Source: Lysobacter soyae (lineage in GTDB: Bacteria; Pseudomonadota; Gammaproteobacteria; Xanthomonadales; Xanthomonadaceae). From it: a DNA stretch of 64,000 nt. The notes below the pieces were generated by a model that saw nothing but the letters and a program-made list of their open reading frames with translations, did not search any database and was not told where the DNA came from. The position numbers and the translations under genes are program-made. Every line of letters begins with the position of its first letter. Within the stretch, counting starts at the first letter, position 1. Location of the stretch: contig NZ_CP080544.1 of assembly GCF_019551435.1 (NCBI RefSeq), positions 2,017,001 through 2,081,000 of the forward strand, read 5' to 3'. Positions 1 through 64,000 of this stretch are shown here, one piece after another.

Positions 1-1
1 G

Positions 2-166
2 CGTCCCCCCGCCGCAGGAAAACGATTCCTTCCGACACGCCAGCGAAAAGACCAAGGCTTGTTGGCGCAATACTGGTCGGGACAGGGCGATAACTACGCG
101 TTTGTCAGCCGCGATTCTGCGTTTGATGCCGGCCTGGTTTCGCAGGCACGTCGACGCGCGATTTGA
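2..166 (+). CDS. C-terminal end of a probable nitronate monooxygenase-like protein (5' end outside window)
   Basis: An open frame enters from the left edge and ends at TGA 164-166. The last ~40 residues read GLLAQYWSGQGDNYAFVSRD and then a basic tail. The L-W/Y-x-GQG stretch resembles the C-terminal helix of 2-nitropropane dioxygenase/nitronate monooxygenases, where a W-AGQG motif sits near the end. Only about 54 codons are visible, so the family is an inference from one short motif. The following 264 bases up to the next gene show no convincing reading frame, only a small hairpin with 7-bp arms at 233-249. Confidence 0.5.
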   Translation, partial: RPPAAGKRFLPTRQRKDQGLLAQYWSGQGDNYAFVSRDSAFDAGLVSQARRRAI

Positions 167-430
167 ATCCGGCCATGGAACGGTCAGAATTTCTGGCTGC
201 GTTCAATATCGATTCATGAAAAAAGAAGGGGCGCGCGAACTTTTCGCGCAATGGCTGAATGCGAAAAACTGTCGGGATTGGCCGAGGTTTTTGCCAATTG
301 AATCGCTTGGATTCCGTGCCGCGCTGCCACAACTTGTGATCGCGGGTGTTAGCGTTTTGTTCCGCGAAAAGGGAATCGATTCAGGATCTTACGTGCAGGG
401 TGGAGCGTACTTTCCAACGGAGGCATCTCC

Positions 431-847
431 ATGACGCAACTCAAAACACCTCTCGCCGTTTCCATCGCTTTGGCCGCCATGATCATCGCCCCCGCTTCCA
501 TGGCACAAACCAAAGGCAAGGCAAGCGCAGCCGTGAAAGCCACGCCGGCTGTACCGGCCATTCCTGCAACGCCGGCCGTCCCCGCTACGCCGGCCGCCAA
601 CGCGGGCATGGACAGCAATGTTTCGACCCCGGTTGGCGATGCCAGCGTCGGTGTGAATGGCGCCACCCCGGCAATCCCGGCAACGCCGGCTGTACCGGCA
701 ACCCCCGCCATGGGTGCCGAAGGCGCACCGCCGGCTGAGTCCGCACCGATGACCGGCGCGCCGGATGCCAGCATGAGTGGCAGCGCTGAGGCCGATGTCA
801 AAGCCGACACCGGCAGCAAGAAGAAAAAATCCAAGAAGTCGCATTGA
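431..847 (+). CDS. Small exported Ala/Pro-rich repeat protein with Lys-rich tail
   Basis: 138 aa. A Sec signal peptide is clear: basic start, hydrophobic core at residues ~8-22, and an ASMAQ cleavage region near residue 25. The mature part is low complexity, with two blocks of ATPAVPA/IPATPA-type repeats at residues ~37-55 and ~78-93 and a strongly basic end (KKKKSKK). A GGAGG ribosome site lies about 8 bases before the ATG. Proteins like this are common unassigned periplasmic proteins in Xanthomonadaceae; a structural or cell-wall-interacting role is possible but unproven. A strong terminator follows directly. No enzymatic motif is visible. Confidence 0.8.
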   Translation: MTQLKTPLAVSIALAAMIIAPASMAQTKGKASAAVKATPAVPAIPATPAVPATPAANAGMDSNVSTPVGDASVGVNGATPAIPATPAVPATPAMGAEGAPPAESAPMTGAPDASMSGSAEADVKADTGSKKKKSKKSH

Positions 848-864
848 GCGAACGGCTTGACCGC

Positions 865-896
865 AAAAGCCCCGGGCATTGCTGCCCGGGGCTTTT
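865..896. terminator. Bidirectional rho-independent terminator
   Basis: Perfect 14-bp stem (AAAAGCCCCGGGCA and its complement) with a 4-base loop, followed by a T-rich run on the plus strand and preceded by A residues. It separates the convergent exported-protein gene and the macB permease gene. Confidence 0.93.
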
Positions 897-921
897 GTTT
901 GCCGGCTGGCAACACCGTGAC

Positions 922-2154
922 TTACTGTGATCGAAGCGCTTCGATCGGATCGAGCAAGGATGCTTTGCGTGCCGGGTAATAGCCGAAGAACAAGCCGGTG
1001 GCCATGGAGAACGCGGCGGCCAACAGAATCACATTGAGATTGAGTGCCACTGGCAATTCACTGAACTTGGACACCAACAGCGAACCGCCGGCGCCCAAAG
1101 CGATACCGATCACCCCACCGATCAACGAGATCAACATGGCTTCGGCCAAAAACTGCCGGCGAATGTCACTCGGACCTGCGCCCACCGACATCCGCAAACC
1201 GATCTCGCGAATCCGCTCGGTGACCGAGACCAGCATGATGTTCATGATCCCGATGCCGCCGATGATGAGGCAGATACCGGCAACGGCACCCAAGAGTTTC
1301 GACATCAGGTTGGTGGTCTGTGTGCGTGTCGCAACAATCTGACTGATATTGCGCACGGCAAAGTCGTCATCGGCACCGGGTTCGATCTTGTGCCGCTGTC
1401 GCAGCAAACCTTCGATTTGTGATTGCGCGGCATCCAGATTCTTCGGACTGTCCACGCCCACACTGATTTGCTGCACGGCACCTGGCGGCATGTTGTTGGA
1501 CGTGCTGAGTCGACGCCGCGCGGTTTCCAGCGGCACCACCACCAAATCGTCCTGATCTTGCCCGAAGCCGCCTTGGCCTTTGGGATCCAAGGTGCCCACC
1601 ACGGTGAACGGCACGCGTCCCAATCGAATGGATTGACCGATACCGTCGTCGTCACCGAACAGGGCCTGGCGCACGGTCTCGCCAAGAATCACTTGTTTGC
1701 CGGCGCTGGTGTAGTCACGCGTGTCGAATCCCTCACCGTTTTTGATTGTCCAGCCGTTGATCGAAAACCAATCGGCTTCCACGCCCTGCCATGAGGTCGC
1801 CGCATTGCTTTCGCCGTTGACGACTTGGGTGCTGCCACGCAATGAACCGCTGACATATTGCGCTTCCGGTATTTCCTGACGAATGGCGTCGGCATCACCG
1901 TCATTCAACGTCCAGCGGCTCCCCTGGGCAACACGTGCGCCACCGCCCATGCCGCCGGCGCTGCCGATGTCCAGACGTTGCGAGCCAAGGCCGGACACAA
2001 GTTTGTCGATCTCTTGTTGGGTGCCCTGCCCGATAGAGACCATGACGATGACCGCGGCGATCCCGATAATGACCCCCAAGGAGGTGAGCGCGCTGCGCAT
2101 CCAGTTGCCGCGCAATGCATTGAGCGCAGTGCGCAAGATATCCATCAAGCTCAT
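922..2154 (-). CDS. MacB-type ABC transporter permease
   Basis: 410 aa. One N-terminal membrane helix (residues ~17-45) is followed by a ~220-residue periplasmic MacB core domain and three C-terminal helices. The C-terminal FtsX-type block contains the MNIMLVSVTERIREIGLR motif typical of the family. The protein pumps substrates (macrolides, lipopeptides, siderophores in known relatives) by mechanotransmission with a MacA-like adaptor. Here the ATPase is a separate gene just upstream; the two genes overlap by ATGA. No outer-membrane TolC partner is encoded nearby, so the exit duct must be supplied from elsewhere. Confidence 0.93.
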   Translation of the reverse strand: MSLMDILRTALNALRGNWMRSALTSLGVIIGIAAVIVMVSIGQGTQQEIDKLVSGLGSQRLDIGSAGGMGGGARVAQGSRWTLNDGDADAIRQEIPEAQYVSGSLRGSTQVVNGESNAATSWQGVEADWFSINGWTIKNGEGFDTRDYTSAGKQVILGETVRQALFGDDDGIGQSIRLGRVPFTVVGTLDPKGQGGFGQDQDDLVVVPLETARRRLSTSNNMPPGAVQQISVGVDSPKNLDAAQSQIEGLLRQRHKIEPGADDDFAVRNISQIVATRTQTTNLMSKLLGAVAGICLIIGGIGIMNIMLVSVTERIREIGLRMSVGAGPSDIRRQFLAEAMLISLIGGVIGIALGAGGSLLVSKFSELPVALNLNVILLAAAFSMATGLFFGYYPARKASLLDPIEALRSQ

Positions 2155-2888
2155 GCGTGACCTCCCGCCGGTACGGACATCTCCGGCATGACTTCACCTT
2201 CGTGCAGTTCGCCATCGCGCATGACGTAGGTGCGATGCGCATGCGCGGCCACATGCGCATCATGGGTAATGAGGATCACGGTGTGGTCATCGTCACTCAA
2301 GCGGTTGAACAGCGCGAGAATTTCTTCGCCGGTTTTACTATCCAGTGCACCGGTGGGTTCATCTGCCAGCAGAATCGGCGGCGCATTGATGAGCGCCCGT
2401 GCAATCGCCACGCGCTGTTGCTGACCACCGGAGAGCTCGTTCGGCCGGTGACCGCTGCGCTCAGCCAAACCGACCGACGCCAGTGCTGCCAGCGCGCGCT
2501 CGTGTCGTTCGCCATGCGGTACGCGCGTATAGGACATCGGCATGGCGACGTTTTCCAATGCGCTCATCCGCGACAGCAAATTGAAGCCTTGGAACACGAA
2601 GCCGATCTTGTCCCGACGCAATTCCGCCAAGGCTTCGGCATCCAGTGTCGAGACATCCACGCCGTCACATTCGTAGGTGCCGTGCGTGGGTGTGTCCAAG
2701 CAACCGATCAAGTTCATCAGGGTGGATTTGCCTGAACCAGACGGCCCCATGATGGCGACGAATTCCCCGCGGCGAATGGTGAGATCGACACCGCGCAAAG
2801 CAATTACTTCCGCCGCCGTGCCCGGTGAGTAGATTTTCTGCAAGCCGCGCGTTTGAATCACCGCCGGGTTGCTTGGCGCATCACTCAC
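2151..2888 (-). CDS. MacB-type ABC transporter ATP-binding protein
   Basis: 245 aa. Walker A (GPSGSGKST, near residue 50), Q-loop (FVFQGFNLL), signature LSGGQQQRVAIARAL, Walker B (ILLADEPTGALD) and the H-loop (ILITHD) are all present and in order. It belongs to the LolD/MacB ATPase group and would drive the permease encoded immediately downstream. It overlaps its neighbours on both sides by four bases (ATGA), so the three genes form one transcript read leftwards. Substrate cannot be told from sequence. Confidence 0.95.
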   Translation of the reverse strand: MSDAPSNPAVIQTRGLQKIYSPGTAAEVIALRGVDLTIRRGEFVAIMGPSGSGKSTLMNLIGCLDTPTHGTYECDGVDVSTLDAEALAELRRDKIGFVFQGFNLLSRMSALENVAMPMSYTRVPHGERHERALAALASVGLAERSGHRPNELSGGQQQRVAIARALINAPPILLADEPTGALDSKTGEEILALFNRLSDDDHTVILITHDAHVAAHAHRTYVMRDGELHEGEVMPEMSVPAGGHA

Positions 2889-4483
2889 TTCTTGGCGTCC
2901 TTGTCGGCACTGCCGGCGGTTTGCTGGCCGGTGATCGCAAGGTCGCCCTCTTTGATGTTGCCGCTGACTTGCGTATAGCTGCCGTCACTCGAGCCGACGC
3001 GGACCATCACCCGCTTTTGCTTGCCGTCGACCAGCAAGTAGAGCGGTGCACGCTTCGCCGACAACATATCGTTGATGGCCGCATCCCATTTGCTTTGCTG
3101 CATGGCATCCAGCGTGGTGCGAAACTCACCGAACTGCTGTTGGAAGCGCTCACGCATGCGATTGCGCATTTGCGCCATCTGCGCGGAGTTGCCACCGCTC
3201 TGACCACCGCTGCGCTGGCCACCGCCGGGCACGCCGCCAAACAAACGGCTACCGCCCTGACCCTGCCCACCGGCAGCCGATGCCTGTTGCGAGAATTGCT
3301 TGCGCATCTGCTCGGCGCGTTCTTTCATTTGCGCCATTGCCGCATCGAATGCCGATTGCTGTGTGGCGTTCAATTGCAGGTTCTTGGCAACGCGCGCAAG
3401 CTCCTCGGTGTTGCCCATGCCACCGCGCCCGCCTTGGCGATTGGCGCCCGATGCCGCTTCGCCTTGTTGCTTCTCCATCGCCGCCAATTCTTCATCCGAC
3501 GGCTTGTAACGGAAGGCCGCGTTGGCCACGCGCAACACATTCGGTTGATTGCTGACTTCGATTTCCGCGTTGACGGTCAGACCCGGCAACAACGTCCCGT
3601 CGGTGTTGTCGACGGTCACGATCACGGGATAGGTCACGACATTGTTGGTGGTGGTCGAGGCCATTTGTACCTGTTGCACCGTGCCCTTGAATTGGCGATT
3701 CGGAAACGCGTCCGCAGTGAAGCTGACGTTCTGACCTTCCTTGACTTGGCCGATGTCGGATTCGTCCACCAACAGCTGGATTTTCATTTTCGAAAGATCT
3801 TCGGCGATGGTGAAGAGTTCGGGGGCAGTCATGCTGGCGGCCACGGTTTGACCGGGCTCGATCTTCCGGGTGAGCACAACGCCGTCCACCGGCGAACGGA
3901 TGACGGTGCGATCCAGATTCACCCGCGTGCTACGCGTCGAAGCGGTTTGCTGGCGGATTTGTGCTTGCGCAGAGTTCACTTGTGCACGCGCTTGCTCCAT
4001 CGCGGCGCGCGATTGATCGACATCCGCCTTCGAAATCATTTGCTGCTTGCCTAACGCAACGTTGCGCTCATACAGCTTTGCCGCATTGGCATAGGTCGCC
4101 TGCGCCTGGGCAAGTTGTGCATTGGCGCTGGCGATCTGTGCGTTGCCCGCCTCGATTTGCGCTTCGTAGGTCGAAGGATCGATGCGCGCGAGAATATCGC
4201 CCTTGCGCACTTTGTCGTTGAAGTCGACCAGGATGTCGGTGATTTGACCCGAGATCTGGCTGCCCACGGTGACCGTGGAAATCGCCGACAGCGTTCCGGT
4301 CGAAGAAATCGACACGCGAATGTCGCCGCGATCGATGGCTTGGGTGCGGAAGCCCGTACCGGCACTGTCGGCGCTGCGACCCTTCCACCACCACACGCCG
4401 CCGGCGAGCAAGGCAACGACCACCACGACGGGCAGCCAAGGGAAAGAACGGCGGTTACGGGGCTTGTCGAGTTTTGCGGCCAT
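2885..4483 (-). CDS. MacA-type periplasmic adaptor with an inserted CpxP/LTxxQ-like helical region
   Basis: 532 aa from ATG 4483; the longer in-frame start at 4528 is less likely because the N-terminal pattern (basic stretch, then one membrane anchor at ~15-35) begins here. A biotinyl-lipoyl-like half, a long alpha-hairpin rich in AQ repeats and beta-barrel segments mark it as a membrane-fusion protein. Usual MacA proteins are about 370-400 aa. The extra length lies near residues 340-480, a Gly/Gln-rich segment enclosing an LNATQQSAFDAAMAQMKER helix and a second similar helix, resembling the LTxxQ repeat of CpxP/Spy. It heads the leftward macA-macB operon. Confidence 0.9.
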   Translation of the reverse strand: MAAKLDKPRNRRSFPWLPVVVVVALLAGGVWWWKGRSADSAGTGFRTQAIDRGDIRVSISSTGTLSAISTVTVGSQISGQITDILVDFNDKVRKGDILARIDPSTYEAQIEAGNAQIASANAQLAQAQATYANAAKLYERNVALGKQQMISKADVDQSRAAMEQARAQVNSAQAQIRQQTASTRSTRVNLDRTVIRSPVDGVVLTRKIEPGQTVAASMTAPELFTIAEDLSKMKIQLLVDESDIGQVKEGQNVSFTADAFPNRQFKGTVQQVQMASTTTNNVVTYPVIVTVDNTDGTLLPGLTVNAEIEVSNQPNVLRVANAAFRYKPSDEELAAMEKQQGEAASGANRQGGRGGMGNTEELARVAKNLQLNATQQSAFDAAMAQMKERAEQMRKQFSQQASAAGGQGQGGSRLFGGVPGGGQRSGGQSGGNSAQMAQMRNRMRERFQQQFGEFRTTLDAMQQSKWDAAINDMLSAKRAPLYLLVDGKQKRVMVRVGSSDGSYTQVSGNIKEGDLAITGQQTAGSADKDAKK

Positions 4484-4577
4484 GACGGGTGTTCGGAGGG
4501 AGACTCTAGGTAAACGCACCCCGGCCAAGGCGGTTGACCTGAATCCGCGGACAGACGTTCAACCGGCGGGGCTGCGC

Positions 4578-5900
4578 TCAGCCTGCCTGCATGAAGGCTT
4601 CAATTTCGTCGGCACTGCGAGCCAGACCGTCGGTGAGCACCCGGTGTCCGTCGCGCGTAATCAGGACGTCATCTTCGATGCGGATCCCGATGCCCCGCCA
4701 TTTCGCATCGACCTGCAGATCATCCGGGCGGACATAGAGACCGGGTTCGACGGTCAAGACCATCCCAGGCTCGAGGATTCGGGACTCACCATCGAGTTGG
4801 TAATCGCCCACATCATGCACGTCGAGGCCCAACCAATGACCGGTCTTGTGCGGATAAAAGCGCCGGTAACTTTCGTCAGCAAGGTTCTTTTTCAAACTGC
4901 CGGAAAGCAGACCCAACGTGAGCAAGCCCTCACACAAGACTTCCACAGCACGCTCATGGATGCCCGACCAAGGCTGACCCGGCCGTGCGCAATCAATCGC
5001 TTCGCGCTGTGCCTGCAAGACGCAATCGTGCAGCGCACGTTGTGGCGCCGAGAAGCGCCCACTCACCGGAAAGGTGCGCGAGATATCCGCCGCATAGCCG
5101 CGATACTCTGCGCCGGCATCAATCAAGATCAACTCACCGGCCTTGGTTTTGGCCTGATTCGCGACGTAGTGCAGCACACAGGCATTGGCGCCCGCGCCGA
5201 CAATGGGTGAGTAAGCCGACAACGCATCGTGCTGGCGAAACGTGTACTCCAAGGCCGCTTGCAGTTCGTATTCGTGAATGCCCGGCTTGGCGGCGCGCAT
5301 CGCTGCGCGGTGTGCCTGCACGCTGATATCGGCTGCACGCTGCATCAGTTTCAATTCGTCCGCGCTTTTCAACAGGCGCATTTCATCGAGCAGATGACCG
5401 AGCTCGAGAAATTCCTGTGGCGAACCGGTGCGCATATGCAGCTGACGTTTGACGCGATTCAACCAAGACAGCAGTTGCATGTCGAAATCGGTATCGCGCC
5501 CCAAGTGATAGTGCACGCGGGACCGGCCTTCGAGCATGCCGGGCAAAATTTCGTCGATGTCGTCAATCGGAAACGCATCATCGAAACCAAAGGTCTCGAC
5601 GGCGCCCTCCGGCCCCGCGCGCGGACCATCCCATGCCTCACGCAGCGGGTCCCGTTCGCGGCAAAACAAAACGCTTTCGCCATGTGCGCGGCCGGGAATC
5701 AGCACCAACACGGCGCGCGGCTCGGCAAATCCCGAGAGGTACCAAAGATCGGAATCCGGGCGGTAGGGATAGTGCGTATCGCGACTGCGAATGCGCTCAG
5801 GGGCGGCCGGCAATATCGCAATGCCGTCGTCGCCCATCAAGTCCATCAATTGCCGACGCCGCTTGGCATAGCTGCGCATGGGCAAGGGTGCGCGCCACAT
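4578..5900 (-). CDS. pepP: Xaa-Pro aminopeptidase (aminopeptidase P)
   Basis: 440 aa from ATG 5900, three bases after the stop of the upstream UPF0149 gene; this start gives the family length. The N-terminal creatinase-like domain is followed by the M24 pita-bread fold. Metal ligands are visible as LIDAGAEY and AADISRTF (two Asp), HKTGHWLGLDVHD (His), LTVEPGLY (Glu) and GIRIEDDV (Glu). It removes N-terminal residues preceding proline in the cytoplasm. The UPF0149-pepP order is conserved in gammaproteobacteria (ygfB-pepP in E. coli). Confidence 0.96.
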   Translation of the reverse strand: MWRAPLPMRSYAKRRRQLMDLMGDDGIAILPAAPERIRSRDTHYPYRPDSDLWYLSGFAEPRAVLVLIPGRAHGESVLFCRERDPLREAWDGPRAGPEGAVETFGFDDAFPIDDIDEILPGMLEGRSRVHYHLGRDTDFDMQLLSWLNRVKRQLHMRTGSPQEFLELGHLLDEMRLLKSADELKLMQRAADISVQAHRAAMRAAKPGIHEYELQAALEYTFRQHDALSAYSPIVGAGANACVLHYVANQAKTKAGELILIDAGAEYRGYAADISRTFPVSGRFSAPQRALHDCVLQAQREAIDCARPGQPWSGIHERAVEVLCEGLLTLGLLSGSLKKNLADESYRRFYPHKTGHWLGLDVHDVGDYQLDGESRILEPGMVLTVEPGLYVRPDDLQVDAKWRGIGIRIEDDVLITRDGHRVLTDGLARSADEIEAFMQAG

Positions 5901-5902
5901 GA

Positions 5903-6448
5903 TCAGTGCAGACGGTTGCGATGTTGCTGTGCCAGCGCGCAATCCCCGTGCAGCAACAGCGCCGCGACGCGCACGAATTCTTCAATCTCGGTGAAGGCCG
6001 CCTCATCTTCCTCGTCGCCCTCGGGCTCGGCAGTGGCCGTCGCCAATTGCGCAAGATCTTCCAAAGCCTCTTCGCCATCGGCGCTGAGCTTCGGTTGCGC
6101 GCCGGCCGCCAAGCCGAACGCACCGAGAAAATGGCGACACCAATCAAAAAGCGCGCCACTGCGAATTTCCAAACTGGCGTCTTCATCCGGCATCAGCAAC
6201 TCAAACCCGAGGCTCGAATCCTGCATTTGCGCGAAGGTCGCCTTGCCCAAGGCCTCGAGCGCCGACCCTTCCACCACATCCGCCAGCGCCGGATCAGCCA
6301 AAACATCCGCGACCCAGCGACGATTGATCTGTCCGCCTCCGGCAATCCAACCGGCCAAGGCGCCATGGAGTTCCCAAGGTTGCGTCGCCAGTTCGAGTTC
6401 TCGCAGTTCGGCGGCAAGGTCGGCCACTTCGGGAAGGCGTTCGGACAT
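5903..6448 (-). CDS. UPF0149/YgfB family protein
   Basis: 181 aa, acidic. The N-terminal helix LRELELATQPWELHGALAGW and the later GALFDWCRHFLGAFG stretch are typical of the YgfB/YecA-like UPF0149 family. An acidic linker (PEGDEEDEAAF) precedes the C-terminal helix. In other gammaproteobacteria YgfB sits upstream of pepP, as here, with only a few bases between the genes. YgfB has been linked to transcriptional control in Pseudomonas, but no catalytic motif is present and the role in this organism is open. It is transcribed divergently from the zapB-like/zapA pair. Confidence 0.92.
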   Translation of the reverse strand: MSERLPEVADLAAELRELELATQPWELHGALAGWIAGGGQINRRWVADVLADPALADVVEGSALEALGKATFAQMQDSSLGFELLMPDEDASLEIRSGALFDWCRHFLGAFGLAAGAQPKLSADGEEALEDLAQLATATAEPEGDEEDEAAFTEIEEFVRVAALLLHGDCALAQQHRNRLH

Positions 6449-6507
6449 AGGTGTTTTCGTGGTTCAAAACGTGAGTGTAGCAATGCGTGCGTGGTATCGT
6501 TTGATGC

Positions 6508-6729
6508 ATGAACAACGCTCCCGCACTGCTGCGCCTGCAGGCGCTTTCCACCCGTATCGACGCGCTTCTGGCGTCGGTCCACCGACTTGAACAGGAAAAC
6601 CGTAGCCTGCGCGCCGAACAACAACAACTGCGTGATGAGCGCACGGATTTGAAAGCGCGCAGTGACCAAGCCAAGGCGCGCGTGGAAGCCCTGATCCTGC
6701 GGTTGCGGATGCTGGAGGATCGCGTATGA
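6508..6729 (+). CDS. ZapB-like coiled-coil protein (TIGR02449 family)
   Basis: 73 aa, almost entirely predicted coiled coil: regularly spaced Leu with charged residues (RIDALLASVHRLEQENRSLR and following). Short proteins of this type lie immediately before zapA in Xanthomonadales and Pseudomonas. By position and shape it is probably a cell-division accessory factor acting with ZapA at the Z-ring. It overlaps zapA by ATGA. There is no enzymatic motif; the family assignment rests on length, coiled coil and synteny. Confidence 0.85.
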   Translation: MNNAPALLRLQALSTRIDALLASVHRLEQENRSLRAEQQQLRDERTDLKARSDQAKARVEALILRLRMLEDRV

Positions 6730-7022
6730 GCAACGAAGTCGTCACCTTGAATGTCTTGGATCGCGAATACACGATCGGTTGCCCGCCCGAACAGCGCGAG
6801 CATCTGATTGAAGCCGCGCGTTTTCTGGACGCCCGCATGCGCGACATCCGCAGCCACGCACGCAACGCCAGCCTGGATCAGGTCGCGGTCTTGGCCGCTC
6901 TCAACATCACGCATGAATACCATCAGTTGCAACGCGACGGCAGTTCCAACGCGGCGCTCGATGAAGCCATTGATGCACTGGAAGGGAAACTGTCGAAGTT
7001 CGGCGACCAAAGTTTGTTCTGA
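6726..7022 (+). CDS. zapA: Cell division protein ZapA
   Basis: 98 aa. The N-terminal beta-strand region (VTLNVLDREYTIGCPPEQ) and the helix beginning HLIEAARFLDARMRDIR match ZapA, followed by a C-terminal dimerising helix. ZapA cross-links FtsZ filaments at midcell. It is translationally coupled to the upstream coiled-coil gene and lies directly before 6S RNA and 5-formyltetrahydrofolate cyclo-ligase, a linkage widely conserved in proteobacteria. Confidence 0.95.
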   Translation: MSNEVVTLNVLDREYTIGCPPEQREHLIEAARFLDARMRDIRSHARNASLDQVAVLAALNITHEYHQLQRDGSSNAALDEAIDALEGKLSKFGDQSLF

Positions 7023-7072
7023 ACCGGCGCCTACCGCGGGTGAATGCGCTGCCCATAACGAGCCGACTTCGA

Positions 7073-7078
7073 TATAAT
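7073..7078 (+). promoter_or_regulatory. -10 box of the 6S RNA promoter
   Basis: A consensus TATAAT lies seven bases before the predicted 5' end of 6S RNA. The -35 region is not a clear match to consensus. Confidence 0.6.
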
Positions 7079-7084
7079 CAAACT

Positions 7085-7268
7085 GCATCTGCTGCCATGC
7101 CCGACAGCAAGCGCAAACATTCGCCTTGTTCCTTAATAACGACATTGGGAATGTAATCGAAGCGGGCGTGCAAGCCTGCCACGTGCGGGAAGCCCGAAGC
7201 CTCGAAAGCCTGCCCACTTGAACCTCGGGTTCAAGGTCGTTTCGCAAGCATCGGCATGGCGGGGATGT
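7085..7268 (+). ncRNA. ssrS: 6S RNA
   Basis: The ~185-nt gap between zapA and the 5-formyltetrahydrofolate cyclo-ligase gene is the classic 6S RNA position. A consensus -10 box precedes it. The ends pair: GCATCTGCTGCCATGCC near 7085-7101 is complementary, with few mismatches, to GGCATGGCGGGGATG near 7253-7267. The middle contains a long imperfect duplex with an open AT-rich centre (CTTAATAACGACATTG), as expected for the open-promoter mimic. 6S RNA binds sigma70 RNA polymerase and represses many promoters in stationary phase. Exact ends are approximate. Confidence 0.87.
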
Positions 7269-7291
7269 ACTCCATCCTTCACAATAGCGGC

Positions 7292-7867
7292 ATGTCTTCG
7301 TCCGCTATTGAATTACGCAAACACATGCGGGACGCGCGCAGAGCGCTGCCGCCTGATACACGTTTGCGGGCCGCCAACGGCGTCGCCGAACAACTCCTGC
7401 AACTGCCCTTTGCACCGCAGCGCGGTTACGTGGCCGGGTACTGGGCCGTAGACGGCGAAATGCCGTTGCATGCCTGGCAATTGCAATTGCCTGCCGAATG
7501 CATCTGGTGCCTGCCCGTGCTCGACGATGCGAGCGGCACGCTGAAATTTGTGCCTTGGCGTGTCGGCGACGACACCGCCCCGAATAAATTCGGCATCCCC
7601 GAACCGGTATTCAGTGCCTCCGCACTGCTCGGCGCAGCGGACATGGCCTTCGTTGCCATGCCATTGACGGCATTTGATGCGAACGCCCACCGCATCGGTA
7701 TGGGCGGCGGCTGGTATGACCGCACTTTGGGCGCGCTCAGTGCGCAAGCGAGGCCCCGGTCGGTCGGCGTCGGCTATGAGATTCAACGCGTGGATGCCAT
7801 CGAACCGCAGCCTTGGGATATTCGTTGTGATGCCATCTGCACCGAATCCCGTTCCTATTTCCCTTGA
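7292..7867 (+). CDS. ygfA: 5-formyltetrahydrofolate cyclo-ligase
   Basis: 191 aa from ATG 7292; the in-frame start at 7256 lies inside the 6S RNA and is rejected. The N-terminal ELRKHMRDARRALP helix, with basic residues that bind ATP phosphates, and the GMGGGWYDRTLG motif near the middle are diagnostic. The enzyme converts 5-formyl-THF plus ATP to 5,10-methenyl-THF, salvaging an inhibitory folate. It follows 6S RNA as in many proteobacteria, so both may share a primary transcript. Confidence 0.94.
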   Translation: MSSSAIELRKHMRDARRALPPDTRLRAANGVAEQLLQLPFAPQRGYVAGYWAVDGEMPLHAWQLQLPAECIWCLPVLDDASGTLKFVPWRVGDDTAPNKFGIPEPVFSASALLGAADMAFVAMPLTAFDANAHRIGMGGGWYDRTLGALSAQARPRSVGVGYEIQRVDAIEPQPWDIRCDAICTESRSYFP

Positions 7868-7875
7868 GTACCCGC

Positions 7876-8352
7876 ATGCGCCAACGCAAACACCATTGGT
7901 TGATGAAGTCCGAACCTGACGCGTTCTCGATTTCCGATCTTGAACGCGTGCCTACCGAACCGTGGTCCGGTGTGCGCAATTACCAAGCGCGCAATTTCAT
8001 GCGGCAGATGCAACCGGGCGATGAAGTGTTTTTCTATCACTCGAACACCGACGTCCCCGGCATCTACGGCATCGCCGAAGTGGCCTCCCTACCCTATCCG
8101 GATCCCACCCAATTCGAACGCGATTCGCATTACTTCGATCCCAAAGCCACACCGGAACAACCGCGCTGGGACTTGGTGGATGTGCGCTTCGTGCGACACT
8201 TCAAGACGCCCGTCACACTGGCGGCCATGAAGGCGATCAAGGACGATCTTGGCGAAGGCTTCGCCCTGACGCAAAACGGCTCACGCCTGTCGGTCATGCC
8301 GGTGACACCGGCGCAATGGAAACGCATCCTGAAACTCGAAGCACAAGGTTGA
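7876..8352 (+). CDS. EVE domain protein
   Basis: 158 aa from ATG 7876; a TTG at 7864 overlapping the previous gene is possible. The start HHWLMKSEPDAFSISDL and the downstream W-S-GVRNYQARNFMR and GDEVFFYHS motifs are hallmarks of EVE (PUA-like) proteins such as the YTH-related human THYN1 group. EVE domains bind modified bases in DNA or RNA, but the ligand here is unknown. The gene is only a few bases from its neighbours and appears to be in one operon with the cyclo-ligase and rpiA. Confidence 0.93.
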   Translation: MRQRKHHWLMKSEPDAFSISDLERVPTEPWSGVRNYQARNFMRQMQPGDEVFFYHSNTDVPGIYGIAEVASLPYPDPTQFERDSHYFDPKATPEQPRWDLVDVRFVRHFKTPVTLAAMKAIKDDLGEGFALTQNGSRLSVMPVTPAQWKRILKLEAQG

Positions 8353-8355
8353 GAC

Positions 8356-9009
8356 ATGTCTGAAGCGAAACGCCAAGCCGCCCTATCCGCCCTGCGCTAT
8401 GTTGAGGACGACATGATTGTCGGCGTGGGCACCGGCTCGACCGTGGCCTATTTCATTGACGGGTTGGCCGAATGGAAGGACCGCATCAAGGGCGCTGTGT
8501 CGAGCTCCGAGCAAAGCACGGAACGGATGCGCGGCCACGGCATCGAAGTGTTGGAATTGAATGCCACCGGCGGGCTGTCGCTTTATGTGGACGGTGCCGA
8601 CGAATGCGATGGCCAAGGCCACCTGATCAAAGGCGGCGGCGCGGCGCTCACACGCGAAAAGATCATTGCCGAAGCCAGCGATACCTTTGTCTGCATCATT
8701 GATGCCAGCAAGGAAGTCGACGTGCTCGGCAAATTTCCGCTGCCGGTTGAAGTGATCCCGATGGCGCGCAGTCTCGTCGCACGACAAATCGTCTCCTTGA
8801 CCGGTGGGCAACCGGTGTGGCGCGAAGGCGTGGTGACTGACAACGGCAATTGGATTCTCGACATCCACAATTTGCGGATCAGCGATCCGGTGGCCGTCGA
8901 AGCGCGCTTGAACCAGATTCCGGGCGTGGTGAGCGTCGGCTTGTTTGCGCGACGCAAAGCGGACGTCGTGATCGTTGGCGATCGCGCGCCGCGCAAGGTG
9001 GAGGCTTGA
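8356..9009 (+). CDS. rpiA: Ribose-5-phosphate isomerase A
   Basis: 217 aa. The signature motifs [22 protein letters not shown] and [13 protein letters not shown] (with catalytic Asp/Glu/Lys residues of the RpiA fold) are all present, and the length is standard for the family. It interconverts ribose-5-phosphate and ribulose-5-phosphate in the pentose phosphate pathway. It begins four bases after the EVE gene and its stop overlaps the probable TTG start of the next gene. Confidence 0.97.
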
Positions 9010-10511
9010 ACGCCGCTGTGAAACAACGCGCGCCCGCCGCACTGTGGGTATTGGTCTTGGGCATGCTGTTCTACCGGATGGCATTCGTCCTGGCGCACGA
9101 CTACAGCCTGTTCGTTGACGAAGCGCAGTACTGGCTTTGGTCGCGCACGCCCGACTTCGGCTACTACTCCAAACCGCCGTTGATCGCCTGGCTGATTGCG
9201 ATCACCACCAAGCTTCTCGGCGACACCGAATTTGCCGTCAAGCTGCCGGCGCTGTTGGCCTATCCGCTCGCCGCAGTCTTCATCTATAAAGCCGGTGCCG
9301 CGTTGCGCGATGCGCGCACCGGTCTTGTCTCCGCCGCCTTATTTCTCACCATGCCCGGTCAGGCATTGGGCGGTTGGGTTATGTCACCCGACTCCGTCTT
9401 GCTGTTGACCTGGGCGGCGGCGCTGTATTGCTTGTGGAAGGCGGTGCAGACGCCTGACACTTTGCGCTACTGGATCGGCCTCGGCGTGGCGATCGGCGTG
9501 GGCGCGTTGGCGAAGTACACCATGCTGGTTTTCGTGCCGATGGCCGCGTGGGTATTGATCCGATCGCATCGCGACACGCTGCGAAGCCGCGGCCCATGGA
9601 TCGCCCTTGCATTGGCGCTGCTGATTTTATCGCCCAATCTCGCCTGGAACGTAGCGCACCAGTTTGAAACCGTGAAGCACACCGCGGAGTTGTCGAACAA
9701 ATCGGGCGCAGGTTTGCACCTGGGCAAATTCGGCGGCTTCCTCGGCGCGCAATGGGGCATCTTCGGCCTGGTGTCGTTCCCTCTATTGCTGTGGCGGATT
9801 TACGCCGGACGTTCTGCTGAAGAACGCTTCTTGAAGCCGTTTACTGTGCCCTATCTTGCAATCATGTTCGGTCTGGCGCTGGTGACTTCGGCCAATGCCA
9901 ACTGGGCAGTCACGGCGTATGTGGGCGGCAGTTTGTTGGTGAGTTGCTGGCTCGCGGCCTTGCCCAAACGCCAGGTGCTTGCGCTCGCGCTGACATTGAA
10001 CGTGCTGTTGATGTTGGGCATTTTGCATTACCGCGACGTGGCGAAATGGCTGGGCAAACCGGTGCCGAACCAAGGTCGGGATGTGTATGCACGCGTTATC
10101 GGCTGGCGCGAGTTGGGGGCTGCAGTATCGCAACGCGTGCAAAGCGATGGCGCCTTGCCGATTCTGTCGAACGATCGCACCTTGCTTGCGCAAATGGCGT
10201 TTTACGTCAAACCCTCGCCCTACCCGGTAGACGCCTTGGACGATGATGGTCATATCAACAATCAGTATGAGATGACCACCCGTGAGCGCGGCTTGCCGAA
10301 AGACGCTTACTGGATGGTGTTCAACGCCGGCCAAAACGGCGACGAGCCGATTCGTAGTGGTACCGAAATCGCCAGCTACGCACCCTTGCACACCGCCGGC
10401 TATTCGCCGGTGGAAGATCTTGGGGTGATTCGCGTGCGACGCATGGATGGACCGCCACGCAGCGTGCATATGATTCGCGTGACGCGCACTGCGGAGACAG
10501 TGACGCCATGA
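9006..10511 (+). CDS. ArnT/GT39-like membrane glycosyltransferase
   Basis: About 501 aa, taking TTG 9006, which overlaps the rpiA stop; GTG 9018 is an alternative start. A first membrane helix is followed by the loop [20 protein letters not shown] and then [12 protein letters not shown], the GT39/ArnT pattern with the acidic D-E pair that binds the polyprenyl-phosphate donor. About ten further hydrophobic helices follow, with a soluble C-terminal part. Such enzymes transfer sugars from undecaprenyl- or dolichyl-type phosphate donors in the inner membrane, often onto lipid A or glycans. The neighbouring PAP2 phosphatase supports a cell-envelope lipid role; the acceptor is unknown. Confidence 0.85.
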
Positions 10512-11701
10512 ATTTCGCAGCGAGCGCGCGACGTTTGAACTCGAAGTGGGTGCTGTGGGGTTTGCTGTTGGTTGCGGCCATTGGTTCGACGCTGCCGTTT
10601 TGGCTGACCGATTTGGACATTCGCGCCTCGGCACTTTTCTATTCGCCTATGCCGGCAGAACTCGGTCGCGAAGCATCGTGGCCGCTGGGTCAGTCCGGCG
10701 TGTTCAATACTTTGTATCTTGTCGGCTCGGCCTTGTCGTGGCTGGTGTTGGTGCTGACGATCTTGGCGTACGCGCTGCCCGCCGTGCGCAAGCATCCGCT
10801 GCTGCGACAAATCACGCTCACCACCTTGGCGACCGTGGCCTTGGGCACCGGCCTTCTGGTGAATGGACTTGGCAAAGATTTCACCGGACGCCCGCGTCCG
10901 CGCACCATCGAAGAATTCGGTGGGCACTCCCAATATCGGAAACCTTTGCAATTGGGTACGCCCGGCGTCGGCAAATCCTTTCCTTGCGGCCATTGTTCCG
11001 CCGGTTACGCGGTCGGTGCGGTCGGGCTTGCCTTGCTTTCGGCACGGCCTGCGCTGGGTCTTGGCATCATCGTCGCGTCCATCGGTTTCGGCCTTGCCAT
11101 GGGTGCGGCGCGCATGGCGGCCGGCGCACATTTCTTAAGTGATGTGCTGTGGTCCGGCATTCTCACGTGGCTTGCGGCACTCGCCGCACATTCGTTGCTC
11201 ACACGACTGCGAAAAGAAAACGACCGACGACGATGGCCACCATGGCTGAGCTATGTGGGTGTCGGTGTACTCTCGCTCGCGGTGGTGGGCGGCTTGCTGT
11301 TCACGCGACCGTTCCACTACCAAGTGCGCGTGCGTGTGCCGGTGGCCGCAATGCCCGCGCAATGGGTCTTCGATACTTCGGTGGCGGACCTCGATATTGC
11401 CGTTGACCCCGATGCGCGCGATGCCGTGTCCATCGACGGCGAGATCAAGGGCTTCGGATTTCCGAACGTGCGCGTCAAGGAAAGCGAACGCGTGACTGGC
11501 ACACAGGTGCTGCGTCAGATCAGACAAACCGGCACCGCCAAAGAAATTGACGCACCGATGAAACTGACCGTGCGACCCGAGATGCTGGATCGCATTGAGG
11601 TGCGCATAGGCACCGGCAATGTGAAAATCGTCGACCCCGCATATCGCGCGCGCCTCATGCCGCACGTCAACATCCAAAACGCCACTGCCGAAGCACAATG
11701 A
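10508..11701 (+). CDS. PAP2-family membrane phosphatase with an extra C-terminal beta-rich domain
   Basis: 397 aa. Residues ~1-235 are a six-helix PAP2 phosphatase with its three motifs in order: KDFTGRPRP at 123-131, SFPCGH at 157-162 and ARMAAGAHFLSD at 201-212, including the expected catalytic His and Arg. After a further membrane helix (~248-266) there is a ~130-residue domain with short beta-like repeats (VADLDIAVD, IEVRIGTGNVKIV), resembling DUF4097-type beta-solenoids. It overlaps the glycosyltransferase gene by ATGA. Likely dephosphorylates a lipid phosphate such as lipid A, undecaprenyl-PP or phosphatidylglycerol-P. Confidence 0.85.
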   Translation: MNFAASARRLNSKWVLWGLLLVAAIGSTLPFWLTDLDIRASALFYSPMPAELGREASWPLGQSGVFNTLYLVGSALSWLVLVLTILAYALPAVRKHPLLRQITLTTLATVALGTGLLVNGLGKDFTGRPRPRTIEEFGGHSQYRKPLQLGTPGVGKSFPCGHCSAGYAVGAVGLALLSARPALGLGIIVASIGFGLAMGAARMAAGAHFLSDVLWSGILTWLAALAAHSLLTRLRKENDRRRWPPWLSYVGVGVLSLAVVGGLLFTRPFHYQVRVRVPVAAMPAQWVFDTSVADLDIAVDPDARDAVSIDGEIKGFGFPNVRVKESERVTGTQVLRQIRQTGTAKEIDAPMKLTVRPEMLDRIEVRIGTGNVKIVDPAYRARLMPHVNIQNATAEAQ

Positions 11702-11704
11702 CCC

Positions 11705-12622
11705 ATGGCCTATCTTGAACTGACATTGCCTTGCACTTTGCCTCAGCAACCCCGCTTCGAGCGCGCACTTGAGGAACTCGGCGCGTTGGCCGTCACCTTG
11801 CAAGACGCTGACGCTGAAACGCCGGATGAGCAGGCCATCTTCGAACCCGGTGTCGGCGAAACGCCACTTTGGCAGCAGTTGTATTTGACGGCATTGTTTG
11901 ACGGCGAAACTGACGCGCTGGTACTGCTCGCGGCACTGGAAGCCTTCGACGCCGACCTGCCTTGGCACGACGTGTCATTCAAGATCATCGAAGACACCGA
12001 CTGGGAGCGCGCCTGGTTGGACCAATTCAAACCGATGCGATTTGGTCAACGCACCTGGATCGTGCCGTGGAACCACGAACTGCCGGAAGACGCCGGCGCC
12101 GATGCGGCGGTGGTGCGTTTGGATCCGGGTCTTGCTTTCGGTTCCGGCACACATCCGACCACCGCGTTGTGTCTTGCCTGGCTGGACGAATTGGGCGCAC
12201 AAGGCGCTTTGTCAAACAACGCGGTGCTCGACTTCGGTTGCGGCAGCGGCATCTTGGCATTGGCCGCAGTTCGCTTGGGCGCATCACGGGCCGTTGGCAT
12301 CGACAATGATCCGCAGGCGATCATCGCCACCCATGACAATGCCGAGCGCAACGGCTTGTCAGAACACATCGCGGTGTACTTGCCCGACGACGCGCCAGCA
12401 GCGCGCTACCCGGTCGTCGTCGCGAACATTCTTGCCTCTGCCCTCGACGCGCTGGCAGAAGCCTTGGCTGACGCCACGTTGCCGAATGGGCGCCTGGCAA
12501 TGTCCGGGATCTTGAAAGGCCAGGAAGACGAGTTGCTTGAACGCTTTGCGCCTTGGTTCGAGCAACTGACCGTCTCGACGCAAGAAGATTGGGTACGCAT
12601 TGACGGTGTCCGTCGTGGCTGA
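11705..12622 (+). CDS. prmA: Ribosomal protein L11 methyltransferase
   Basis: 305 aa. The N-terminal substrate-recognition domain (LELTLPC...[13 protein letters not shown]) is followed by the linker WEDEFDP-like [18 protein letters not shown] and the SAM domain with [15 protein letters not shown] and [15 protein letters not shown]. It trimethylates amino groups of ribosomal protein L11. prmA next to fis-like and DUF3426 genes is common in gammaproteobacteria. It ends inside the start of the DUF3426 gene. Confidence 0.97.
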
Positions 12623-13157
12623 GGGCGGCCCCGACTTCGCCGGAAAGAAATCCGGATTTCGTGCAGAGCGAAAGCTTTGGGTCGCATCCATCCTCTTGGT
12701 TCTCGCGCTCGCGCTCCAAGTCTTGATCTCAAACCGGCGTGTGTATGCGCAAAACGCGCTGATGCGCCCGGTCGTGTCTGCCGTCTGCACCGTGTTCCGC
12801 TGCACGGTTCCGGCCTGGCGTGAGATCGGTGCATTCAAGATGCAATCGCATGATGTCGTCGCCCATCCGGGACGACCGGATGTGCTGCAGATTCGCGGCA
12901 GCTTCCGCAATGAAGCCAAATTGCCACAAGCATGGCCGGTGCTCCGCGCCACCCTGTCCGACATCAACGGCACGCCGATTTATCGTGGCGATTTTTTAGC
13001 CAGGGATTATTTGGCGGGCGGACAAGTGCCGGTGGAAATCGGCGCCGGGCAGACCGCCTTGATCGAATTGAATGTGCGCGACCCGGCGCAACGCGCCGTC
13101 TCTTTCGATTTCGCATTCAGGGATGCCGCGATGACACCCGTCGTCAAATCGCGCTAG
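12600..13157 (+). CDS. DUF3426 membrane protein lacking the usual N-terminal zinc ribbon
   Basis: About 185 aa, starting at TTG 12600 or a nearby GTG and overlapping prmA. One membrane helix at residues ~27-44 ([15 protein letters not shown]) is followed by the DUF3426 domain: [20 protein letters not shown], then beta-strand repeats ending in a V-P-V-E-I-G-A-G-Q motif. Most relatives carry an MJ0042 zinc-finger and acidic linker before the helix, which are absent here. The function of DUF3426 is not established. The context between prmA and fis is conserved in Xanthomonadales. Confidence 0.8.
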
Positions 13158-13214
13158 ACTCGATTCCCTGCCACCCCCTTGTGGCGATTTTTTCATCAGG
13201 CTCATTTCCGCACC

Positions 13215-13460
13215 ATGGATTCACATCGCCCTCGCACCCCGCTCCGCGACCACGTGGCCAACTCGGTTAGTCGTTATCTGCGGGATTTGGATGGTGAATC
13301 CACCAACGTGCTGTATCAGTTGGTCTTGCGCGAAGTCGAGATCCCGCTGTTCACCGAAGCGCTTCGCCATTGCGAAGGCAACCAAAGCCGCGCCGCCGAT
13401 CTGCTCGGCATACATCGCGCGACCTTGCGTAAAAAGCTGCGCGAATACGGAATGGCCTGA
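13215..13460 (+). CDS. fis: Fis family DNA-binding protein
   Basis: 81 aa from ATG 13215. The C-terminal helix-turn-helix [32 protein letters not shown] is the standard Fis/NtrC-type HTH, and the N-terminal [16 protein letters not shown] region matches the Fis dimer interface. Fis is a nucleoid protein that bends DNA and activates rRNA and other promoters in rapid growth. It lies downstream of prmA/DUF3426 as in other gammaproteobacteria (dusB or prmA linkage) and directly before purH. Confidence 0.95.
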
Positions 13461-13472
13461 AGCGCCGCGCTT

Positions 13473-13478
13473 TATAAT
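13473..13478 (+). promoter_or_regulatory. Candidate -10 box upstream of purH
   Basis: A perfect TATAAT lies 27 bases upstream of the purH ATG. No strong -35 element can be seen 17 bases further up, so promoter use is only suggested. Confidence 0.4.
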
Positions 13479-13504
13479 TCGGGGGTCTTGAATCCGGGGT
13501 CCCC

Positions 13505-15109
13505 ATGTCTTCCAAAGTCTTTTCTCCCTCCGGCGATGCCGTGACGGTTCGCCGCGCCTTGATCTCAGTCTCCGACAAGACCGGCTTGGTCGACCTCGCC
13601 CGGTCGCTTGCGCAGATGAATGTGGAGCTGCTGTCCACCGGCGGCACCGCCAAGGCGCTGCGCGACGCCGGCCTGGCAGTGAAGGACGTCAGTGAGGTCA
13701 CCGGCTTCCCCGAAATCATGGATGGTCGCGTCAAAACCTTGCATCCCAAGGTGCACGGCGGCTTGCTCGGTCGCGCCGGCCAAGACGACGCCGTGATGCA
13801 ATCGCTCGGCATCGAAGCGATTGATCTGCTGGTGCTCAATTTGTATCCCTTCGAGTCAGTGTCGGTACGGCCGGGTGTGCAGTTCGACGAATTGGTCGAG
13901 AACATCGACATCGGTGGCCCAGCCATGCTGCGTTCCGCGGCAAAGAATTTCGCCCGCGTCACCGTGGCCACCGCGCCGGAGCAATACGCCGCCCTGATCG
14001 AAGAAATGAAAAACCACGCCGGTGCGGTGAGCGCGAACCTGCGTTGGAAGTTCGCGGTCGCCGCTTTCGCCCGTGTTGCGCAATACGACGCGGCGATCAG
14101 CAGCACCTTGTCGTCGATCACCGACTGCACCGAAGAAGGCATTTGCCGTTCGGTCTTTCCCCAAAGCAATCACGGCGATTTCGAAAAGGTGATGGATTTG
14201 CGCTATGGCGAAAACCCGCATCAACAAGGCGCGTTTTATCGCGACCTGTATCCGGTGGCGGGCACCTTGGCCACCTTTTCCCAGCTGCAAGGCAAAGAGC
14301 TCAGCTATAACAATCTCGCCGATGCGGATGCCGCGTGGGAGTGCGTTCGCAGTTTCGACGCGCCGGCTTGCGTGATCGTCAAGCATGCCAATCCTTGCGG
14401 TGTGGCCGTCGGCGTGGCCTGCGGTGATGCCTACGAACTGGCCTACGCCACCGACCCGACATCGGCCTTCGGCGGCATCCTTGCCTTCAATACCGAACTT
14501 GACGGCGCGACCTGCAAAGCGATTCTCGATCGCCAGTTTGTCGAAGTGTTGATTGCGCCCGCCTATTCGGAAGAGGCGTTGGCCTACGCACGCAAGAAAG
14601 CCAATGTGCGCGTGCTGCAGATTCCGCTGGGTCATGGTCGCAACATGATGGACGTCAAGCGCGTCGGTTCCGGTCTGTTGATGCAAACCGCGGACAATCA
14701 TGCGATCGACGCCGACGCATTGAAAGTCGTGTCGACGTTGGCGCCGACCGAAGCGCAACGCCGCGACCTCGTGTTTGCCTGGCGCGTCGCCAAGTACGTG
14801 AAGTCGAACGCCATTGTGTATGCCAAAGACAATCGCACGATCGGTATCGGCGCGGGCCAAATGAGCCGTGTGATCAGTGCCAAAATCGCCGGCCTCAAGG
14901 CAGAAGAAGCAGGCTTGAGTGTGCCGGGTTCGGTCATGGCATCGGATGCGTTTTTCCCGTTCCGCGACGGCATCGATGCCGCGGCTGCCGCCGGTATCAA
15001 AGCAGTGATTCAGCCCGGCGGTTCCATGCGCGATGAGGAAGTGATTGCGGCCGCCAACGAACACGGCATGGCGATGGTCTTTACCGGCATCCGCCATTTC
15101 CGCCACTGA
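13505..15109 (+). CDS. purH: Bifunctional AICAR transformylase / IMP cyclohydrolase
   Basis: 534 aa, the normal length. The N-terminal MGS-like cyclohydrolase domain ([51 protein letters not shown]) is followed by the AICARFT domain with [21 protein letters not shown] and the FPFRDGID loop. It catalyses the last two steps of de novo IMP synthesis. purD follows after 18 bases, so purHD is one transcription unit. Confidence 0.98.
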
Positions 15110-15127
15110 TTCGGGACGAGGTCGCGT

Positions 15128-16414
15128 ATGAAAGTTTTGGTTATCGGTTCCGGTGGACGTGAACATGCGCTGGCATGGAAATTGGCACAGTCGGCACGCG
15201 TGGATCGCGTCTATGTCGCCCCGGGAAATGGCGGCACTGCACACGAGCCCAAGTGTGAAAACGTCGGAATCAAAGCCACCGACATTGCGGCGTTGATCGA
15301 ATTCGCGCAACGCGAAGCGGTTGCCGTCACTGTGGTCGGACCGGAACAGCCGTTGGTTGCGGGCGTCGTCGATGCCTTTCGCGAACAAGGCCTGCGCATC
15401 TTCGGTCCCACCGCCGCGGCCGCGCAATTGGAAGGCAGCAAGGCATTTGCCAAGGATTTCCTGGCCCGCCACGGCATTCCGACGGCGTTCTATGCGGTAC
15501 ACACCGACACCGGAGCCGCCCTCGCCTACGTGCGCGAGAAAGGCGCCCCGATTGTGATCAAGGCGGATGGCCTGGCTGCCGGCAAGGGCGTCATCGTCGC
15601 CATGACTTTGGAAGAGGCCGAAGCGGCTGTGCGCGACATGTTGTCCGGTAATGCCTTCGGCGATGCCGGCGCGCGCGTGGTCATCGAAGAATTTCTCGAG
15701 GGCGAGGAAGCAAGCTTCATCAGCATCGTCGACGGCCACACGGCGTTGCCGATGGCCACCTCACAAGACCACAAGCGTGTGGGCGACGGCGACACCGGCC
15801 CCAACACCGGCGGCATGGGCGCGTACTCGCCGGCACCGGTGGTCACGCCGGCGGTGCACGCACGCGTGATGCGCGAGGTGGTCGAACCCACGGTTCGCGG
15901 CATGCGCGAAGACGGCGTGCCGTTCACCGGCTTCTTGTATGCCGGTCTGATGATCGATGCGCAAGGCGCACCCAAAGTCATCGAATTCAATGTGCGTTTC
16001 GGCGATCCGGAAACACAGCCGGTGATGCTTCGCCTGCAGTCGGATTTGCTGGACCTGCTTGAAGCCGCGATCGACGGCCAACTCGACGGCGTTGAAGCGC
16101 TGTGGGATGCCCGCCCGTCGCTCGGCGTGGTGATGGCGGCAGAAAATTATCCGGGGACGCCGCGAACCGGAGACGTCATCCGATTCGCTGAAAACACAGT
16201 GCGCGATTCGAAGATTTTTCACGCCGGCACCAACGAAGTGAACGGCGAGGTGGTGACCTCCGGCGGACGCGTGCTGTGTGTCTGCGCCTTGGGGGATTCC
16301 GTGCAAGCGGCGTCGCAAGCTTCCTATGCGGCCGTCGACACCGTGCGTTGGCCCGGCGAATTTCATCGCAACGATATCGGTTGGCGCGCAATCGCCCGCG
16401 AAAAGCTAACCTGA
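15128..16414 (+). CDS. purD: Phosphoribosylamine-glycine ligase
   Basis: 428 aa. ATP-grasp fold with [19 protein letters not shown] at the N-terminus, [14 protein letters not shown] in the ATP-binding region, and [12 protein letters not shown] as the metal-binding signature. It makes glycinamide ribonucleotide in the second step of purine synthesis. It follows purH directly. The downstream fused MFS-acyltransferase gene starts 39 bases after its stop and could be cotranscribed. Confidence 0.98.
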
Positions 16415-16452
16415 GACCCATCGCCCCCACGCTCAAGCAAACAAGGCACTCC

Positions 16453-18339
16453 ATGGCGCACAACCAGTTCGCATTGCTCGGCCAGCGTCGTTTCCTTCCG
16501 TTCTTCTTCACACAATGCTTGGGGGCATTCAACGACAACGTTTTCCGGCAGGCCATCATCGGCCTGCTGTTCTGGATGAACGCCACACCCGACCAGCGGA
16601 CCTTGTATGCGAGCTTGGCACCGGCGATTTTCATCCTCCCCTACTTCCTGTTCTCCGCCACGGCCGGACAAATTGCCGAGAAGTTGGAGAAATCCCGGCT
16701 GATCCGCATCACCACGACGATGGAGATTTTCATCATGTCGTTGGCCGGCATCGCCTTCGTGTTGAAGCTGCTGCCGCTGTTGTTGGTCGCGCTGTTTCTC
16801 ACCGGCGTGCAGTCCACCCTGTTCGGTCCGGTGAAGTATTCGATCCTGCCCTCGGTGTTGCGTCCCGATGAATTGACCGGCGGCAACGGCTTGGTGGAGA
16901 TGGGGACATCGGTCTGCATCCTGGTCGGAATGATTGTCGGCGGGATGATCTTCGATGTGGCCGGCATCCATGGCCCATGGGCGGCCGCCGGTGCGGTGGT
17001 CGCGCTCGCGATCACCGGCAACCTGATCAGCCGCTTGATCCCAGCTTCCGACGCCGCCGCACCCGACTTGAAGATCAATTGGAATCCGCTGATCGAATCC
17101 GCCGCGGTCTTGAAGTTGGCACGCAAGCAATTGGCGGTGCGCAACTCGGTGCTGGGCGTGTCCTGGTTTTGGTTTGTCGGCACGGTGTTTGCCGCGACGT
17201 TGCCCGACTACGGCACGAAGTTCTTGGGTGGCAGTTATCACGTCTATGTGTTCGCCTTGGCCCTGTTCTCGATTGGCACCGGGGTCGGCTCGATGTTGTG
17301 TGAAAAGTTGTCGGCACGCGTGGTGGAAATCGGTTTGGTGCCGCTCGGTGCTTTCGGCATGAGTGCGTTTTTGTTCGATCTGTACTTTGCCCGGACGGGT
17401 GTTGCGACCACCGCCGACCTCAGCGTCGGCGCGTTTTTGCAGCAGCCCGGCAGCATGCGCATCGTGTTGGATCTGATCGGCATTGGCCTGTTCAGCGGCT
17501 TTTATGTGGTGCCTTTGTTCGCGTTGATTCAAACACGCACGCCGAAGTCGGAACTTTCACGCGTCATCGGTGCGTTGAATATCCAGAATTCCGGCTTTGT
17601 GGTGGCCGCATCGATCTTGACGCTGGTGCTGCAAAAGTACGCCGGCTGGAGCATCCCACAACTCTTCCTCGCGCTTGCCGTGGCCAACACCTCGGTCGCG
17701 CTGTGGATTTTCTCGATCGTCCCAGAATTCCTGATGCGATTCCTCAGCTGGGTGCTGGTGCGGGGACTGTATCGGTTGCGCTTGAAAGGCGTTCACGAAA
17801 ATATTCCCGATGAAGGTGCCGCGCTCATCGTTTGCAACCACGTCAGCTACATGGACGCGTTGATTCTTTCGGCGAGCATTCCGCGACCGGTGCGCTTTGT
17901 CATGTATTACAAGATTTTCAACATCCCGGTCATGCGTTGGATCTTCAAGACCGCCAAGGCGATCCCGATTGCCGGTGCGCGCGAAAATCCGGCGCTGATG
18001 CAGGCCGCATTCGATGAGGTGGATGCCGCATTGGCGGAAGGCGAACTGGTGGCGATTTTTCCCGAAGGCGCGTTGACCAAAGACGGCGAGATGGCGGCCT
18101 TCAAAAGTGGTGTCGAAAAAATACTCTCGCGCCGCCCTGTGCCGGTCATTCCCATGGCCCTGCAGGGAATGTGGTCGAGCATGTGGAGTCGTCGCGACTC
18201 ACGTCTGGGTCGCATGCGTGTTCCGCGGCGATTCCGGGCACATGTGCAGGTGGTGGCGGATGCCCCGCTTCCGGCAGCGGGTGTCAGTGCCGAATCACTC
18301 GAGGCGAAGGTACGGGCCTTGCGCGGCGACAACGCCTAA
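16453..18339 (+). CDS. Lysophospholipid transporter (MFS) fused to a PlsC-type acyltransferase
   Basis: 628 aa from ATG 16453; upstream in-frame codons lie inside purD and are rejected. Residues 1-~400 form a 12-helix MFS domain (FFFTQCLGAFNDNVFRQAI is the LplT signature). Residues ~430-628 carry the PlsC domain with NHVSYMDAL (H-x4-D catalytic motif) and FPEGALTKDG. E. coli separates similar functions between LplT and Aas; this gene joins transport with acyl transfer but lacks the acyl-ACP ligase part of Aas. Likely flips lysophospholipids inward and reacylates them in the inner membrane. Its stop overlaps nudC by four bases (convergent). Confidence 0.92.
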   Translation: MAHNQFALLGQRRFLPFFFTQCLGAFNDNVFRQAIIGLLFWMNATPDQRTLYASLAPAIFILPYFLFSATAGQIAEKLEKSRLIRITTTMEIFIMSLAGIAFVLKLLPLLLVALFLTGVQSTLFGPVKYSILPSVLRPDELTGGNGLVEMGTSVCILVGMIVGGMIFDVAGIHGPWAAAGAVVALAITGNLISRLIPASDAAAPDLKINWNPLIESAAVLKLARKQLAVRNSVLGVSWFWFVGTVFAATLPDYGTKFLGGSYHVYVFALALFSIGTGVGSMLCEKLSARVVEIGLVPLGAFGMSAFLFDLYFARTGVATTADLSVGAFLQQPGSMRIVLDLIGIGLFSGFYVVPLFALIQTRTPKSELSRVIGALNIQNSGFVVAASILTLVLQKYAGWSIPQLFLALAVANTSVALWIFSIVPEFLMRFLSWVLVRGLYRLRLKGVHENIPDEGAALIVCNHVSYMDALILSASIPRPVRFVMYYKIFNIPVMRWIFKTAKAIPIAGARENPALMQAAFDEVDAALAEGELVAIFPEGALTKDGEMAAFKSGVEKILSRRPVPVIPMALQGMWSSMWSRRDSRLGRMRVPRRFRAHVQVVADAPLPAAGVSAESLEAKVRALRGDNA

Positions 18340-19232
18340 ACGCGTTCGCCTGCAGCCCACTGCTCGATCAGCCACCGCGAAATCGACAGCGGTGGCGATA
18401 ACTTCAAGCCCTGTGTTTCACCGTTGTTGGCGAGCGCCGTCTGGATTTGCGCACGACTGAACCATTGCGCGTCCTCCAACTCGATGCCGTCCACGACCGG
18501 CGTGGACATTTCCGCATGCGCCACAAAGCCCAACATCAACGAGCCCGGGAAAGGCCAGGGTTGTGACGCCAGATAACGCGCGCGAAGCACGCGCACGCCC
18601 GTTTCTTCCATGACTTCGCGCATGACCGTGTGTTCAAGCGACTCACCCGGTTCGACGAATCCTGCAAGCGTCGAGTAGCGCAGCGGCGGCCACGAAGGAT
18701 GTCGGCCAAGCAACAGGTGTTCGCCATCGCTGACCGCCATGATCACCGCGGGATCGGTACGCGGATACTGCGTCGTGCCGCAGGCGCGGCAATCTGCCTG
18801 CCAACCGGCACGCGTGAACACCAGCGCGCCACCGCACTTCGGGCAAAAGCGATAGTGGCGATGCCAATGCAATACAGCACGCGCCTGCGCAAACAATGTC
18901 GATGCGTGCACCGGCCACTGTGTCGCCGCATGGCGAAGCTCGATCCGCGGGTCTGATTCGGCAATGGCTTGCGGCAAGGCATGCGCGAACCAGGCTTGCC
19001 CTTGGTGTAAGCCGAGGAACACATCTGCCGCGTCGGCGCCGGTTCGCGCCTGCAGTTGACCGTCTGTACCTGTGCGGGTGAATCCCGCCGGATCGACATC
19101 GAGGGTGGACGCGGTTCGCCGCAATGCATCTAGCGCTTCGGTATCGTCGCGCAAGTGATCAGCGCGATCGAGCGCCGCTTCAACAAAGGCGAAATCCGAA
19201 TAAGGTTTCACACCGTGAAGGAAGAACCGCAA
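18336..19232 (-). CDS. nudC: NAD(+)/NADH pyrophosphatase NudC (RNA decapping)
   Basis: 298 aa. A four-cysteine zinc ribbon (FCPKCGG with [14 protein letters not shown]) precedes the Nudix box [23 protein letters not shown], followed by the [14 protein letters not shown] motif that specifies NADH/NAD-RNA hydrolysis in NudC. It hydrolyses NAD(H) to NMN(H) and AMP and removes NAD caps from RNA. The upstream N-terminal half is divergent as usual. The nudC start overlaps the end of the adjoining erpA gene by 25 bases, in a leftward pair. Confidence 0.95.
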
Positions 19233-19588
19233 CCGCAGGTGGTCTTCGCATTCGGATTGCGAATGGTGAATTGCGCACCGGTGATGTTCACCACGTAATC
19301 GACCGTTGCCCCCATCAGGTATTGCAGACTCAAGGGGTCCACCAACAAGGTGACGCCGTTGGTGGTGATGGCCAAATCATCGTCCGATTGGTTTTCGTCA
19401 AACTCGAAGCCGTATTGGAATCCGGAACAACCGCCCCCTTGAATGTAGGTGCGGAGTTTCAAGTCGGCATTGCCTTCTTCGGCAATCAACTCGCGCACCT
19501 TGTCTGCCGCGGCAGCGGTGAACACCAACGGTGCGTCCAACTGCTGATAGCTGGGTGCCTGAATGTCGTGCTGCGTGATGTCGTTCAT
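19208..19588 (-). CDS. erpA: Iron-sulfur cluster insertion protein ErpA
   Basis: 126 aa from ATG 19588, chosen because it gives the family length. The A-type carrier motifs are present: [14 protein letters not shown] and the C-terminal CGCGSSFTV with the three invariant cysteines. ErpA delivers [4Fe-4S] clusters to apoproteins, including IspG. It overlaps the start of nudC and lies 37 bases after the DUF6776 gene, all read leftwards. Confidence 0.96.
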
Positions 19589-19625
19589 TACCTGACAAGT
19601 GTAGGCGATCACGCCTGAATTCAAG

Positions 19626-20333
19626 TTATTGAGCGACCGCTTTCCAGTCGAAACTCTTCTCGACGGGGGCACCTTGCTGCGGCACAAGGCGTGCAGTGAT
19701 CCGGGTCGGAACGAATCCCGCCGGCAGCATGAAGTCGCCGCTGAGCCGTTGGAAATACTTGAGGCTGAAAGGAACGCCGTCACTGCCGGCCCCTTGGCGC
19801 AAATCACTCCACGCCAACTTGGTCAATTTGCCTGCCTGGGTACCCTCCACCGAGAAGCTGAGCCGGCCGGCGGCCTCGCTACCCGATGCGTTACTGCGCG
19901 CCACCACTGCCGCGTATTGCCACACTTGACCCTCCCGCTGCGTAAGCTTGAGCTCCTCTACGCCCAGCGGCTGCCGCTGTGCGGAGGTCCCGACAAAGCG
20001 TTCATAGAACGCGAGGTCTTCTTTGAGGGTGGCGATTTCCGCATCGCGTGCGGCCAGATCATCCTGCAGTTTCTTGTTCGCGGCGCGCGACACTTCATCG
20101 TTCTTCTGTGCCGTTGCCAGGGCCTGCTGCAGTGTTCTCACATCGTTGGCGGGTGGCGTCGCGAGTGCGCCGTCGGGCAATCGACCGCCACGCGTCAGCA
20201 CGTAACCCAGCGCTGCCAGCACGATGAAGAGGGCTGCCGCGATCAAGCCCCAATGCAGCAGCTGGGCGGAGGTCGCGCCCTGCGCATCGCCTTGCGCCGC
20301 GTCGGAGGGGTGCTGGGTATCCGGTCCGTTCAT
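19626..20333 (-). CDS. DUF6776-like membrane-anchored coiled-coil protein
   Basis: 235 aa from ATG 20333. One N-terminal membrane helix (residues ~27-46, [17 protein letters not shown]) is followed by a coiled coil (~65-110, ending [17 protein letters not shown]) and a C-terminal beta-rich domain of repeated alternating hydrophobic residues. This architecture matches an uncharacterised Xanthomonadales family that usually sits next to erpA. It should be anchored in the inner membrane with its bulk in the periplasm. No enzymatic motif is seen. Confidence 0.78.
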
Positions 20334-20431
20334 GCTGCACCTATACGCCGAATCTTCACATTGCGTCAAGGCTGGCTGCGGCATAAGTCAGCTGTCGGCT
20401 CGGCTGTCGGGCGGTTTCAGGCACGTATCGA

Positions 20432-21031
20432 ATGACTGCAACGCATGTGTTCATCATCGGGATATTGGTCGCGTGGTTGGCGGGTATCCGCGTGTATTTG
20501 ACCGTGTTCGGCATGGGCGTTGCCGGGGCGATGGGTTGGCTGGATTTGCCGAACGGCTTGGAAGTCGCGCAGTCGCCCTGGGTGATCGGCATTTCCGGGA
20601 TTCTCGCGGGCGCCGAGTTTTTTGCCGACAAAATTCCAGGCGTGGATACCGGCTGGGATTTGTTGCACACCCTCCTGCGGATTCCGGCCGGCGCATTCCT
20701 GGCGGCGTCGGCCATCTCTACCGACGGCAACATGAGTGCCGGGATGCTGGCCGCGGGCGCGGGCGCCGCATTGACCAGTCACACCTTGAAGACAGCGACG
20801 CGCGGCTTGTTGAACACCTCACCGGAGCCGGTCAGCAATTGGACCGCATCGGCCACCGAAGACATGACCGCGATCGGCGGCCTTGCCCTCATCTTCGCCC
20901 ATCCGGAAATCGCCGCTGTGGTCATTTTGCTGGTGACGATTTTGATGGCGCTGGTGTTGTGGTGGCTTTGGAAAAAAATCCGCGCCCTGCGTGACCGCTT
21001 GAACCAACCCATCAACCTTGGGCTGAAGTAG
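20432..21031 (+). CDS. DUF4126 family membrane protein
   Basis: 199 aa with four to five hydrophobic segments. The pattern [41 protein letters not shown] and the [20 protein letters not shown] motif is typical of DUF4126 proteins, which are widespread inner-membrane proteins of unknown function. It is transcribed alone, and its 3' end overlaps the convergent rppH gene by 20 bases. No function is assigned. Confidence 0.88.
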
Positions 21032-21635
21032 CGCCTTCACCGGCGGGCGGTCGACCCCCCGTTGCCGAACGGCGCCTGCGCGGACGCGGCTCGCCTTGGC
21101 GCGAGAACGCCAGCTGCCGTTGGATATAAGCGTTGGGCATCGGCACGCTCAATTCGCCGGCCAAATCGCGCGCCGCCGGCGCCAAATGGTGCAATGCCGA
21201 GGCATACACGCCGCGCTTGAAGACCACCACGTTCTGCGCCGGATACCAAAAGTCCACCCAGCGGAACTGGTCGAATTCCGGTGAATCGGTGTGATCGAGG
21301 TTGACGTCTTTTTCGTCGGCTTTGAATCGCAGCAGGAACCACACCTGCTTTTGCCCGATGCAACGAATCCGATCGTTGCGACGGATGGCCCGCGGCGGCA
21401 GGCGATAACGCAACCAGCCGGGCGTCGACCCCAGGACGTCCACATGATCGGCCGTGAGGCCGGTCTCTTCTTCAAGCTCACGGTACATCGCTTCCAACGG
21501 GGTCTCGTCAGAATTCATACCGCCCTGCGGGAACTGCCAACCGTCCCTGCGGATACGCCGGGCCCAGAACACACGGCCATCGTCCCTGATCAGGATGATG
21601 CCCACATTCGGGCGAAAACCGTCCGGATCGATCAC
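21012..21635 (-). CDS. rppH: RNA pyrophosphohydrolase RppH
   Basis: 207 aa. [15 protein letters not shown] at the start, the WQFPQGG motif and the Nudix box [23 protein letters not shown] are diagnostic. It removes pyrophosphate from 5' ends of mRNA, triggering RNase E decay. The protein is longer than E. coli RppH (176 aa) by a basic tail rich in Arg and Gly/Pro (near residues 175-207), which may bind RNA. It is convergent with the DUF4126 gene and sits just upstream of tRNA-Met on the opposite strand. Confidence 0.96.
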
Positions 21636-21726
21636 GACGCGGACTCCAAGAATTTATCTGACTCGACAATGCCATGACCCTTGTGAAAGGGCAATGCTTG
21701 TCCGGCGCGTGCGTGATGCCTTGCGT

Positions 21727-21755
21727 TTGACGCGGCGCGGACTAAATGGGACAAT
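21727..21755 (+). promoter_or_regulatory. Likely promoter of tRNA-Met
   Basis: A -35 box TTGACG (21727-21732) and a -10-like GACAAT (21750-21755) are separated by 17 bases, followed by a G/C-rich region before the tRNA. This spacing supports a sigma70 promoter for the tRNA gene. Confidence 0.6.
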
Positions 21756-21784
21756 TCCGATCCCGCGATTGCGGACCGATGTTC

Positions 21785-21861
21785 GGCTATGTAGCTCAGC
21801 CGGTTAGAGCACAGCACTCATAATGCTGGGGTCGGTGGTTCGAGTCCACCCATAGCCACCA
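21785..21861 (+). tRNA. tRNA-Met (CAT), elongator
   Basis: 77 bases including an encoded CCA end. The acceptor stem GGCTATG pairs with CATAGCC, the D-stem is AGCTCAG-type, the anticodon loop CTCATAA gives CAT, and the T-arm GGTGG-TTCGAGT-CCACC is perfect. A paired first base (G1-C72) and the close match to E. coli elongator tRNA-Met rule out the initiator tRNA; tRNA-Ile2 with lysidine is less likely from the acceptor sequence. Its 3' end is the probable attachment site of the element that follows. Confidence 0.96.
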
Positions 21862-21893
21862 TATCGCACTGCGAGCTTGTCCAAGGCACTGCA

Positions 21894-21922
21894 AAAACCC
21901 GCGTATTTCGCGGGTTTTTTTA
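21894..21922 (+). terminator. Terminator after tRNA-Met
   Basis: The stem AAACCCGCG and its complement CGCGGGTTT enclose a TATTT loop and are followed by a run of T. It ends tRNA-Met transcription on the element side. A similar terminator is at the far end of the element. Confidence 0.85.
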
Positions 21923-21973
21923 TGCCCGCCCTCCAATACTCTCCGCATTCCTACATTGCTATCCAGAGATTCA

Positions 21974-22021
21974 GGGGGCATAGTTGGGGGCATATTCGGC
22001 AAGAAGAAACTCCATGCCCCC
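21974..22021. repeat. Left-end integrase-arm-like repeats
   Basis: GGGGGCATA occurs at 21974-21982 and 21986-21994 (12-bp spacing), and an inverted TGCCCCC copy at 22015-22021, just upstream of the integrase start. The same direct pair with the same spacing appears at 47027-47046. The likely role is binding of the integrase or excisionase arm domains. Confidence 0.75.
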
Positions 22022-22033
22022 ACGAGGTCCACT

Positions 22034-23254
22034 GTGCCTTTAAGCGACGCTTCCATTCGACAAGCCAAGTCTTCCGGGAAAGTGGTCCGCCTGTATGACT
22101 CCGGCGGCCTCTATCTCGAAGTGACACCCTCCGGATCGAAGCTTTGGCGTTGGAAGTTCCGCATTGCCGGTAAGGAGAGGAGGCTTGCTCTAGGCACCTA
22201 CCCCGCCACGTCACTCAAGGAAGCGCGCCAACGGCGTGACCAAGCCAAGGGGCAACTTGAAGCAGGGGCCGACCCCAGCGCCGCTAAACGTGCGGAAAAG
22301 CTTTGTAGCCAAGACCAAGCAGCCAATAGCTTCGAAAAGGTGGCGATAGAGTGGCTGCACGTTAAGAAACACGAATGGACAGAAAAGCAGTTCACCAAAG
22401 AACAGGGTCGGCTAAAGAAATATGCCTTTCCATACCTTGGTAATCGGCCGATCGCTGAGATAGGCGTTGCTGACGTAAGGGTTATGATCGAGCGACCGGC
22501 ACGAGCCGGCTTTCTTGAACAATCTCACCGGCTTCGCTTCCAGCTAAGCCGAATCTTCAAGTTTGCGATCGCGACTGAACGGGCTGAAAGGGATCCAGCG
22601 TCTGACCTAAGCGCTGTCCTCCCCTCGCGACGCAAACAGAGGCACCCCACAATTATTGAACCGGACAAAATCGCGGTGCTTCTCAGGGCGATTGACAGTT
22701 ACGAAGGAAGTGTCGCAGTAGCTGCAGCACTTAGGCTGGCGCCGATGTGGTTCTGCCGTCCTGGAGAGATCAGAATGGCTGAGTGGTCCCAGATAGAGCT
22801 GGAGGGCGATCAACCACAATACACGGTTCCGCCGATGAACCGGAAGCTTCGAAAGGCAGCGAAGGAAGCGAAAGAAACGCCTCCCCACGTCATTCCACTG
22901 AGTTTACAGGCGGTCGCTATTCTGCAAGAGTTGAAAACGTTCACCGGCCGAGGTCGTTTCGTTTTCCCAAGCGGGCGTGAACCCTCGCGCAACATGAGCG
23001 ATGGCGCAATCAATGCTGCGCTGGCCCGCCTTGGGTACAAGGGGTTGATAGTTGGACATGGCTTTCGACACATGGCGTCAACCCTCCTGCGAGAACAGGG
23101 TTGGTCGAGAGAGGCGGTGGAAGCTCAGCTTTCCCACGAGATCGGCGGGACGGAAGGTGTATACAACTTGGCAAAGTTCTTGCCAGAGCGAAGGCGAATG
23201 ATGCAGGCTTGGGCGGACTACTTAGACCAACTCAAAAAAGCTTCGACTACATGA
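22034..23254 (+). CDS. P4-type tyrosine integrase
   Basis: 406 aa from GTG 22034, with GAGG six bases before it; the ATG further upstream lies in repeats and gives an improbable leader. The N-terminal DUF4102-type arm domain PLSDASIRQAK leads to LALGTYPATSLKEARQRRD, then the core and catalytic domain. Catalytic residues are seen in CRPGEIRMAEW (Arg), GHGFRHMAST (His-x-x-Arg), QLSHE (His) and the C-terminal VYNLAKFLPERRRMMQAWADYL (Tyr). It integrates at the tRNA-Met 3' end. It overlaps the next gene by ATGA. Confidence 0.95.
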   Translation: MPLSDASIRQAKSSGKVVRLYDSGGLYLEVTPSGSKLWRWKFRIAGKERRLALGTYPATSLKEARQRRDQAKGQLEAGADPSAAKRAEKLCSQDQAANSFEKVAIEWLHVKKHEWTEKQFTKEQGRLKKYAFPYLGNRPIAEIGVADVRVMIERPARAGFLEQSHRLRFQLSRIFKFAIATERAERDPASDLSAVLPSRRKQRHPTIIEPDKIAVLLRAIDSYEGSVAVAAALRLAPMWFCRPGEIRMAEWSQIELEGDQPQYTVPPMNRKLRKAAKEAKETPPHVIPLSLQAVAILQELKTFTGRGRFVFPSGREPSRNMSDGAINAALARLGYKGLIVGHGFRHMASTLLREQGWSREAVEAQLSHEIGGTEGVYNLAKFLPERRRMMQAWADYLDQLKKASTT

Positions 23255-24228
23255 ACGATCGAGCGGACGGAATACCTAAAAACGAGCGCTCTACACCCAA
23301 GACAGCGAAAGCCGAGCAGGTCAGAAAAAAGCGTCTTCAGTTAATCGAGTTCGGTCTTTCGGAGTTCAGGCACCGGGTCAAGGTTACTGATATTGACCGT
23401 CCCATCACCTGTGCCGTATGCGATCGTTGCAAGCCCGTTCCACCTCTGTCGCAGAGTATCCACGGGCGTAATTTCTCAAAGCTGATTGATCGCCTAGAAC
23501 TGTTGTTTGAAAATGGAGCGGGTGAACCGGACGCCGTCAGGGATCTCTATATGGCTCCGTGGTTTGACGCCATGGACTACACGTGCACCTATAGAACTCT
23601 ATTAGGGACTTTCAATTCGATCATCTTCGCACTTTTCAGATTTGGGTACCCGCCGGAACAACTCCGGCATGTTTTCGACGAACTTTGGGCTGACCGGCTG
23701 TCTCTACCCAACTGGTTCGTAAGCACGATTGGAGTTGAAGACCCAGAAGAGAAACTTGAAGCGAGCCTTCGATTCTGGATAGATGCCGCAAGGAAATACG
23801 ACGAGGCGATAATGTCGCAGAAGCAGGTAGAGGTTGCGTGTGCGCCTCTCTCGGCATCCAACCTTTACTTGGGTTGGGCGGCTCCTCAACTTCTGTTGAC
23901 ACAATTAGGTCGAGCGGCTGCGCAGAAGCAGTTTGGCAAGGTCCATGAGGAACATGCATCGATAAAAGCTTGGGCTTTCAACGAATTGAATAAGTTTCAA
24001 GATCAATCTATGGACTCCGTCAAAGACCTAATCTTGAAGCTGACGGGACATAGGGGAGCGCCAATCCCAAAGTCGACGCCAAGTCCAGATGCCTTACGCA
24101 CCCTCGAGAATCTTCTGCAACGCTTTTACCGCGACGATCAACTCTTCACGACCCAAGTGGATCGGATCGTGAAGAGCAAACGCGGACGACCTCGCGTCCA
24201 AAGTAAAATCAAATCTCCTCCTGAATAA
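23251..24228 (+). CDS. Unknown protein coupled to the integrase, with Cys motif and AT-hook-like tail
   Basis: 325 aa; ATG 23251 overlaps the integrase stop, implying translational coupling. No known domain is recognised. The N-terminal part is charged with a PITCAVCDRCKP cysteine cluster, the middle is helical and rich in aromatic residues (RFGYPPEQLRHVFDELW), and the C-terminus ends in SKRGRPRVQSKIK, an AT-hook-like core. DNA binding is therefore possible. The gene could regulate or assist recombination, since it is co-transcribed with the integrase, but this is an inference. It ends in a 20-base overlap with the convergent Gp2-like gene. Confidence 0.8.
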   Translation: MNDRADGIPKNERSTPKTAKAEQVRKKRLQLIEFGLSEFRHRVKVTDIDRPITCAVCDRCKPVPPLSQSIHGRNFSKLIDRLELLFENGAGEPDAVRDLYMAPWFDAMDYTCTYRTLLGTFNSIIFALFRFGYPPEQLRHVFDELWADRLSLPNWFVSTIGVEDPEEKLEASLRFWIDAARKYDEAIMSQKQVEVACAPLSASNLYLGWAAPQLLLTQLGRAAAQKQFGKVHEEHASIKAWAFNELNKFQDQSMDSVKDLILKLTGHRGAPIPKSTPSPDALRTLENLLQRFYRDDQLFTTQVDRIVKSKRGRPRVQSKIKSPPE

Positions 24229-25291
24229 TCGGCAAGAGCAAGCGCGGTCTTCCGCGTTTTGAGGATCGCCCGCGAATCTGCCCTTTGCCGAACACGCGAC
24301 GAAGCCCTGGAATCTTCATGCGAACGTAGAGGTCCATCTTGGTCAGGTACATGCATACATCTTTGAGGCCCTCACGTAGCTCGGAATCCCTGTAATCGAT
24401 CATGCCGATCCCAAGTTTTCCTTTCGTTTCCAACGTCAGTTTGTCGGCGTTGCTTAACCAGTAGCTGGCACCAAAAGATGCAACTCTCTTCCACAGATCT
24501 CCCAAGGCATGACCTATGGTGTAATCCTCGCGTACAACATGGCCATTGAAGAACAGCAAGAGATGCATGTGGGGTCCCTTCAATACGCCCCACTCTTTTT
24601 TCCATGCGTAGCCAACCATTGCCGGATACTGCGCAACGAGCTGAGCCAGGAACCTCTTGAAGTCTACGTTTGCTTGCACCACTGGCAAACTTCCCGTGCT
24701 GGCTGGAGGGAAAGGGTCGGCAACATATCCAAGATCTAAGCGGATGACAAGTAGTCGTGCATGCCGTTCAAACAGTCGGTCGACGTACTTGCGCAGCCCA
24801 ACGTAGTTCTTGTGCGCAGCGCGTCGTTCGTTCCGCACGGCAGCTGTGTACCCCTCGTTCTTCGCGCGCGCACGCACTTCCATGATCCAAGCATTCATCG
24901 CCTCAACGTCCTGAACTCGAATTTCAGCCGGTCGGCGAACTGGCACTGTCGACACCGCCGATTCCCACAGCTCGAAATACTTGCTGAAGCTGTGGTGCGG
25001 AAAGCAAGCACGTACTTCTGAGGCATTCAAACTGTTGATCGCAACAACCAGATTCTTCAGCAGCGGCGTGGAACGGACGCGTGGTCCACGCGTGGTTTCG
25101 ACAACGGAGAATTGATAACCACCTCGCGCCTTTGCTAAGGAGTCGATGAGGTGGTCGCTTTCCAGCAAGATGCGAGGACAATTCATCTCTTTCGAGATGA
25201 TCCATCCATGGTCTAGTGGAACGCGCGTGTGGAGCCTCCATATTTTCAGAAGGCGCTTTTTATTCTTATTCATTTTCATTCGCATACGCAT
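24209..25291 (-). CDS. Inovirus Gp2-like protein, HUH replication/relaxase family
   Basis: About 360 aa taking ATG 25291; alternatives at 25285, 25279 and 25273 cannot be told apart, and the TTG at 25306 is less likely. HUH features are present in order: RLDLGY (motif 1), KGPHMHLLLFFNG (the His-x-His metal motif) and VCMYLTKMDLYVR (catalytic Tyr region). This matches the Gp2/YagK-YfjJ family found in inoviruses and P4-like satellites. It likely nicks the element origin. Its basic C-terminus SSKRGRPRLLL is also AT-hook-like. It converges on the gene after the integrase, and the upstream AlpA gene runs the same way. Confidence 0.82.
   Translation of the reverse strand: MRMRMKMNKNKKRLLKIWRLHTRVPLDHGWIISKEMNCPRILLESDHLIDSLAKARGGYQFSVVETTRGPRVRSTPLLKNLVVAINSLNASEVRACFPHHSFSKYFELWESAVSTVPVRRPAEIRVQDVEAMNAWIMEVRARAKNEGYTAAVRNERRAAHKNYVGLRKYVDRLFERHARLLVIRLDLGYVADPFPPASTGSLPVVQANVDFKRFLAQLVAQYPAMVGYAWKKEWGVLKGPHMHLLLFFNGHVVREDYTIGHALGDLWKRVASFGASYWLSNADKLTLETKGKLGIGMIDYRDSELREGLKDVCMYLTKMDLYVRMKIPGLRRVFGKGQIRGRSSKRGRPRLLLPIIQEEI
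24234..24260 (+). terminator. Short terminator between convergent genes
   Basis: CGCGG, loop TCTT, CCGCG, then TTTT (24243-24260) on the plus strand, inside the 3' coding end of the opposing gene. It could end the integrase-unknown gene transcript; the stem is only five base pairs. Confidence 0.45.
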
Positions 25292-25427
25292 ACGGTTGCA
25301 TCGCAAAGCGACGGTTAAAAATACCTAAACCCAAATTCGGGTAAGTGGTTGAAGGCGTTTCTTCGCACATCCAAAAATCCGGATCGCGCAGAGCAGGGCG
25401 GATTTCGGTGAACGTTTTCAGTAAGAG

Positions 25428-25634
25428 TTAGTGCGCTAGGCACCCCCGGGCCATAAGCCAGCAGCGCAGTTCCGACGCCAAAAAGCCCACTGCGGTCTTA
25501 CCCAAGCGAATTGGCTTGGGAAACGTGGGGTCGTTGCGACGAAGCCAGTAGCCATGCGACTGGCTGATGCCCAAGTACTTGCACATGTCTTTCATGCGCA
25601 AGATCAAGTCATCTTCGAAGGTTTGCGGTAACAA
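25428..25634 (-). CDS. AlpA-family regulator/excisionase
   Basis: 68 aa taking TTG 25634, which is preceded by AAGAGGTGTTCC, a good ribosome site; the longer in-frame ATG at 25673 would add 13 unlikely residues. The sequence LRMKDMCKYLGISQSHGYWLRRN followed by FPKPIRLGKTAVGFLASELRCWL is the AlpA/MerR-like winged HTH. AlpA proteins activate integrase expression or act as excisionases in P4-like elements, fitting an integrase in the same element. The next gene downstream is the Gp2-like gene, about 137 bases away. Confidence 0.88.
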   Translation of the reverse strand: MLPQTFEDDLILRMKDMCKYLGISQSHGYWLRRNDPTFPKPIRLGKTAVGFLASELRCWLMARGCLAH

Positions 25635-25673
25635 GGAACACCTCTTTTCTGTTGGGTGTCCACACCATGCCAT

Positions 25674-26178
25674 GCTCGGCTGTCGAACTTATTGGGGGGT
25701 ACCCCACGCACTTAAATCGGTGCCGCTTCCAGCTGTCGCCTTAGAGTGATGACCACGATACGTGGACATGATTTTTTAGTTCTCAGGTATTTAAACAATC
25801 AACTACTTACGCTCCAATCGCCCCGGCGCTGCCGTTATTGACCAAGGTCTTCTTTACATGGCGTCCTGATGGTCTGCTTCTTAATCGATGCCGTGTTCGA
25901 TTGGCCATTCCTGTAAAAAAAGCCCCCCGGATGGATGCTGGCGCGCGTGTTTGGGTCGAGCCGTTGAACTTAATGTCAAAGCACAAAAGGTGCGAGCGGG
26001 AAGGCGCAGCGCACACCCAATACTGACGGGAAGATGCTGTTTGTAACTCGAGAAGACAAGCGCCTGCGTATAGTTTGCGACGACGGTAGCTTGGGCGACG
26101 AATTCGACTGGGTGAACATGACGCCGTCGTAGAAGTGGATGGAGAGAACCAAGTAAAAAAAGGTGGGCACCGGGCTGG
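25674..26178. other. Non-coding stretch between alpA and radC
   Basis: About 500 bases without a convincing gene. A 62-codon frame at 25838-26026 (+) has no family-like features. A 32-codon frame at 26034-26132 (+), with GGGAAG just before ATG (MLFVTREDKRLRIVCDDGS...), reads as plausible protein but is unsupported. The region could contain promoters for the leftward alpA/Gp2 genes. Confidence 0.5.
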
Positions 26179-26204
26179 TGAGGGGAGCCCGCGGGCTCCC
26201 CTCA
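26179..26204 (-). terminator. 26-bp perfect palindrome, probable terminator of the radC operon
   Basis: Arms TGAGGGGAGCCCG and CGGGCTCCCCTCA meet with no unpaired bases. It lies 10 bases after the radC stop. There is no T run directly behind it (one occurs about 20 bases further), so it could also be a binding site. Confidence 0.55.
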
Positions 26205-26213
26205 TATTCCTGT

Positions 26214-26711
26214 CTAGACCCATCCCCGCGCGGCAAGCGATACCGCTTTCAAGCCACCCACTACGATGTGGTCAAGCAGCCGGATGTCCACAAGAGCGAG
26301 CGCCTGCTTTAGCCGGGAAGTCACCGCCCGATCAGCGGCTGAAGGTTCGAGATGGCCGGACGGATGGTTGTGTGCCACGATCACCCCGCCCGCGCCGAGG
26401 GCCAACCCTCGCCTGACAACCTCCCGCGCATGAACCTCTGCGCCGTCGATGGTGCCCAAGAACATTTCTTCGTGCGCGATGAGGCGATTACGCGTATCCA
26501 GGAAGGCAACAGCAAAGACCTCCCGTTGTAGGCCGGCCAGCTTGTCGATGAAGAATCGCTGGGACGTTGCCATGTCTGCAAACGCCATACCCTTCACGGC
26601 ATTCCTATCAACGACCGCGCGCGCTGCCTCAATGATTTGCGTTGAGTCTGCCGGCCGGTATCGTCCACTTTGAGTCCTAACGAACAGGGCCTCCTTGATT
26701 TGCTGCTCCAC
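26214..26711 (-). CDS. radC: RadC-like JAB-domain protein
   Basis: 165 aa from GTG 26711, preceded by GGAGAAG; this matches the usual ~165-aa mobile-element RadC and leaves room for the small gene upstream. A longer frame reaching 26870 would overlap that gene. The JAB/MPN metal motif is HNHPSGHLEPSAAD with an upstream Glu (EVHAREV) and SGxxxP spacing intact. Proteins of this group (RadC/YeeS) are common on plasmids and integrated elements; the biochemical role is unsettled. It follows the 38-aa gene in one leftward operon with the Gp3-like gene and yqaJ. Confidence 0.88.
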   Translation of the reverse strand: MEQQIKEALFVRTQSGRYRPADSTQIIEAARAVVDRNAVKGMAFADMATSQRFFIDKLAGLQREVFAVAFLDTRNRLIAHEEMFLGTIDGAEVHAREVVRRGLALGAGGVIVAHNHPSGHLEPSAADRAVTSRLKQALALVDIRLLDHIVVGGLKAVSLAARGWV

Positions 26712-26749
26712 TTGTCTTCTCCAATGCCTGTAGATGTTGAATTTGGATT

Positions 26750-26866
26750 TCAGTCTTGCGACCTGTCTAGTGATCGCTTGTACATTTGCCATTGCTTCGC
26801 CACGACCGTGGCCAACCCGCACGTAGCTAAAATGGCCACGACAATTCCGCCAATTGCCCTGTACAT
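26750..26866 (-). CDS. 38-aa single-pass membrane protein with strong ribosome site
   Basis: Reading from ATG 26866 gives 38 codons, ending TGA 26750. AAAGGAGG lies six bases ahead, the best Shine-Dalgarno site in the operon. The peptide MYRAIGGIVVAILATCGLAT forms one hydrophobic helix (residues ~4-22), followed by the basic tail KQWQMYKRSLDRSQD. It lies between the Gp3-like gene (20 bases upstream) and radC (38 bases downstream), so it is co-transcribed. Size and form recall small holin-like or membrane-anchoring proteins. No homology can be stated. Confidence 0.72.
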   Translation of the reverse strand: MYRAIGGIVVAILATCGLATVVAKQWQMYKRSLDRSQD

Positions 26867-26887
26867 ACACGGCCTCCTTTTGCTCCT

Positions 26888-27772
26888 TTATGGGCTGGCC
26901 AATTTCTTGCCAAGCCGCTCGCTAAGTGCCCCTGATGTAACCGACGTCTGGACCTGATGGGCGGCGCCGGGCTCTGGAAAGAACTCTTCGATAACCGAAG
27001 GAACGTCGTCCTCGGCCTCCTCAAAGTCGCCGTTGGCGAAGCCCCGCTTTGCGGCCAGATCCAGCGCGTCTTGGTCATAACCACGCTCTTTCCGTTGAAG
27101 ATCCGTCGCCCTTGCCTGTTCGATGGCCGCTTCCAGCGTCAGTCCACTTCTGACCGTCAGGTCGACGTAGTAGATCGTGGATCGGAAACTCATTGCCGTG
27201 CTCTTTCCTCGCAATCTGAGTTCCAAAGGCATTGTGGCCAAGCGCCCGCCGGATACGGCATCGAAGTACTGAAGACGGGCTGCGAGAGTGCGCACCGTGT
27301 TGAACGAAGTGGTTCTAAGGACAAAGGTTCCGAATGCGTCCTCGACCTCGTCGCCAATGACCACAGCAAAGCGGGCATAGACTTTGCAGTTGCCCTCCGC
27401 GAATGGACATGTGTCGGGTCCGACACATGGCAACGTCTCAACCCGTTCCTTTCCTGCCCTGCGGCAAGACTCGCCGTTCCCTACACATAACGGCCGGCCT
27501 GTTCCGCGATCGAACAATGAGTAGGTGCTCCGAAAATTCAACGTCGGATCATTGAAGAGCAGGCGGATCGGCAGCGACCGGAGCTTACCGCCACTTTCTC
27601 TCCGAAGTGCTTCATCAAGGGGATGAAGGATCCATCCCTCTCGATTCTGAACCTGCGTGGTAATGGTGAACTGATCGTCCTTTTCTGGAAGGCGCTTGCC
27701 GTTACGTTCAATGACCCGCCCAATAGAAATCCGCCCGACAACAGGCGGTGTGATTGCCAAACCTTTCAGCAT
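26888..27772 (-). CDS. Gp3-like recombination directionality factor-type protein
   Basis: 294 aa from ATG 27772, preceded by AGAGGG; it overlaps the yqaJ end by seven bases. The sequence GRISIGRVIERNGKRLPEKD, the PIRLLFNDPTLNFRSTY stretch, the two cysteine pairs (PLCVGNGESCRR and CVGPDTCPFAEGNCK) and RFAVVIGDEVEDAFGTFVLRT closely follow the order of features in phiC31 Gp3-like proteins (often annotated hydrolase or metal-binding protein). Gp3 is a serine-integrase directionality factor, but this element has a tyrosine integrase, so the real task may differ, for example zinc-bound DNA or protein binding. Assignment is by motif order and not by search. Confidence 0.68.
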   Translation of the reverse strand: MLKGLAITPPVVGRISIGRVIERNGKRLPEKDDQFTITTQVQNREGWILHPLDEALRRESGGKLRSLPIRLLFNDPTLNFRSTYSLFDRGTGRPLCVGNGESCRRAGKERVETLPCVGPDTCPFAEGNCKVYARFAVVIGDEVEDAFGTFVLRTTSFNTVRTLAARLQYFDAVSGGRLATMPLELRLRGKSTAMSFRSTIYYVDLTVRSGLTLEAAIEQARATDLQRKERGYDQDALDLAAKRGFANGDFEEAEDDVPSVIEEFFPEPGAAHQVQTSVTSGALSERLGKKLASP

Positions 27773-28758
27773 GTGGAATCCCTCTTTGGATGATTGGAAT
27801 CCCGAAGCAGCACAAATCGGCGTGCCCCAGGGCGAATGACGGTGTATCTGGATGTAATGTCGGGGTGGTCGACAGCCAGTCGTTTGGTATCCAGACTTGT
27901 GCAGTCTTTTGAGCGTTTGAACGACACTTCGCCGTCTGCAAATACCGCTCGAGACGCGTCGCCCATGGCCTGTTGAATCTGTTGCTTCAGCTGCTCGGCA
28001 GCCGCTTCCTTCTCTTGTAGTTCGTCCCTGAGATTCGCCAGTGAAGTAAAGGCGTTGCACAGGGCGGCGTCCTCGCTGAAGTCAACCGTCGTGCTCTTGC
28101 CAACATAAAGCTGACGCAATGCCTGACCAGCCGACTCACTGCCATCTGCTGGCGGGGGCGTGTCGGTCTCCACATAGCGCCAGAATTGGGTTTCTAAAAC
28201 GATCAGACGTGCGATCACGTCCTCGTCGCGCCTGATGCGGTGAGTCTCCAACCGCTGCCCGCACAGCAACACCGCCACGTCCGCCGCCCCCCTGCCAGTC
28301 ACGGCGAGCTGGTGCTGTACTTGCAACTGGACATGTTCGGGCACGCCATCTTTCCAGAGCCGTGAACCGAACTCACCGGCGGTCTTGCATTCCAAGACCT
28401 GTGCGCCCGTTGTCCCAACAATCTCGCGATCAATGTTGGCGAGCATGTAAGGAAATATGGGGTGCTGGAGAACAGCATTCACCCGTCGGACTTTGTTCCC
28501 AGTGCGCTCCATATACGCTGAAGCGACGAGCGGTTCCAATCGCGTACCCCAGTAGCGCGGATCGGACGTGTCGGGGTCTGCCTTGTGAGCGGCGCGACCG
28601 GTCTTCTCCATCCAGAGTTCAAGGGGACTCTTGTAGGGACACATACCGACCGCTGCAGCCGCGTCCGAGCTACCGATGCCACGGCGTCTGATCCCCAGCC
28701 ATTCACTCCGCGCCATTTCAGTCGTGCTGACCAGTCTGAGCGCCTTCATCTTCTTCAT
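27766..28758 (-). CDS. YqaJ-type viral recombinase/exonuclease
   Basis: 330 aa. Features of the lambda-exonuclease-like PD-(D/E)XK family are present: RRRGIGSSDAAAAVGMCPYKSP, WGTRLEPLVA, ANIDREIVG, then LECKTA (catalytic E-x-K) and VQLQVQHQLAVTG. Such enzymes make 3' single-strand ends for annealing recombination. A separate annealing protein is not obvious, and the neighbouring Gp3-like gene could serve another role. GGAG precedes the ATG. The C-terminal third (residues ~235-330) has a coiled region and a domain that is not recognised. Confidence 0.9.
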   Translation of the reverse strand: MKKMKALRLVSTTEMARSEWLGIRRRGIGSSDAAAAVGMCPYKSPLELWMEKTGRAAHKADPDTSDPRYWGTRLEPLVASAYMERTGNKVRRVNAVLQHPIFPYMLANIDREIVGTTGAQVLECKTAGEFGSRLWKDGVPEHVQLQVQHQLAVTGRGAADVAVLLCGQRLETHRIRRDEDVIARLIVLETQFWRYVETDTPPPADGSESAGQALRQLYVGKSTTVDFSEDAALCNAFTSLANLRDELQEKEAAAEQLKQQIQQAMGDASRAVFADGEVSFKRSKDCTSLDTKRLAVDHPDITSRYTVIRPGARRFVLLRDSNHPKRDSTC

Positions 28759-28776
28759 GTTCTCGGCTCCGTAGAC

Positions 28777-28803
28777 AAAAAAGCCCGGCGTTTAGCCGGG
28801 CTT
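28777..28803 (-). terminator. Terminator/attenuator before yqaJ
   Basis: AAGCCCGGC, loop, GCCGGGCTT in the transcript read leftwards, with a T run after it. It lies between the 74-aa gene and yqaJ, so it ends the former or attenuates the latter. The 9-bp stem is perfect. Confidence 0.82.
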
Positions 28804-28832
28804 GATGTAGATGTTTCGGTGGGATTGGCGAC

Positions 28833-29057
28833 TTACGTCTCTTTGAGAACGCCGTCCTGCCACAAGTACGTTTTGGTTGTGTTTGCCGCCTTGGCGCGAT
28901 CCTCTGGAGACCCGAACGGTCCAAGAAAGCCCGGCATTGACACGCTCACTCCGCCGGGGATGGCAGTTGCGCTGGTGATCCGGTCGGAGCAGCTTCCAAA
29001 TTCAGGCGACACTCTGGTGTTGCCTTGTGGCGGGACTTCTACGATGAAAAATGTCAT
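28833..29057 (-). CDS. Unknown 74-aa protein
   Basis: The reading frame starts at ATG 29057 (MTFFIVEVPPQGNTRVSPEF) and ends just before a strong terminator, which supports a real gene. The peptide has two cysteines and several Gly/Pro motifs (AIPGGVSVSMPGFLGPFGSP), no membrane helix and no known domain. The ribosome site is weak. It is preceded by another inverted repeat after DUF932, so it could be a single-gene unit. Confidence 0.5.
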   Translation of the reverse strand: MTFFIVEVPPQGNTRVSPEFGSCSDRITSATAIPGGVSVSMPGFLGPFGSPEDRAKAANTTKTYLWQDGVLKET

Positions 29058-29194
29058 CGGACAGGCGCTGCCACCTGAATTGACTCCTATGAGCGCCGCG
29101 TCTGATATCGGCGGACGAACGGACGGAAACGCACTTTCATTGCCTCACCCCATTTACTCCGCCACAGAGTGTGATGGACCTCTCGCTACAGCAA

Positions 29195-29218
29195 CAGCGC
29201 CCAGTCGGCTGGGCGCTG
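29195..29218. terminator. Inverted repeat after DUF932 gene
   Basis: CAGCGCCCAG, loop TCGG, CTGGGCGCTG: a perfect 10-bp stem downstream of the DUF932 stop on the minus strand. No T run follows, so it may be a terminator helped by Rho or an mRNA-stabilising hairpin. Confidence 0.5.
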
Positions 29219-29276
29219 CTTCAACGCAAGACCAGCCATGACACCTAGCCATTGAAAGCGAGATCAACTGCCTTCG

Positions 29277-30233
29277 TCACGCCACCAGTTTCATCACTTC
29301 GTCCCACGCGCGCTGCTTTATCTGCGCACCTTGGCCAAACCACGCCGCCTCTCGGCGGTGATCGGCAGACCGCGCGCGCCGGTGAAAATCGACAAACTCA
29401 GTCACACTGTTGAGCAAGCCCCACGCCGTACCACGACTTGATGCGAGCAACGCGCCCTTGCCGCCACCCTCGTAAATTGCACGCACGTTGGCGATGGCTT
29501 GTTCATTGGCCACAGGGGCGGCGATATCTTGAGCCTGGTAAGTCAGTACGCGTCGCAGCAACCCTTCGACCGAATCCGGATCAACCGGACATTCACACAA
29601 GGCTTTCATGCGTGACACGAAAGGTTCCCAGGACGACACAGCGATGCCGAGTTGACGCTTGACCACCTCGGGATTGAACTTCGAACGATGCGACACCTTG
29701 ATAGAACCGTTGGAATCACCCAAGGCGATCTGCAAGGTGTTGTTGCATACGACGCGCACTGAGGTAAATTGCGCCGTCGTGGCGAGCGACCCGTCGCAAG
29801 CAGTAGCCAGAAGCAAATAGCCATCGACCTTGTCCCTGCCCTTGAGTGTGACTGACTGCCCAGTACGTGCCAGCGCCCAGAACTTGCGGCCTTGGCGAAG
29901 CACTCCGGCCGTCTCCAACTCGAAGCCGCCCACTTCGGTCAGATCTCGATAGAACTCCAGCACTTCGCTGGGCTGGACGACCTTGTAGCGATTCGACACG
30001 ACGGCCAACGGAGCCTTGGTATCCGAGCGGTACAAAACTTTGTTTTCCGGGAAGGCATGAATTGCGCCAATGTTGCCATTGCCGGAAATGAATCGAACTT
30101 CGGATTCCTCGATCCTCCAGTCCATTCCCGCTTGCCTTTTCCAGTCATCAATAGACTGTTGCGGGGCCAGTTTGTTGCCCAAGCCATGCCACGGACGGTC
30201 ACCCGTGTACGCCATAGATTCGACCAAATGCAT
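29277..30233 (-). CDS. DUF932 protein
   Basis: 318 aa. The sequence DRPWHGLGNKL near residue 13, followed by VLYRSDTKAPLAVVSNRYKVVQP and RVVCNNTLQIALGDSNGSIKVSH, marks the DUF932/phage-plasmid-like family. These proteins are widespread on phages, plasmids and integrative elements without a defined function; some act near recombination genes. GAGGAA lies about six bases before ATG 30233. A 35-aa gene lies just upstream on the same strand. Confidence 0.9.
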   Translation of the reverse strand: MHLVESMAYTGDRPWHGLGNKLAPQQSIDDWKRQAGMDWRIEESEVRFISGNGNIGAIHAFPENKVLYRSDTKAPLAVVSNRYKVVQPSEVLEFYRDLTEVGGFELETAGVLRQGRKFWALARTGQSVTLKGRDKVDGYLLLATACDGSLATTAQFTSVRVVCNNTLQIALGDSNGSIKVSHRSKFNPEVVKRQLGIAVSSWEPFVSRMKALCECPVDPDSVEGLLRRVLTYQAQDIAAPVANEQAIANVRAIYEGGGKGALLASSRGTAWGLLNSVTEFVDFHRRARSADHRREAAWFGQGAQIKQRAWDEVMKLVA

Positions 30234-30318
30234 TTCGTTTCCTCATTGTTGGCCGCATAAACACCCACGGTCCGGACGCGATGCCGGGCCGTGGACAAAA
30301 TGCAGTGAGTGGGTTGGA

Positions 30319-30426
30319 TCAGGGTGCCTTTGAACGACCGCAGATGGCGCATTTGACGATACCTGTCAGGACAGCCGCGGTGACGACCAAAACGCAATAG
30401 ACGGCTTCGAACTTATCTCTGCTCAA
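30319..30426 (-). CDS. 35-aa small membrane protein with TTG start
   Basis: Starting at TTG 30426 with AAAGGTG seven bases before it, the frame reads MSRDKFEAVYCVLVVTAAVL, then TGIVKCAICGRSKAP, ending in TGA 30319. Residues ~9-25 are hydrophobic and would span the membrane; a CAIC cysteine pair follows in the C-terminal half. It is the first gene before DUF932. Annotation programs that require longer genes would miss it. Evidence is the ribosome site and protein-like composition only. Confidence 0.6.
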   Translation of the reverse strand: MSRDKFEAVYCVLVVTAAVLTGIVKCAICGRSKAP

Positions 30427-31193
30427 CTGATTACACCTTTGGTAAGCGCATCAGTGCGGAGCGCCTGGACGCGAAGTGGCTATCCACCGACTTCAACAAG
30501 GTGTTATAGGTTTGAAAAAAGCTTGAATCGAGGGATTTGCGCGATGGCGAGTCCGATCGGCAGACCAAGCAAAATGCTTTACTTGGGACTTTAGTTGATG
30601 GCCTCGATCACACCTTTCCGGTGCGCGATTCCGACGTCAACAAGGTTCCTAACGATGTGTTTTAGTCGATACCCGATACGAGCGATTAATCCATTCAACC
30701 GCTCGATCCTTTGAGTGGAGAGCGTGCCTTGCCGGCCACCGCTGCATGCGATGCATCGACATCCAGCCACGCAGGCAATCCGCGCATTCTCCCCCTGACA
30801 CGCATTTCCTTACTACAAACCAACTGAACGAACGCATGCATCGTCGGCCAATTTGGCTCAACCACCCTATCGCTCGAATCAAAATGCGCAGGGCGTTACT
30901 GACAACAATTGAGCCGCAATGAGACTCACATGCCACGTAGCGCTGTGCGAAAAATTCTCAGTCCGATCAAACTGACGCATCGCTGCCTAGTAGACTTGAA
31001 GGTCAGTGAGCGTATGGGGAATTAGGCAAACTCGGATAATGAGCCGGCATGAAAACTTTTTTCGTATGCCGTGTGCTCGGAGTCTATCGCCATCAGATCG
31101 TCCACATTCGTCTCCGGATCAACAGGATTATGAAACCGGTACGTCCGTCAATTTTGACGCTCTAATTCTTCACCGCTCTAACTCACGAATGAC
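30427..31193. other. Non-coding region between leftward and rightward element genes
   Basis: About 770 bases with no convincing gene, separating the leftward block from the helicase gene. Two short stretches look alike: ACACCTTTGGTAAGCGC... with TTCAACAAGGT at 30431-30502 and ACACCTTTCCGGTGCGC... with GTCAACAAGGT at 30611-30647. Together with its divergent position this makes it a candidate for the main promoters and a replication or nicking origin. Confidence 0.5.
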
Positions 31194-33467
31194 ATGTCAG
31201 AAAAGAGCTATACACCAGAGCAGATTAGGGTTATTGAGCATGCGGGTCGCCATGCTGTCGTCGCGGCCGTAGCGGGTTCGGGGAAAACAGAGACCTTAGT
31301 CGGTCGAGTGCGCCATCTACTCCGCGAGCACAACCCTGAGCAAATCGCCGTTGTGATGTTCAATCGTGATGCTAGGGAGTCGTTCCAGAACCGTTTTGAA
31401 AAAGCGGCGCGTTCAAAGCCTCCCGAGATTCGTACGTTTAACTCGATGGGCAATAAGATCGTCAAACGGTTCGTAGAGATTGGATTGCTTCCAGACGCAC
31501 AAATTATCGACAAGGACTACCGCCGCACTAAGATTGCCAAGGACGTCTTCACGCACGTATTTAAATCACTCAACGCTGATGATCAAGTTCCCGATAAGGA
31601 TCTGATCGATTCGTTCCTTCAGTTCATTCTTCTGGTCAAGTCCGACGTACGCTCAGCCGAAGATGTCTTCGAAGCAGGCAAATACGCGAAGGCGGCAGCT
31701 GGATTCCCGCAGGCCTTCCACCTGTACGAGAAGGAACGCGCGCGCGCAAAAATCAGGTTTTTCGAAGACCAGATCTATGACCCTGTGAAACTGATGCTGC
31801 GTAAGCCTCAGATTCAAAGCTACGTATCCGACAAGGTCGATCACCTCATAGTCGACGAAGCCCAAGACATGAACGGGATCCAGATCGCGCTACTTCGAAT
31901 TCTTGCCGGTACGCGCGCCAGCGTCATGCTCGTAGGCGATGAAGACCAGGCGATTTACGACTGGAGAGGCGCAAAACCGGACTATCTGATTCGGGGCTTT
32001 GAAGCCGACTTCCCAGATGCCACGCGCTACACCCTTCCCCATACGTTTCGATTCGGCCATACGCTTTCGTTGGCAGCCAGCCATCTCATTACGAGAAACG
32101 CAAACAGAAACGCGAAGATTAGTGTCTCTGCTGAAGGCACTCCGAGAACTCGTATTCACTGCGTTGGTCTGTCACTGGGCCTGACGGGGCTTGGTGAGCA
32201 CGTTCAATCCGTACTCTCGGAAGGAACGCCTCCAGACGATGTCGCGATTCTCGTTCGCACTTACAACATGAGCGTTTCTATCGAGCTAGAACTACACCAA
32301 CTCGGCATTCCCTACTTCGTGTACGGCCGTCCGCCGCTTACTCGGATACCGGAGATCAGCGCTTTGGTGGGGGTCTTACAGCTAGCGAGCGGCCGATGGA
32401 AGACCATGAGTGCTGATGAGGTCCATTTCATCATCAGAAATCTCCTTCAGAGGCCGGCCCTGTACCTCGATCGAGTCGCGTCCCAGCAGGTCGTCGAACA
32501 GGTTATGGCAAGGCCAGAGAGTATCTCGGACGCCATCAGATCGGTGATTACAGAAAAGACCCAGAAGTTTCACGCTGACCAAATCAGGGACCGTGCCGAT
32601 TTGTTGGAGATCATCGCCACGACTACGGACCCAGATGAAAAGGTGATTGATGTCCTCAATCGTTATCTTCAGGGGACGGACTTTGAAAAGTCCATCGAGA
32701 AACAGTCGCCAACGGCCGAGTCTGCAGAGGCAATCTTGGCAAACGTTGCTGCTTTCAAGTTGATAGCAACCAAGCATGAAGGGGCGATTGATTCGTTTCT
32801 CGATGAAATCGACCCTTTGATCGACTCGTCGCAAACGGAACCGCCAGATCACCCGCATGTTTGGATTGGTTCAATCCATCGTGCCAAGGGCGCGCAATGG
32901 CCGGTGGTCTTCGTACCGGGGTTGGCCACCCGCGTATTCCCTCGTGACGATCTGACTGAAGAGGATTTGGAAGCAGAGAGACGCCTTTTCTACGTCGCCT
33001 CTACTCGCTCAGTTGACACATTGTTCTTAGCACATCCGGCAGATGACAATTTCTCGTCAATAGCCAACGATATTGAATGCAAAGATGAACGTGCGTTTGG
33101 CAGCGGCGTGTCACGTTTCCTTTGGGAGATGGACTTAGCCGTGGCTCGACATGCGGGCGAAGCGCTTGAGAACGGCGGCCCCTTCATTCCGCATGAAGTC
33201 GAACGCCCCGGTATCGCAAACCAGTATTTCTCTCGACACGATGTCTCTCGTGACTGGGCGTATCGCAGGAAGCCCAGAACGCATAGAAAGCCGCCCACTG
33301 GTGCGGAAGGAACGACCTCACTTCCGGCCGGGACCCGCGTCAAACACCCTGTTTTTGGCACAGGTGTCGTGGACAGGTGGGTCGACGCAAAGGTGGTTCG
33401 AGTGAACTTTGATAGCGGCGACTCGAGAATGTTGGTCGTCTCGTTGGCGGGACTAGTCAAGCAGTAA
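31194..33467 (+). CDS. SF1 UvrD/Rep-type DNA helicase
   Basis: 757 aa from ATG 31194. Motif I is AVAGSGKTETLVGRV, II is HLIVDEAQDMN, III is GDEDQAIYDWRGA, then later IHRAKGAQWPVVFVPGL (V) and RLFYVASTRSVDTLF (VI). The C-terminus (GTRVKHPVFGTGVVDRWVD...VNFDSG) resembles the UvrD tudor-like domain that contacts RNA polymerase. It probably unwinds element DNA for replication or helps recombination. It is not in an operon with the cargo genes that follow after ~450 bases. Confidence 0.93.
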   Translation: MSEKSYTPEQIRVIEHAGRHAVVAAVAGSGKTETLVGRVRHLLREHNPEQIAVVMFNRDARESFQNRFEKAARSKPPEIRTFNSMGNKIVKRFVEIGLLPDAQIIDKDYRRTKIAKDVFTHVFKSLNADDQVPDKDLIDSFLQFILLVKSDVRSAEDVFEAGKYAKAAAGFPQAFHLYEKERARAKIRFFEDQIYDPVKLMLRKPQIQSYVSDKVDHLIVDEAQDMNGIQIALLRILAGTRASVMLVGDEDQAIYDWRGAKPDYLIRGFEADFPDATRYTLPHTFRFGHTLSLAASHLITRNANRNAKISVSAEGTPRTRIHCVGLSLGLTGLGEHVQSVLSEGTPPDDVAILVRTYNMSVSIELELHQLGIPYFVYGRPPLTRIPEISALVGVLQLASGRWKTMSADEVHFIIRNLLQRPALYLDRVASQQVVEQVMARPESISDAIRSVITEKTQKFHADQIRDRADLLEIIATTTDPDEKVIDVLNRYLQGTDFEKSIEKQSPTAESAEAILANVAAFKLIATKHEGAIDSFLDEIDPLIDSSQTEPPDHPHVWIGSIHRAKGAQWPVVFVPGLATRVFPRDDLTEEDLEAERRLFYVASTRSVDTLFLAHPADDNFSSIANDIECKDERAFGSGVSRFLWEMDLAVARHAGEALENGGPFIPHEVERPGIANQYFSRHDVSRDWAYRRKPRTHRKPPTGAEGTTSLPAGTRVKHPVFGTGVVDRWVDAKVVRVNFDSGDSRMLVVSLAGLVKQ

Positions 33468-33915
33468 TTGGGTCATCTTGGTATTGGACGAGTTTGAATC
33501 GGAGATTTCCTACCCTTATGAAGGAAATCTCCTAGCTCAGTCTGATCAGGTTTGGATCACCATTAAGTATGCCGTCGCAGAGCCTGATCGGAGAAACACC
33601 ACCAACTTCTAGTCCATGGTGCCGAGAACTCAGCAGTCCCTCGGGACAGGCGGCTCTTTAAGATTGGACCGACCAACCTAAACCGATTTTGACGCACTCC
33701 CAAATACGCTGGTCGGTTCGCTATGAGCCTGATTATTGGTTTGACAGTATGAACTCGAAGATGCACGCTAGTTGGTACAGTTCGAAACCCGTGAAAGACC
33801 GCTTTCGACCCGAAGCAGACACTGCTTGCAACGGGTTAAACGCGGCAGATGCGGACTGAAGCCGTCTTGGCGGGCGTGATTGTGTATCGCCGCAGACGAC
33901 CGTTATCCTGCTGGA
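33468..33915. other. Non-coding region before the czc operon
   Basis: About 450 bases with no supported gene. It should hold the czc promoter; no clear sigma70 boxes or metal-regulator operator can be identified by eye. Two small hairpins are at 33801-33827. Confidence 0.45.
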
Positions 33916-34299
33916 ATGGCCCGGTTGGCACCCCATCGGCGGTACCCGTGGATTCGCTTCATATGGAGCGGCCTGCTTTTGCTCGCCTTCGTAGTTCAGC
34001 CGGCCTTAGCGGCGATTGGGGAAATCCACGAGCTCAGCCACGGCTCGACGACCGAGCATGCTCAATTCGATGAAGCCGAGGCGGCGACTCCGTCTCCGGA
34101 GGATCAGGATGGTGGGGGTGAAGGGCTACACGTCCTGTCGCACTTCGCCCATTGCTGTGGGCATGCCCCCAGCGCAGTGTTTGGCGGGACAACCACGCTC
34201 TTGATCTCAAGCGGGTCAAGCCCGCCTGCCGAAGGCTTGGTAGCACTGACACTCCGTAGCCCACTGGAAGACATCCTCAGGCCTCCGATCCAGGCGTAA
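33916..34299 (+). CDS. czcI: CzcI-like small periplasmic His-rich protein
   Basis: 127 aa from ATG 33916. A signal sequence (IRFIWSGLLLLAFVVQPALAA) is followed by a mature part with histidine-rich metal-binding patches (HELSHGSTTEH, HVLSHFAHCCGHAP). Small proteins like this precede czcCBA in many metal-resistance operons and modulate their response to Zn/Cd/Co. Assignment is by position, length and composition and not by an identified domain. No separate metal regulator gene (czcRS, MerR) is present around it. Confidence 0.7.
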   Translation: MARLAPHRRYPWIRFIWSGLLLLAFVVQPALAAIGEIHELSHGSTTEHAQFDEAEAATPSPEDQDGGGEGLHVLSHFAHCCGHAPSAVFGGTTTLLISSGSSPPAEGLVALTLRSPLEDILRPPIQA

Positions 34300-34355
34300 C
34301 GCAGTCGCACGCCTAGCTGCGTGCAACCGTTTCGCCTGATATTTCGGAGACTTTC

Positions 34356-35629
34356 ATGCACATGCGTATCGCGGCGTTTGCCGCGTGCCTTGCGGCATTT
34401 CTGGCGTGTATGCCAGCGATGGCCGCTGACCGTTTGACCCTGGACGATGCGATCGGTCGCGTCGAACAAGCCCACCCAGATCTGCGCCTCATCGATGCCA
34501 AGCGCGACGCCCTCGCGGCCGGCGTTGATCAGGCCTCCTTGCGCCCCCCACTTGTACTCGGCGCGACGGTTGAGAACGTCATGGGCACCGACGACCGCCG
34601 TTTCTTCGATAGCGCCGAAGCCACGGTGACGCTGGGCTCGGTATTCGAGCGAGGCGGCAAGCTGGAGGCGCGACGCACGCTGGCGCAATCGCGGATCGAC
34701 GCCTTGGCTGTCGAACGCGAGTCAAAACGTCTTGATTTGCTGGCCGAAGTAGCGCGTCGCTATCTGGCGGTTGTGGCAGCGCAACGTCAGCGTGAGGTGG
34801 CGTCGCAAGACATTGAGCAGCGCCGACGCACGGTTGCCGGTGCGCGTCACCGTTTCACGGCTGGCGCCTCACCGCAGTCGGTGGTGTTCGCGGCGGAAGC
34901 GGCGCTGTCGCGGGCCGAGCTTGAACGTGCACGTGCGAAGCAACGCGAACAGAGCGCCCGCCAGCATCTGGCCGCGTTGTGGGGCGAGCGCGAGCCGCAG
35001 TTCACCGTGGCGAGCGGCAATCCTTACGCGCTACCCACGCTGGATGCCTTCACGCAGTTGTCTGCCTGGTTGAATCGCACACCGGAGATCGCCCAATTCG
35101 CGGGCGAACGCCGTATCCGCGAAGCACGTCTGCAGTTGGCCCGTAGCCAGTCCACGCCTGACTGGAGCTGGGAGGTAGGCGCACGGCGTTTCCGCGAGGG
35201 CAACGACGCCGGGCTGCTGGCGAGCGTCTCCATCCCGCTCGGTAGCCGCGCCCGCGCACAGCCCGAGATCCGAGCGGCGGAAGCGGAGCTGGCGATGTTG
35301 GAGGTCGAACGCGAATCCCGCGACCTGAGCCTGTATTCCACCCTTGCCGACGCACATGGTCGCTACCTCAGCGCCCAGTTGGAAGTGCGGCTGCTGGGGC
35401 GGGAGGTCATCCCCAAGCTCGGCCAGGCCGAGAAGGCCGCCGAGCGTGCTTATCGCGCAGGCGCGATCAGCTATCTCGAATGGGCGCAGCTTCAGTCCGA
35501 ACGCACGCTTGCGCGCAAACAACAACTTGAAGCCGCTCTGGAAGCGCAACGTGCGCTGATCGAAATCCAGCGGCTCACCGGCCAGCCGTTCGTTGACGGC
35601 ATGGCCATCAATGAACAAGGGGAAGACCA

Positions 35630-35633
<4 letters not shown>
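34356..35633 (+). CDS. czcC: CzcC-type outer-membrane channel (TolC family)
   Basis: 425 aa with a signal peptide (residues 1-~24). Two homologous halves of the outer-membrane efflux protein fold are seen: an A-helix beginning LTLDDAIGRVEQAHPDLRLIDAKRDALAAGVDQASLRPP, and a second set of heptad-rich helices around EVARRYLAVVAAQRQREVASQDIEQRR and EKAAERAYRAGAISYLEW. It forms the exit duct of the heavy-metal RND pump. Its stop overlaps the czcB start (ATGA). Confidence 0.92.
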
Positions 35634-40734
<5,101 letters not shown>

Positions 40735-40746
40735 GAGGAGATTGAG

Positions 40747-41643
40747 ATGGGCGCAGGACATGATCATGGTGGTGGCGAGATTAGGCATGAAAAGCCGCTT
40801 TGGATCGCACTTGGGCTGACGTCTGCATTTCTAATCGCAGAGGTCATTGGTGGATTGATGACCAACAGTTTGGCGCTGCTCTCGGATGCTGCCCACATGG
40901 GCACCGATGTGCTTGCGCTGGCGATCTCGCTTTTTGCTGTTCGCCTGAGCAGGCGCCCACCCGATGCCAAGCGAACCTATGGCTATGCCCGCATGGAAGC
41001 CATTGGTGCATTGATCAATGGAGCACTGCTGTTTCTCGTAGCGGGCTACATCCTGTGGGAGGCAATCGGTCGCTTCAGTCAACCGCCGGAGGTCGCCTCC
41101 ACCGGCATGCTGGTGGTGGCCACGTTTGGCCTGATCGTGAATCTAATCTCGATGCGCCTGCTGAAGGCCGGTTCGGGCGAGAGCCTCAACGTGAAAGGCG
41201 CCTACCTGGAAGTCTGGGCCGACATGCTCGGTTCGGTAGGTGTGATTGCGGGCGCCATCCTGATCAAGCTGACCGGGTGGACGATTGCCGACCCGATCAT
41301 CGCCGTGCTCATCGGCCTCTGGGTGCTGCCACGCACATGGATTCTGATGCGGCAGGCCGGCAACATCTTGATGCAGGGCGTTCCTGATGGCCTCAACCTA
41401 GAAGAGGTTCGCAAGGCGTTAGCCGAGTTCCCGGGCGTCACCGAGGTGCACGACCTGCACGCGTGGGCGCTGGGGTCGAAAGAGGCAGTGCTGACCGCGC
41501 ATGTGGTGGGGGATGACGCGAAAGCCTCAGGCGAACAGCTGCGACTTAGCTTGATCGCCATGCTGGATGAGCGCTTCGGTATAGAGCATGCGACGTTGCA
41601 GATCGAGGCAGTGCCGTGTATCGAACATGAAGTGCATTCCTGA
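40747..41643 (+). CDS. czcD: CDF zinc/cadmium exporter CzcD
   Basis: 298 aa. The His/Gly-rich N-terminus (MGAGHDHGGGEIRHEK) and six-helix CDF core are present: the metal site AHMGTDVLALAISL and ADMLGSVGVIAGAILIK carry the conserved Asp/His residues. The C-terminal cytoplasmic domain (residues ~210-298) carries LHAWALGS and VHSEH-type metal residues. AGGAGG lies just before the ATG. It exports zinc or cadmium from the cytoplasm, feeding the periplasmic Czc pump. Confidence 0.94.
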   Translation: MGAGHDHGGGEIRHEKPLWIALGLTSAFLIAEVIGGLMTNSLALLSDAAHMGTDVLALAISLFAVRLSRRPPDAKRTYGYARMEAIGALINGALLFLVAGYILWEAIGRFSQPPEVASTGMLVVATFGLIVNLISMRLLKAGSGESLNVKGAYLEVWADMLGSVGVIAGAILIKLTGWTIADPIIAVLIGLWVLPRTWILMRQAGNILMQGVPDGLNLEEVRKALAEFPGVTEVHDLHAWALGSKEAVLTAHVVGDDAKASGEQLRLSLIAMLDERFGIEHATLQIEAVPCIEHEVHS

Positions 41644-41976
41644 CAGCATGTGGCTTCTTGCGGGGTGCGCCTCCATTGGCGGAAGGTTGAACGCATACAA
41701 AGTTTGAACGCATACATACGTCAGCTTTTGGCCGAGACCAGACGATCGGCCGGAGTGCTGCCACAGTCCCTGACTCGACCAACGTAATCATCAACAGCTG
41801 ACAAATCGCTGTTTTGCTCAAGCTGGTCGTGGCGTAGCTGATCGCCGCAAGATCGGTCTTCCACAACAGGCGGCATCCATACTGGGGCTGAGCTGGCCGC
41901 CTGATAAGAATTAGTCTCACGCCACGCCTCGCCCCACGCGTCGCAACGACCTAGAATCGGTCACGGGGCAACGGGC
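41644..41976. other. Non-coding region between czcD and the restriction gene
   Basis: About 330 bases with no supported gene. It holds a tandem repeat (separate entry) and a stretch (~41830-41895) that reads in one frame like the end of a small HTH protein (GVADRRKIGLPQQAASILGL), but with no start, so it may be a remnant or chance. Confidence 0.45.
41687..41716. repeat. Tandem 13-bp repeat, 17-bp period
   Basis: TTGAACGCATACA occurs at 41687-41699 and again at 41704-41716, giving two copies spaced 17 bp, just after the czcD stop. It could be a protein-binding pair or an insertion scar. Confidence 0.6.
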
Positions 41977-42063
41977 ATGAGGGAATCTTGCGTATCTGAT
42001 TTCAACCCGCGGCGCCTTAAAGAAATGATCATCCATTCAATTGCAGCAGGTTCGACTAAGTGA
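41977..42063 (+). CDS. 28-aa leader frame overlapping the restriction enzyme start
   Basis: ATG 41977 begins MRESCVSDFNPRRLKEMIIH and ends SIAAGSTK, then TGA 42061-42063. This overlaps the GTG (42060-42062) of the Type ISP gene as GTGA. The arrangement would couple translation of the large enzyme to this peptide. A GGGCAACGGGC stretch precedes the ATG but is a poor ribosome site, so the frame is possible and not proven. Confidence 0.45.
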   Translation: MRESCVSDFNPRRLKEMIIHSIAAGSTK

Positions 42064-45000
42064 CCTCATTCTCCAAGCTCCTCGACACCTTCCGAATCGC
42101 AGCAGTCAGCGAGCGCGAAAAGGGCACGTACTTTGAAGAACTGATCCTTGCCTATCTGCAGAACGAGGCGACCTACAAGGACCTCTACCGCCGGGTCTGG
42201 ACTTGGGCGGAATGGGCACCGGCAAACGGCTTCACCGCCAAGGACGACGGCATTGATCTAGTGGCTGAAGTCGCAGGGTCCGGCGAGATCCACGCCATCC
42301 AGTGCAAGTTTTACGACCCCGGCTACAAGCTACAGAAGAAGGACATTGATAGTTTCTTCACCGCTTCCGGCCGCAAGCCTTTCGCCCACCGTGTCATTGT
42401 CAGCAGCACGGACCACTGGTCGGAGCATGCCGAAAACGCGCTTGTCGACCAGCAGCCACCGGTCAGCAAGATCACGCTGCATGACCTGGAGGAAAGCCAG
42501 GTCGATTGGGCGAAATATCAGCCGAACGCCAAGGTCAGCCTCAAGCCGAAAAAGACCCTTCGCCCGCATCAGGCTTCTGCGCTCACGGCAGTGAGCGCCG
42601 GGCTGCAGGCTGCAGATCGCGGCAAGCTGATCATGGCCTGCGGCACCGGTAAGACCTTTACAAGCCTCAAGATCGCGGAGCAGATGGCCGGCCCCGGCAA
42701 GCGTGTCTTGTTCCTCGTGCCAAGCTTGTCGTTGCTTTCCCAGACCCTGACGGAGTGGACACAGGAAAGTCAGACCCCCTTGCACAGCTTCGCCGTGTGT
42801 TCCGACAGCGATGTGGGCAAGAAGCGCGGCCGCAAGGAAGACGATGCGGTCCAGACGCTCGCCCACGAACTGCGTTTCCCGGCCACCACCGATGCCAAAG
42901 TTCTGGCGAAACACATGGCGGCACGCCAAGACGACGAACACATGACCGTCGTCTTCAGCACCTACCACTCAATTGAAACGATTCACCACGCACAGCATCA
43001 GCACGGTTTGGGCGAGTTCGATCTGATTGTCTGCGATGAGGCGCACCGCACCACAGGCGCAACGTTTGAAGGGGACGATGAATCCGCCTTCGTGCGCGTG
43101 CACGACGCCGAGTACATCCGTGCGGCAAAGCGCTTGTATATGACGGCCACCCCGCGCATCTACGGCAATGAAGCCAAGGCCGTGGCCGAGCGCGATAACG
43201 TCGCGCTGTACTCGATGGACAACGACGCGTGGTTCGGCAAACAACTGTTCGTCATCACCTTCTCAGAAGCGGTTAAACGCGGTTTGCTGGTGGATTACAA
43301 AGTGATTGTGCTGGCGGTGGAAGAAGCGCACATCAATCGCAGGCTGCAACACTTGCTGAAGGACGAAAACAACACGCTTCGCGTGGATGACGCTGCAAAA
43401 ATAGTTGGCTGCTGGAAAGCACTGGCGAAGCTCGGCATACACGAAGACGGCAACGAGACCGCGGAGCCGATGAAGCGCGCGGTCGCATTCTGTCAAGTAA
43501 TTGAACCGGGCAAAGGCGGCAAGGCCCACAAGGTCAGCTCCAAGGAAATCGCCGGAATGTTCCAAGCCGTCGTCGAGGCCTACCAAGACGCAGAGGACAT
43601 CGAGGACGCCGCGCGCCTGAGGTGCGAAGCCGAGCACGTGGACGGGGGCATGAACGCAGGGGAAAAAGAAGCCAAGCTTGATTGGCTCAAAGCACCGACA
43701 CCGCCGGAGACGTGCCGTGTGTTGTCGAACGTGCGCTGCCTCTCTGAAGGCGTGGATGTGCCCGCGCTGGACGCCGTACTCTTCCTGACCCCACGCAACT
43801 CGCAGGTGGATGTGGTCCAGTCCGTGGGTCGGGTCATGCGCAACGCACCGGGCAAGCGGCGGGGCTATGTGGTGCTTCCGGTGGTCATACCCGCAGGCGT
43901 GGAAGCGCACGAGGCGTTGAACGACAACAAGACATACGCTGTGGTTTGGCAAGTGTTGCAGGCGCTGCGTTCACACGACGACCGCTTCGACGCGATGGTC
44001 AACAAGCTGGATCTGGTGGGCCCCGACCGCAGCAAGATGGAAGTGGTGGCCATTGCCGACACCGTGCAGCGCAAAACCGCGCGCTTGGTGGATGGCAACG
44101 CGCGCAAGGCCGCAAAAGCCAAAGGAACGTACGGCCTCGGAGAGAAGTCCGAACTCTACGGGCCGGTGCCCGATCAAGCCCAGCTCGAATTCGAGATCGG
44201 CGAAGTCGAGCGCGCGCTCTACGCCAAGGTGGTCGAGAAATGCGGCAACCGCCACCACTGGGAAGACTGGGCCAACGACATTGCCAAGATCGCCCAGACC
44301 CATATTGACCGCATCCAAGCCATGCTGGCTGATCCGGCCAATACTCACGCCCGCGCGGCATTCGAAGCGTTTGCCGCAGAGTTGCGCGACGACCTCAATG
44401 ACAAAGTCACTGACACCGAGATCATCGAAATGCTGGCGCAGCATTTAATTACCAAGCCGGTGTTCGACGCCCTGTTTGCCGACTACAGTTTCGCCAGCCA
44501 CAACCCGATGTCGCGTGCGATGCAGCAGGTGTTGGACGTGTTGGAAGGCGAACACCTGAACAAGGAGACGGGCAGCCTTCAGGCCTTTTACGACAGCGTG
44601 AAGCTGCGCGCCGAAGGCATCGACAACGCCGCCGGAAAGCAGAAGATCGTGGTCGAGCTGTACGACAAATTCTTCCGCAATGCCTTCCCGAGGATGACCG
44701 AGCGCCTCGGTATCGTCTACACGCCGGTGGAGGTGGTGGACTTCATCCTGCACAGCGTCAATCACCTTCTGCAAACAGAGTTCGGGCAAACGCTGGGCAG
44801 CAAGGGCGTGCACATCCTCGACCCGTTCACCGGCACCGGCACCTTCATCACACGGGTCCTGCAATCCGGGCTGATCCAACCGGATGAACTGGCGCACAAG
44901 TATCGGCACGAGTTGCATGCCAATGAACTGGTGCTACTGGCCTACTACATTGCCGCCATCAACATTGAGGCCGCATACCACGACATTGCAGGGGGAGACT

Positions 45001-46994
45001 ACGTACCCTTCGAAGGCATCTTGTTGACCGACACTTTCCAGATGTACGAGAAGGACGATCTAGTCAATGCCCTACTGGTGGACAACAGTGCGCGGCGCAA
45101 GCGGCAGAAGCGGTTGGATATCCGGGTGATCGTTGGTAATCCGCCTTATTCAGTGGGGCAAGGCGATGCCAATGCCAACAATGCCAACGTGGCTTATCCG
45201 GCGCTGGACACCCGAATCCGCGACACTTATGGCAAGCGTTCCGTGGCAACAAACAAGAATGCGCTTTACGACAGTTATATCCGCGCCATTCGCTGGGCCA
45301 GTGATCGCGTGGGTAGCGCTGGCATCATCGGATTTGTGACCAATGCCGGTTGGCTGGAAGCCAATACCACCGACGGACTGCGCCAGTGTCTGGCCGAGGA
45401 GTTCTCGGATATCTATGTGTTCCATTTGCGTGGAAACGCCCGCACCAGCGGTGAAACGCGGCGAAAGGAAAAAGACAACGTGTTCGGCGTTGGCAGTCGT
45501 GCGCCCATTGCCGTTTCACTGCTTGTGAAGAATCCGAATGCGACTACGCGTGGCCGCATCATTTTGCACGACATCGGGGATTATCTGAGCCGGGAAGACA
45601 AGCTGGAGAAGATAGCAGCATTTGGGGACGTGGGCGGCATTCCCGAGCAGGATTGGCAGCGCATCACCCCCGACGCGCACGGAGATTGGCTGAAACAGCG
45701 CGATGACAGCTTTGAGCGCTTCATCGCGATGGGCAACAAGGACGATAAGACGAGCCTTGCATTGTTCGGCAACTATTCCAACGGCGTGAAAACGCAACGC
45801 GATGCTTGGGCTTACAACCAGAGCAAATCCAAGCTCGCGACCCACATGTCCAAGATGATTGGGTTCTACAACGCTGAAGTGGCGCGATTCGATGCTGCGC
45901 ATCCCGGATTGGACAATAAGGCGCGACAGGCGCGCGTCGACGGGTTCATCGACAGTGATCCCACACGCATCAGTTGGACGCGCGCACTCAAGCAGGACCT
46001 GGGCAAGAATCGCACCTATGCGTTCTTGGCCGAATGCATCGTGCCCAGCCTGTATCGGCCCTTCACCAAACAGTGGCTGTACTTCAATCGACGCTTCAAT
46101 GAAATGGTCTATCAAATGCCGCGCATCTACCCGGATGCCAAAGCGGATAACCTCGTGATCGGAATTTCTGCAGCTGGCGAGAAAGTTGGCTTTAGTGCAT
46201 TGATCTCCGAGATCGTGCCAAGCCTGCACTTGGTGGACATCGAGGGCTCGCAATGCTTCCCTCTCTACCTCTACGAGGAAGTCGACAAGCATTCCGTTGA
46301 CGCTCTATTCACCGACCAGTCCAGCGACCGCACGCGTCGCCGCGAGGCTGTCACCGACGCCGGCCTCGCCCATTTCCAGTCTGCGTATCCGAGCGAGTCA
46401 ATCAGCAAGGAAGACCTGTTTTATTACATTTACGGCCTCCTGCATTCGCCTGATTACCGCGCGCGTTACGCCGACAACCTGAGCAAGGAACTTCCTCGCA
46501 TCCCCCGTGTGCGTACGGCTCACGATTTCTGGGCGTTTAGCAACGCCGGGCGCGCTTTGGCCGCGCTGCATCTGAACTACGAGACCGTTGACCCCTACCC
46601 GCTCACCTTCGACACCCAAGCTCCCCTCACCGACGCCGACTACCGCGTCGAGAAAATGAAATTCGCCAAGAAGAAAGACCCCGAGACTGGTAAGTCGGTT
46701 AACGACCGCAGCACCGTGATCTACAACTCCAAGATCACCCTGCGCGACATCCCGGAAGCGGCCTGGGGCTACATTGTCAACGGCAAGGCCGCGCTCGACT
46801 GGGTGATGGAACGGCAATCCGTGCGCGTGGACAAGGACAGCGGCATCGTCAACGACGCCAACGACTGGGCCAACGAGACCATGGGCAACCCGAAGTACCC
46901 GTTGGAGCTATTCTGCCGTGTAGTGACAGTCAGCCTAGAAACGCAGAAAATCGTCAGCGCCCTTCCCGGTTTGGACATTCGTGAGGACGGTTGA
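42060..46994 (+). CDS. Type ISP restriction-modification enzyme (single polypeptide)
   Basis: 1644 aa from GTG 42060. Domain order: Mrr-like nuclease (D66 in DDGIDLVAEV and Q81-C-K83 in AIQCKF), a linker, SF2 helicase (ACGTGKT at 191-197, LIVCDEAHRTTG later, and QSVGRVMRNAPGKRRG), coupler, N6-adenine methyltransferase with DPFTGTGTF (921-929) and NPPY at 1027-1030, then a C-terminal target recognition region. This matches the LlaGI/LlaBIII Type ISP group (about 1570-1580 aa), being slightly longer. It would cleave unmodified DNA by translocation collisions and methylate one strand. No partner gene is needed. Confidence 0.92.
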   Translation: MTSFSKLLDTFRIAAVSEREKGTYFEELILAYLQNEATYKDLYRRVWTWAEWAPANGFTAKDDGIDLVAEVAGSGEIHAIQCKFYDPGYKLQKKDIDSFFTASGRKPFAHRVIVSSTDHWSEHAENALVDQQPPVSKITLHDLEESQVDWAKYQPNAKVSLKPKKTLRPHQASALTAVSAGLQAADRGKLIMACGTGKTFTSLKIAEQMAGPGKRVLFLVPSLSLLSQTLTEWTQESQTPLHSFAVCSDSDVGKKRGRKEDDAVQTLAHELRFPATTDAKVLAKHMAARQDDEHMTVVFSTYHSIETIHHAQHQHGLGEFDLIVCDEAHRTTGATFEGDDESAFVRVHDAEYIRAAKRLYMTATPRIYGNEAKAVAERDNVALYSMDNDAWFGKQLFVITFSEAVKRGLLVDYKVIVLAVEEAHINRRLQHLLKDENNTLRVDDAAKIVGCWKALAKLGIHEDGNETAEPMKRAVAFCQVIEPGKGGKAHKVSSKEIAGMFQAVVEAYQDAEDIEDAARLRCEAEHVDGGMNAGEKEAKLDWLKAPTPPETCRVLSNVRCLSEGVDVPALDAVLFLTPRNSQVDVVQSVGRVMRNAPGKRRGYVVLPVVIPAGVEAHEALNDNKTYAVVWQVLQALRSHDDRFDAMVNKLDLVGPDRSKMEVVAIADTVQRKTARLVDGNARKAAKAKGTYGLGEKSELYGPVPDQAQLEFEIGEVERALYAKVVEKCGNRHHWEDWANDIAKIAQTHIDRIQAMLADPANTHARAAFEAFAAELRDDLNDKVTDTEIIEMLAQHLITKPVFDALFADYSFASHNPMSRAMQQVLDVLEGEHLNKETGSLQAFYDSVKLRAEGIDNAAGKQKIVVELYDKFFRNAFPRMTERLGIVYTPVEVVDFILHSVNHLLQTEFGQTLGSKGVHILDPFTGTGTFITRVLQSGLIQPDELAHKYRHELHANELVLLAYYIAAINIEAAYHDIAGGDYVPFEGILLTDTFQMYEKDDLVNALLVDNSARRKRQKRLDIRVIVGNPPYSVGQGDANANNANVAYPALDTRIRDTYGKRSVATNKNALYDSYIRAIRWASDRVGSAGIIGFVTNAGWLEANTTDGLRQCLAEEFSDIYVFHLRGNARTSGETRRKEKDNVFGVGSRAPIAVSLLVKNPNATTRGRIILHDIGDYLSREDKLEKIAAFGDVGGIPEQDWQRITPDAHGDWLKQRDDSFERFIAMGNKDDKTSLALFGNYSNGVKTQRDAWAYNQSKSKLATHMSKMIGFYNAEVARFDAAHPGLDNKARQARVDGFIDSDPTRISWTRALKQDLGKNRTYAFLAECIVPSLYRPFTKQWLYFNRRFNEMVYQMPRIYPDAKADNLVIGISAAGEKVGFSALISEIVPSLHLVDIEGSQCFPLYLYEEVDKHSVDALFTDQSSDRTRRREAVTDAGLAHFQSAYPSESISKEDLFYYIYGLLHSPDYRARYADNLSKELPRIPRVRTAHDFWAFSNAGRALAALHLNYETVDPYPLTFDTQAPLTDADYRVEKMKFAKKKDPETGKSVNDRSTVIYNSKITLRDIPEAAWGYIVNGKAALDWVMERQSVRVDKDSGIVNDANDWANETMGNPKYPLELFCRVVTVSLETQKIVSALPGLDIREDG

Positions 46995-47026
46995 ATGTGG
47001 CGGCTAGAACGGCCAGTTACCGAATT

Positions 47027-47046
47027 GGGGGCATAAATGGGGGCAC
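47027..47046. repeat. Right-end integrase-arm-like repeats
   Basis: GGGGGCATA at 47027-47035 and GGGGGCAC at 47039-47046, a pair with the same 12-bp spacing as at the left end. It lies 33 bases after the Type ISP stop codon and just inside the probable attachment site. Confidence 0.72.
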
Positions 47047-47099
47047 GCCAATAATTCAGTACGCCTAAGGTACTTTGAAATCAAAGAGTTATTCTTTCG

Positions 47100-47132
47100 G
47101 TTAGAGAGTACCCATACCACCAAGTCGAACTT
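47100..47132. other. Degenerate copy of the tRNA-Met 3' end (possible attR)
   Basis: GGTTAGAGAGTACCCATACC and then ACCAAGTCG resembles the tRNA-Met 3' end (GGTTCGAGTCCACCCATAGC then CACCATATCG) with one gap and several mismatches; ACCCATA and CCACCA match exactly. It sits close to the right arm-type repeats. The match is too weak for a fresh integration product. Confidence 0.45.
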
Positions 47133-47156
47133 CAGAGTCATTTGAAGCTGTAGTAC

Positions 47157-47182
47157 AAAACCCGCTGAAGAGCGGGTTTTTT
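47157..47182 (+). terminator. Terminator at right end of element
   Basis: AAAACCCGCT, loop GAAG, AGCGGGTTTT with T residues. Its core resembles the one after tRNA-Met. It could be the original chromosomal terminator of the tRNA gene before integration. Confidence 0.85.
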
Positions 47183-47325
47183 GCGCCTCCGCTCCGGCAC
47201 GGCGTTGATCTTGATCTGACTTTCCCCTTTCGCATCTCCTGCGATCCGAGGGCTCGTCTTGGTAAATTCATTTTCCTGAATAATACAGTCTCACGGATTG
47301 AGACGCGCGTATTCCACGATAGCGT

Positions 47326-48597
47326 GTGGACATCGCTTCCAAACTTTCAATCTTGGCCGACGCAGCCAAATACGATGCGTCATGCGCCTCAAGCGGTGCG
47401 CCGAAGAGGCAGGCCGGTGCAGGCGCTGTGGGCAGCACCGGGGGCACCGGTATCTGCCACAGTTACACGCCGGACGGGCGTTGCGTATCGCTTCTGAAAA
47501 TTCTGCTGACCAACTTCTGCATCTACGACTGTGCGTATTGCGTGAACCGCGTGTCGAGCAACGTCAGACGCGCGCGCTTCAGCACCGACGAAGTGGTCAA
47601 CCTGACGCTCGATTTCTACAAGCGCAACTACATTGAAGGCCTGTTTCTGTCGAGCGGTATCATCCAGTCGAGCGACTACACCATGGAACAGATGGTGGAA
47701 GTGGCACGCAGTTTGCGCGAAGACCACGGCTTTGCCGGATACATCCACCTCAAGACCATTCCGGAAGGCTCGCCGGAATTGCTAGCCGCGGCAGGCCGCT
47801 ATGCCGACCGCTTGTCGATCAATATCGAGCTGCCGACGGAAACCTCGCTTTCCACCCTTGCGCCTGAGAAAAGCATTCCTCAAATAAAACGTTCGATGGG
47901 CGAACTGCGTTGGCGGATTGAAGAAGGCAAGGAAGCAAAGGCCGCGGCCAAGGCGACGCGATCGCTGAGCGGGCAAGCGCGCGCAGGTGGCGCCCGTGCC
48001 CTCCGCTTTGCGCCAGCGGGGCAAAGTACGCAAATGATTGTCGGCGCGGACGCCGCGGATGACCGAACCATCTTGCAAACCGCAGACCAGTTGTACGGCA
48101 ACTATCACTTGCGCCGCGTCTACTATTCAGCGTTCAGCCCGATTCCAGATGCGTCGTCAAAATTGCCGCTGCAGTCACCCCCCTTGTTGCGCGAACACCG
48201 CTTGTATCAAGCGGATTGGTTGTTGCGTTTCTACGAATTCAGGGTTGAAGAGATCGGCGGTTCGGATGGCAGTGGGATGCTTGATCTCGATATCGATCCA
48301 AAAATGTCTTGGGCACTTCGAAATCCGCACGCGTTTCCGGTTGACCTCAACACCGCGGCTAAGGAAATGCTGTTGCGCGTACCGGGGCTTGGAATCCGAA
48401 ATGTGAAACGCATCCTAGCGGCGCGCCGCTTCTGCCGCTTGCGGGTTCAAGACCTCGCGCGCTTGCGCGCATCGTTGACGAAGGTGTTGCCTTTTGTCGT
48501 GCTGTCGGACCACCACCCGCGCCGCGCCTTGGACAACACCGACACACTGCGTGCCCGCTTGACGGTGGTGCCGAAGCAAGCGGGTCTGTTCGATTGA
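47326..48597 (+). CDS. Radical SAM protein of the UDG-linked (TIGR03916) family
   Basis: 423 aa from GTG 47326, matching the family start MDIASKLSILADAAKYD. The radical SAM cluster motif is C65-IYD-C69-AY-C72. A TIM-barrel core (YIHLKTIPEGSPELL, SINIELPTE) follows and a C-terminal helix-hairpin-helix domain (LLRVPGLGIRNVKRILAARR) should bind DNA. In many bacteria it is next to a UdgX-type gene, as here, where it overlaps the downstream frame by four bases. It likely acts in DNA base modification or repair. Confidence 0.92.
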   Translation: MDIASKLSILADAAKYDASCASSGAPKRQAGAGAVGSTGGTGICHSYTPDGRCVSLLKILLTNFCIYDCAYCVNRVSSNVRRARFSTDEVVNLTLDFYKRNYIEGLFLSSGIIQSSDYTMEQMVEVARSLREDHGFAGYIHLKTIPEGSPELLAAAGRYADRLSINIELPTETSLSTLAPEKSIPQIKRSMGELRWRIEEGKEAKAAAKATRSLSGQARAGGARALRFAPAGQSTQMIVGADAADDRTILQTADQLYGNYHLRRVYYSAFSPIPDASSKLPLQSPPLLREHRLYQADWLLRFYEFRVEEIGGSDGSGMLDLDIDPKMSWALRNPHAFPVDLNTAAKEMLLRVPGLGIRNVKRILAARRFCRLRVQDLARLRASLTKVLPFVVLSDHHPRRALDNTDTLRARLTVVPKQAGLFD

Positions 48598-50033
48598 ACG
48601 CGGCAACGTGGCTCGCCCGGCTCGAGTGCAGTTGGGATATTGATGCATGGCGGCAGCTTGCACGCCATGCGTGGTGCGCGGGGCTCTCGCCTGAGGAACT
48701 CCATTGGTTTGAGGCGGAAGACTCCGGCCAACTTTTTGGTACGGCCTTGGAAGAAGCCGTGTTGGTTCGCGCAATGCCTCCGGTTCCCCGTGCCTTTCTG
48801 GCACTGGCGTCGACGGTGATTTGCCATTCGTCGCCGACACGCCTGCCGCTGCTTTACCGCCTGCTGTGGCGGCAGTCGGCGGGCGAACGCAACCTGTTGG
48901 CAAACCCGACCGATCCGGATGTCATTGCCGTGCATGCAATGGCTAAAGAAGTGCAACGTGATACGCACAAGATGAAGGCGTTTGTCCGGTTTCGCGAGGT
49001 CGCCACCGGCAGCAACGAATTCATAGCGTGGTTCGAGCCCGACCATCACATCCTCGACCGCGTCGCGCCGTTCTTTGCCGGCCGTTTTGCCGGCATGGAT
49101 TGGGCCATCATGACCCCCTATCGCAGCGTTCGATGGAATCAACAAACGTTGAAATTCGGGGACGGCACGCGTGGCATCAAAATGCCCGACAAAGATTCGG
49201 GCGAAGGGCTGTGGCTGATCTACTACGCTCATATCTTCAACCCGGCGCGGTTGAATCCGGAGATGATGCGTCAGGAGATGCCATCACGCTATTGGCGCAA
49301 CTTGCCGGAAGCGGCTTTGCTTCCCGACCTGACCCGCAACGCGGGTGCGCGCGTGCGGGAAATGGCCGAGCGTGCGCCCTTACCCGTGCGCAGAAAGATC
49401 CCGACACCAAAGGCGCCGACGCAGGTTCTAACAGCCGATGCGTTCGGTTCTTTGCCTGTGCAACTCGCAGCCTGTCGAAAGTGTCCGTTGTGGGCAAGCG
49501 CCACCCAGGTGGTTCCCGGCCGCGGCGCCGAAGATGCACCGCTTATGTTTTTGGGCGAGCAGCCCGGCGACCAAGAAGATCTGACCGGACGTCCGTTCGT
49601 GGGCCCGGCAGGGAAGCTCTTGAAGAATGCATTGCAAACCTGCGGGCTGCCCGAATCTGCGATCTATTTCACCAATGCGGTCAAACATTTTCGATACGAG
49701 CGTGTCGGCAAAGCGCGCATCCACAAACGACCGGATCACGCGCATGTGCAGGCCTGCCGCCCTTGGCTGCAGCGGGAAGTCGACACGTTGAAGCCGCGTG
49801 TGGTGGTATGCCTCGGCGCCACTGCCACCCTTTCCTTGCTCGGTAGCGGCTTTGCATTCAAGGAGGTGCGCGGCCAGTGGCTTGAGGCCGGCAACGGCCT
49901 GCTTGCCTTTGTGACCGTCCACCCCGCATGGGTGCTGAGGCAAACAACGCAATCTGATCGAGAACGTGCGTTCAATTTGCTCGTGCAAGATCTTGGCAAA
50001 GTGCAAGAGGAGATGGGACGATGGAACGCTTGA
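48594..50033 (+). CDS. DUF4130 + UdgX-like uracil-DNA glycosylase fusion
   Basis: 479 aa from TTG 48594. The N-terminal ~270 residues (DUF4130, with FVRFREV and DHHILDRVAPFFAGRF) are the radical-SAM-linked domain. From ~290 the UDG fold starts with a Cys motif (CRKCPLW), then GEQPGDQEDLTGRPFVGPAG near 320-340 and the UdgX loop GKARIHKRPD at 372-381, where H377 corresponds to the His that forms the covalent adduct with DNA. The VHPAWVLR motif ends the catalytic site. It forms a repair module with the upstream radical SAM gene. Confidence 0.92.
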   Translation: MNAATWLARLECSWDIDAWRQLARHAWCAGLSPEELHWFEAEDSGQLFGTALEEAVLVRAMPPVPRAFLALASTVICHSSPTRLPLLYRLLWRQSAGERNLLANPTDPDVIAVHAMAKEVQRDTHKMKAFVRFREVATGSNEFIAWFEPDHHILDRVAPFFAGRFAGMDWAIMTPYRSVRWNQQTLKFGDGTRGIKMPDKDSGEGLWLIYYAHIFNPARLNPEMMRQEMPSRYWRNLPEAALLPDLTRNAGARVREMAERAPLPVRRKIPTPKAPTQVLTADAFGSLPVQLAACRKCPLWASATQVVPGRGAEDAPLMFLGEQPGDQEDLTGRPFVGPAGKLLKNALQTCGLPESAIYFTNAVKHFRYERVGKARIHKRPDHAHVQACRPWLQREVDTLKPRVVVCLGATATLSLLGSGFAFKEVRGQWLEAGNGLLAFVTVHPAWVLRQTTQSDRERAFNLLVQDLGKVQEEMGRWNA

Positions 50034-50064
50034 AGATGGCTGTTAGCCAATCGGGAGCCGCGCA

Positions 50065-50709
50065 ATGCAACTTGTAGGTCCCAATTTCGATCCCGATGCA
50101 CTGGCCCGCGCCGATCGCGCTGCCGCGCAATGCGTCGCCGAGATTGCCGCAGCCATCCAACCCGGCATGACCCAGGAACGCGGCACGAAAATTGCGCGCG
50201 ACATTCTGAAATCTGCCGGGGCCAAGCGGCATTGGCATCAGCCCATCATTCGTTTCGGCGCCGAAACACTCAAGACGTTTCGCGAGCCGACCGATTCGCA
50301 AACACAACTGGCAGACGGCGATCTGTTTTATATCGATATCGGCCCGGTGTTCGAAGGTCACGAAGCGGACCGCGGCGATACTTTTCAAGTGGGCACCGCG
50401 CTTGAGCAAGCCCACCTGATCGAGGCCGCGCGCGCAACATGGAAGACCGTTTCCGATGCGTGGCGAATGCTTCGACTGACTGGTCGCGATCTGTATGCCT
50501 TGGTGGACGAGACAGCCGCGCAATCCGGCTACCTGCAGCATTCGCGCGTGCTTGGTCACCGCATCGGCGATTGGCCACATGGAAAATATGCGCGCGGCGC
50601 CTTGGCCAATGCCACTGTAGTGCCTGAAGCGGGTCTTTGGATACTTGAAATCCACCTGATCTGCACCGCAAGCGGACGGGGCGCCTTTATCGAAGCGCCG
50701 CTCGCTTGA
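50065..50709 (+). CDS. M24-family metallopeptidase-like protein
   Basis: 214 aa. The pita-bread fold is visible: FYIDIGPVFEGHEADRGDTF (two Asp metal ligands), GHRIGDWPHGKYA (His) and ILEIHL plus GAFIEAPLA (Glu positions). It is shorter than prolidase or aminopeptidase P and has no N-terminal domain, resembling small creatinase-like or Xaa-Pro-type hydrolases of unknown substrate. It lies 31 bases downstream of the UDG gene and could be cotranscribed. Confidence 0.85.
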   Translation: MQLVGPNFDPDALARADRAAAQCVAEIAAAIQPGMTQERGTKIARDILKSAGAKRHWHQPIIRFGAETLKTFREPTDSQTQLADGDLFYIDIGPVFEGHEADRGDTFQVGTALEQAHLIEAARATWKTVSDAWRMLRLTGRDLYALVDETAAQSGYLQHSRVLGHRIGDWPHGKYARGALANATVVPEAGLWILEIHLICTASGRGAFIEAPLA

Positions 50710-50772
50710 CCCGCGGCGCACAGCTCTCTTCTGCTTTCAAGTGCGTTGAACTTGACTAGCGACGCATCCTAA

Positions 50773-50802
50773 AAAAAACCGACGCCAGAAGACGCCGGTT
50801 TC
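50773..50802 (-). terminator. Terminator of the glycine-zipper gene
   Basis: In the leftward transcript AACCGGCGTC and GGCGTCGGTT pair over 10 positions (two G-U pairs) around a TTCT loop, followed by a long T run. Confidence 0.8.
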
Positions 50803-50827
50803 ATTGCTTGCAAACCTTCGCGGTTGC

Positions 50828-51289
50828 TTAGCGGCCGTCGCCGTCCGCGTCACCCGGCATTGCGCGTTCGATGTAATGCCAACCATCGCGCACGGCACCA
50901 CGTGCTTCCGCCCAAGCCAGACGCGAGTTGGCTTTGGTGGCGTCCCAGTTGCGCTCCAAGTCGTTCTCCACATCTTCAAAGCGCTTGCCTTGGTACTGAC
51001 CGTAGGTGTCGTAACCATACTGATACGCAGGACGGTAATCGTTCCAGTCACGGTCCGCCGTGTAGTAATCGGCCTTGTTGTAGCTGGTTTCGAAATGATC
51101 GTTGTACGTGGTGGGATTGACGGCTTCAGCAACAGCACCGCCGGCCTTGGCACCGAGGACGGCACCGGCAACTGCGCCGACAACCGTGCCGATCGGTCCG
51201 GCAGCCGAACCCACGGCCGCACCAGTGATTGCGCCGGCGCCAGCGCCGGTGCCTTCACCGATGCTGTGATCTTTTTTGATATCGCTCAT
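50828..51289 (-). CDS. Glycine-zipper stress-type protein
   Basis: 153 aa. The N-terminal ~60 residues are Gly/Ala-rich with GTGAGAGAITGAAVGSAAGP-type glycine zipper repeats, followed by a Tyr-rich middle (YNKADYYTADRDWNDYRPAY) and a C-terminal acidic stretch with DADGDGR. No signal peptide is clear. Proteins of this type are common in Xanthomonadaceae and resemble stress or envelope proteins; the function is unassigned. AAAGGAA precedes the start and a good terminator follows. Confidence 0.82.
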   Translation of the reverse strand: MSDIKKDHSIGEGTGAGAGAITGAAVGSAAGPIGTVVGAVAGAVLGAKAGGAVAEAVNPTTYNDHFETSYNKADYYTADRDWNDYRPAYQYGYDTYGQYQGKRFEDVENDLERNWDATKANSRLAWAEARGAVRDGWHYIERAMPGDADGDGR

Positions 51290-51475
51290 GTTGACATTCC
51301 TTTTCTATGAGGGGGAACAAGGACACGTCGTGTGCCTATGCAACGACTTTGTGCCGACCCGCATCTCTTCAATGTGAAAACAACGCTTGGAAAATGAACG
51401 TTTCACGAACCGGTCAGCATGAATGGCGGGGCAGGCGCCACGGGCTAACAATTCCCTATGGGCGATGACAAATGC

Positions 51476-52786
51476 TTAATGCCGCGCCCGCACCAGCCAA
51501 ACGCGATTTCCCACATCATCGGCGACCAGCAAGTTTCCATCGCGCGTCAGTGCGAGGCCGGCCGGTCGACCGCGCGCTTCGTGGCGTTCACTGAGGAAAC
51601 CCGTAAGCACATCTCTCGGCTTACCTGTTGGGCGACCATTTTGAAAGCGCACAAAGACCACTTTGTATCCATTCAACGGTTTCCGGTTCCAAGAACCATG
51701 CAGCGCGACGAATGCGCCGCTGCCATATTTCCCAGCGAGAGTGTTGGGCTGCGCGAACACCAAACCCAAGGGTGCAACGTGATTGCCCAGTGCAAAGTCG
51801 GGCACCAAAGCGCGCGCTACTCTGACCGGATCTGCGGGCGATACCCGCGCGTCAATATGTTGCCCCCAATAGCTGTAGGGCCAGCCGTAAAAGCCGCCGC
51901 GTTGGACCTGCGTCAAGTAGTCCGGCACCAGATTGTTGCCCAACTCGTCGCGCTCGTTCACCACGGCGAACAAGGCTTGCCCGTCGGGCGCCCACGCCAG
52001 ACCGACCGGATTTCTCAGGCCATCTGCATAAATGCGTGACTCTCCGGTGGCGGTATCCACCTCTAGAATCGCTGCACGGTTGCGTTCAACGGCGATGCCG
52101 TTTTCGCCGACATTGCTGTTTGAGCCCACGCCGACATACAGATGCTTTCCGTCGCGACTGGCCAATAGTGATTTGGTCCAGTGGTGGTTGAGCTCACCGA
52201 CACCACCCGGCAACGCGCTGACCAATTTCGGCGCGCCGCTCAACCGTTGCGCACCGGTTTCGTAATGGAAGGCCATCAGCGCATCTGCGTTCGCTATGTA
52301 GAGCTGATCACCCACCAGCGCCATGCCGAACGGCGAGTGCAAACCTTGCGCGAAGATGGTTTGGTATTCGGCCACGCCGTCGTGATCGGCATCGCGCAAC
52401 AGGCGGATGCGATCGGCACTTGGCGCACCCGCGCCGGCGGATTTCATCAGACGCTGCATGACGGCACCTTTGATGCCTCGAATGCCACGCTTGCCTGCCG
52501 GCCCGTTGGTCTCCGCCACCAGGACGTCGCCATTGGGCAAGGTGTACAACCAACGCGGATGCGCCAATCCGCCGGCAAATTCGACGACTTCAAACCCGGG
52601 CTCGACGATGGGCATCTCATCGCGCGACCAAGGGGTCGCTTTGGCGATATCGACGGTGGGAATCAGCTGATGGCGCGGCTCAGGCAGAACCGGGCCCACC
52701 CCCGCGCCATCATCCGCAGGCGCGACCGCGCATCCCGACATACCAAGCATGAGCATGAGCGCGATGGCGGTCTTCTTGAAAAGCAT
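51476..52786 (-). CDS. PQQ-dependent sugar dehydrogenase (YliI/sorbosone-type) lipoprotein
   Basis: 436 aa from ATG 52786; a longer frame from 52858 would lose the signal sequence. The lipobox LGMSGC near residue 16 predicts an anchored exported protein. A six-bladed propeller is suggested by repeats such as GGLAHPRWLYTLPNGDVLVAET, LNHHWTKSLLASRDGKHLYVGVGS, NPVGLAWAPDGQALFAV and GGFYGWPYSYWG. The family oxidises aldose sugars using PQQ, but no PQQ synthesis genes are seen here. The upstream FMN reductase gene reads the same way. Confidence 0.88.
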   Translation of the reverse strand: MLFKKTAIALMLMLGMSGCAVAPADDGAGVGPVLPEPRHQLIPTVDIAKATPWSRDEMPIVEPGFEVVEFAGGLAHPRWLYTLPNGDVLVAETNGPAGKRGIRGIKGAVMQRLMKSAGAGAPSADRIRLLRDADHDGVAEYQTIFAQGLHSPFGMALVGDQLYIANADALMAFHYETGAQRLSGAPKLVSALPGGVGELNHHWTKSLLASRDGKHLYVGVGSNSNVGENGIAVERNRAAILEVDTATGESRIYADGLRNPVGLAWAPDGQALFAVVNERDELGNNLVPDYLTQVQRGGFYGWPYSYWGQHIDARVSPADPVRVARALVPDFALGNHVAPLGLVFAQPNTLAGKYGSGAFVALHGSWNRKPLNGYKVVFVRFQNGRPTGKPRDVLTGFLSERHEARGRPAGLALTRDGNLLVADDVGNRVWLVRARH

Positions 52787-52839
52787 GTTGGCACCGTAAT
52801 CTTGCGATATGGGCGCGCTGCTGTTGAAAGCACCGGCGC

Positions 52840-53379
52840 TTAATGCGTTTTGAACCACTCGACCAAACCGGTCATGTAGCCTTGCAAGAACTCCTTGCTG
52901 TCGGCACCGATTTCACCGTCGACAACCAAACCATCCTTCCATGCCAGATAGATTTCACTGCCGTTGTACAGCGGCATGTCGAGATAGTTCACGATGTTGC
53001 GAAGATGGGCTTGCGCCAATGCGGTGCCGATCACGCCGACCGAGACACCGATGATGCCCACCGGTTTCTTCGCCCACACACTGTGGCCCCACGGGCGCGA
53101 GGCGATGTCGATCGCGTTCTTCAACACACCGGGGATGGAACGGTTGTATTCCGGGGTCACAAACAAGACGCCGTCGGCGGCCTTGATGTCGTTGCGCAGG
53201 CGCGTCATCAATTCGGGCGGGGCGGCATCACTGTCTTGGTTGTACAGCGGCAGGTCGTCAATGCGCACGAAGTTGAACTCGACACCTTCGGGCGCCAGTT
53301 TGGTGATCGCCTCAGCGACCTGACGGTTGAAAGAGTCCTTGCGGATGCTGCCTACCACCACTGCGATTTTCGTTGCCAT
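52840..53379 (-). CDS. NADPH-dependent FMN/quinone reductase (ChrR/YieF family)
   Basis: 179 aa from ATG 53379; the TTG two codons upstream is also possible. The flavodoxin-like fold with VVGSIRKDSFNRQVAEAI (phosphate loop), FVTPEYNRSIPGVLKNAIDIASRP (flavin-binding loop) and KPVGIIGVSVGVIGTALAQAHLR (typical NAD(P)H region) identifies it. Such enzymes reduce quinones, chromate or azo dyes in the cytoplasm. It is close to the PQQ dehydrogenase gene, read in the same direction. Confidence 0.9.
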   Translation of the reverse strand: MATKIAVVVGSIRKDSFNRQVAEAITKLAPEGVEFNFVRIDDLPLYNQDSDAAPPELMTRLRNDIKAADGVLFVTPEYNRSIPGVLKNAIDIASRPWGHSVWAKKPVGIIGVSVGVIGTALAQAHLRNIVNYLDMPLYNGSEIYLAWKDGLVVDGEIGADSKEFLQGYMTGLVEWFKTH

Positions 53380-53490
53380 GCTCAAGGTTCCAATGAGGGG
53401 ATTTGTCGCAAGGAGTATGCAACGCGAACGCCGATGTGCGCGTGATTTTCAGGTGCGGTTTTCAGAACGATCTGTCCCGATCGGACGACC

Positions 53491-54393
53491 TTAGTCGTGC
53501 TCCACCGCACCAAGCTCCTTGAGCGCTTTTTGCATCGCCACCGTCGCCCCCTCGCTAAGCTTTTCGTTGTCGAGCGCGAACCGGATGGTCGCCTCGATCA
53601 GGCCCAAATGGCTGCCGCAGTCAAAGCGTGTGCCTTGGAAGCGATAGGCCAATACCGGCTTCTCGGCGAGCAGCGCCGAGATGGCATCGGTCAATTGGAT
53701 TTCGCCCCCTTTGCCGGGCGGCGTTTTTTCCAATAGATCGAAAATGCGACCGTCCAGCACATAGCGACCAACCACGGCCAAGGTGCTCGGTGCCTGCGCG
53801 GGCGCGGGCTTTTCCACCATGCTGCGAATCGCGCCCGAGCGACCGTCGAAGGCCGGCACATCGACAATGCCGTAGCTGCCCGTCATTTCGCGCGGCACAT
53901 CTTCCACTGCAATGACACTGCTGCCGGTTTGCTCGGACAAGTCCGCCATTTGCGCCAAGGCCGGCGCACCTTGACGATTCCAAATCAAGTCATCCGGCAA
54001 CAGCACCGCAAAGGGTTCGTCGCCGACAACGGGCTTGGCGCACAGCACAGCGTGGCCCAGACCGCGCGCTTCCGCTTGGGTCACGAAGACGGCACGCACG
54101 TGCGAAGGCAGAACGCTACGGATGAGTTCGAGCTGTTCGGTCTTGCCGGCTGCTTCCAGCTTGCGCTCGAGTTCGTAGGCCGTATCGAAGTAGTCGGCCA
54201 CCGAATGCTTGTAACGATTAGTCACGAACACCATGGTGTCGCAGCCGGCGGCGACCGCCTCATCCACCGCGTATTGAATGAGCGGCTTGTCGACGATCGG
54301 CATCATCTCTTTCGGCACGGTTTTCGTGGCCGGCAAGAAGCGTGTGCCCAAGCCTGCGACCGGGAAGACCGCTTTGCGAATCCGTTGCGCCAT
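53491..54393 (-). CDS. galU: UTP-glucose-1-phosphate uridylyltransferase
   Basis: 300 aa from ATG 54393. The nucleotide-binding motif [24 protein letters not shown], the [12 protein letters not shown] region, LLPDDLI and [10 protein letters not shown] are characteristic. It makes UDP-glucose for glycogen, exopolysaccharide and lipopolysaccharide synthesis. The gene is divergent from the queD gene. Confidence 0.97.
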
Positions 54394-54488
54394 GCGATGA
54401 AACTCTTTTCTCTGATCAACCCCGAATGGTAAGGCCTGACGTTTCATCGCGTGCGTGGCGTATCCTTGTGCCCGAAACGGGAATTGCC

Positions 54489-54854
54489 ATGGATCTGTTC
54501 AAATCTTTCACCTTTGAAGCTGCTCACCGCCTGCCGAACGTTCCGGAAGGCCACAAGTGCGCGCGCTTGCACGGTCATTCGTTCAACGTGGAAATCCACG
54601 TGCGCGGCTCGGTCGGCGAGCAGAGCGGCTGGGTCATGGACTTCTCGGCACTCAAGGCCGCGTTCCAGCCCATCTATGAGTGCTTGGATCATCACTATCT
54701 CAATGAGATCGAAGGCTTGGAGAACCCTACGAGCGAGCGCCTGGCCGAATGGATTTGGCGTGAGTTGGCCCCGCGGTTGCCGCAGTTGAGTGAGATCGTC
54801 ATTCGCGAAACCTGCACCTCCGGCTGCCGCTACTTCGGCCCCACCGCCGCCTGA
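54489..54854 (+). CDS. queD: 6-carboxytetrahydropterin synthase (QueD)
   Basis: 121 aa from ATG 54489. The zinc-binding histidines are in FEAAHRL and [11 protein letters not shown], the catalytic Cys in [10 protein letters not shown], and [24 protein letters not shown] is the conserved C-terminal block. It converts dihydroneopterin triphosphate to 6-carboxytetrahydropterin in queuosine and 7-deazaguanine synthesis. Family members overlap with PTPS; length and motif favour QueD. Confidence 0.94.
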
Positions 54855-54880
54855 ACGCCCTAAACACGGGCATTCGCCCG

Positions 54881-54921
54881 TTGTTGCAATGCAACAAACA
54901 CTGGGTTATGCTGCAACGCAC
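54881..54921. promoter_or_regulatory. Candidate PhaR-like operator before the phasin gene
   Basis: TTGTTGC, AAT, GCAACAA (54881-54897) is a perfect 7-bp inverted repeat; a second TGC-rich element TGCTGCAACGCA follows at about 54910-54921. PhaR in PHA-forming bacteria binds TGC-rich palindromes upstream of phasin genes, so autoregulation by PhaR is suggested. Confidence 0.5.
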
Positions 54922-54964
54922 AAGTCGGCAATTCCGTCGGCCTGAAGAAGCCTGGAGTGTCCCC

Positions 54965-55378
54965 ATGTACACGCAAATGAACGACCAAATCGCATCGAAC
55001 ACGCGCCAGTACGCTGATACTGCCGCTCAAATCAACCGCATTGCCCTGCAAAACGCCGAGCGCGTCTTTGCTTTGAACCTGGAAACCCTGCAAAACAACA
55101 CCAATGCAGCGTTTGCCTACTTCAACAAATTGCTCGAAGTGCGTGACCTGAACGACCTGCGCGAAGTCGTGCCGGCCGGCGTGCAAGTTGCACGTGAAAA
55201 CATCGAACGCGCTGTCGCCGCCGGTCAAGAAGCCTATGCCGGCACCTTGAAGTCGAACGAATCCATTGGCCAATTGGCCAAGGGTCAATTCGAACAAGCC
55301 AAGGGCCAAATGGAAAAGGCTGCCAACACCGTCAAGGCGGAAGCCGAGAAGGCTGTGAAGAACGCGACCAAAGCCTGA
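54965..55378 (+). CDS. phaP: Phasin family protein
   Basis: 137 aa, entirely helical. QMNDQIASNTRQYADTAAQINRIALQNAERVFALNLETLQNNTNAAFAYF and later RENIERAVAAGQEAYAGTL are the phasin pattern, with an Ala/Lys-rich amphipathic C-terminus. Phasins coat polyhydroxyalkanoate granules and control their number and size. No PHA synthase is in this window. A strong terminator follows, and the operator-like palindrome before it may be for PhaR. Confidence 0.88.
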   Translation: MYTQMNDQIASNTRQYADTAAQINRIALQNAERVFALNLETLQNNTNAAFAYFNKLLEVRDLNDLREVVPAGVQVARENIERAVAAGQEAYAGTLKSNESIGQLAKGQFEQAKGQMEKAANTVKAEAEKAVKNATKA

Positions 55379-55402
55379 TCCCTGAGATCGGTTTGATCAA
55401 AA

Positions 55403-55429
55403 AGCCCGGCCAAGTGCCGGGCTTTTTTT
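55403..55429 (+). terminator. Terminator after phasin gene
   Basis: AGCCCGGC, loop CAAGT, GCCGGGCT followed by a T run that runs into the bioD stop codon on the other strand. Confidence 0.9.
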
Positions 55430-56078
55430 ATGCGCGCGAATCCGTCGCGGCGGGTTCATACCTCAGCACCGCCAAAGGCGGCTCACCGAGCACCCGCTCG
55501 AGAATCAGCAAATTCTCAGCGAAAGCATCCATCTCCGGATCGATTTCGTTCGCAATCCAGCCCGCCCATTGGCAGCCATCGCCCAGAATCGATCGCGCGG
55601 TGGCACGTGCCTGATGGACGCAGCCGAGCCGGACCCCGACCACCATGATCACCGGCAGATCCAGCGCGTGGACGATGTCTTTCTGATCCATCGTCGCGGT
55701 GATCGGTGACAACCATCCCCCCACCCCTTCGACCAAGACATGGTCGCTGGCGCCGCACAGTCGCGCGAACGCTGCTTGGATCGGCGCCATCGTGATGTCC
55801 ACACCATCGTTTGCGGCCGCCAATTCCGGCGCCAATGGATCGGTCAGCGCAAAGGGATTGATATCCGCGTAGGGGACGTGCGCATCGGCCGCTTCAATCA
55901 AACGCAGGGCGTCTTCGTTACGCAGCCCGTCGGCATGCGGTTCACAGCCACTGGCCACCGGCTTCATCCCGATGACGCGGCTGCCTTGGGCACGCCAGCC
56001 GCGCAGCAGCGACGCACTCACATGGGTTTTGCCGATGCCGGTGTCGGTGCCGGAGACGTAGCAATCGAAAGGCGGCAA
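55428..56078 (-). CDS. bioD: Dethiobiotin synthetase
   Basis: 216 aa; the start is TTG 56078, as no ATG fits. The P-loop GTDTGIGKTHVSASLL, the KPVASGCE motif and VEGVGGWLSP are diagnostic. It uses ATP and CO2 to close the ureido ring from 7,8-diaminopelargonic acid in biotin synthesis. No other bio genes are adjacent. It is read leftwards, divergent from the methionine sulfoxide reductase gene, and its stop codon overlaps the phasin terminator. Confidence 0.94.
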   Translation of the reverse strand: MPPFDCYVSGTDTGIGKTHVSASLLRGWRAQGSRVIGMKPVASGCEPHADGLRNEDALRLIEAADAHVPYADINPFALTDPLAPELAAANDGVDITMAPIQAAFARLCGASDHVLVEGVGGWLSPITATMDQKDIVHALDLPVIMVVGVRLGCVHQARATARSILGDGCQWAGWIANEIDPEMDAFAENLLILERVLGEPPLAVLRYEPAATDSRA

Positions 56079-56130
56079 TGTGTTGATCTGCTTCAGGATT
56101 CCACCGGGTCGCGCTGATAGAATTCGAATT

Positions 56131-56613
56131 ATGTATCAGCATGAAGAATTGCAGGGCAGCAAGCCCGAGCGTTACGCGCAGCTCTTGGAGATGTCGCGTC
56201 ACTTAATCCACGGGGAAACCGACCGCTATGCCAATGCGGCCAACCTCAGCGCATTGCTGTACATGCATTTACCTGATGTGAATTGGCTCGGGTTTTATTT
56301 CTACGACGGCAACGAATTGGTGGTGGGTCCGTTCCAGGGCAAACCGGCCTGCATTCGCATCGCGCTGGGCCGCGGTGTTTGCGGCACCGCGGCGGAAAGC
56401 GGCAAGACCCAGCGCGTCGATGACGTCGAGGCATTTCCCGGGCATATCGCGTGCGATGCGGCATCACGATCAGAGCTGGTCATCCCCCTGATGCGCGGCA
56501 ATGCGCTGGTCGGCGTCCTCGACATCGACAGCCCGATCACGCACCGCTTCGACGAAGACGACCAAAAAGGTTTGGAAGCCATCGCCGCCCTTTACGTGCA
56601 CAGCATTCGTTAA
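56131..56613 (+). CDS. msrC: Free methionine-(R)-sulfoxide reductase (GAF)
   Basis: 160 aa from ATG 56131. A GAF domain with the three cysteines of fRMsr: KPACIRIALGRGVCGTAAESG and HIACDAASRSELVIPL. VDDVEAFPGHIACD and LDIDSPITHRFDEDD are typical. It reduces free Met-R-O in the cytoplasm using thioredoxin. It stands alone between bioD and the POT transporter gene. Confidence 0.94.
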   Translation: MYQHEELQGSKPERYAQLLEMSRHLIHGETDRYANAANLSALLYMHLPDVNWLGFYFYDGNELVVGPFQGKPACIRIALGRGVCGTAAESGKTQRVDDVEAFPGHIACDAASRSELVIPLMRGNALVGVLDIDSPITHRFDEDDQKGLEAIAALYVHSIR

Positions 56614-56617
56614 TTAT

Positions 56618-58231
56618 TCAAGCCGCGGCGCGATAGTTGTCCTGCATCTTGTAGCGCCGCGCATAGAGCGCGAATCCGATCGCGGCGACAAACGCGAAAG
56701 CGGCAAAGAAGAACATCAAGAAGGCGTTCTCGCTGTAGCCGGTACGCGCGATGGTGCCGAGCACGGCTTCGTTGCGCACGCCGGCATTGGTCAGCAACAC
56801 CCACAAACTGCCGAAAGTACTGGTGAGGTACCAGAAGGCCATGATCACGCCCTTCATTGCCTGCGTCGCCTGGCTGTAGGCAAACTCGAGCGCGGTGGCC
56901 GATACCAACACTTCGCCGAAGGTCAGCAACAGGTAGGGCCAGACTTGCCATGCCAATGAGGTGGAGGCACCGCTGTCGATTTGCAGTTGAATGAAGCCCG
57001 CAATCACCCACGCCAAGCCCGCGAAGACAATGCCCCAGCCCATGCGCTTGAGCGGTGTCGGTTCAAAACCCATCCGGCGCAGCAGCGGATACAACACGAG
57101 GTTGTTGAACGGAATCAGCAACATGATCAAAAGCGGATTCAAGGCCTGCATTTGCGCGGGCTCTTTCACCAACCAGCTCGGCCACCACCAGGCTTCATGG
57201 GGCACATGCATGGCATTGCCTTGAAGTACCCAAGTGGACGCTTTCTGATCGAACAGCGACCAGAACGGCGTGGTCAAGGCAAAGACGATCAGAATGCGCA
57301 ACACCGAACGCACGCTATCCACCGCGGCATCGGGATGCTGGCCGCGCGCGCGTTCGAGCTGCAGCGATACGCCCAAACCACCCATCGCGATCATGATGCC
57401 GAGCGCAAGGCAGGCACTGACCACGAAGCCGAAATCATCCGGCCAGAACGGCACATCCACACCCGCCCATGCCTGCAACGACCAAGCAACGAGGCACAAC
57501 ACCGCGAGCGCCGCGCCCATCGAAGCCACTTGTGTGCCGCGATTGCCGCGACCCGCCACCGATGTGGTCAATGCCGTGCGTGCGACATTGAAGAAACTGT
57601 CGGGATCGTCGCCACGCGTCGGCGGCACACGGACGTAGTCTTTGCGACCCAGCCAGAACAGCAAGGTGGCGACACCCATCAAAATGCCGGGAATGCCGAA
57701 CGCCACCGCCGGCCCGTAATTGCGCAGGAAAATAGGCATCAACAACGAGGCGAAGAAGCTGCCGAAATTGATGGTCCAGTAGAAGAAGTCGAACACGATC
57801 TTCGCGAGGTGCTTGTTCGAGCGGTCGAACTGGTCCCCGACAAAACTCACCACCAACGGTTTGATGCCGCCCGAGCCCAAGGCGATCAACAACAGCCCTG
57901 CATAAAAACCTTGCCGGTTGTCTTCAAAGACCGCGAGGCAGGCGTGGCCCAAGCAGTAGATCAAGGAGAACCACAGCACGGTGTTGTACTTGCCGAAGAA
58001 TCGGTCAGACAGCCAGCCGCCCAACAAGGGAAAGAAATACACGCCGATCACGAAGCTGTGGAACACCTCTTTTGCCATCGGACCGCGTTCGGCTTCCGGC
58101 AAATACAACAGCAGGGTGGACACCAGGAACGGTGTCAGGATGTTGCGCATGCCATAGAAGCTGAAACGTTCGCAGGCCTCGTTGCCCATGATGTAAGGGA
58201 TTTGTCGGGGCAGGCGCGCGGCTTGGGTCAT
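56618..58231 (-). CDS. POT-family peptide transporter (MFS)
   Basis: 537 aa with about 14 hydrophobic segments. The family motif ACERFSFYGMRNIL near the start and the DQF..FYWTINFGSF motif (VFDFFYWTINFGSFFA) mark a proton-coupled oligopeptide transporter. The middle has long hydrophilic loops. It imports di- and tripeptides. It lies convergent to the msrC gene, 4 bases apart, with no terminator seen. The N-terminus starts with a short MTQAARLPRQIP tail. Confidence 0.93.
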   Translation of the reverse strand: MTQAARLPRQIPYIMGNEACERFSFYGMRNILTPFLVSTLLLYLPEAERGPMAKEVFHSFVIGVYFFPLLGGWLSDRFFGKYNTVLWFSLIYCLGHACLAVFEDNRQGFYAGLLLIALGSGGIKPLVVSFVGDQFDRSNKHLAKIVFDFFYWTINFGSFFASLLMPIFLRNYGPAVAFGIPGILMGVATLLFWLGRKDYVRVPPTRGDDPDSFFNVARTALTTSVAGRGNRGTQVASMGAALAVLCLVAWSLQAWAGVDVPFWPDDFGFVVSACLALGIMIAMGGLGVSLQLERARGQHPDAAVDSVRSVLRILIVFALTTPFWSLFDQKASTWVLQGNAMHVPHEAWWWPSWLVKEPAQMQALNPLLIMLLIPFNNLVLYPLLRRMGFEPTPLKRMGWGIVFAGLAWVIAGFIQLQIDSGASTSLAWQVWPYLLLTFGEVLVSATALEFAYSQATQAMKGVIMAFWYLTSTFGSLWVLLTNAGVRNEAVLGTIARTGYSENAFLMFFFAAFAFVAAIGFALYARRYKMQDNYRAAA

Positions 58232-58286
58232 GCGATCAAGGCTTTTCGAGGGACTGGGGTTGACTATAGCCCGAGCCTCGAGATGC

Positions 58287-58335
58287 TTGACAAATCATTT
58301 TTACACTGTGTAAAGTATTTCTTACATCAAGTAAG
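58287..58335 (+). promoter_or_regulatory. Promoter with overlapping operators before the three-gene XRE operon
   Basis: TTGACA (58287-58292) and a TAAAGT-type -10 at about 58311-58316 are spaced 18 bases. A perfect palindrome TTTACACTGTGTAAA (58300-58314) overlaps the spacer and -10; CTTACATCAAGTAAG (58321-58335) is a second inverted repeat before the first ATG. The operon encodes an XRE regulator that could bind here. Confidence 0.65.
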
Positions 58336-58346
58336 AAGTACCCGAC

Positions 58347-58769
58347 ATGACACATAAAGAACGTGCCGCGTGGATGTTCCTGATCATCTTTCTGGTGACC
58401 TATATCCCCTACTTCAGCCTCAGCGCATACCGGGGTCTGCCGACCACCATGCCCGGGTTCGAACAGCTGTGGCTTTACGGAATCACCGCCGTGATTCAAA
58501 TGGTCCTCATTGGCCTCGGCTACGCCTGGTTTGCGCTACGCCACCGCGCTGACATGCGCGCGCCCACCGACGAGCGTGATCGCGCCATCGAACTCAAGGG
58601 CATCCGCTCCGCCTACTACGTCTTGCTAACCGGGGCCATTTTTGCCGGTATCTATTTGCCCTTCGTCAAAAATGGCTGGGACATCGTGCAGACGATGATC
58701 TTCGTCATCGGTTTGGCGCAAGTCATCCATTTCGGCATGGTCGCCCTTGGCTATCGGAGAAGCGCATGA
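58347..58769 (+). CDS. Four-helix membrane protein, unknown (DUF2178-like)
   Basis: 140 aa. Four hydrophobic segments: residues ~8-25, ~45-63, ~88-106 and ~114-132. A conserved-looking loop, DMRAPTDERDRAIELKGIR, lies between helices 2 and 3, and a related DERD motif occurs in the downstream protein. The two proteins look like paralogous parts of a membrane complex. The function is unknown. It is translationally coupled to the next gene (4-base overlap), and together they form one operon with an XRE regulator. Confidence 0.75.
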   Translation: MTHKERAAWMFLIIFLVTYIPYFSLSAYRGLPTTMPGFEQLWLYGITAVIQMVLIGLGYAWFALRHRADMRAPTDERDRAIELKGIRSAYYVLLTGAIFAGIYLPFVKNGWDIVQTMIFVIGLAQVIHFGMVALGYRRSA

Positions 58770-59419
58770 ACACGCTGATGAATCCTCGCACCCGTTTGGT
58801 TTTGAGTTTGCTGGTAGCCGGCATTGGGATGTTCCTGTTCTTCAGCGGCATCTATCGCAACTTCGAAATCCCGATGGGCTTTGTCGGCACCGTCCTGTTC
58901 TCGGCGGCAGTGTGGTCCGCGGTCACCGCGATTCACACCACGCCCACCAGCGACGCAGAGCAACGCATCGCACCCGGTGAATGGAAAGCATGGGTGGATT
59001 TGGGTTTCTTAGTGGCCATTCTGGCGGCCTTGGCCTTGGCGCTGACGGTGCCGCAAACCGGCGTGCCGATCGGTCAAGACCCGGATGCCCAGCGTTTCGG
59101 TCGTTTGCTGACAGCGATTTTCATTGCATGGGCCATCGTCAGCTACATGCTGCGCAAGCGCTGGGGCGTGCAGGTGACGCATGACGAGCGCGATGCGCAG
59201 ATCGACCTCAACACGACGAAGTTGTCCTTGTACATGATGGTCTGCGGCATGTTTGCCTTCGTCATCCTGCTCACCGCCAATCCCTTGGAGCGGTTGCAGT
59301 GGCTGAGCTACGGTTTGATCGCGCACATCTTGATCATGATCATGGTCACCGCGCACCTGATCGGCAATATTGCTCAGGTCGTGTATTACGCCCGGGAACG
59401 CGTGGCTGCGGACGCATGA
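58766..59419 (+). CDS. Six-helix membrane protein, unknown
   Basis: 217 aa with about six hydrophobic segments. The cytoplasmic loop [21 protein letters not shown] has the same DERD-type motif as the upstream protein, suggesting a common family. Otherwise no known motif is seen. It overlaps both neighbours by four bases (ATGA), so all three proteins would be made together. The likely role is as a target or partner of the regulated process, but this is an inference. Confidence 0.75.
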
Positions 59420-59628
59420 CCACGACGCCTTTTACCAACGCCATTCGCAAACTGCGCTTCGAGCACAACGAAATGACGCAGCAAGCCTTGGCCGATGCCT
59501 GTGGCGTCACGCGCCAAACCATCAATGCTTTGGAGGCAGGTCGTTACGGTCCTTCGCTTGAGTTGGCGTTTCGGATCGCACGTGCGTTGGACGCCGAACT
59601 GACTGATGTTTTCCAGTGGCAGGATTGA
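59416..59628 (+). CDS. Small XRE-type transcriptional regulator
   Basis: 70 aa. A single HTH_3 domain ([46 protein letters not shown]) with a short C-terminal LTDVFQWQD. It is typical of stand-alone Cro/CI-like regulators that control a membrane-protein operon they lie in. The palindromes before the first gene of the operon are the likely operator. It overlaps the preceding gene by ATGA. Confidence 0.9.
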
Positions 59629-59705
59629 GAAAACAATTTGGAAAAGACGGCGCGGCGTTTGAATCGCCGCGCCTACGTGTGGATGCCTCGCACTGACAAG
59701 AACGC

Positions 59706-60695
59706 TTACAGGGCTTGAAGTTCAGCGATTCGCGACTCGTAGGCTGCTTGAACGCAATCGGCATCGTTGCAAACGTCCCGCGACGTGGTTCGCCAGCTAT
59801 TTTGTTCTGCTTTCAGACCGGACGGATCGTCGGATGCCACGAGTGCCGCGCGATACGCACTGGCCAATGCCAGATCCAACTGCGCCAGTCGGCTGTCTGC
59901 GCAAATCATGTGTTCGGCAGCCGATGAAGCGCGTGCGCAATTAAAGCTCGGCTGCACGGCAACATTCGCATTGGGCGAGAGCGAGGCTTCAACCTCGGCG
60001 GCATCCGCTTCGGCGGCCTTCGCCGCTGCGAAGGCTTCTGATTCGCCCGAACCTGCGGCGGCGGCATCTGCGGCGGCGACGGCTGCATCCGCAGCGGCTT
60101 GCGCGGAATCCGCCGCTTGATCATTTGCAAGGCTGGAGAGAACACCGCCGTCTGAGGCCACGGCATCTTCCTTCGCGACAGGCTTTGTACCCGGCACGAT
60201 GCGCACGTCATCGATTTTCCAGCCCAAACCCATGCGATGCATGATGAAGGTCCAGCTGCCACCGCCTTTTCCGGACGGCATCACCAGCTCGAACGTATTC
60301 AAGCCGGCGTAACCCATGGTCAATTTGTCTTTCTCGAGATCGAATTCCGGCGCAATTCCCGCCGACGGCGCCTTCTCGGCCTTCCCGTCCGCGCGCTTGG
60401 CGAAGATTTTGATGATCGTCTCGGGGTTGACGAACATCTCAACCAATCCCTCCACCATCTTGTTGCCGAAGTCCGCGAAAGGATTGTCGGCCTCGACCTT
60501 CATGTCCTTCAGCATTTCGCGCTTCAATCCGGTTTTGAACGCCGGAAAATCCACGTAGTCATACATCGCCTGCGGATTCTCCGCTTCGATGGATTGCTTC
60601 AACCCGCGCAGGGCCAGATACGGCGAGGCATACAGCCATGCACCCACCAACAGCATCGCCAAAACGACGCCACCGGCAACGATTCCCTTCTTCAT
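59706..60695 (-). CDS. DUF2939 protein with Ala-rich linker and LprI-like C-terminal domain
   Basis: 329 aa. A membrane anchor (residues ~5-25) and a DUF2939 domain (SPYLALRGLKQSIEAENPQAM...YVDFPAFKTGLK) are followed by a ~60-residue Ala/Asp/Glu-rich linker and an LprI-type domain with four cysteines (PSFNCARASSAAEHMICAD...DVCNDADC). LprI-like domains inhibit lysozyme in mycobacteria; whether that is true here is unknown. It probably faces the periplasm. The glmS gene lies 31 bases upstream. Confidence 0.8.
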   Translation of the reverse strand: MKKGIVAGGVVLAMLLVGAWLYASPYLALRGLKQSIEAENPQAMYDYVDFPAFKTGLKREMLKDMKVEADNPFADFGNKMVEGLVEMFVNPETIIKIFAKRADGKAEKAPSAGIAPEFDLEKDKLTMGYAGLNTFELVMPSGKGGGSWTFIMHRMGLGWKIDDVRIVPGTKPVAKEDAVASDGGVLSSLANDQAADSAQAAADAAVAAADAAAAGSGESEAFAAAKAAEADAAEVEASLSPNANVAVQPSFNCARASSAAEHMICADSRLAQLDLALASAYRAALVASDDPSGLKAEQNSWRTTSRDVCNDADCVQAAYESRIAELQAL

Positions 60696-60726
60696 TTTTC
60701 CCCCTTGATGAAACGATGGATCGGAT

Positions 60727-62556
60727 TTATTCCACCGTCACCGACTTCGCCAGATTCCGCGGCTTATCGACGTCCGTGCCCTTGGCCAGTGCTGCGTGGT
60801 AAGCCAGCATTTGCACCGGGATCGTATGCACGATCGGCGACAGGATGCCGACGTGGCGCGGCGTGCGAATAATGTGCACACCTTCCGATTCGGTGAATTG
60901 GCTGTCGGCGTCGGTGAACACGAACATCTCACCGCCGCGCGCCCGCACCTCTTGGATGTTCGACTTCACTTTTTCGAGCAGGCTGTCATTCGGCGCAATC
61001 ACCACCACCGGCATGTCCGAATCGACCAAGGCCAACGGGCCGTGCTTCAACTCGCCTGCCGGATAGGCTTCGGCATGGATGTATGAAATTTCTTTGAGCT
61101 TCAATGCGCCTTCGAGCGCAATCGGGTAATGCATGCCACGGCCGAGGAACAACGCGTGTTGCTTCGGCGCAAAGCGTTCCGACCAGTTGATGATTTGCGG
61201 TTCCAGATTCAATGCGTGTTGCACGCTACCCGGCAATTGGCGCAGCGCTTCGATGCATTCGGCTTCTTTCTCCGCGCCGAGCTTGCCGCGCATTTTCGCC
61301 AGCACGCAAGACAGGGCGAACAACGCGACCAATTGCGTCGTGAATGCCTTGGTGGATGCCACGCCGATCTCCGCGCCTGCGCGCGTGTAGAAGACCAGCT
61401 TGCTGCTACGCGGGATGGCGGATTCGGGCACGTTGCAAATCGACAATGTGCGATCTTGACCCAAGGACTTCGCGTACTTCAGCGCTTCCATGGTGTCCAG
61501 CGTTTCACCCGACTGCGAGATCGTGACGATGAGCTGCTTGGGATTGGCAACGACATCGCGATAGCGGTATTCGCTGGCGATATCCACGGCGCAGGGAATG
61601 CCGACCATGGACTCGATCCAATAACGCGCGGTGAGCCCGGCGTAATAGCTGGTGCCGCAGGCCAAAATTTGCACGGCTTCAATATCACGCAAGACCGTTT
61701 CCGCGTTTTCGCCGAACAGCGACACTTCGAACGCATTCGCGTCCACGATGCCTTCCACGGTATCGCTCAGCGCGCGCGGTTGTTCGTGGATTTCCTTCTG
61801 CATGAAGTGGCGGTACGGGCCGAGTTCGAGCGATGCCAACGAGACGCCGGATTGTTTGACCTCGCGTTCGATCGGTGCGCCTTCCGCGTTGAACAAACGC
61901 ACGCCTTCACGGCTGAGATCCGCGGTGTCACCGTCTTCGAGAAACATCACGCTGCGCGTCGATGACACGATCGCCGACACATCCGAGGCGACGAAATTCT
62001 CACCGTCGCCAAGCCCCACCAACAACGGGCAGCCCATGCGGGCGGCGACCATCCGGTTCGGATCGTCCTTACTGATCACGGCAAGCGCATAGGCGCCGTG
62101 CAATTCGCCCACGGTCTTTTGCAATGCTTGCAACAGATCCGCACCGGCTTTCATGTGGTGGTGGATCAGGTGCGCGATGACTTCGGTATCGGTTTGCGAT
62201 TCGAAGGTGTAGCCAAGCGCGGACAGGCGCTCGCGTTGCGCTTCGTGGTTTTCAATGATGCCGTTGTGCACCAGTGCCACGCCATGCGAGATGTGCGGGT
62301 GGGCGTTGTTTTCGGTCACACCGCCATGCGTGGCCCAACGGGTATGGCCGATCCCGAGCGTGGCGCTGAAGCCTTCGGCTTTGGCGGCGCTCTCCATTTC
62401 GCTGACGCGTCCGGTGCGGCGCACGCGACGCACATCGTCTTTCTCGACCACCGCAATGCCGGCGGAATCATAGCCGCGGTATTCCAAGCGCATCAGGCCC
62501 TCGACCAACACCGGTACGACGTCCCTGTTGGCGATTGCGCCGACGATTCCACACAT
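60727..62556 (-). CDS. glmS: Glutamine-fructose-6-phosphate aminotransferase
   Basis: 609 aa from ATG 62556; a longer frame from 62619 is rejected because Cys2, the nucleophile, follows Met in MCGIVGAIA. The N-terminal glutaminase domain is followed by two SIS isomerase domains ([16 protein letters not shown] and the C-terminal [18 protein letters not shown]). It makes glucosamine-6-phosphate, the first step of UDP-GlcNAc synthesis. It is encoded near glmU, in the same direction. Confidence 0.97.
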
Positions 62557-62620
62557 ATGCGTTTGACCTTTTTTCCGAATGAACCATTTTAGCGTGCGGA
62601 CCGTTGTCCGCCCGCTCACC

Positions 62621-63991
62621 TCAGGACGACTTTTTCGCCGGTCGCTGCCAGCCTTCGATCGCAGCTTGGCGTCCGCGGGCGACGCTCAAGGTGGACGGGG
62701 GCGCATTGCGGGTGATCACTGATCCGGCACCGATGGTCGCGTCTTTGCCGATCGTGACCGGTGCCACCAGGGCGCTGTTCGAACCGATGAAGGCACCGTC
62801 TTCGATCGTGGTCACCGACTTGTTGACGCCGTCGTAGTTGCAGGTGATGGTGCCGGCGCCGATGTTGACGCCCGCGCCCACCACCGCATCGCCGATGTAG
62901 CTCAGGTGATTGGCCTTGCTGCCCGCGCCGAAGCTGGATTTTTTTATCTCCACAAAATTGCCGACATGCACCCCTGCCGCCAATTCGGTGCCGGGGCGCA
63001 AACGCGCGAACGGACCGATCTGGACAGGCCCGTGCGTGACTGCGCCTTCGAGATCGCAGTGCGCGCGCACCTCGGTCCCCGCCGCCAGTGCAACATCCTT
63101 GAGCCGGGTGAACGGCCCGATGCGCACGCCGTCACCGAGTGTGACCCGACCTTCGAAAATGACATTGGCATCGATCTCGACATCGGCGCCGACCTCGACC
63201 TCGCCCCGCACATCCACGCGATGGACATCGGCGAAACGCGCGCCGGCCACACACAATGCGCGCACGGCGCGCAATTGGTAGGCGCGCTCCAACTGCGCCA
63301 ATTGCCACGCATCATTCGCGCCCTCGGTTTCCAGCGGATCGGCCACATGCACCATTTCCGCCGGTCGGAATTGTTCGGCGGCGCGCGCGAAGATATCCGT
63401 CAGGTAGTACTCGCCTTGCGCATTCTGATTGGACAAGGTCGACAACCATTCGCGCAATGCGCCGGCATCGGCGGCCACAATGCCGGTGTTCACCGTGCGG
63501 ATTTTCAATTGTTCTTCGTCGGCATCTTTCTGCTCGACGACGGCTTCCACTTTGCCGGCGGCATCACGCACCACGCGGCCATAGCCGGTCGGGTTGTCCA
63601 AGTCGGCTACCAATACCGACAAGCTGCCAGATGCATCGAGCAAGCGTTGCAGTGTTTCCGTTCTGATCAACGGCACATCACCGTACAGGACCAATACGCG
63701 TGCATCATCCGGAATTGCCGGCATCGCCTGCTGTACCGCATGCCCTGTGCCCAAACGTTCGCGTTGTTCAGACCAGTGGATGTCCGTGGCGGATTCGAAT
63801 GCGGTGCGCACCTGATCGCCGCCATGACCGTACACGACATGCAGGGCTTCAGGTTTGAGCGCGCGAGCCGCATCAATGACATGACCAAGCATAGGTTTGC
63901 CCGCCACCTTTTGCAGCACCTTGGGAAGGGCGGATTTCATACGCTTGCCCTCGCCTGCGGCAAGGATCAAAACATGCAACGGTGACGCCAT
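62621..63991 (-). CDS. glmU: Bifunctional UDP-GlcNAc pyrophosphorylase / GlcN-1-P acetyltransferase
   Basis: 456 aa. The N-terminal uridyltransferase has [18 protein letters not shown] and the dinucleotide region VLYGDVPLI; the C-terminal part shows hexapeptide repeats (left-handed beta-helix) with [36 protein letters not shown]. It completes UDP-GlcNAc synthesis for peptidoglycan and LPS. The order glmU then glmS is common near the atp operon, but the atp genes are outside the window. Confidence 0.97.
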
Positions 63992-64000
63992 GGTCTTCTC

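Follow-up and report, generated by a model that had tools for sequence, protein, structure and literature searches.

We analysed a 64-kb window (the whole stretch of DNA under study, bases 2,017,001-2,081,000 of a 2.135-Mb genome, G000, that consists of a single contig) in which a tRNA-Met gene is followed by genes for integration, DNA processing, metal efflux and restriction. In window positions, the features of the locus are:

21785..21861, + strand, tRNA-Met (CAT), the attachment gene
21848..21854, + strand, left core ACCCATA, inside the 3' end of the tRNA
21974..21992, + strand, left arm-type motif GGGGGCATANNTGGGGGCA
22034..23254, + strand, tyrosine integrase, P4/IntY type (Pfam; PHROG phrog_1; NCBIfam NF007246)
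23251..24228, + strand, 325-aa ORF directly after int; congener G007 has an ORF 25% identical to it in the corresponding position
24209..25273, - strand, YagK/YfjJ (inovirus Gp2-like) HUH-type protein (Pfam PF11726)
25428..25673, - strand, AlpA regulator/excisionase (Pfam PF05930)
26214..26870, - strand, RadC-like JAB protein (Pfam PF04002)
26888..27772, - strand, Gp3-like protein, a relative of the phiC31 excision factor (Pfam PF18897), its start overlapping the yqaJ stop
27766..28758, - strand, YqaJ, lambda-exonuclease family (Pfam PF09588; NCBIfam TIGR03033)
29277..30233, - strand, DUF932/TIGR03299 protein (Pfam; NCBIfam)
31194..33467, + strand, UvrD/PcrA-type helicase (Pfam; PHROG)
33880..34299, + strand, ORF in the czcI position, no family match
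34356..35633, + strand, czcC-type outer-membrane efflux protein (OEP/CzcC)
35630..36892, + strand, czcB-type adaptor (HlyD/CzcB)
36873..40091, + strand, czcA-type RND pump (TIGR00914, 1572.6 bits)
40084..40734, + strand, short CDF-type cation transporter without a ZT_dimer domain
40747..41643, + strand, czcD-type CDF transporter
42060..46994, + strand, type ISP restriction-modification enzyme with all domains
47027..47045, + strand, right arm-type motif GGGGGCATANNTGGGGGCA
47110..47122, + strand, right core ACCCATA (47110-47116) followed by CCACCA, the tRNA 3' end minus one base
47157..47184, + strand, terminator-like repeat resembling the repeats 3' of the same tRNA in empty congeners

We are highly confident that the block from 21848 to 47122 is an integrated mobile island of 25.26 kb at tRNA-Met, its length from core to core being 25,262 bp. 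The final 14 bases of the tRNA-Met gene start with ACCCATA, the core found again at the right end, and the 19-base arm motif is present in exactly two exact copies in the 2.135-Mb genome, one at each end of the island, with a chance expectation in the window of 0.00. The right attachment site is imperfect, the tRNA end being one base short there, and there is no long exact repeat; we count both against the account of a mobile island. When G+C content was calculated over 2-kb windows, values of ~52-59% were obtained for the mobility genes, 61-65% for the czc genes and 57-60% for the ISP gene; because the flanks lie at ~57-62%, composition alone is only partly informative. A 6S RNA is located at window positions 7086-7268, outside the island.

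An earlier, sequence-only reading of this DNA had listed a tRNA-Met-linked integrase, AlpA, a Gp2-like HUH protein, YqaJ, RadC, DUF932 and a helicase, all of which were borne out by Pfam and the tRNA call, and had overlooked one backbone gene, that of the Gp3-like protein (PF18897). Its statement that transfer and capsid genes are lacking also held, since Pfam detected no capsid, terminase, relaxase or conjugation family among 23 scanned ORFs, seven of them small; the PHROG matches of the island ORFs fell only into the integration, DNA metabolism and unknown categories. Pfam revealed no HTH protein besides AlpA and no RecT, Erf or Rad52 family was present among the scanned ORFs, and the 325-aa ORF at 23251-24228 matched nothing in Pfam, PHROG, NCBIfam or plasmid proteins. 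Residues HMH 235-237 and Y309xxK312 of the YagK/YfjJ protein, which we take to be HUH-type motifs, are kept in the aligned G007 copy.

With respect to the cargo, that reading had proposed a full czcICBA-CDF-czcD system; czcC, czcB, czcA and two CDF proteins could be assigned, while czcI could not, as the ORF in its position, which resembles a small exported His/Cys-rich protein, had no match to a Pfam, NCBIfam or PHROG family or to a plasmid protein. A start at 40084, within the end of czcA, is the probable one for the first of the two CDF genes. The type ISP assignment was confirmed: the enzyme is a single chain of 1644 aa composed of an Mrr-type nuclease, an SF2 ATPase, a coupler, an N6 methylase and an ISP specificity domain, and residues 1-1642 match PADLOC PDLC03597 end to end with 2351 bits. 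This is the same full domain series as in the type ISP restriction enzymes, no difference being apparent, and among the matches listed the island enzyme is 64-72% identical over its full length to plasmid-borne enzymes.

The distribution of the island was addressed by comparing the tRNA-Met locus of 16 congeners (G001-G016). The site is empty in nine of these (G002, G005, G008, G009, G010, G012, G014, G015, and G016), where queD follows tRNA-Met within ~0.65 kb, the G008 contig beginning inside the tRNA. Two further congeners, G003 and G013, carry ~7 kb of other DNA between tRNA-Met and queD, without any match to an island protein, and G011 has ~15 kb at the locus with integrase remnants. The ~7-kb inserts (L024 in G013 and L027 in G003) are alike just after the tRNA. 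A related integrase, 55-78% identical, is present at the same tRNA in the other four (G001, G004, G006, and G007). In G004 and G006, where contig ends interrupt the locus, a core resembling (C)ACCCATA marks either end, accompanied by paired arm repeats of their own. In G001 a stretch of ~120 kb runs from tRNA-Met to a tRNA-like fragment beside queD (G001:C1 ~2406013-2526215; L030, L040-L045); near 2448.6 kb this block contains a further core with its pair of arms, and it is probably composed of two islands in tandem.

The closest congener by DNA is G007 (flank DNA 76-82%). Its island shares the integrase (78% identity), YfjJ (59%), AlpA (47%), RadC (61%), Gp3-like protein (72%) and YqaJ (65%), retains DUF932 as a remnant only, and carries as cargo HsdM, HsdS and HsdR (type I R-M), an HNH protein and IetA-IetS (IetAS). 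On the same backbone whole cargo sets have thus been exchanged between congeners, metal efflux and type ISP in one and type I R-M and IetAS in the other. The backbone proteins of G000 and G007 are 47-78% identical, as against 83-95% for five flanking proteins, which indicates that the backbone has diverged beyond its flanks. The earlier reading had named, as the outcome that would speak against it, divergence like that of housekeeping genes with no genome lacking the block; what we found were empty sites, swapped cargo and a backbone more diverged than the flanks, which argues against a resident block. The satellite-like element proposed there is accordingly supported as a mobile, non-self-transmissible island by the empty sites, the swapped cargo in the closest congener and the backbone divergence. 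Counted against the island account is that neither G007 nor G001 was grouped with G000 with support when YqaJ, DUF932 and the Gp3-like protein were each placed in a tree. A weak fork unites G000 with G001 in the tree of DUF932; in both trees that include it, a Lysobacterales genome assembled from a metagenome is the fully supported partner of G001.

Two other stretches at this locus may be mentioned. To the right of the island, window positions 47190-52800, whose reading frames include a radical-SAM-like one, form a stretch that is missing from the locus in G007 and the empty congeners, and parts of this stretch match other chromosome sites in G001, G003, and G006. In G007 (G007:C1, L021 4920-19997) the upstream gene is separated from tRNA-Met by ~15 kb, which lie on the side of the tRNA opposite to the island.

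Islands with a comparable backbone are known. Capsid- or terminase-bearing satellites (P4, PICI, cfPICI) are defined by packaging or capsid genes, and this class was ruled out, there being no such Pfam family in the 23 ORFs scanned. Closer in content are the Pseudomonas islands I23, I44, and I55, which, in the accessible part of their description, lie at tmRNA with IntY, AlpA, YqaJ and a Gp2-like protein, RadC being present in many of the wider island set and, according to the authors, in these three too (PMC12595487). The same portions of text give them a defence cargo and no transfer genes (PMC12595487; PNAS 2025). The G000 island has in common with them, as there described, a tyrosine integrase beside a tRNA or tmRNA gene, AlpA, YqaJ, RadC, the Gp2-like protein, defence cargo without transfer genes, and a size in the 20-70 kb range (PMC12595487). 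It differs from that description in its target (tRNA-Met and not tmRNA), in its repeat (a short imperfect core and not 14 bp), in its cargo of type ISP and czc genes, and in that the AlpA and Gp2-like genes lie beside int and not at the far end as in I55, a point which we count against the account (PMC12595487). The broader island kind also has a further HTH-containing protein, and that Pfam showed none here besides AlpA is likewise counted against it. Because the target is tRNA-Met, the island falls outside the strict I55 family, which integrates into tmRNA, and membership in that family was ruled out. The Discussion of that report, in the part available, counts islands located at tRNA genes among this broad class too (PMC12595487), and to this broader, already known IntY/AlpA/YqaJ/RadC/Gp2-like kind, as far as it is described there, the G000 island belongs: its integrase lies beside a tRNA, AlpA, YqaJ, RadC and the Gp2-like protein are all present, the defence cargo comes without transfer genes, and the 7-bp core with CCACCA (minus one base) and the paired arm motifs provide the direct repeat.

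That the recombination gene set is unusual, as had been held, is not supported, given the published core of IntY, AlpA, YqaJ, RadC and Gp2-like protein in the I55-type islands as far as described (PMC12595487) and the occurrence of Int, AlpA, YfjJ, RadC and DUF932 in the E. coli cryptic prophage CP4-57. The latter, located at tmRNA, has proteins 32% (Int), 36% (AlpA), 25% (YfjJ), 45% (RadC) and 24% (DUF932) identical to those of G000, and a different cargo. Neither YqaJ nor the Gp3-like protein has a match in the 24 kb of it that were compared, which reach to within ~1 kb of its end. In a survey of 149 genomes of the bacterial family, integrase relatives at a cut-off of E <= 1e-60 were found in 54; 30 loci were fetched, our own included, and in 29 of them a tRNA or tmRNA gene lies within 1.5 kb of the integrase (tmRNA in eight, tRNA-Met in six). 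An island kind of which one member was presented in 2025 as a jumbo-phage traveller, in the text available (PMC12595487), is hereby extended to tRNA-Met in another bacterial family.

How such an island may move can be proposed largely by analogy. The integrase, aided by AlpA, would recombine the short core to release a free circle, and rolling-circle copying may follow from a nick made in this circle by the Gp2-like HUH protein. DNA ends would be processed by the DUF932-YqaJ-Gp3 block, and the Czc efflux and type ISP restriction would pay for carriage of the island. A passing phage might then package the element and carry it out of the cell, on the model of I55 as described in the accessible text, where excision was IntY-dependent, transduction was by jumbo phage JPTI55 and the host was protected by a type II R-M enzyme (PMC12595487). 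We consider this account of a mobile island as a whole, with its helper left unnamed, to be rather probable, and give the phage-mediated route, which by analogy is the likeliest, about an even chance.

The HUH-type YagK/YfjJ protein could instead act as a relaxase-like nickase, with a conjugative plasmid or ICE supplying the channel, and it fits such a mobilizable element that of the 39 plasmid records with Gp3-like relatives 11 were typed conjugative and six mobilizable. We judge this route unlikely, as no Pfam relaxase family is present among the 23 ORFs scanned, PF03432, the one relaxase family searched genome-wide, is absent from G000 and was found in just one of six genomes (G011), and I55, in the available part of its description, did not transfer by mating (PMC12595487). 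The imperfect right attachment site and the missing long repeat would also suit an island stranded by loss of its capacity to excise, and decay does occur in the congener group, given that G007 keeps only a remnant of DUF932; with all main frames of the G000 island open and full length, and both GGGGGCATANNTGGGGGCA motifs intact, we find this quite improbable. The mobile island with its helper left unnamed is the reading that we prefer.

AlpA is the usual partner of P4/IntY-type integrases, and its presence as the alternative partner of the tyrosine integrase bears on the role of the Gp3-like protein, whose Pfam name would make it the excision factor of the island. PF18897 matches both this protein and phiC31 gp3, and the phiC31 RDF tops its fold matches. 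However, phiC31 gp3 works on a large serine integrase, and the large serine recombinase family PF07508 was found in none of three genomes searched, being absent from the whole of G000 and also from G001 and G007; nor did tblastn with the phiC31 integrase return anything at E <= 0.001 in 99 loci with Gp3-like relatives. Unlike phiC31 gp3, the Gp3-like protein sits beside an exonuclease gene, in a host without a large serine recombinase, and phiC31 gp3 as a tblastn query had no match in the window or the 99 loci. A role as excision factor of this island is thus very doubtful.

The Gp3-like relatives were surveyed with a two-sequence profile, which identified at least 513 in genome contigs, 19 viral contigs and 39 plasmid records, and none in the phage collection; the nearest named relatives among the matches listed are from Lysobacter and kin. 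Ninety-nine loci were examined, with 80 of the at least 513 genome-contig relatives kept and a few contigs duplicated (e.g., L112 and L129). All 99 contain YqaJ, 97 contain DUF932 and 52 contain RadC. On one strand DUF932 is followed by YqaJ and then by the Gp3-like gene; DUF932 is missing from L091 and L100, the latter ending at a contig edge. The distance between the YqaJ and Gp3-like genes, measured in 97 loci, is within 150 bp in 87, and in 14 the two genes overlap. As Gp3-like peptides served as seed for the search, this co-travel holds for the Gp3-like protein and does not give the frequency of solo YqaJ or DUF932, and CP4-57 has DUF932 alone. DUF932-YqaJ-Gp3, which 97 of the 99 loci have as a fixed block, is likely a shared DNA-processing core, and there are hints that the conserved core of the island is an uncharacterised DNA-recombination gene set. 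In the available part of their description, the YqaJ-RecT/SSB phage modules likewise pair an exonuclease of the YqaJ type with small partners in recombination (PMC8093625); here the place of RecT, Erf or Rad52 is taken by DUF932 and the Gp3-like protein.

The Gp3-like protein shares with the phiC31 excision factor both its Pfam family and its fold, and below the phiC31 RDF as top match the structures that it resembles less closely are for the most part those of proteins that bind ssDNA. Among such proteins the gp32-like ones are marked by an OB fold with a zinc site. One might speculate, tentatively and at less than even chances, that islands and plasmids have in this block a recombination machine of three parts, hitherto undescribed, in which YqaJ would resect ends, Gp3 as a zinc-bearing gp32-like SSB would coat the single strand and DUF932 would anneal; phiC31 gp3 would then be an SSB of phage origin that was taken over to switch a serine integrase. 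Were this so, the machine may make concatemers or joined ends for helper-phage packaging in such islands, and the widely used phiC31 excision factor would have a testable origin. Finally, type ISP relatives are present in eight of the 99 Gp3-like loci, and in five of the eight the identity is at least 64%. In loci L056, L060, L063, L066, and L130 the type ISP genes, 64-76% identical to that of the island, lie near the DUF932-YqaJ-Gp3 block, and the pairing of ISP gene and block therefore recurs.
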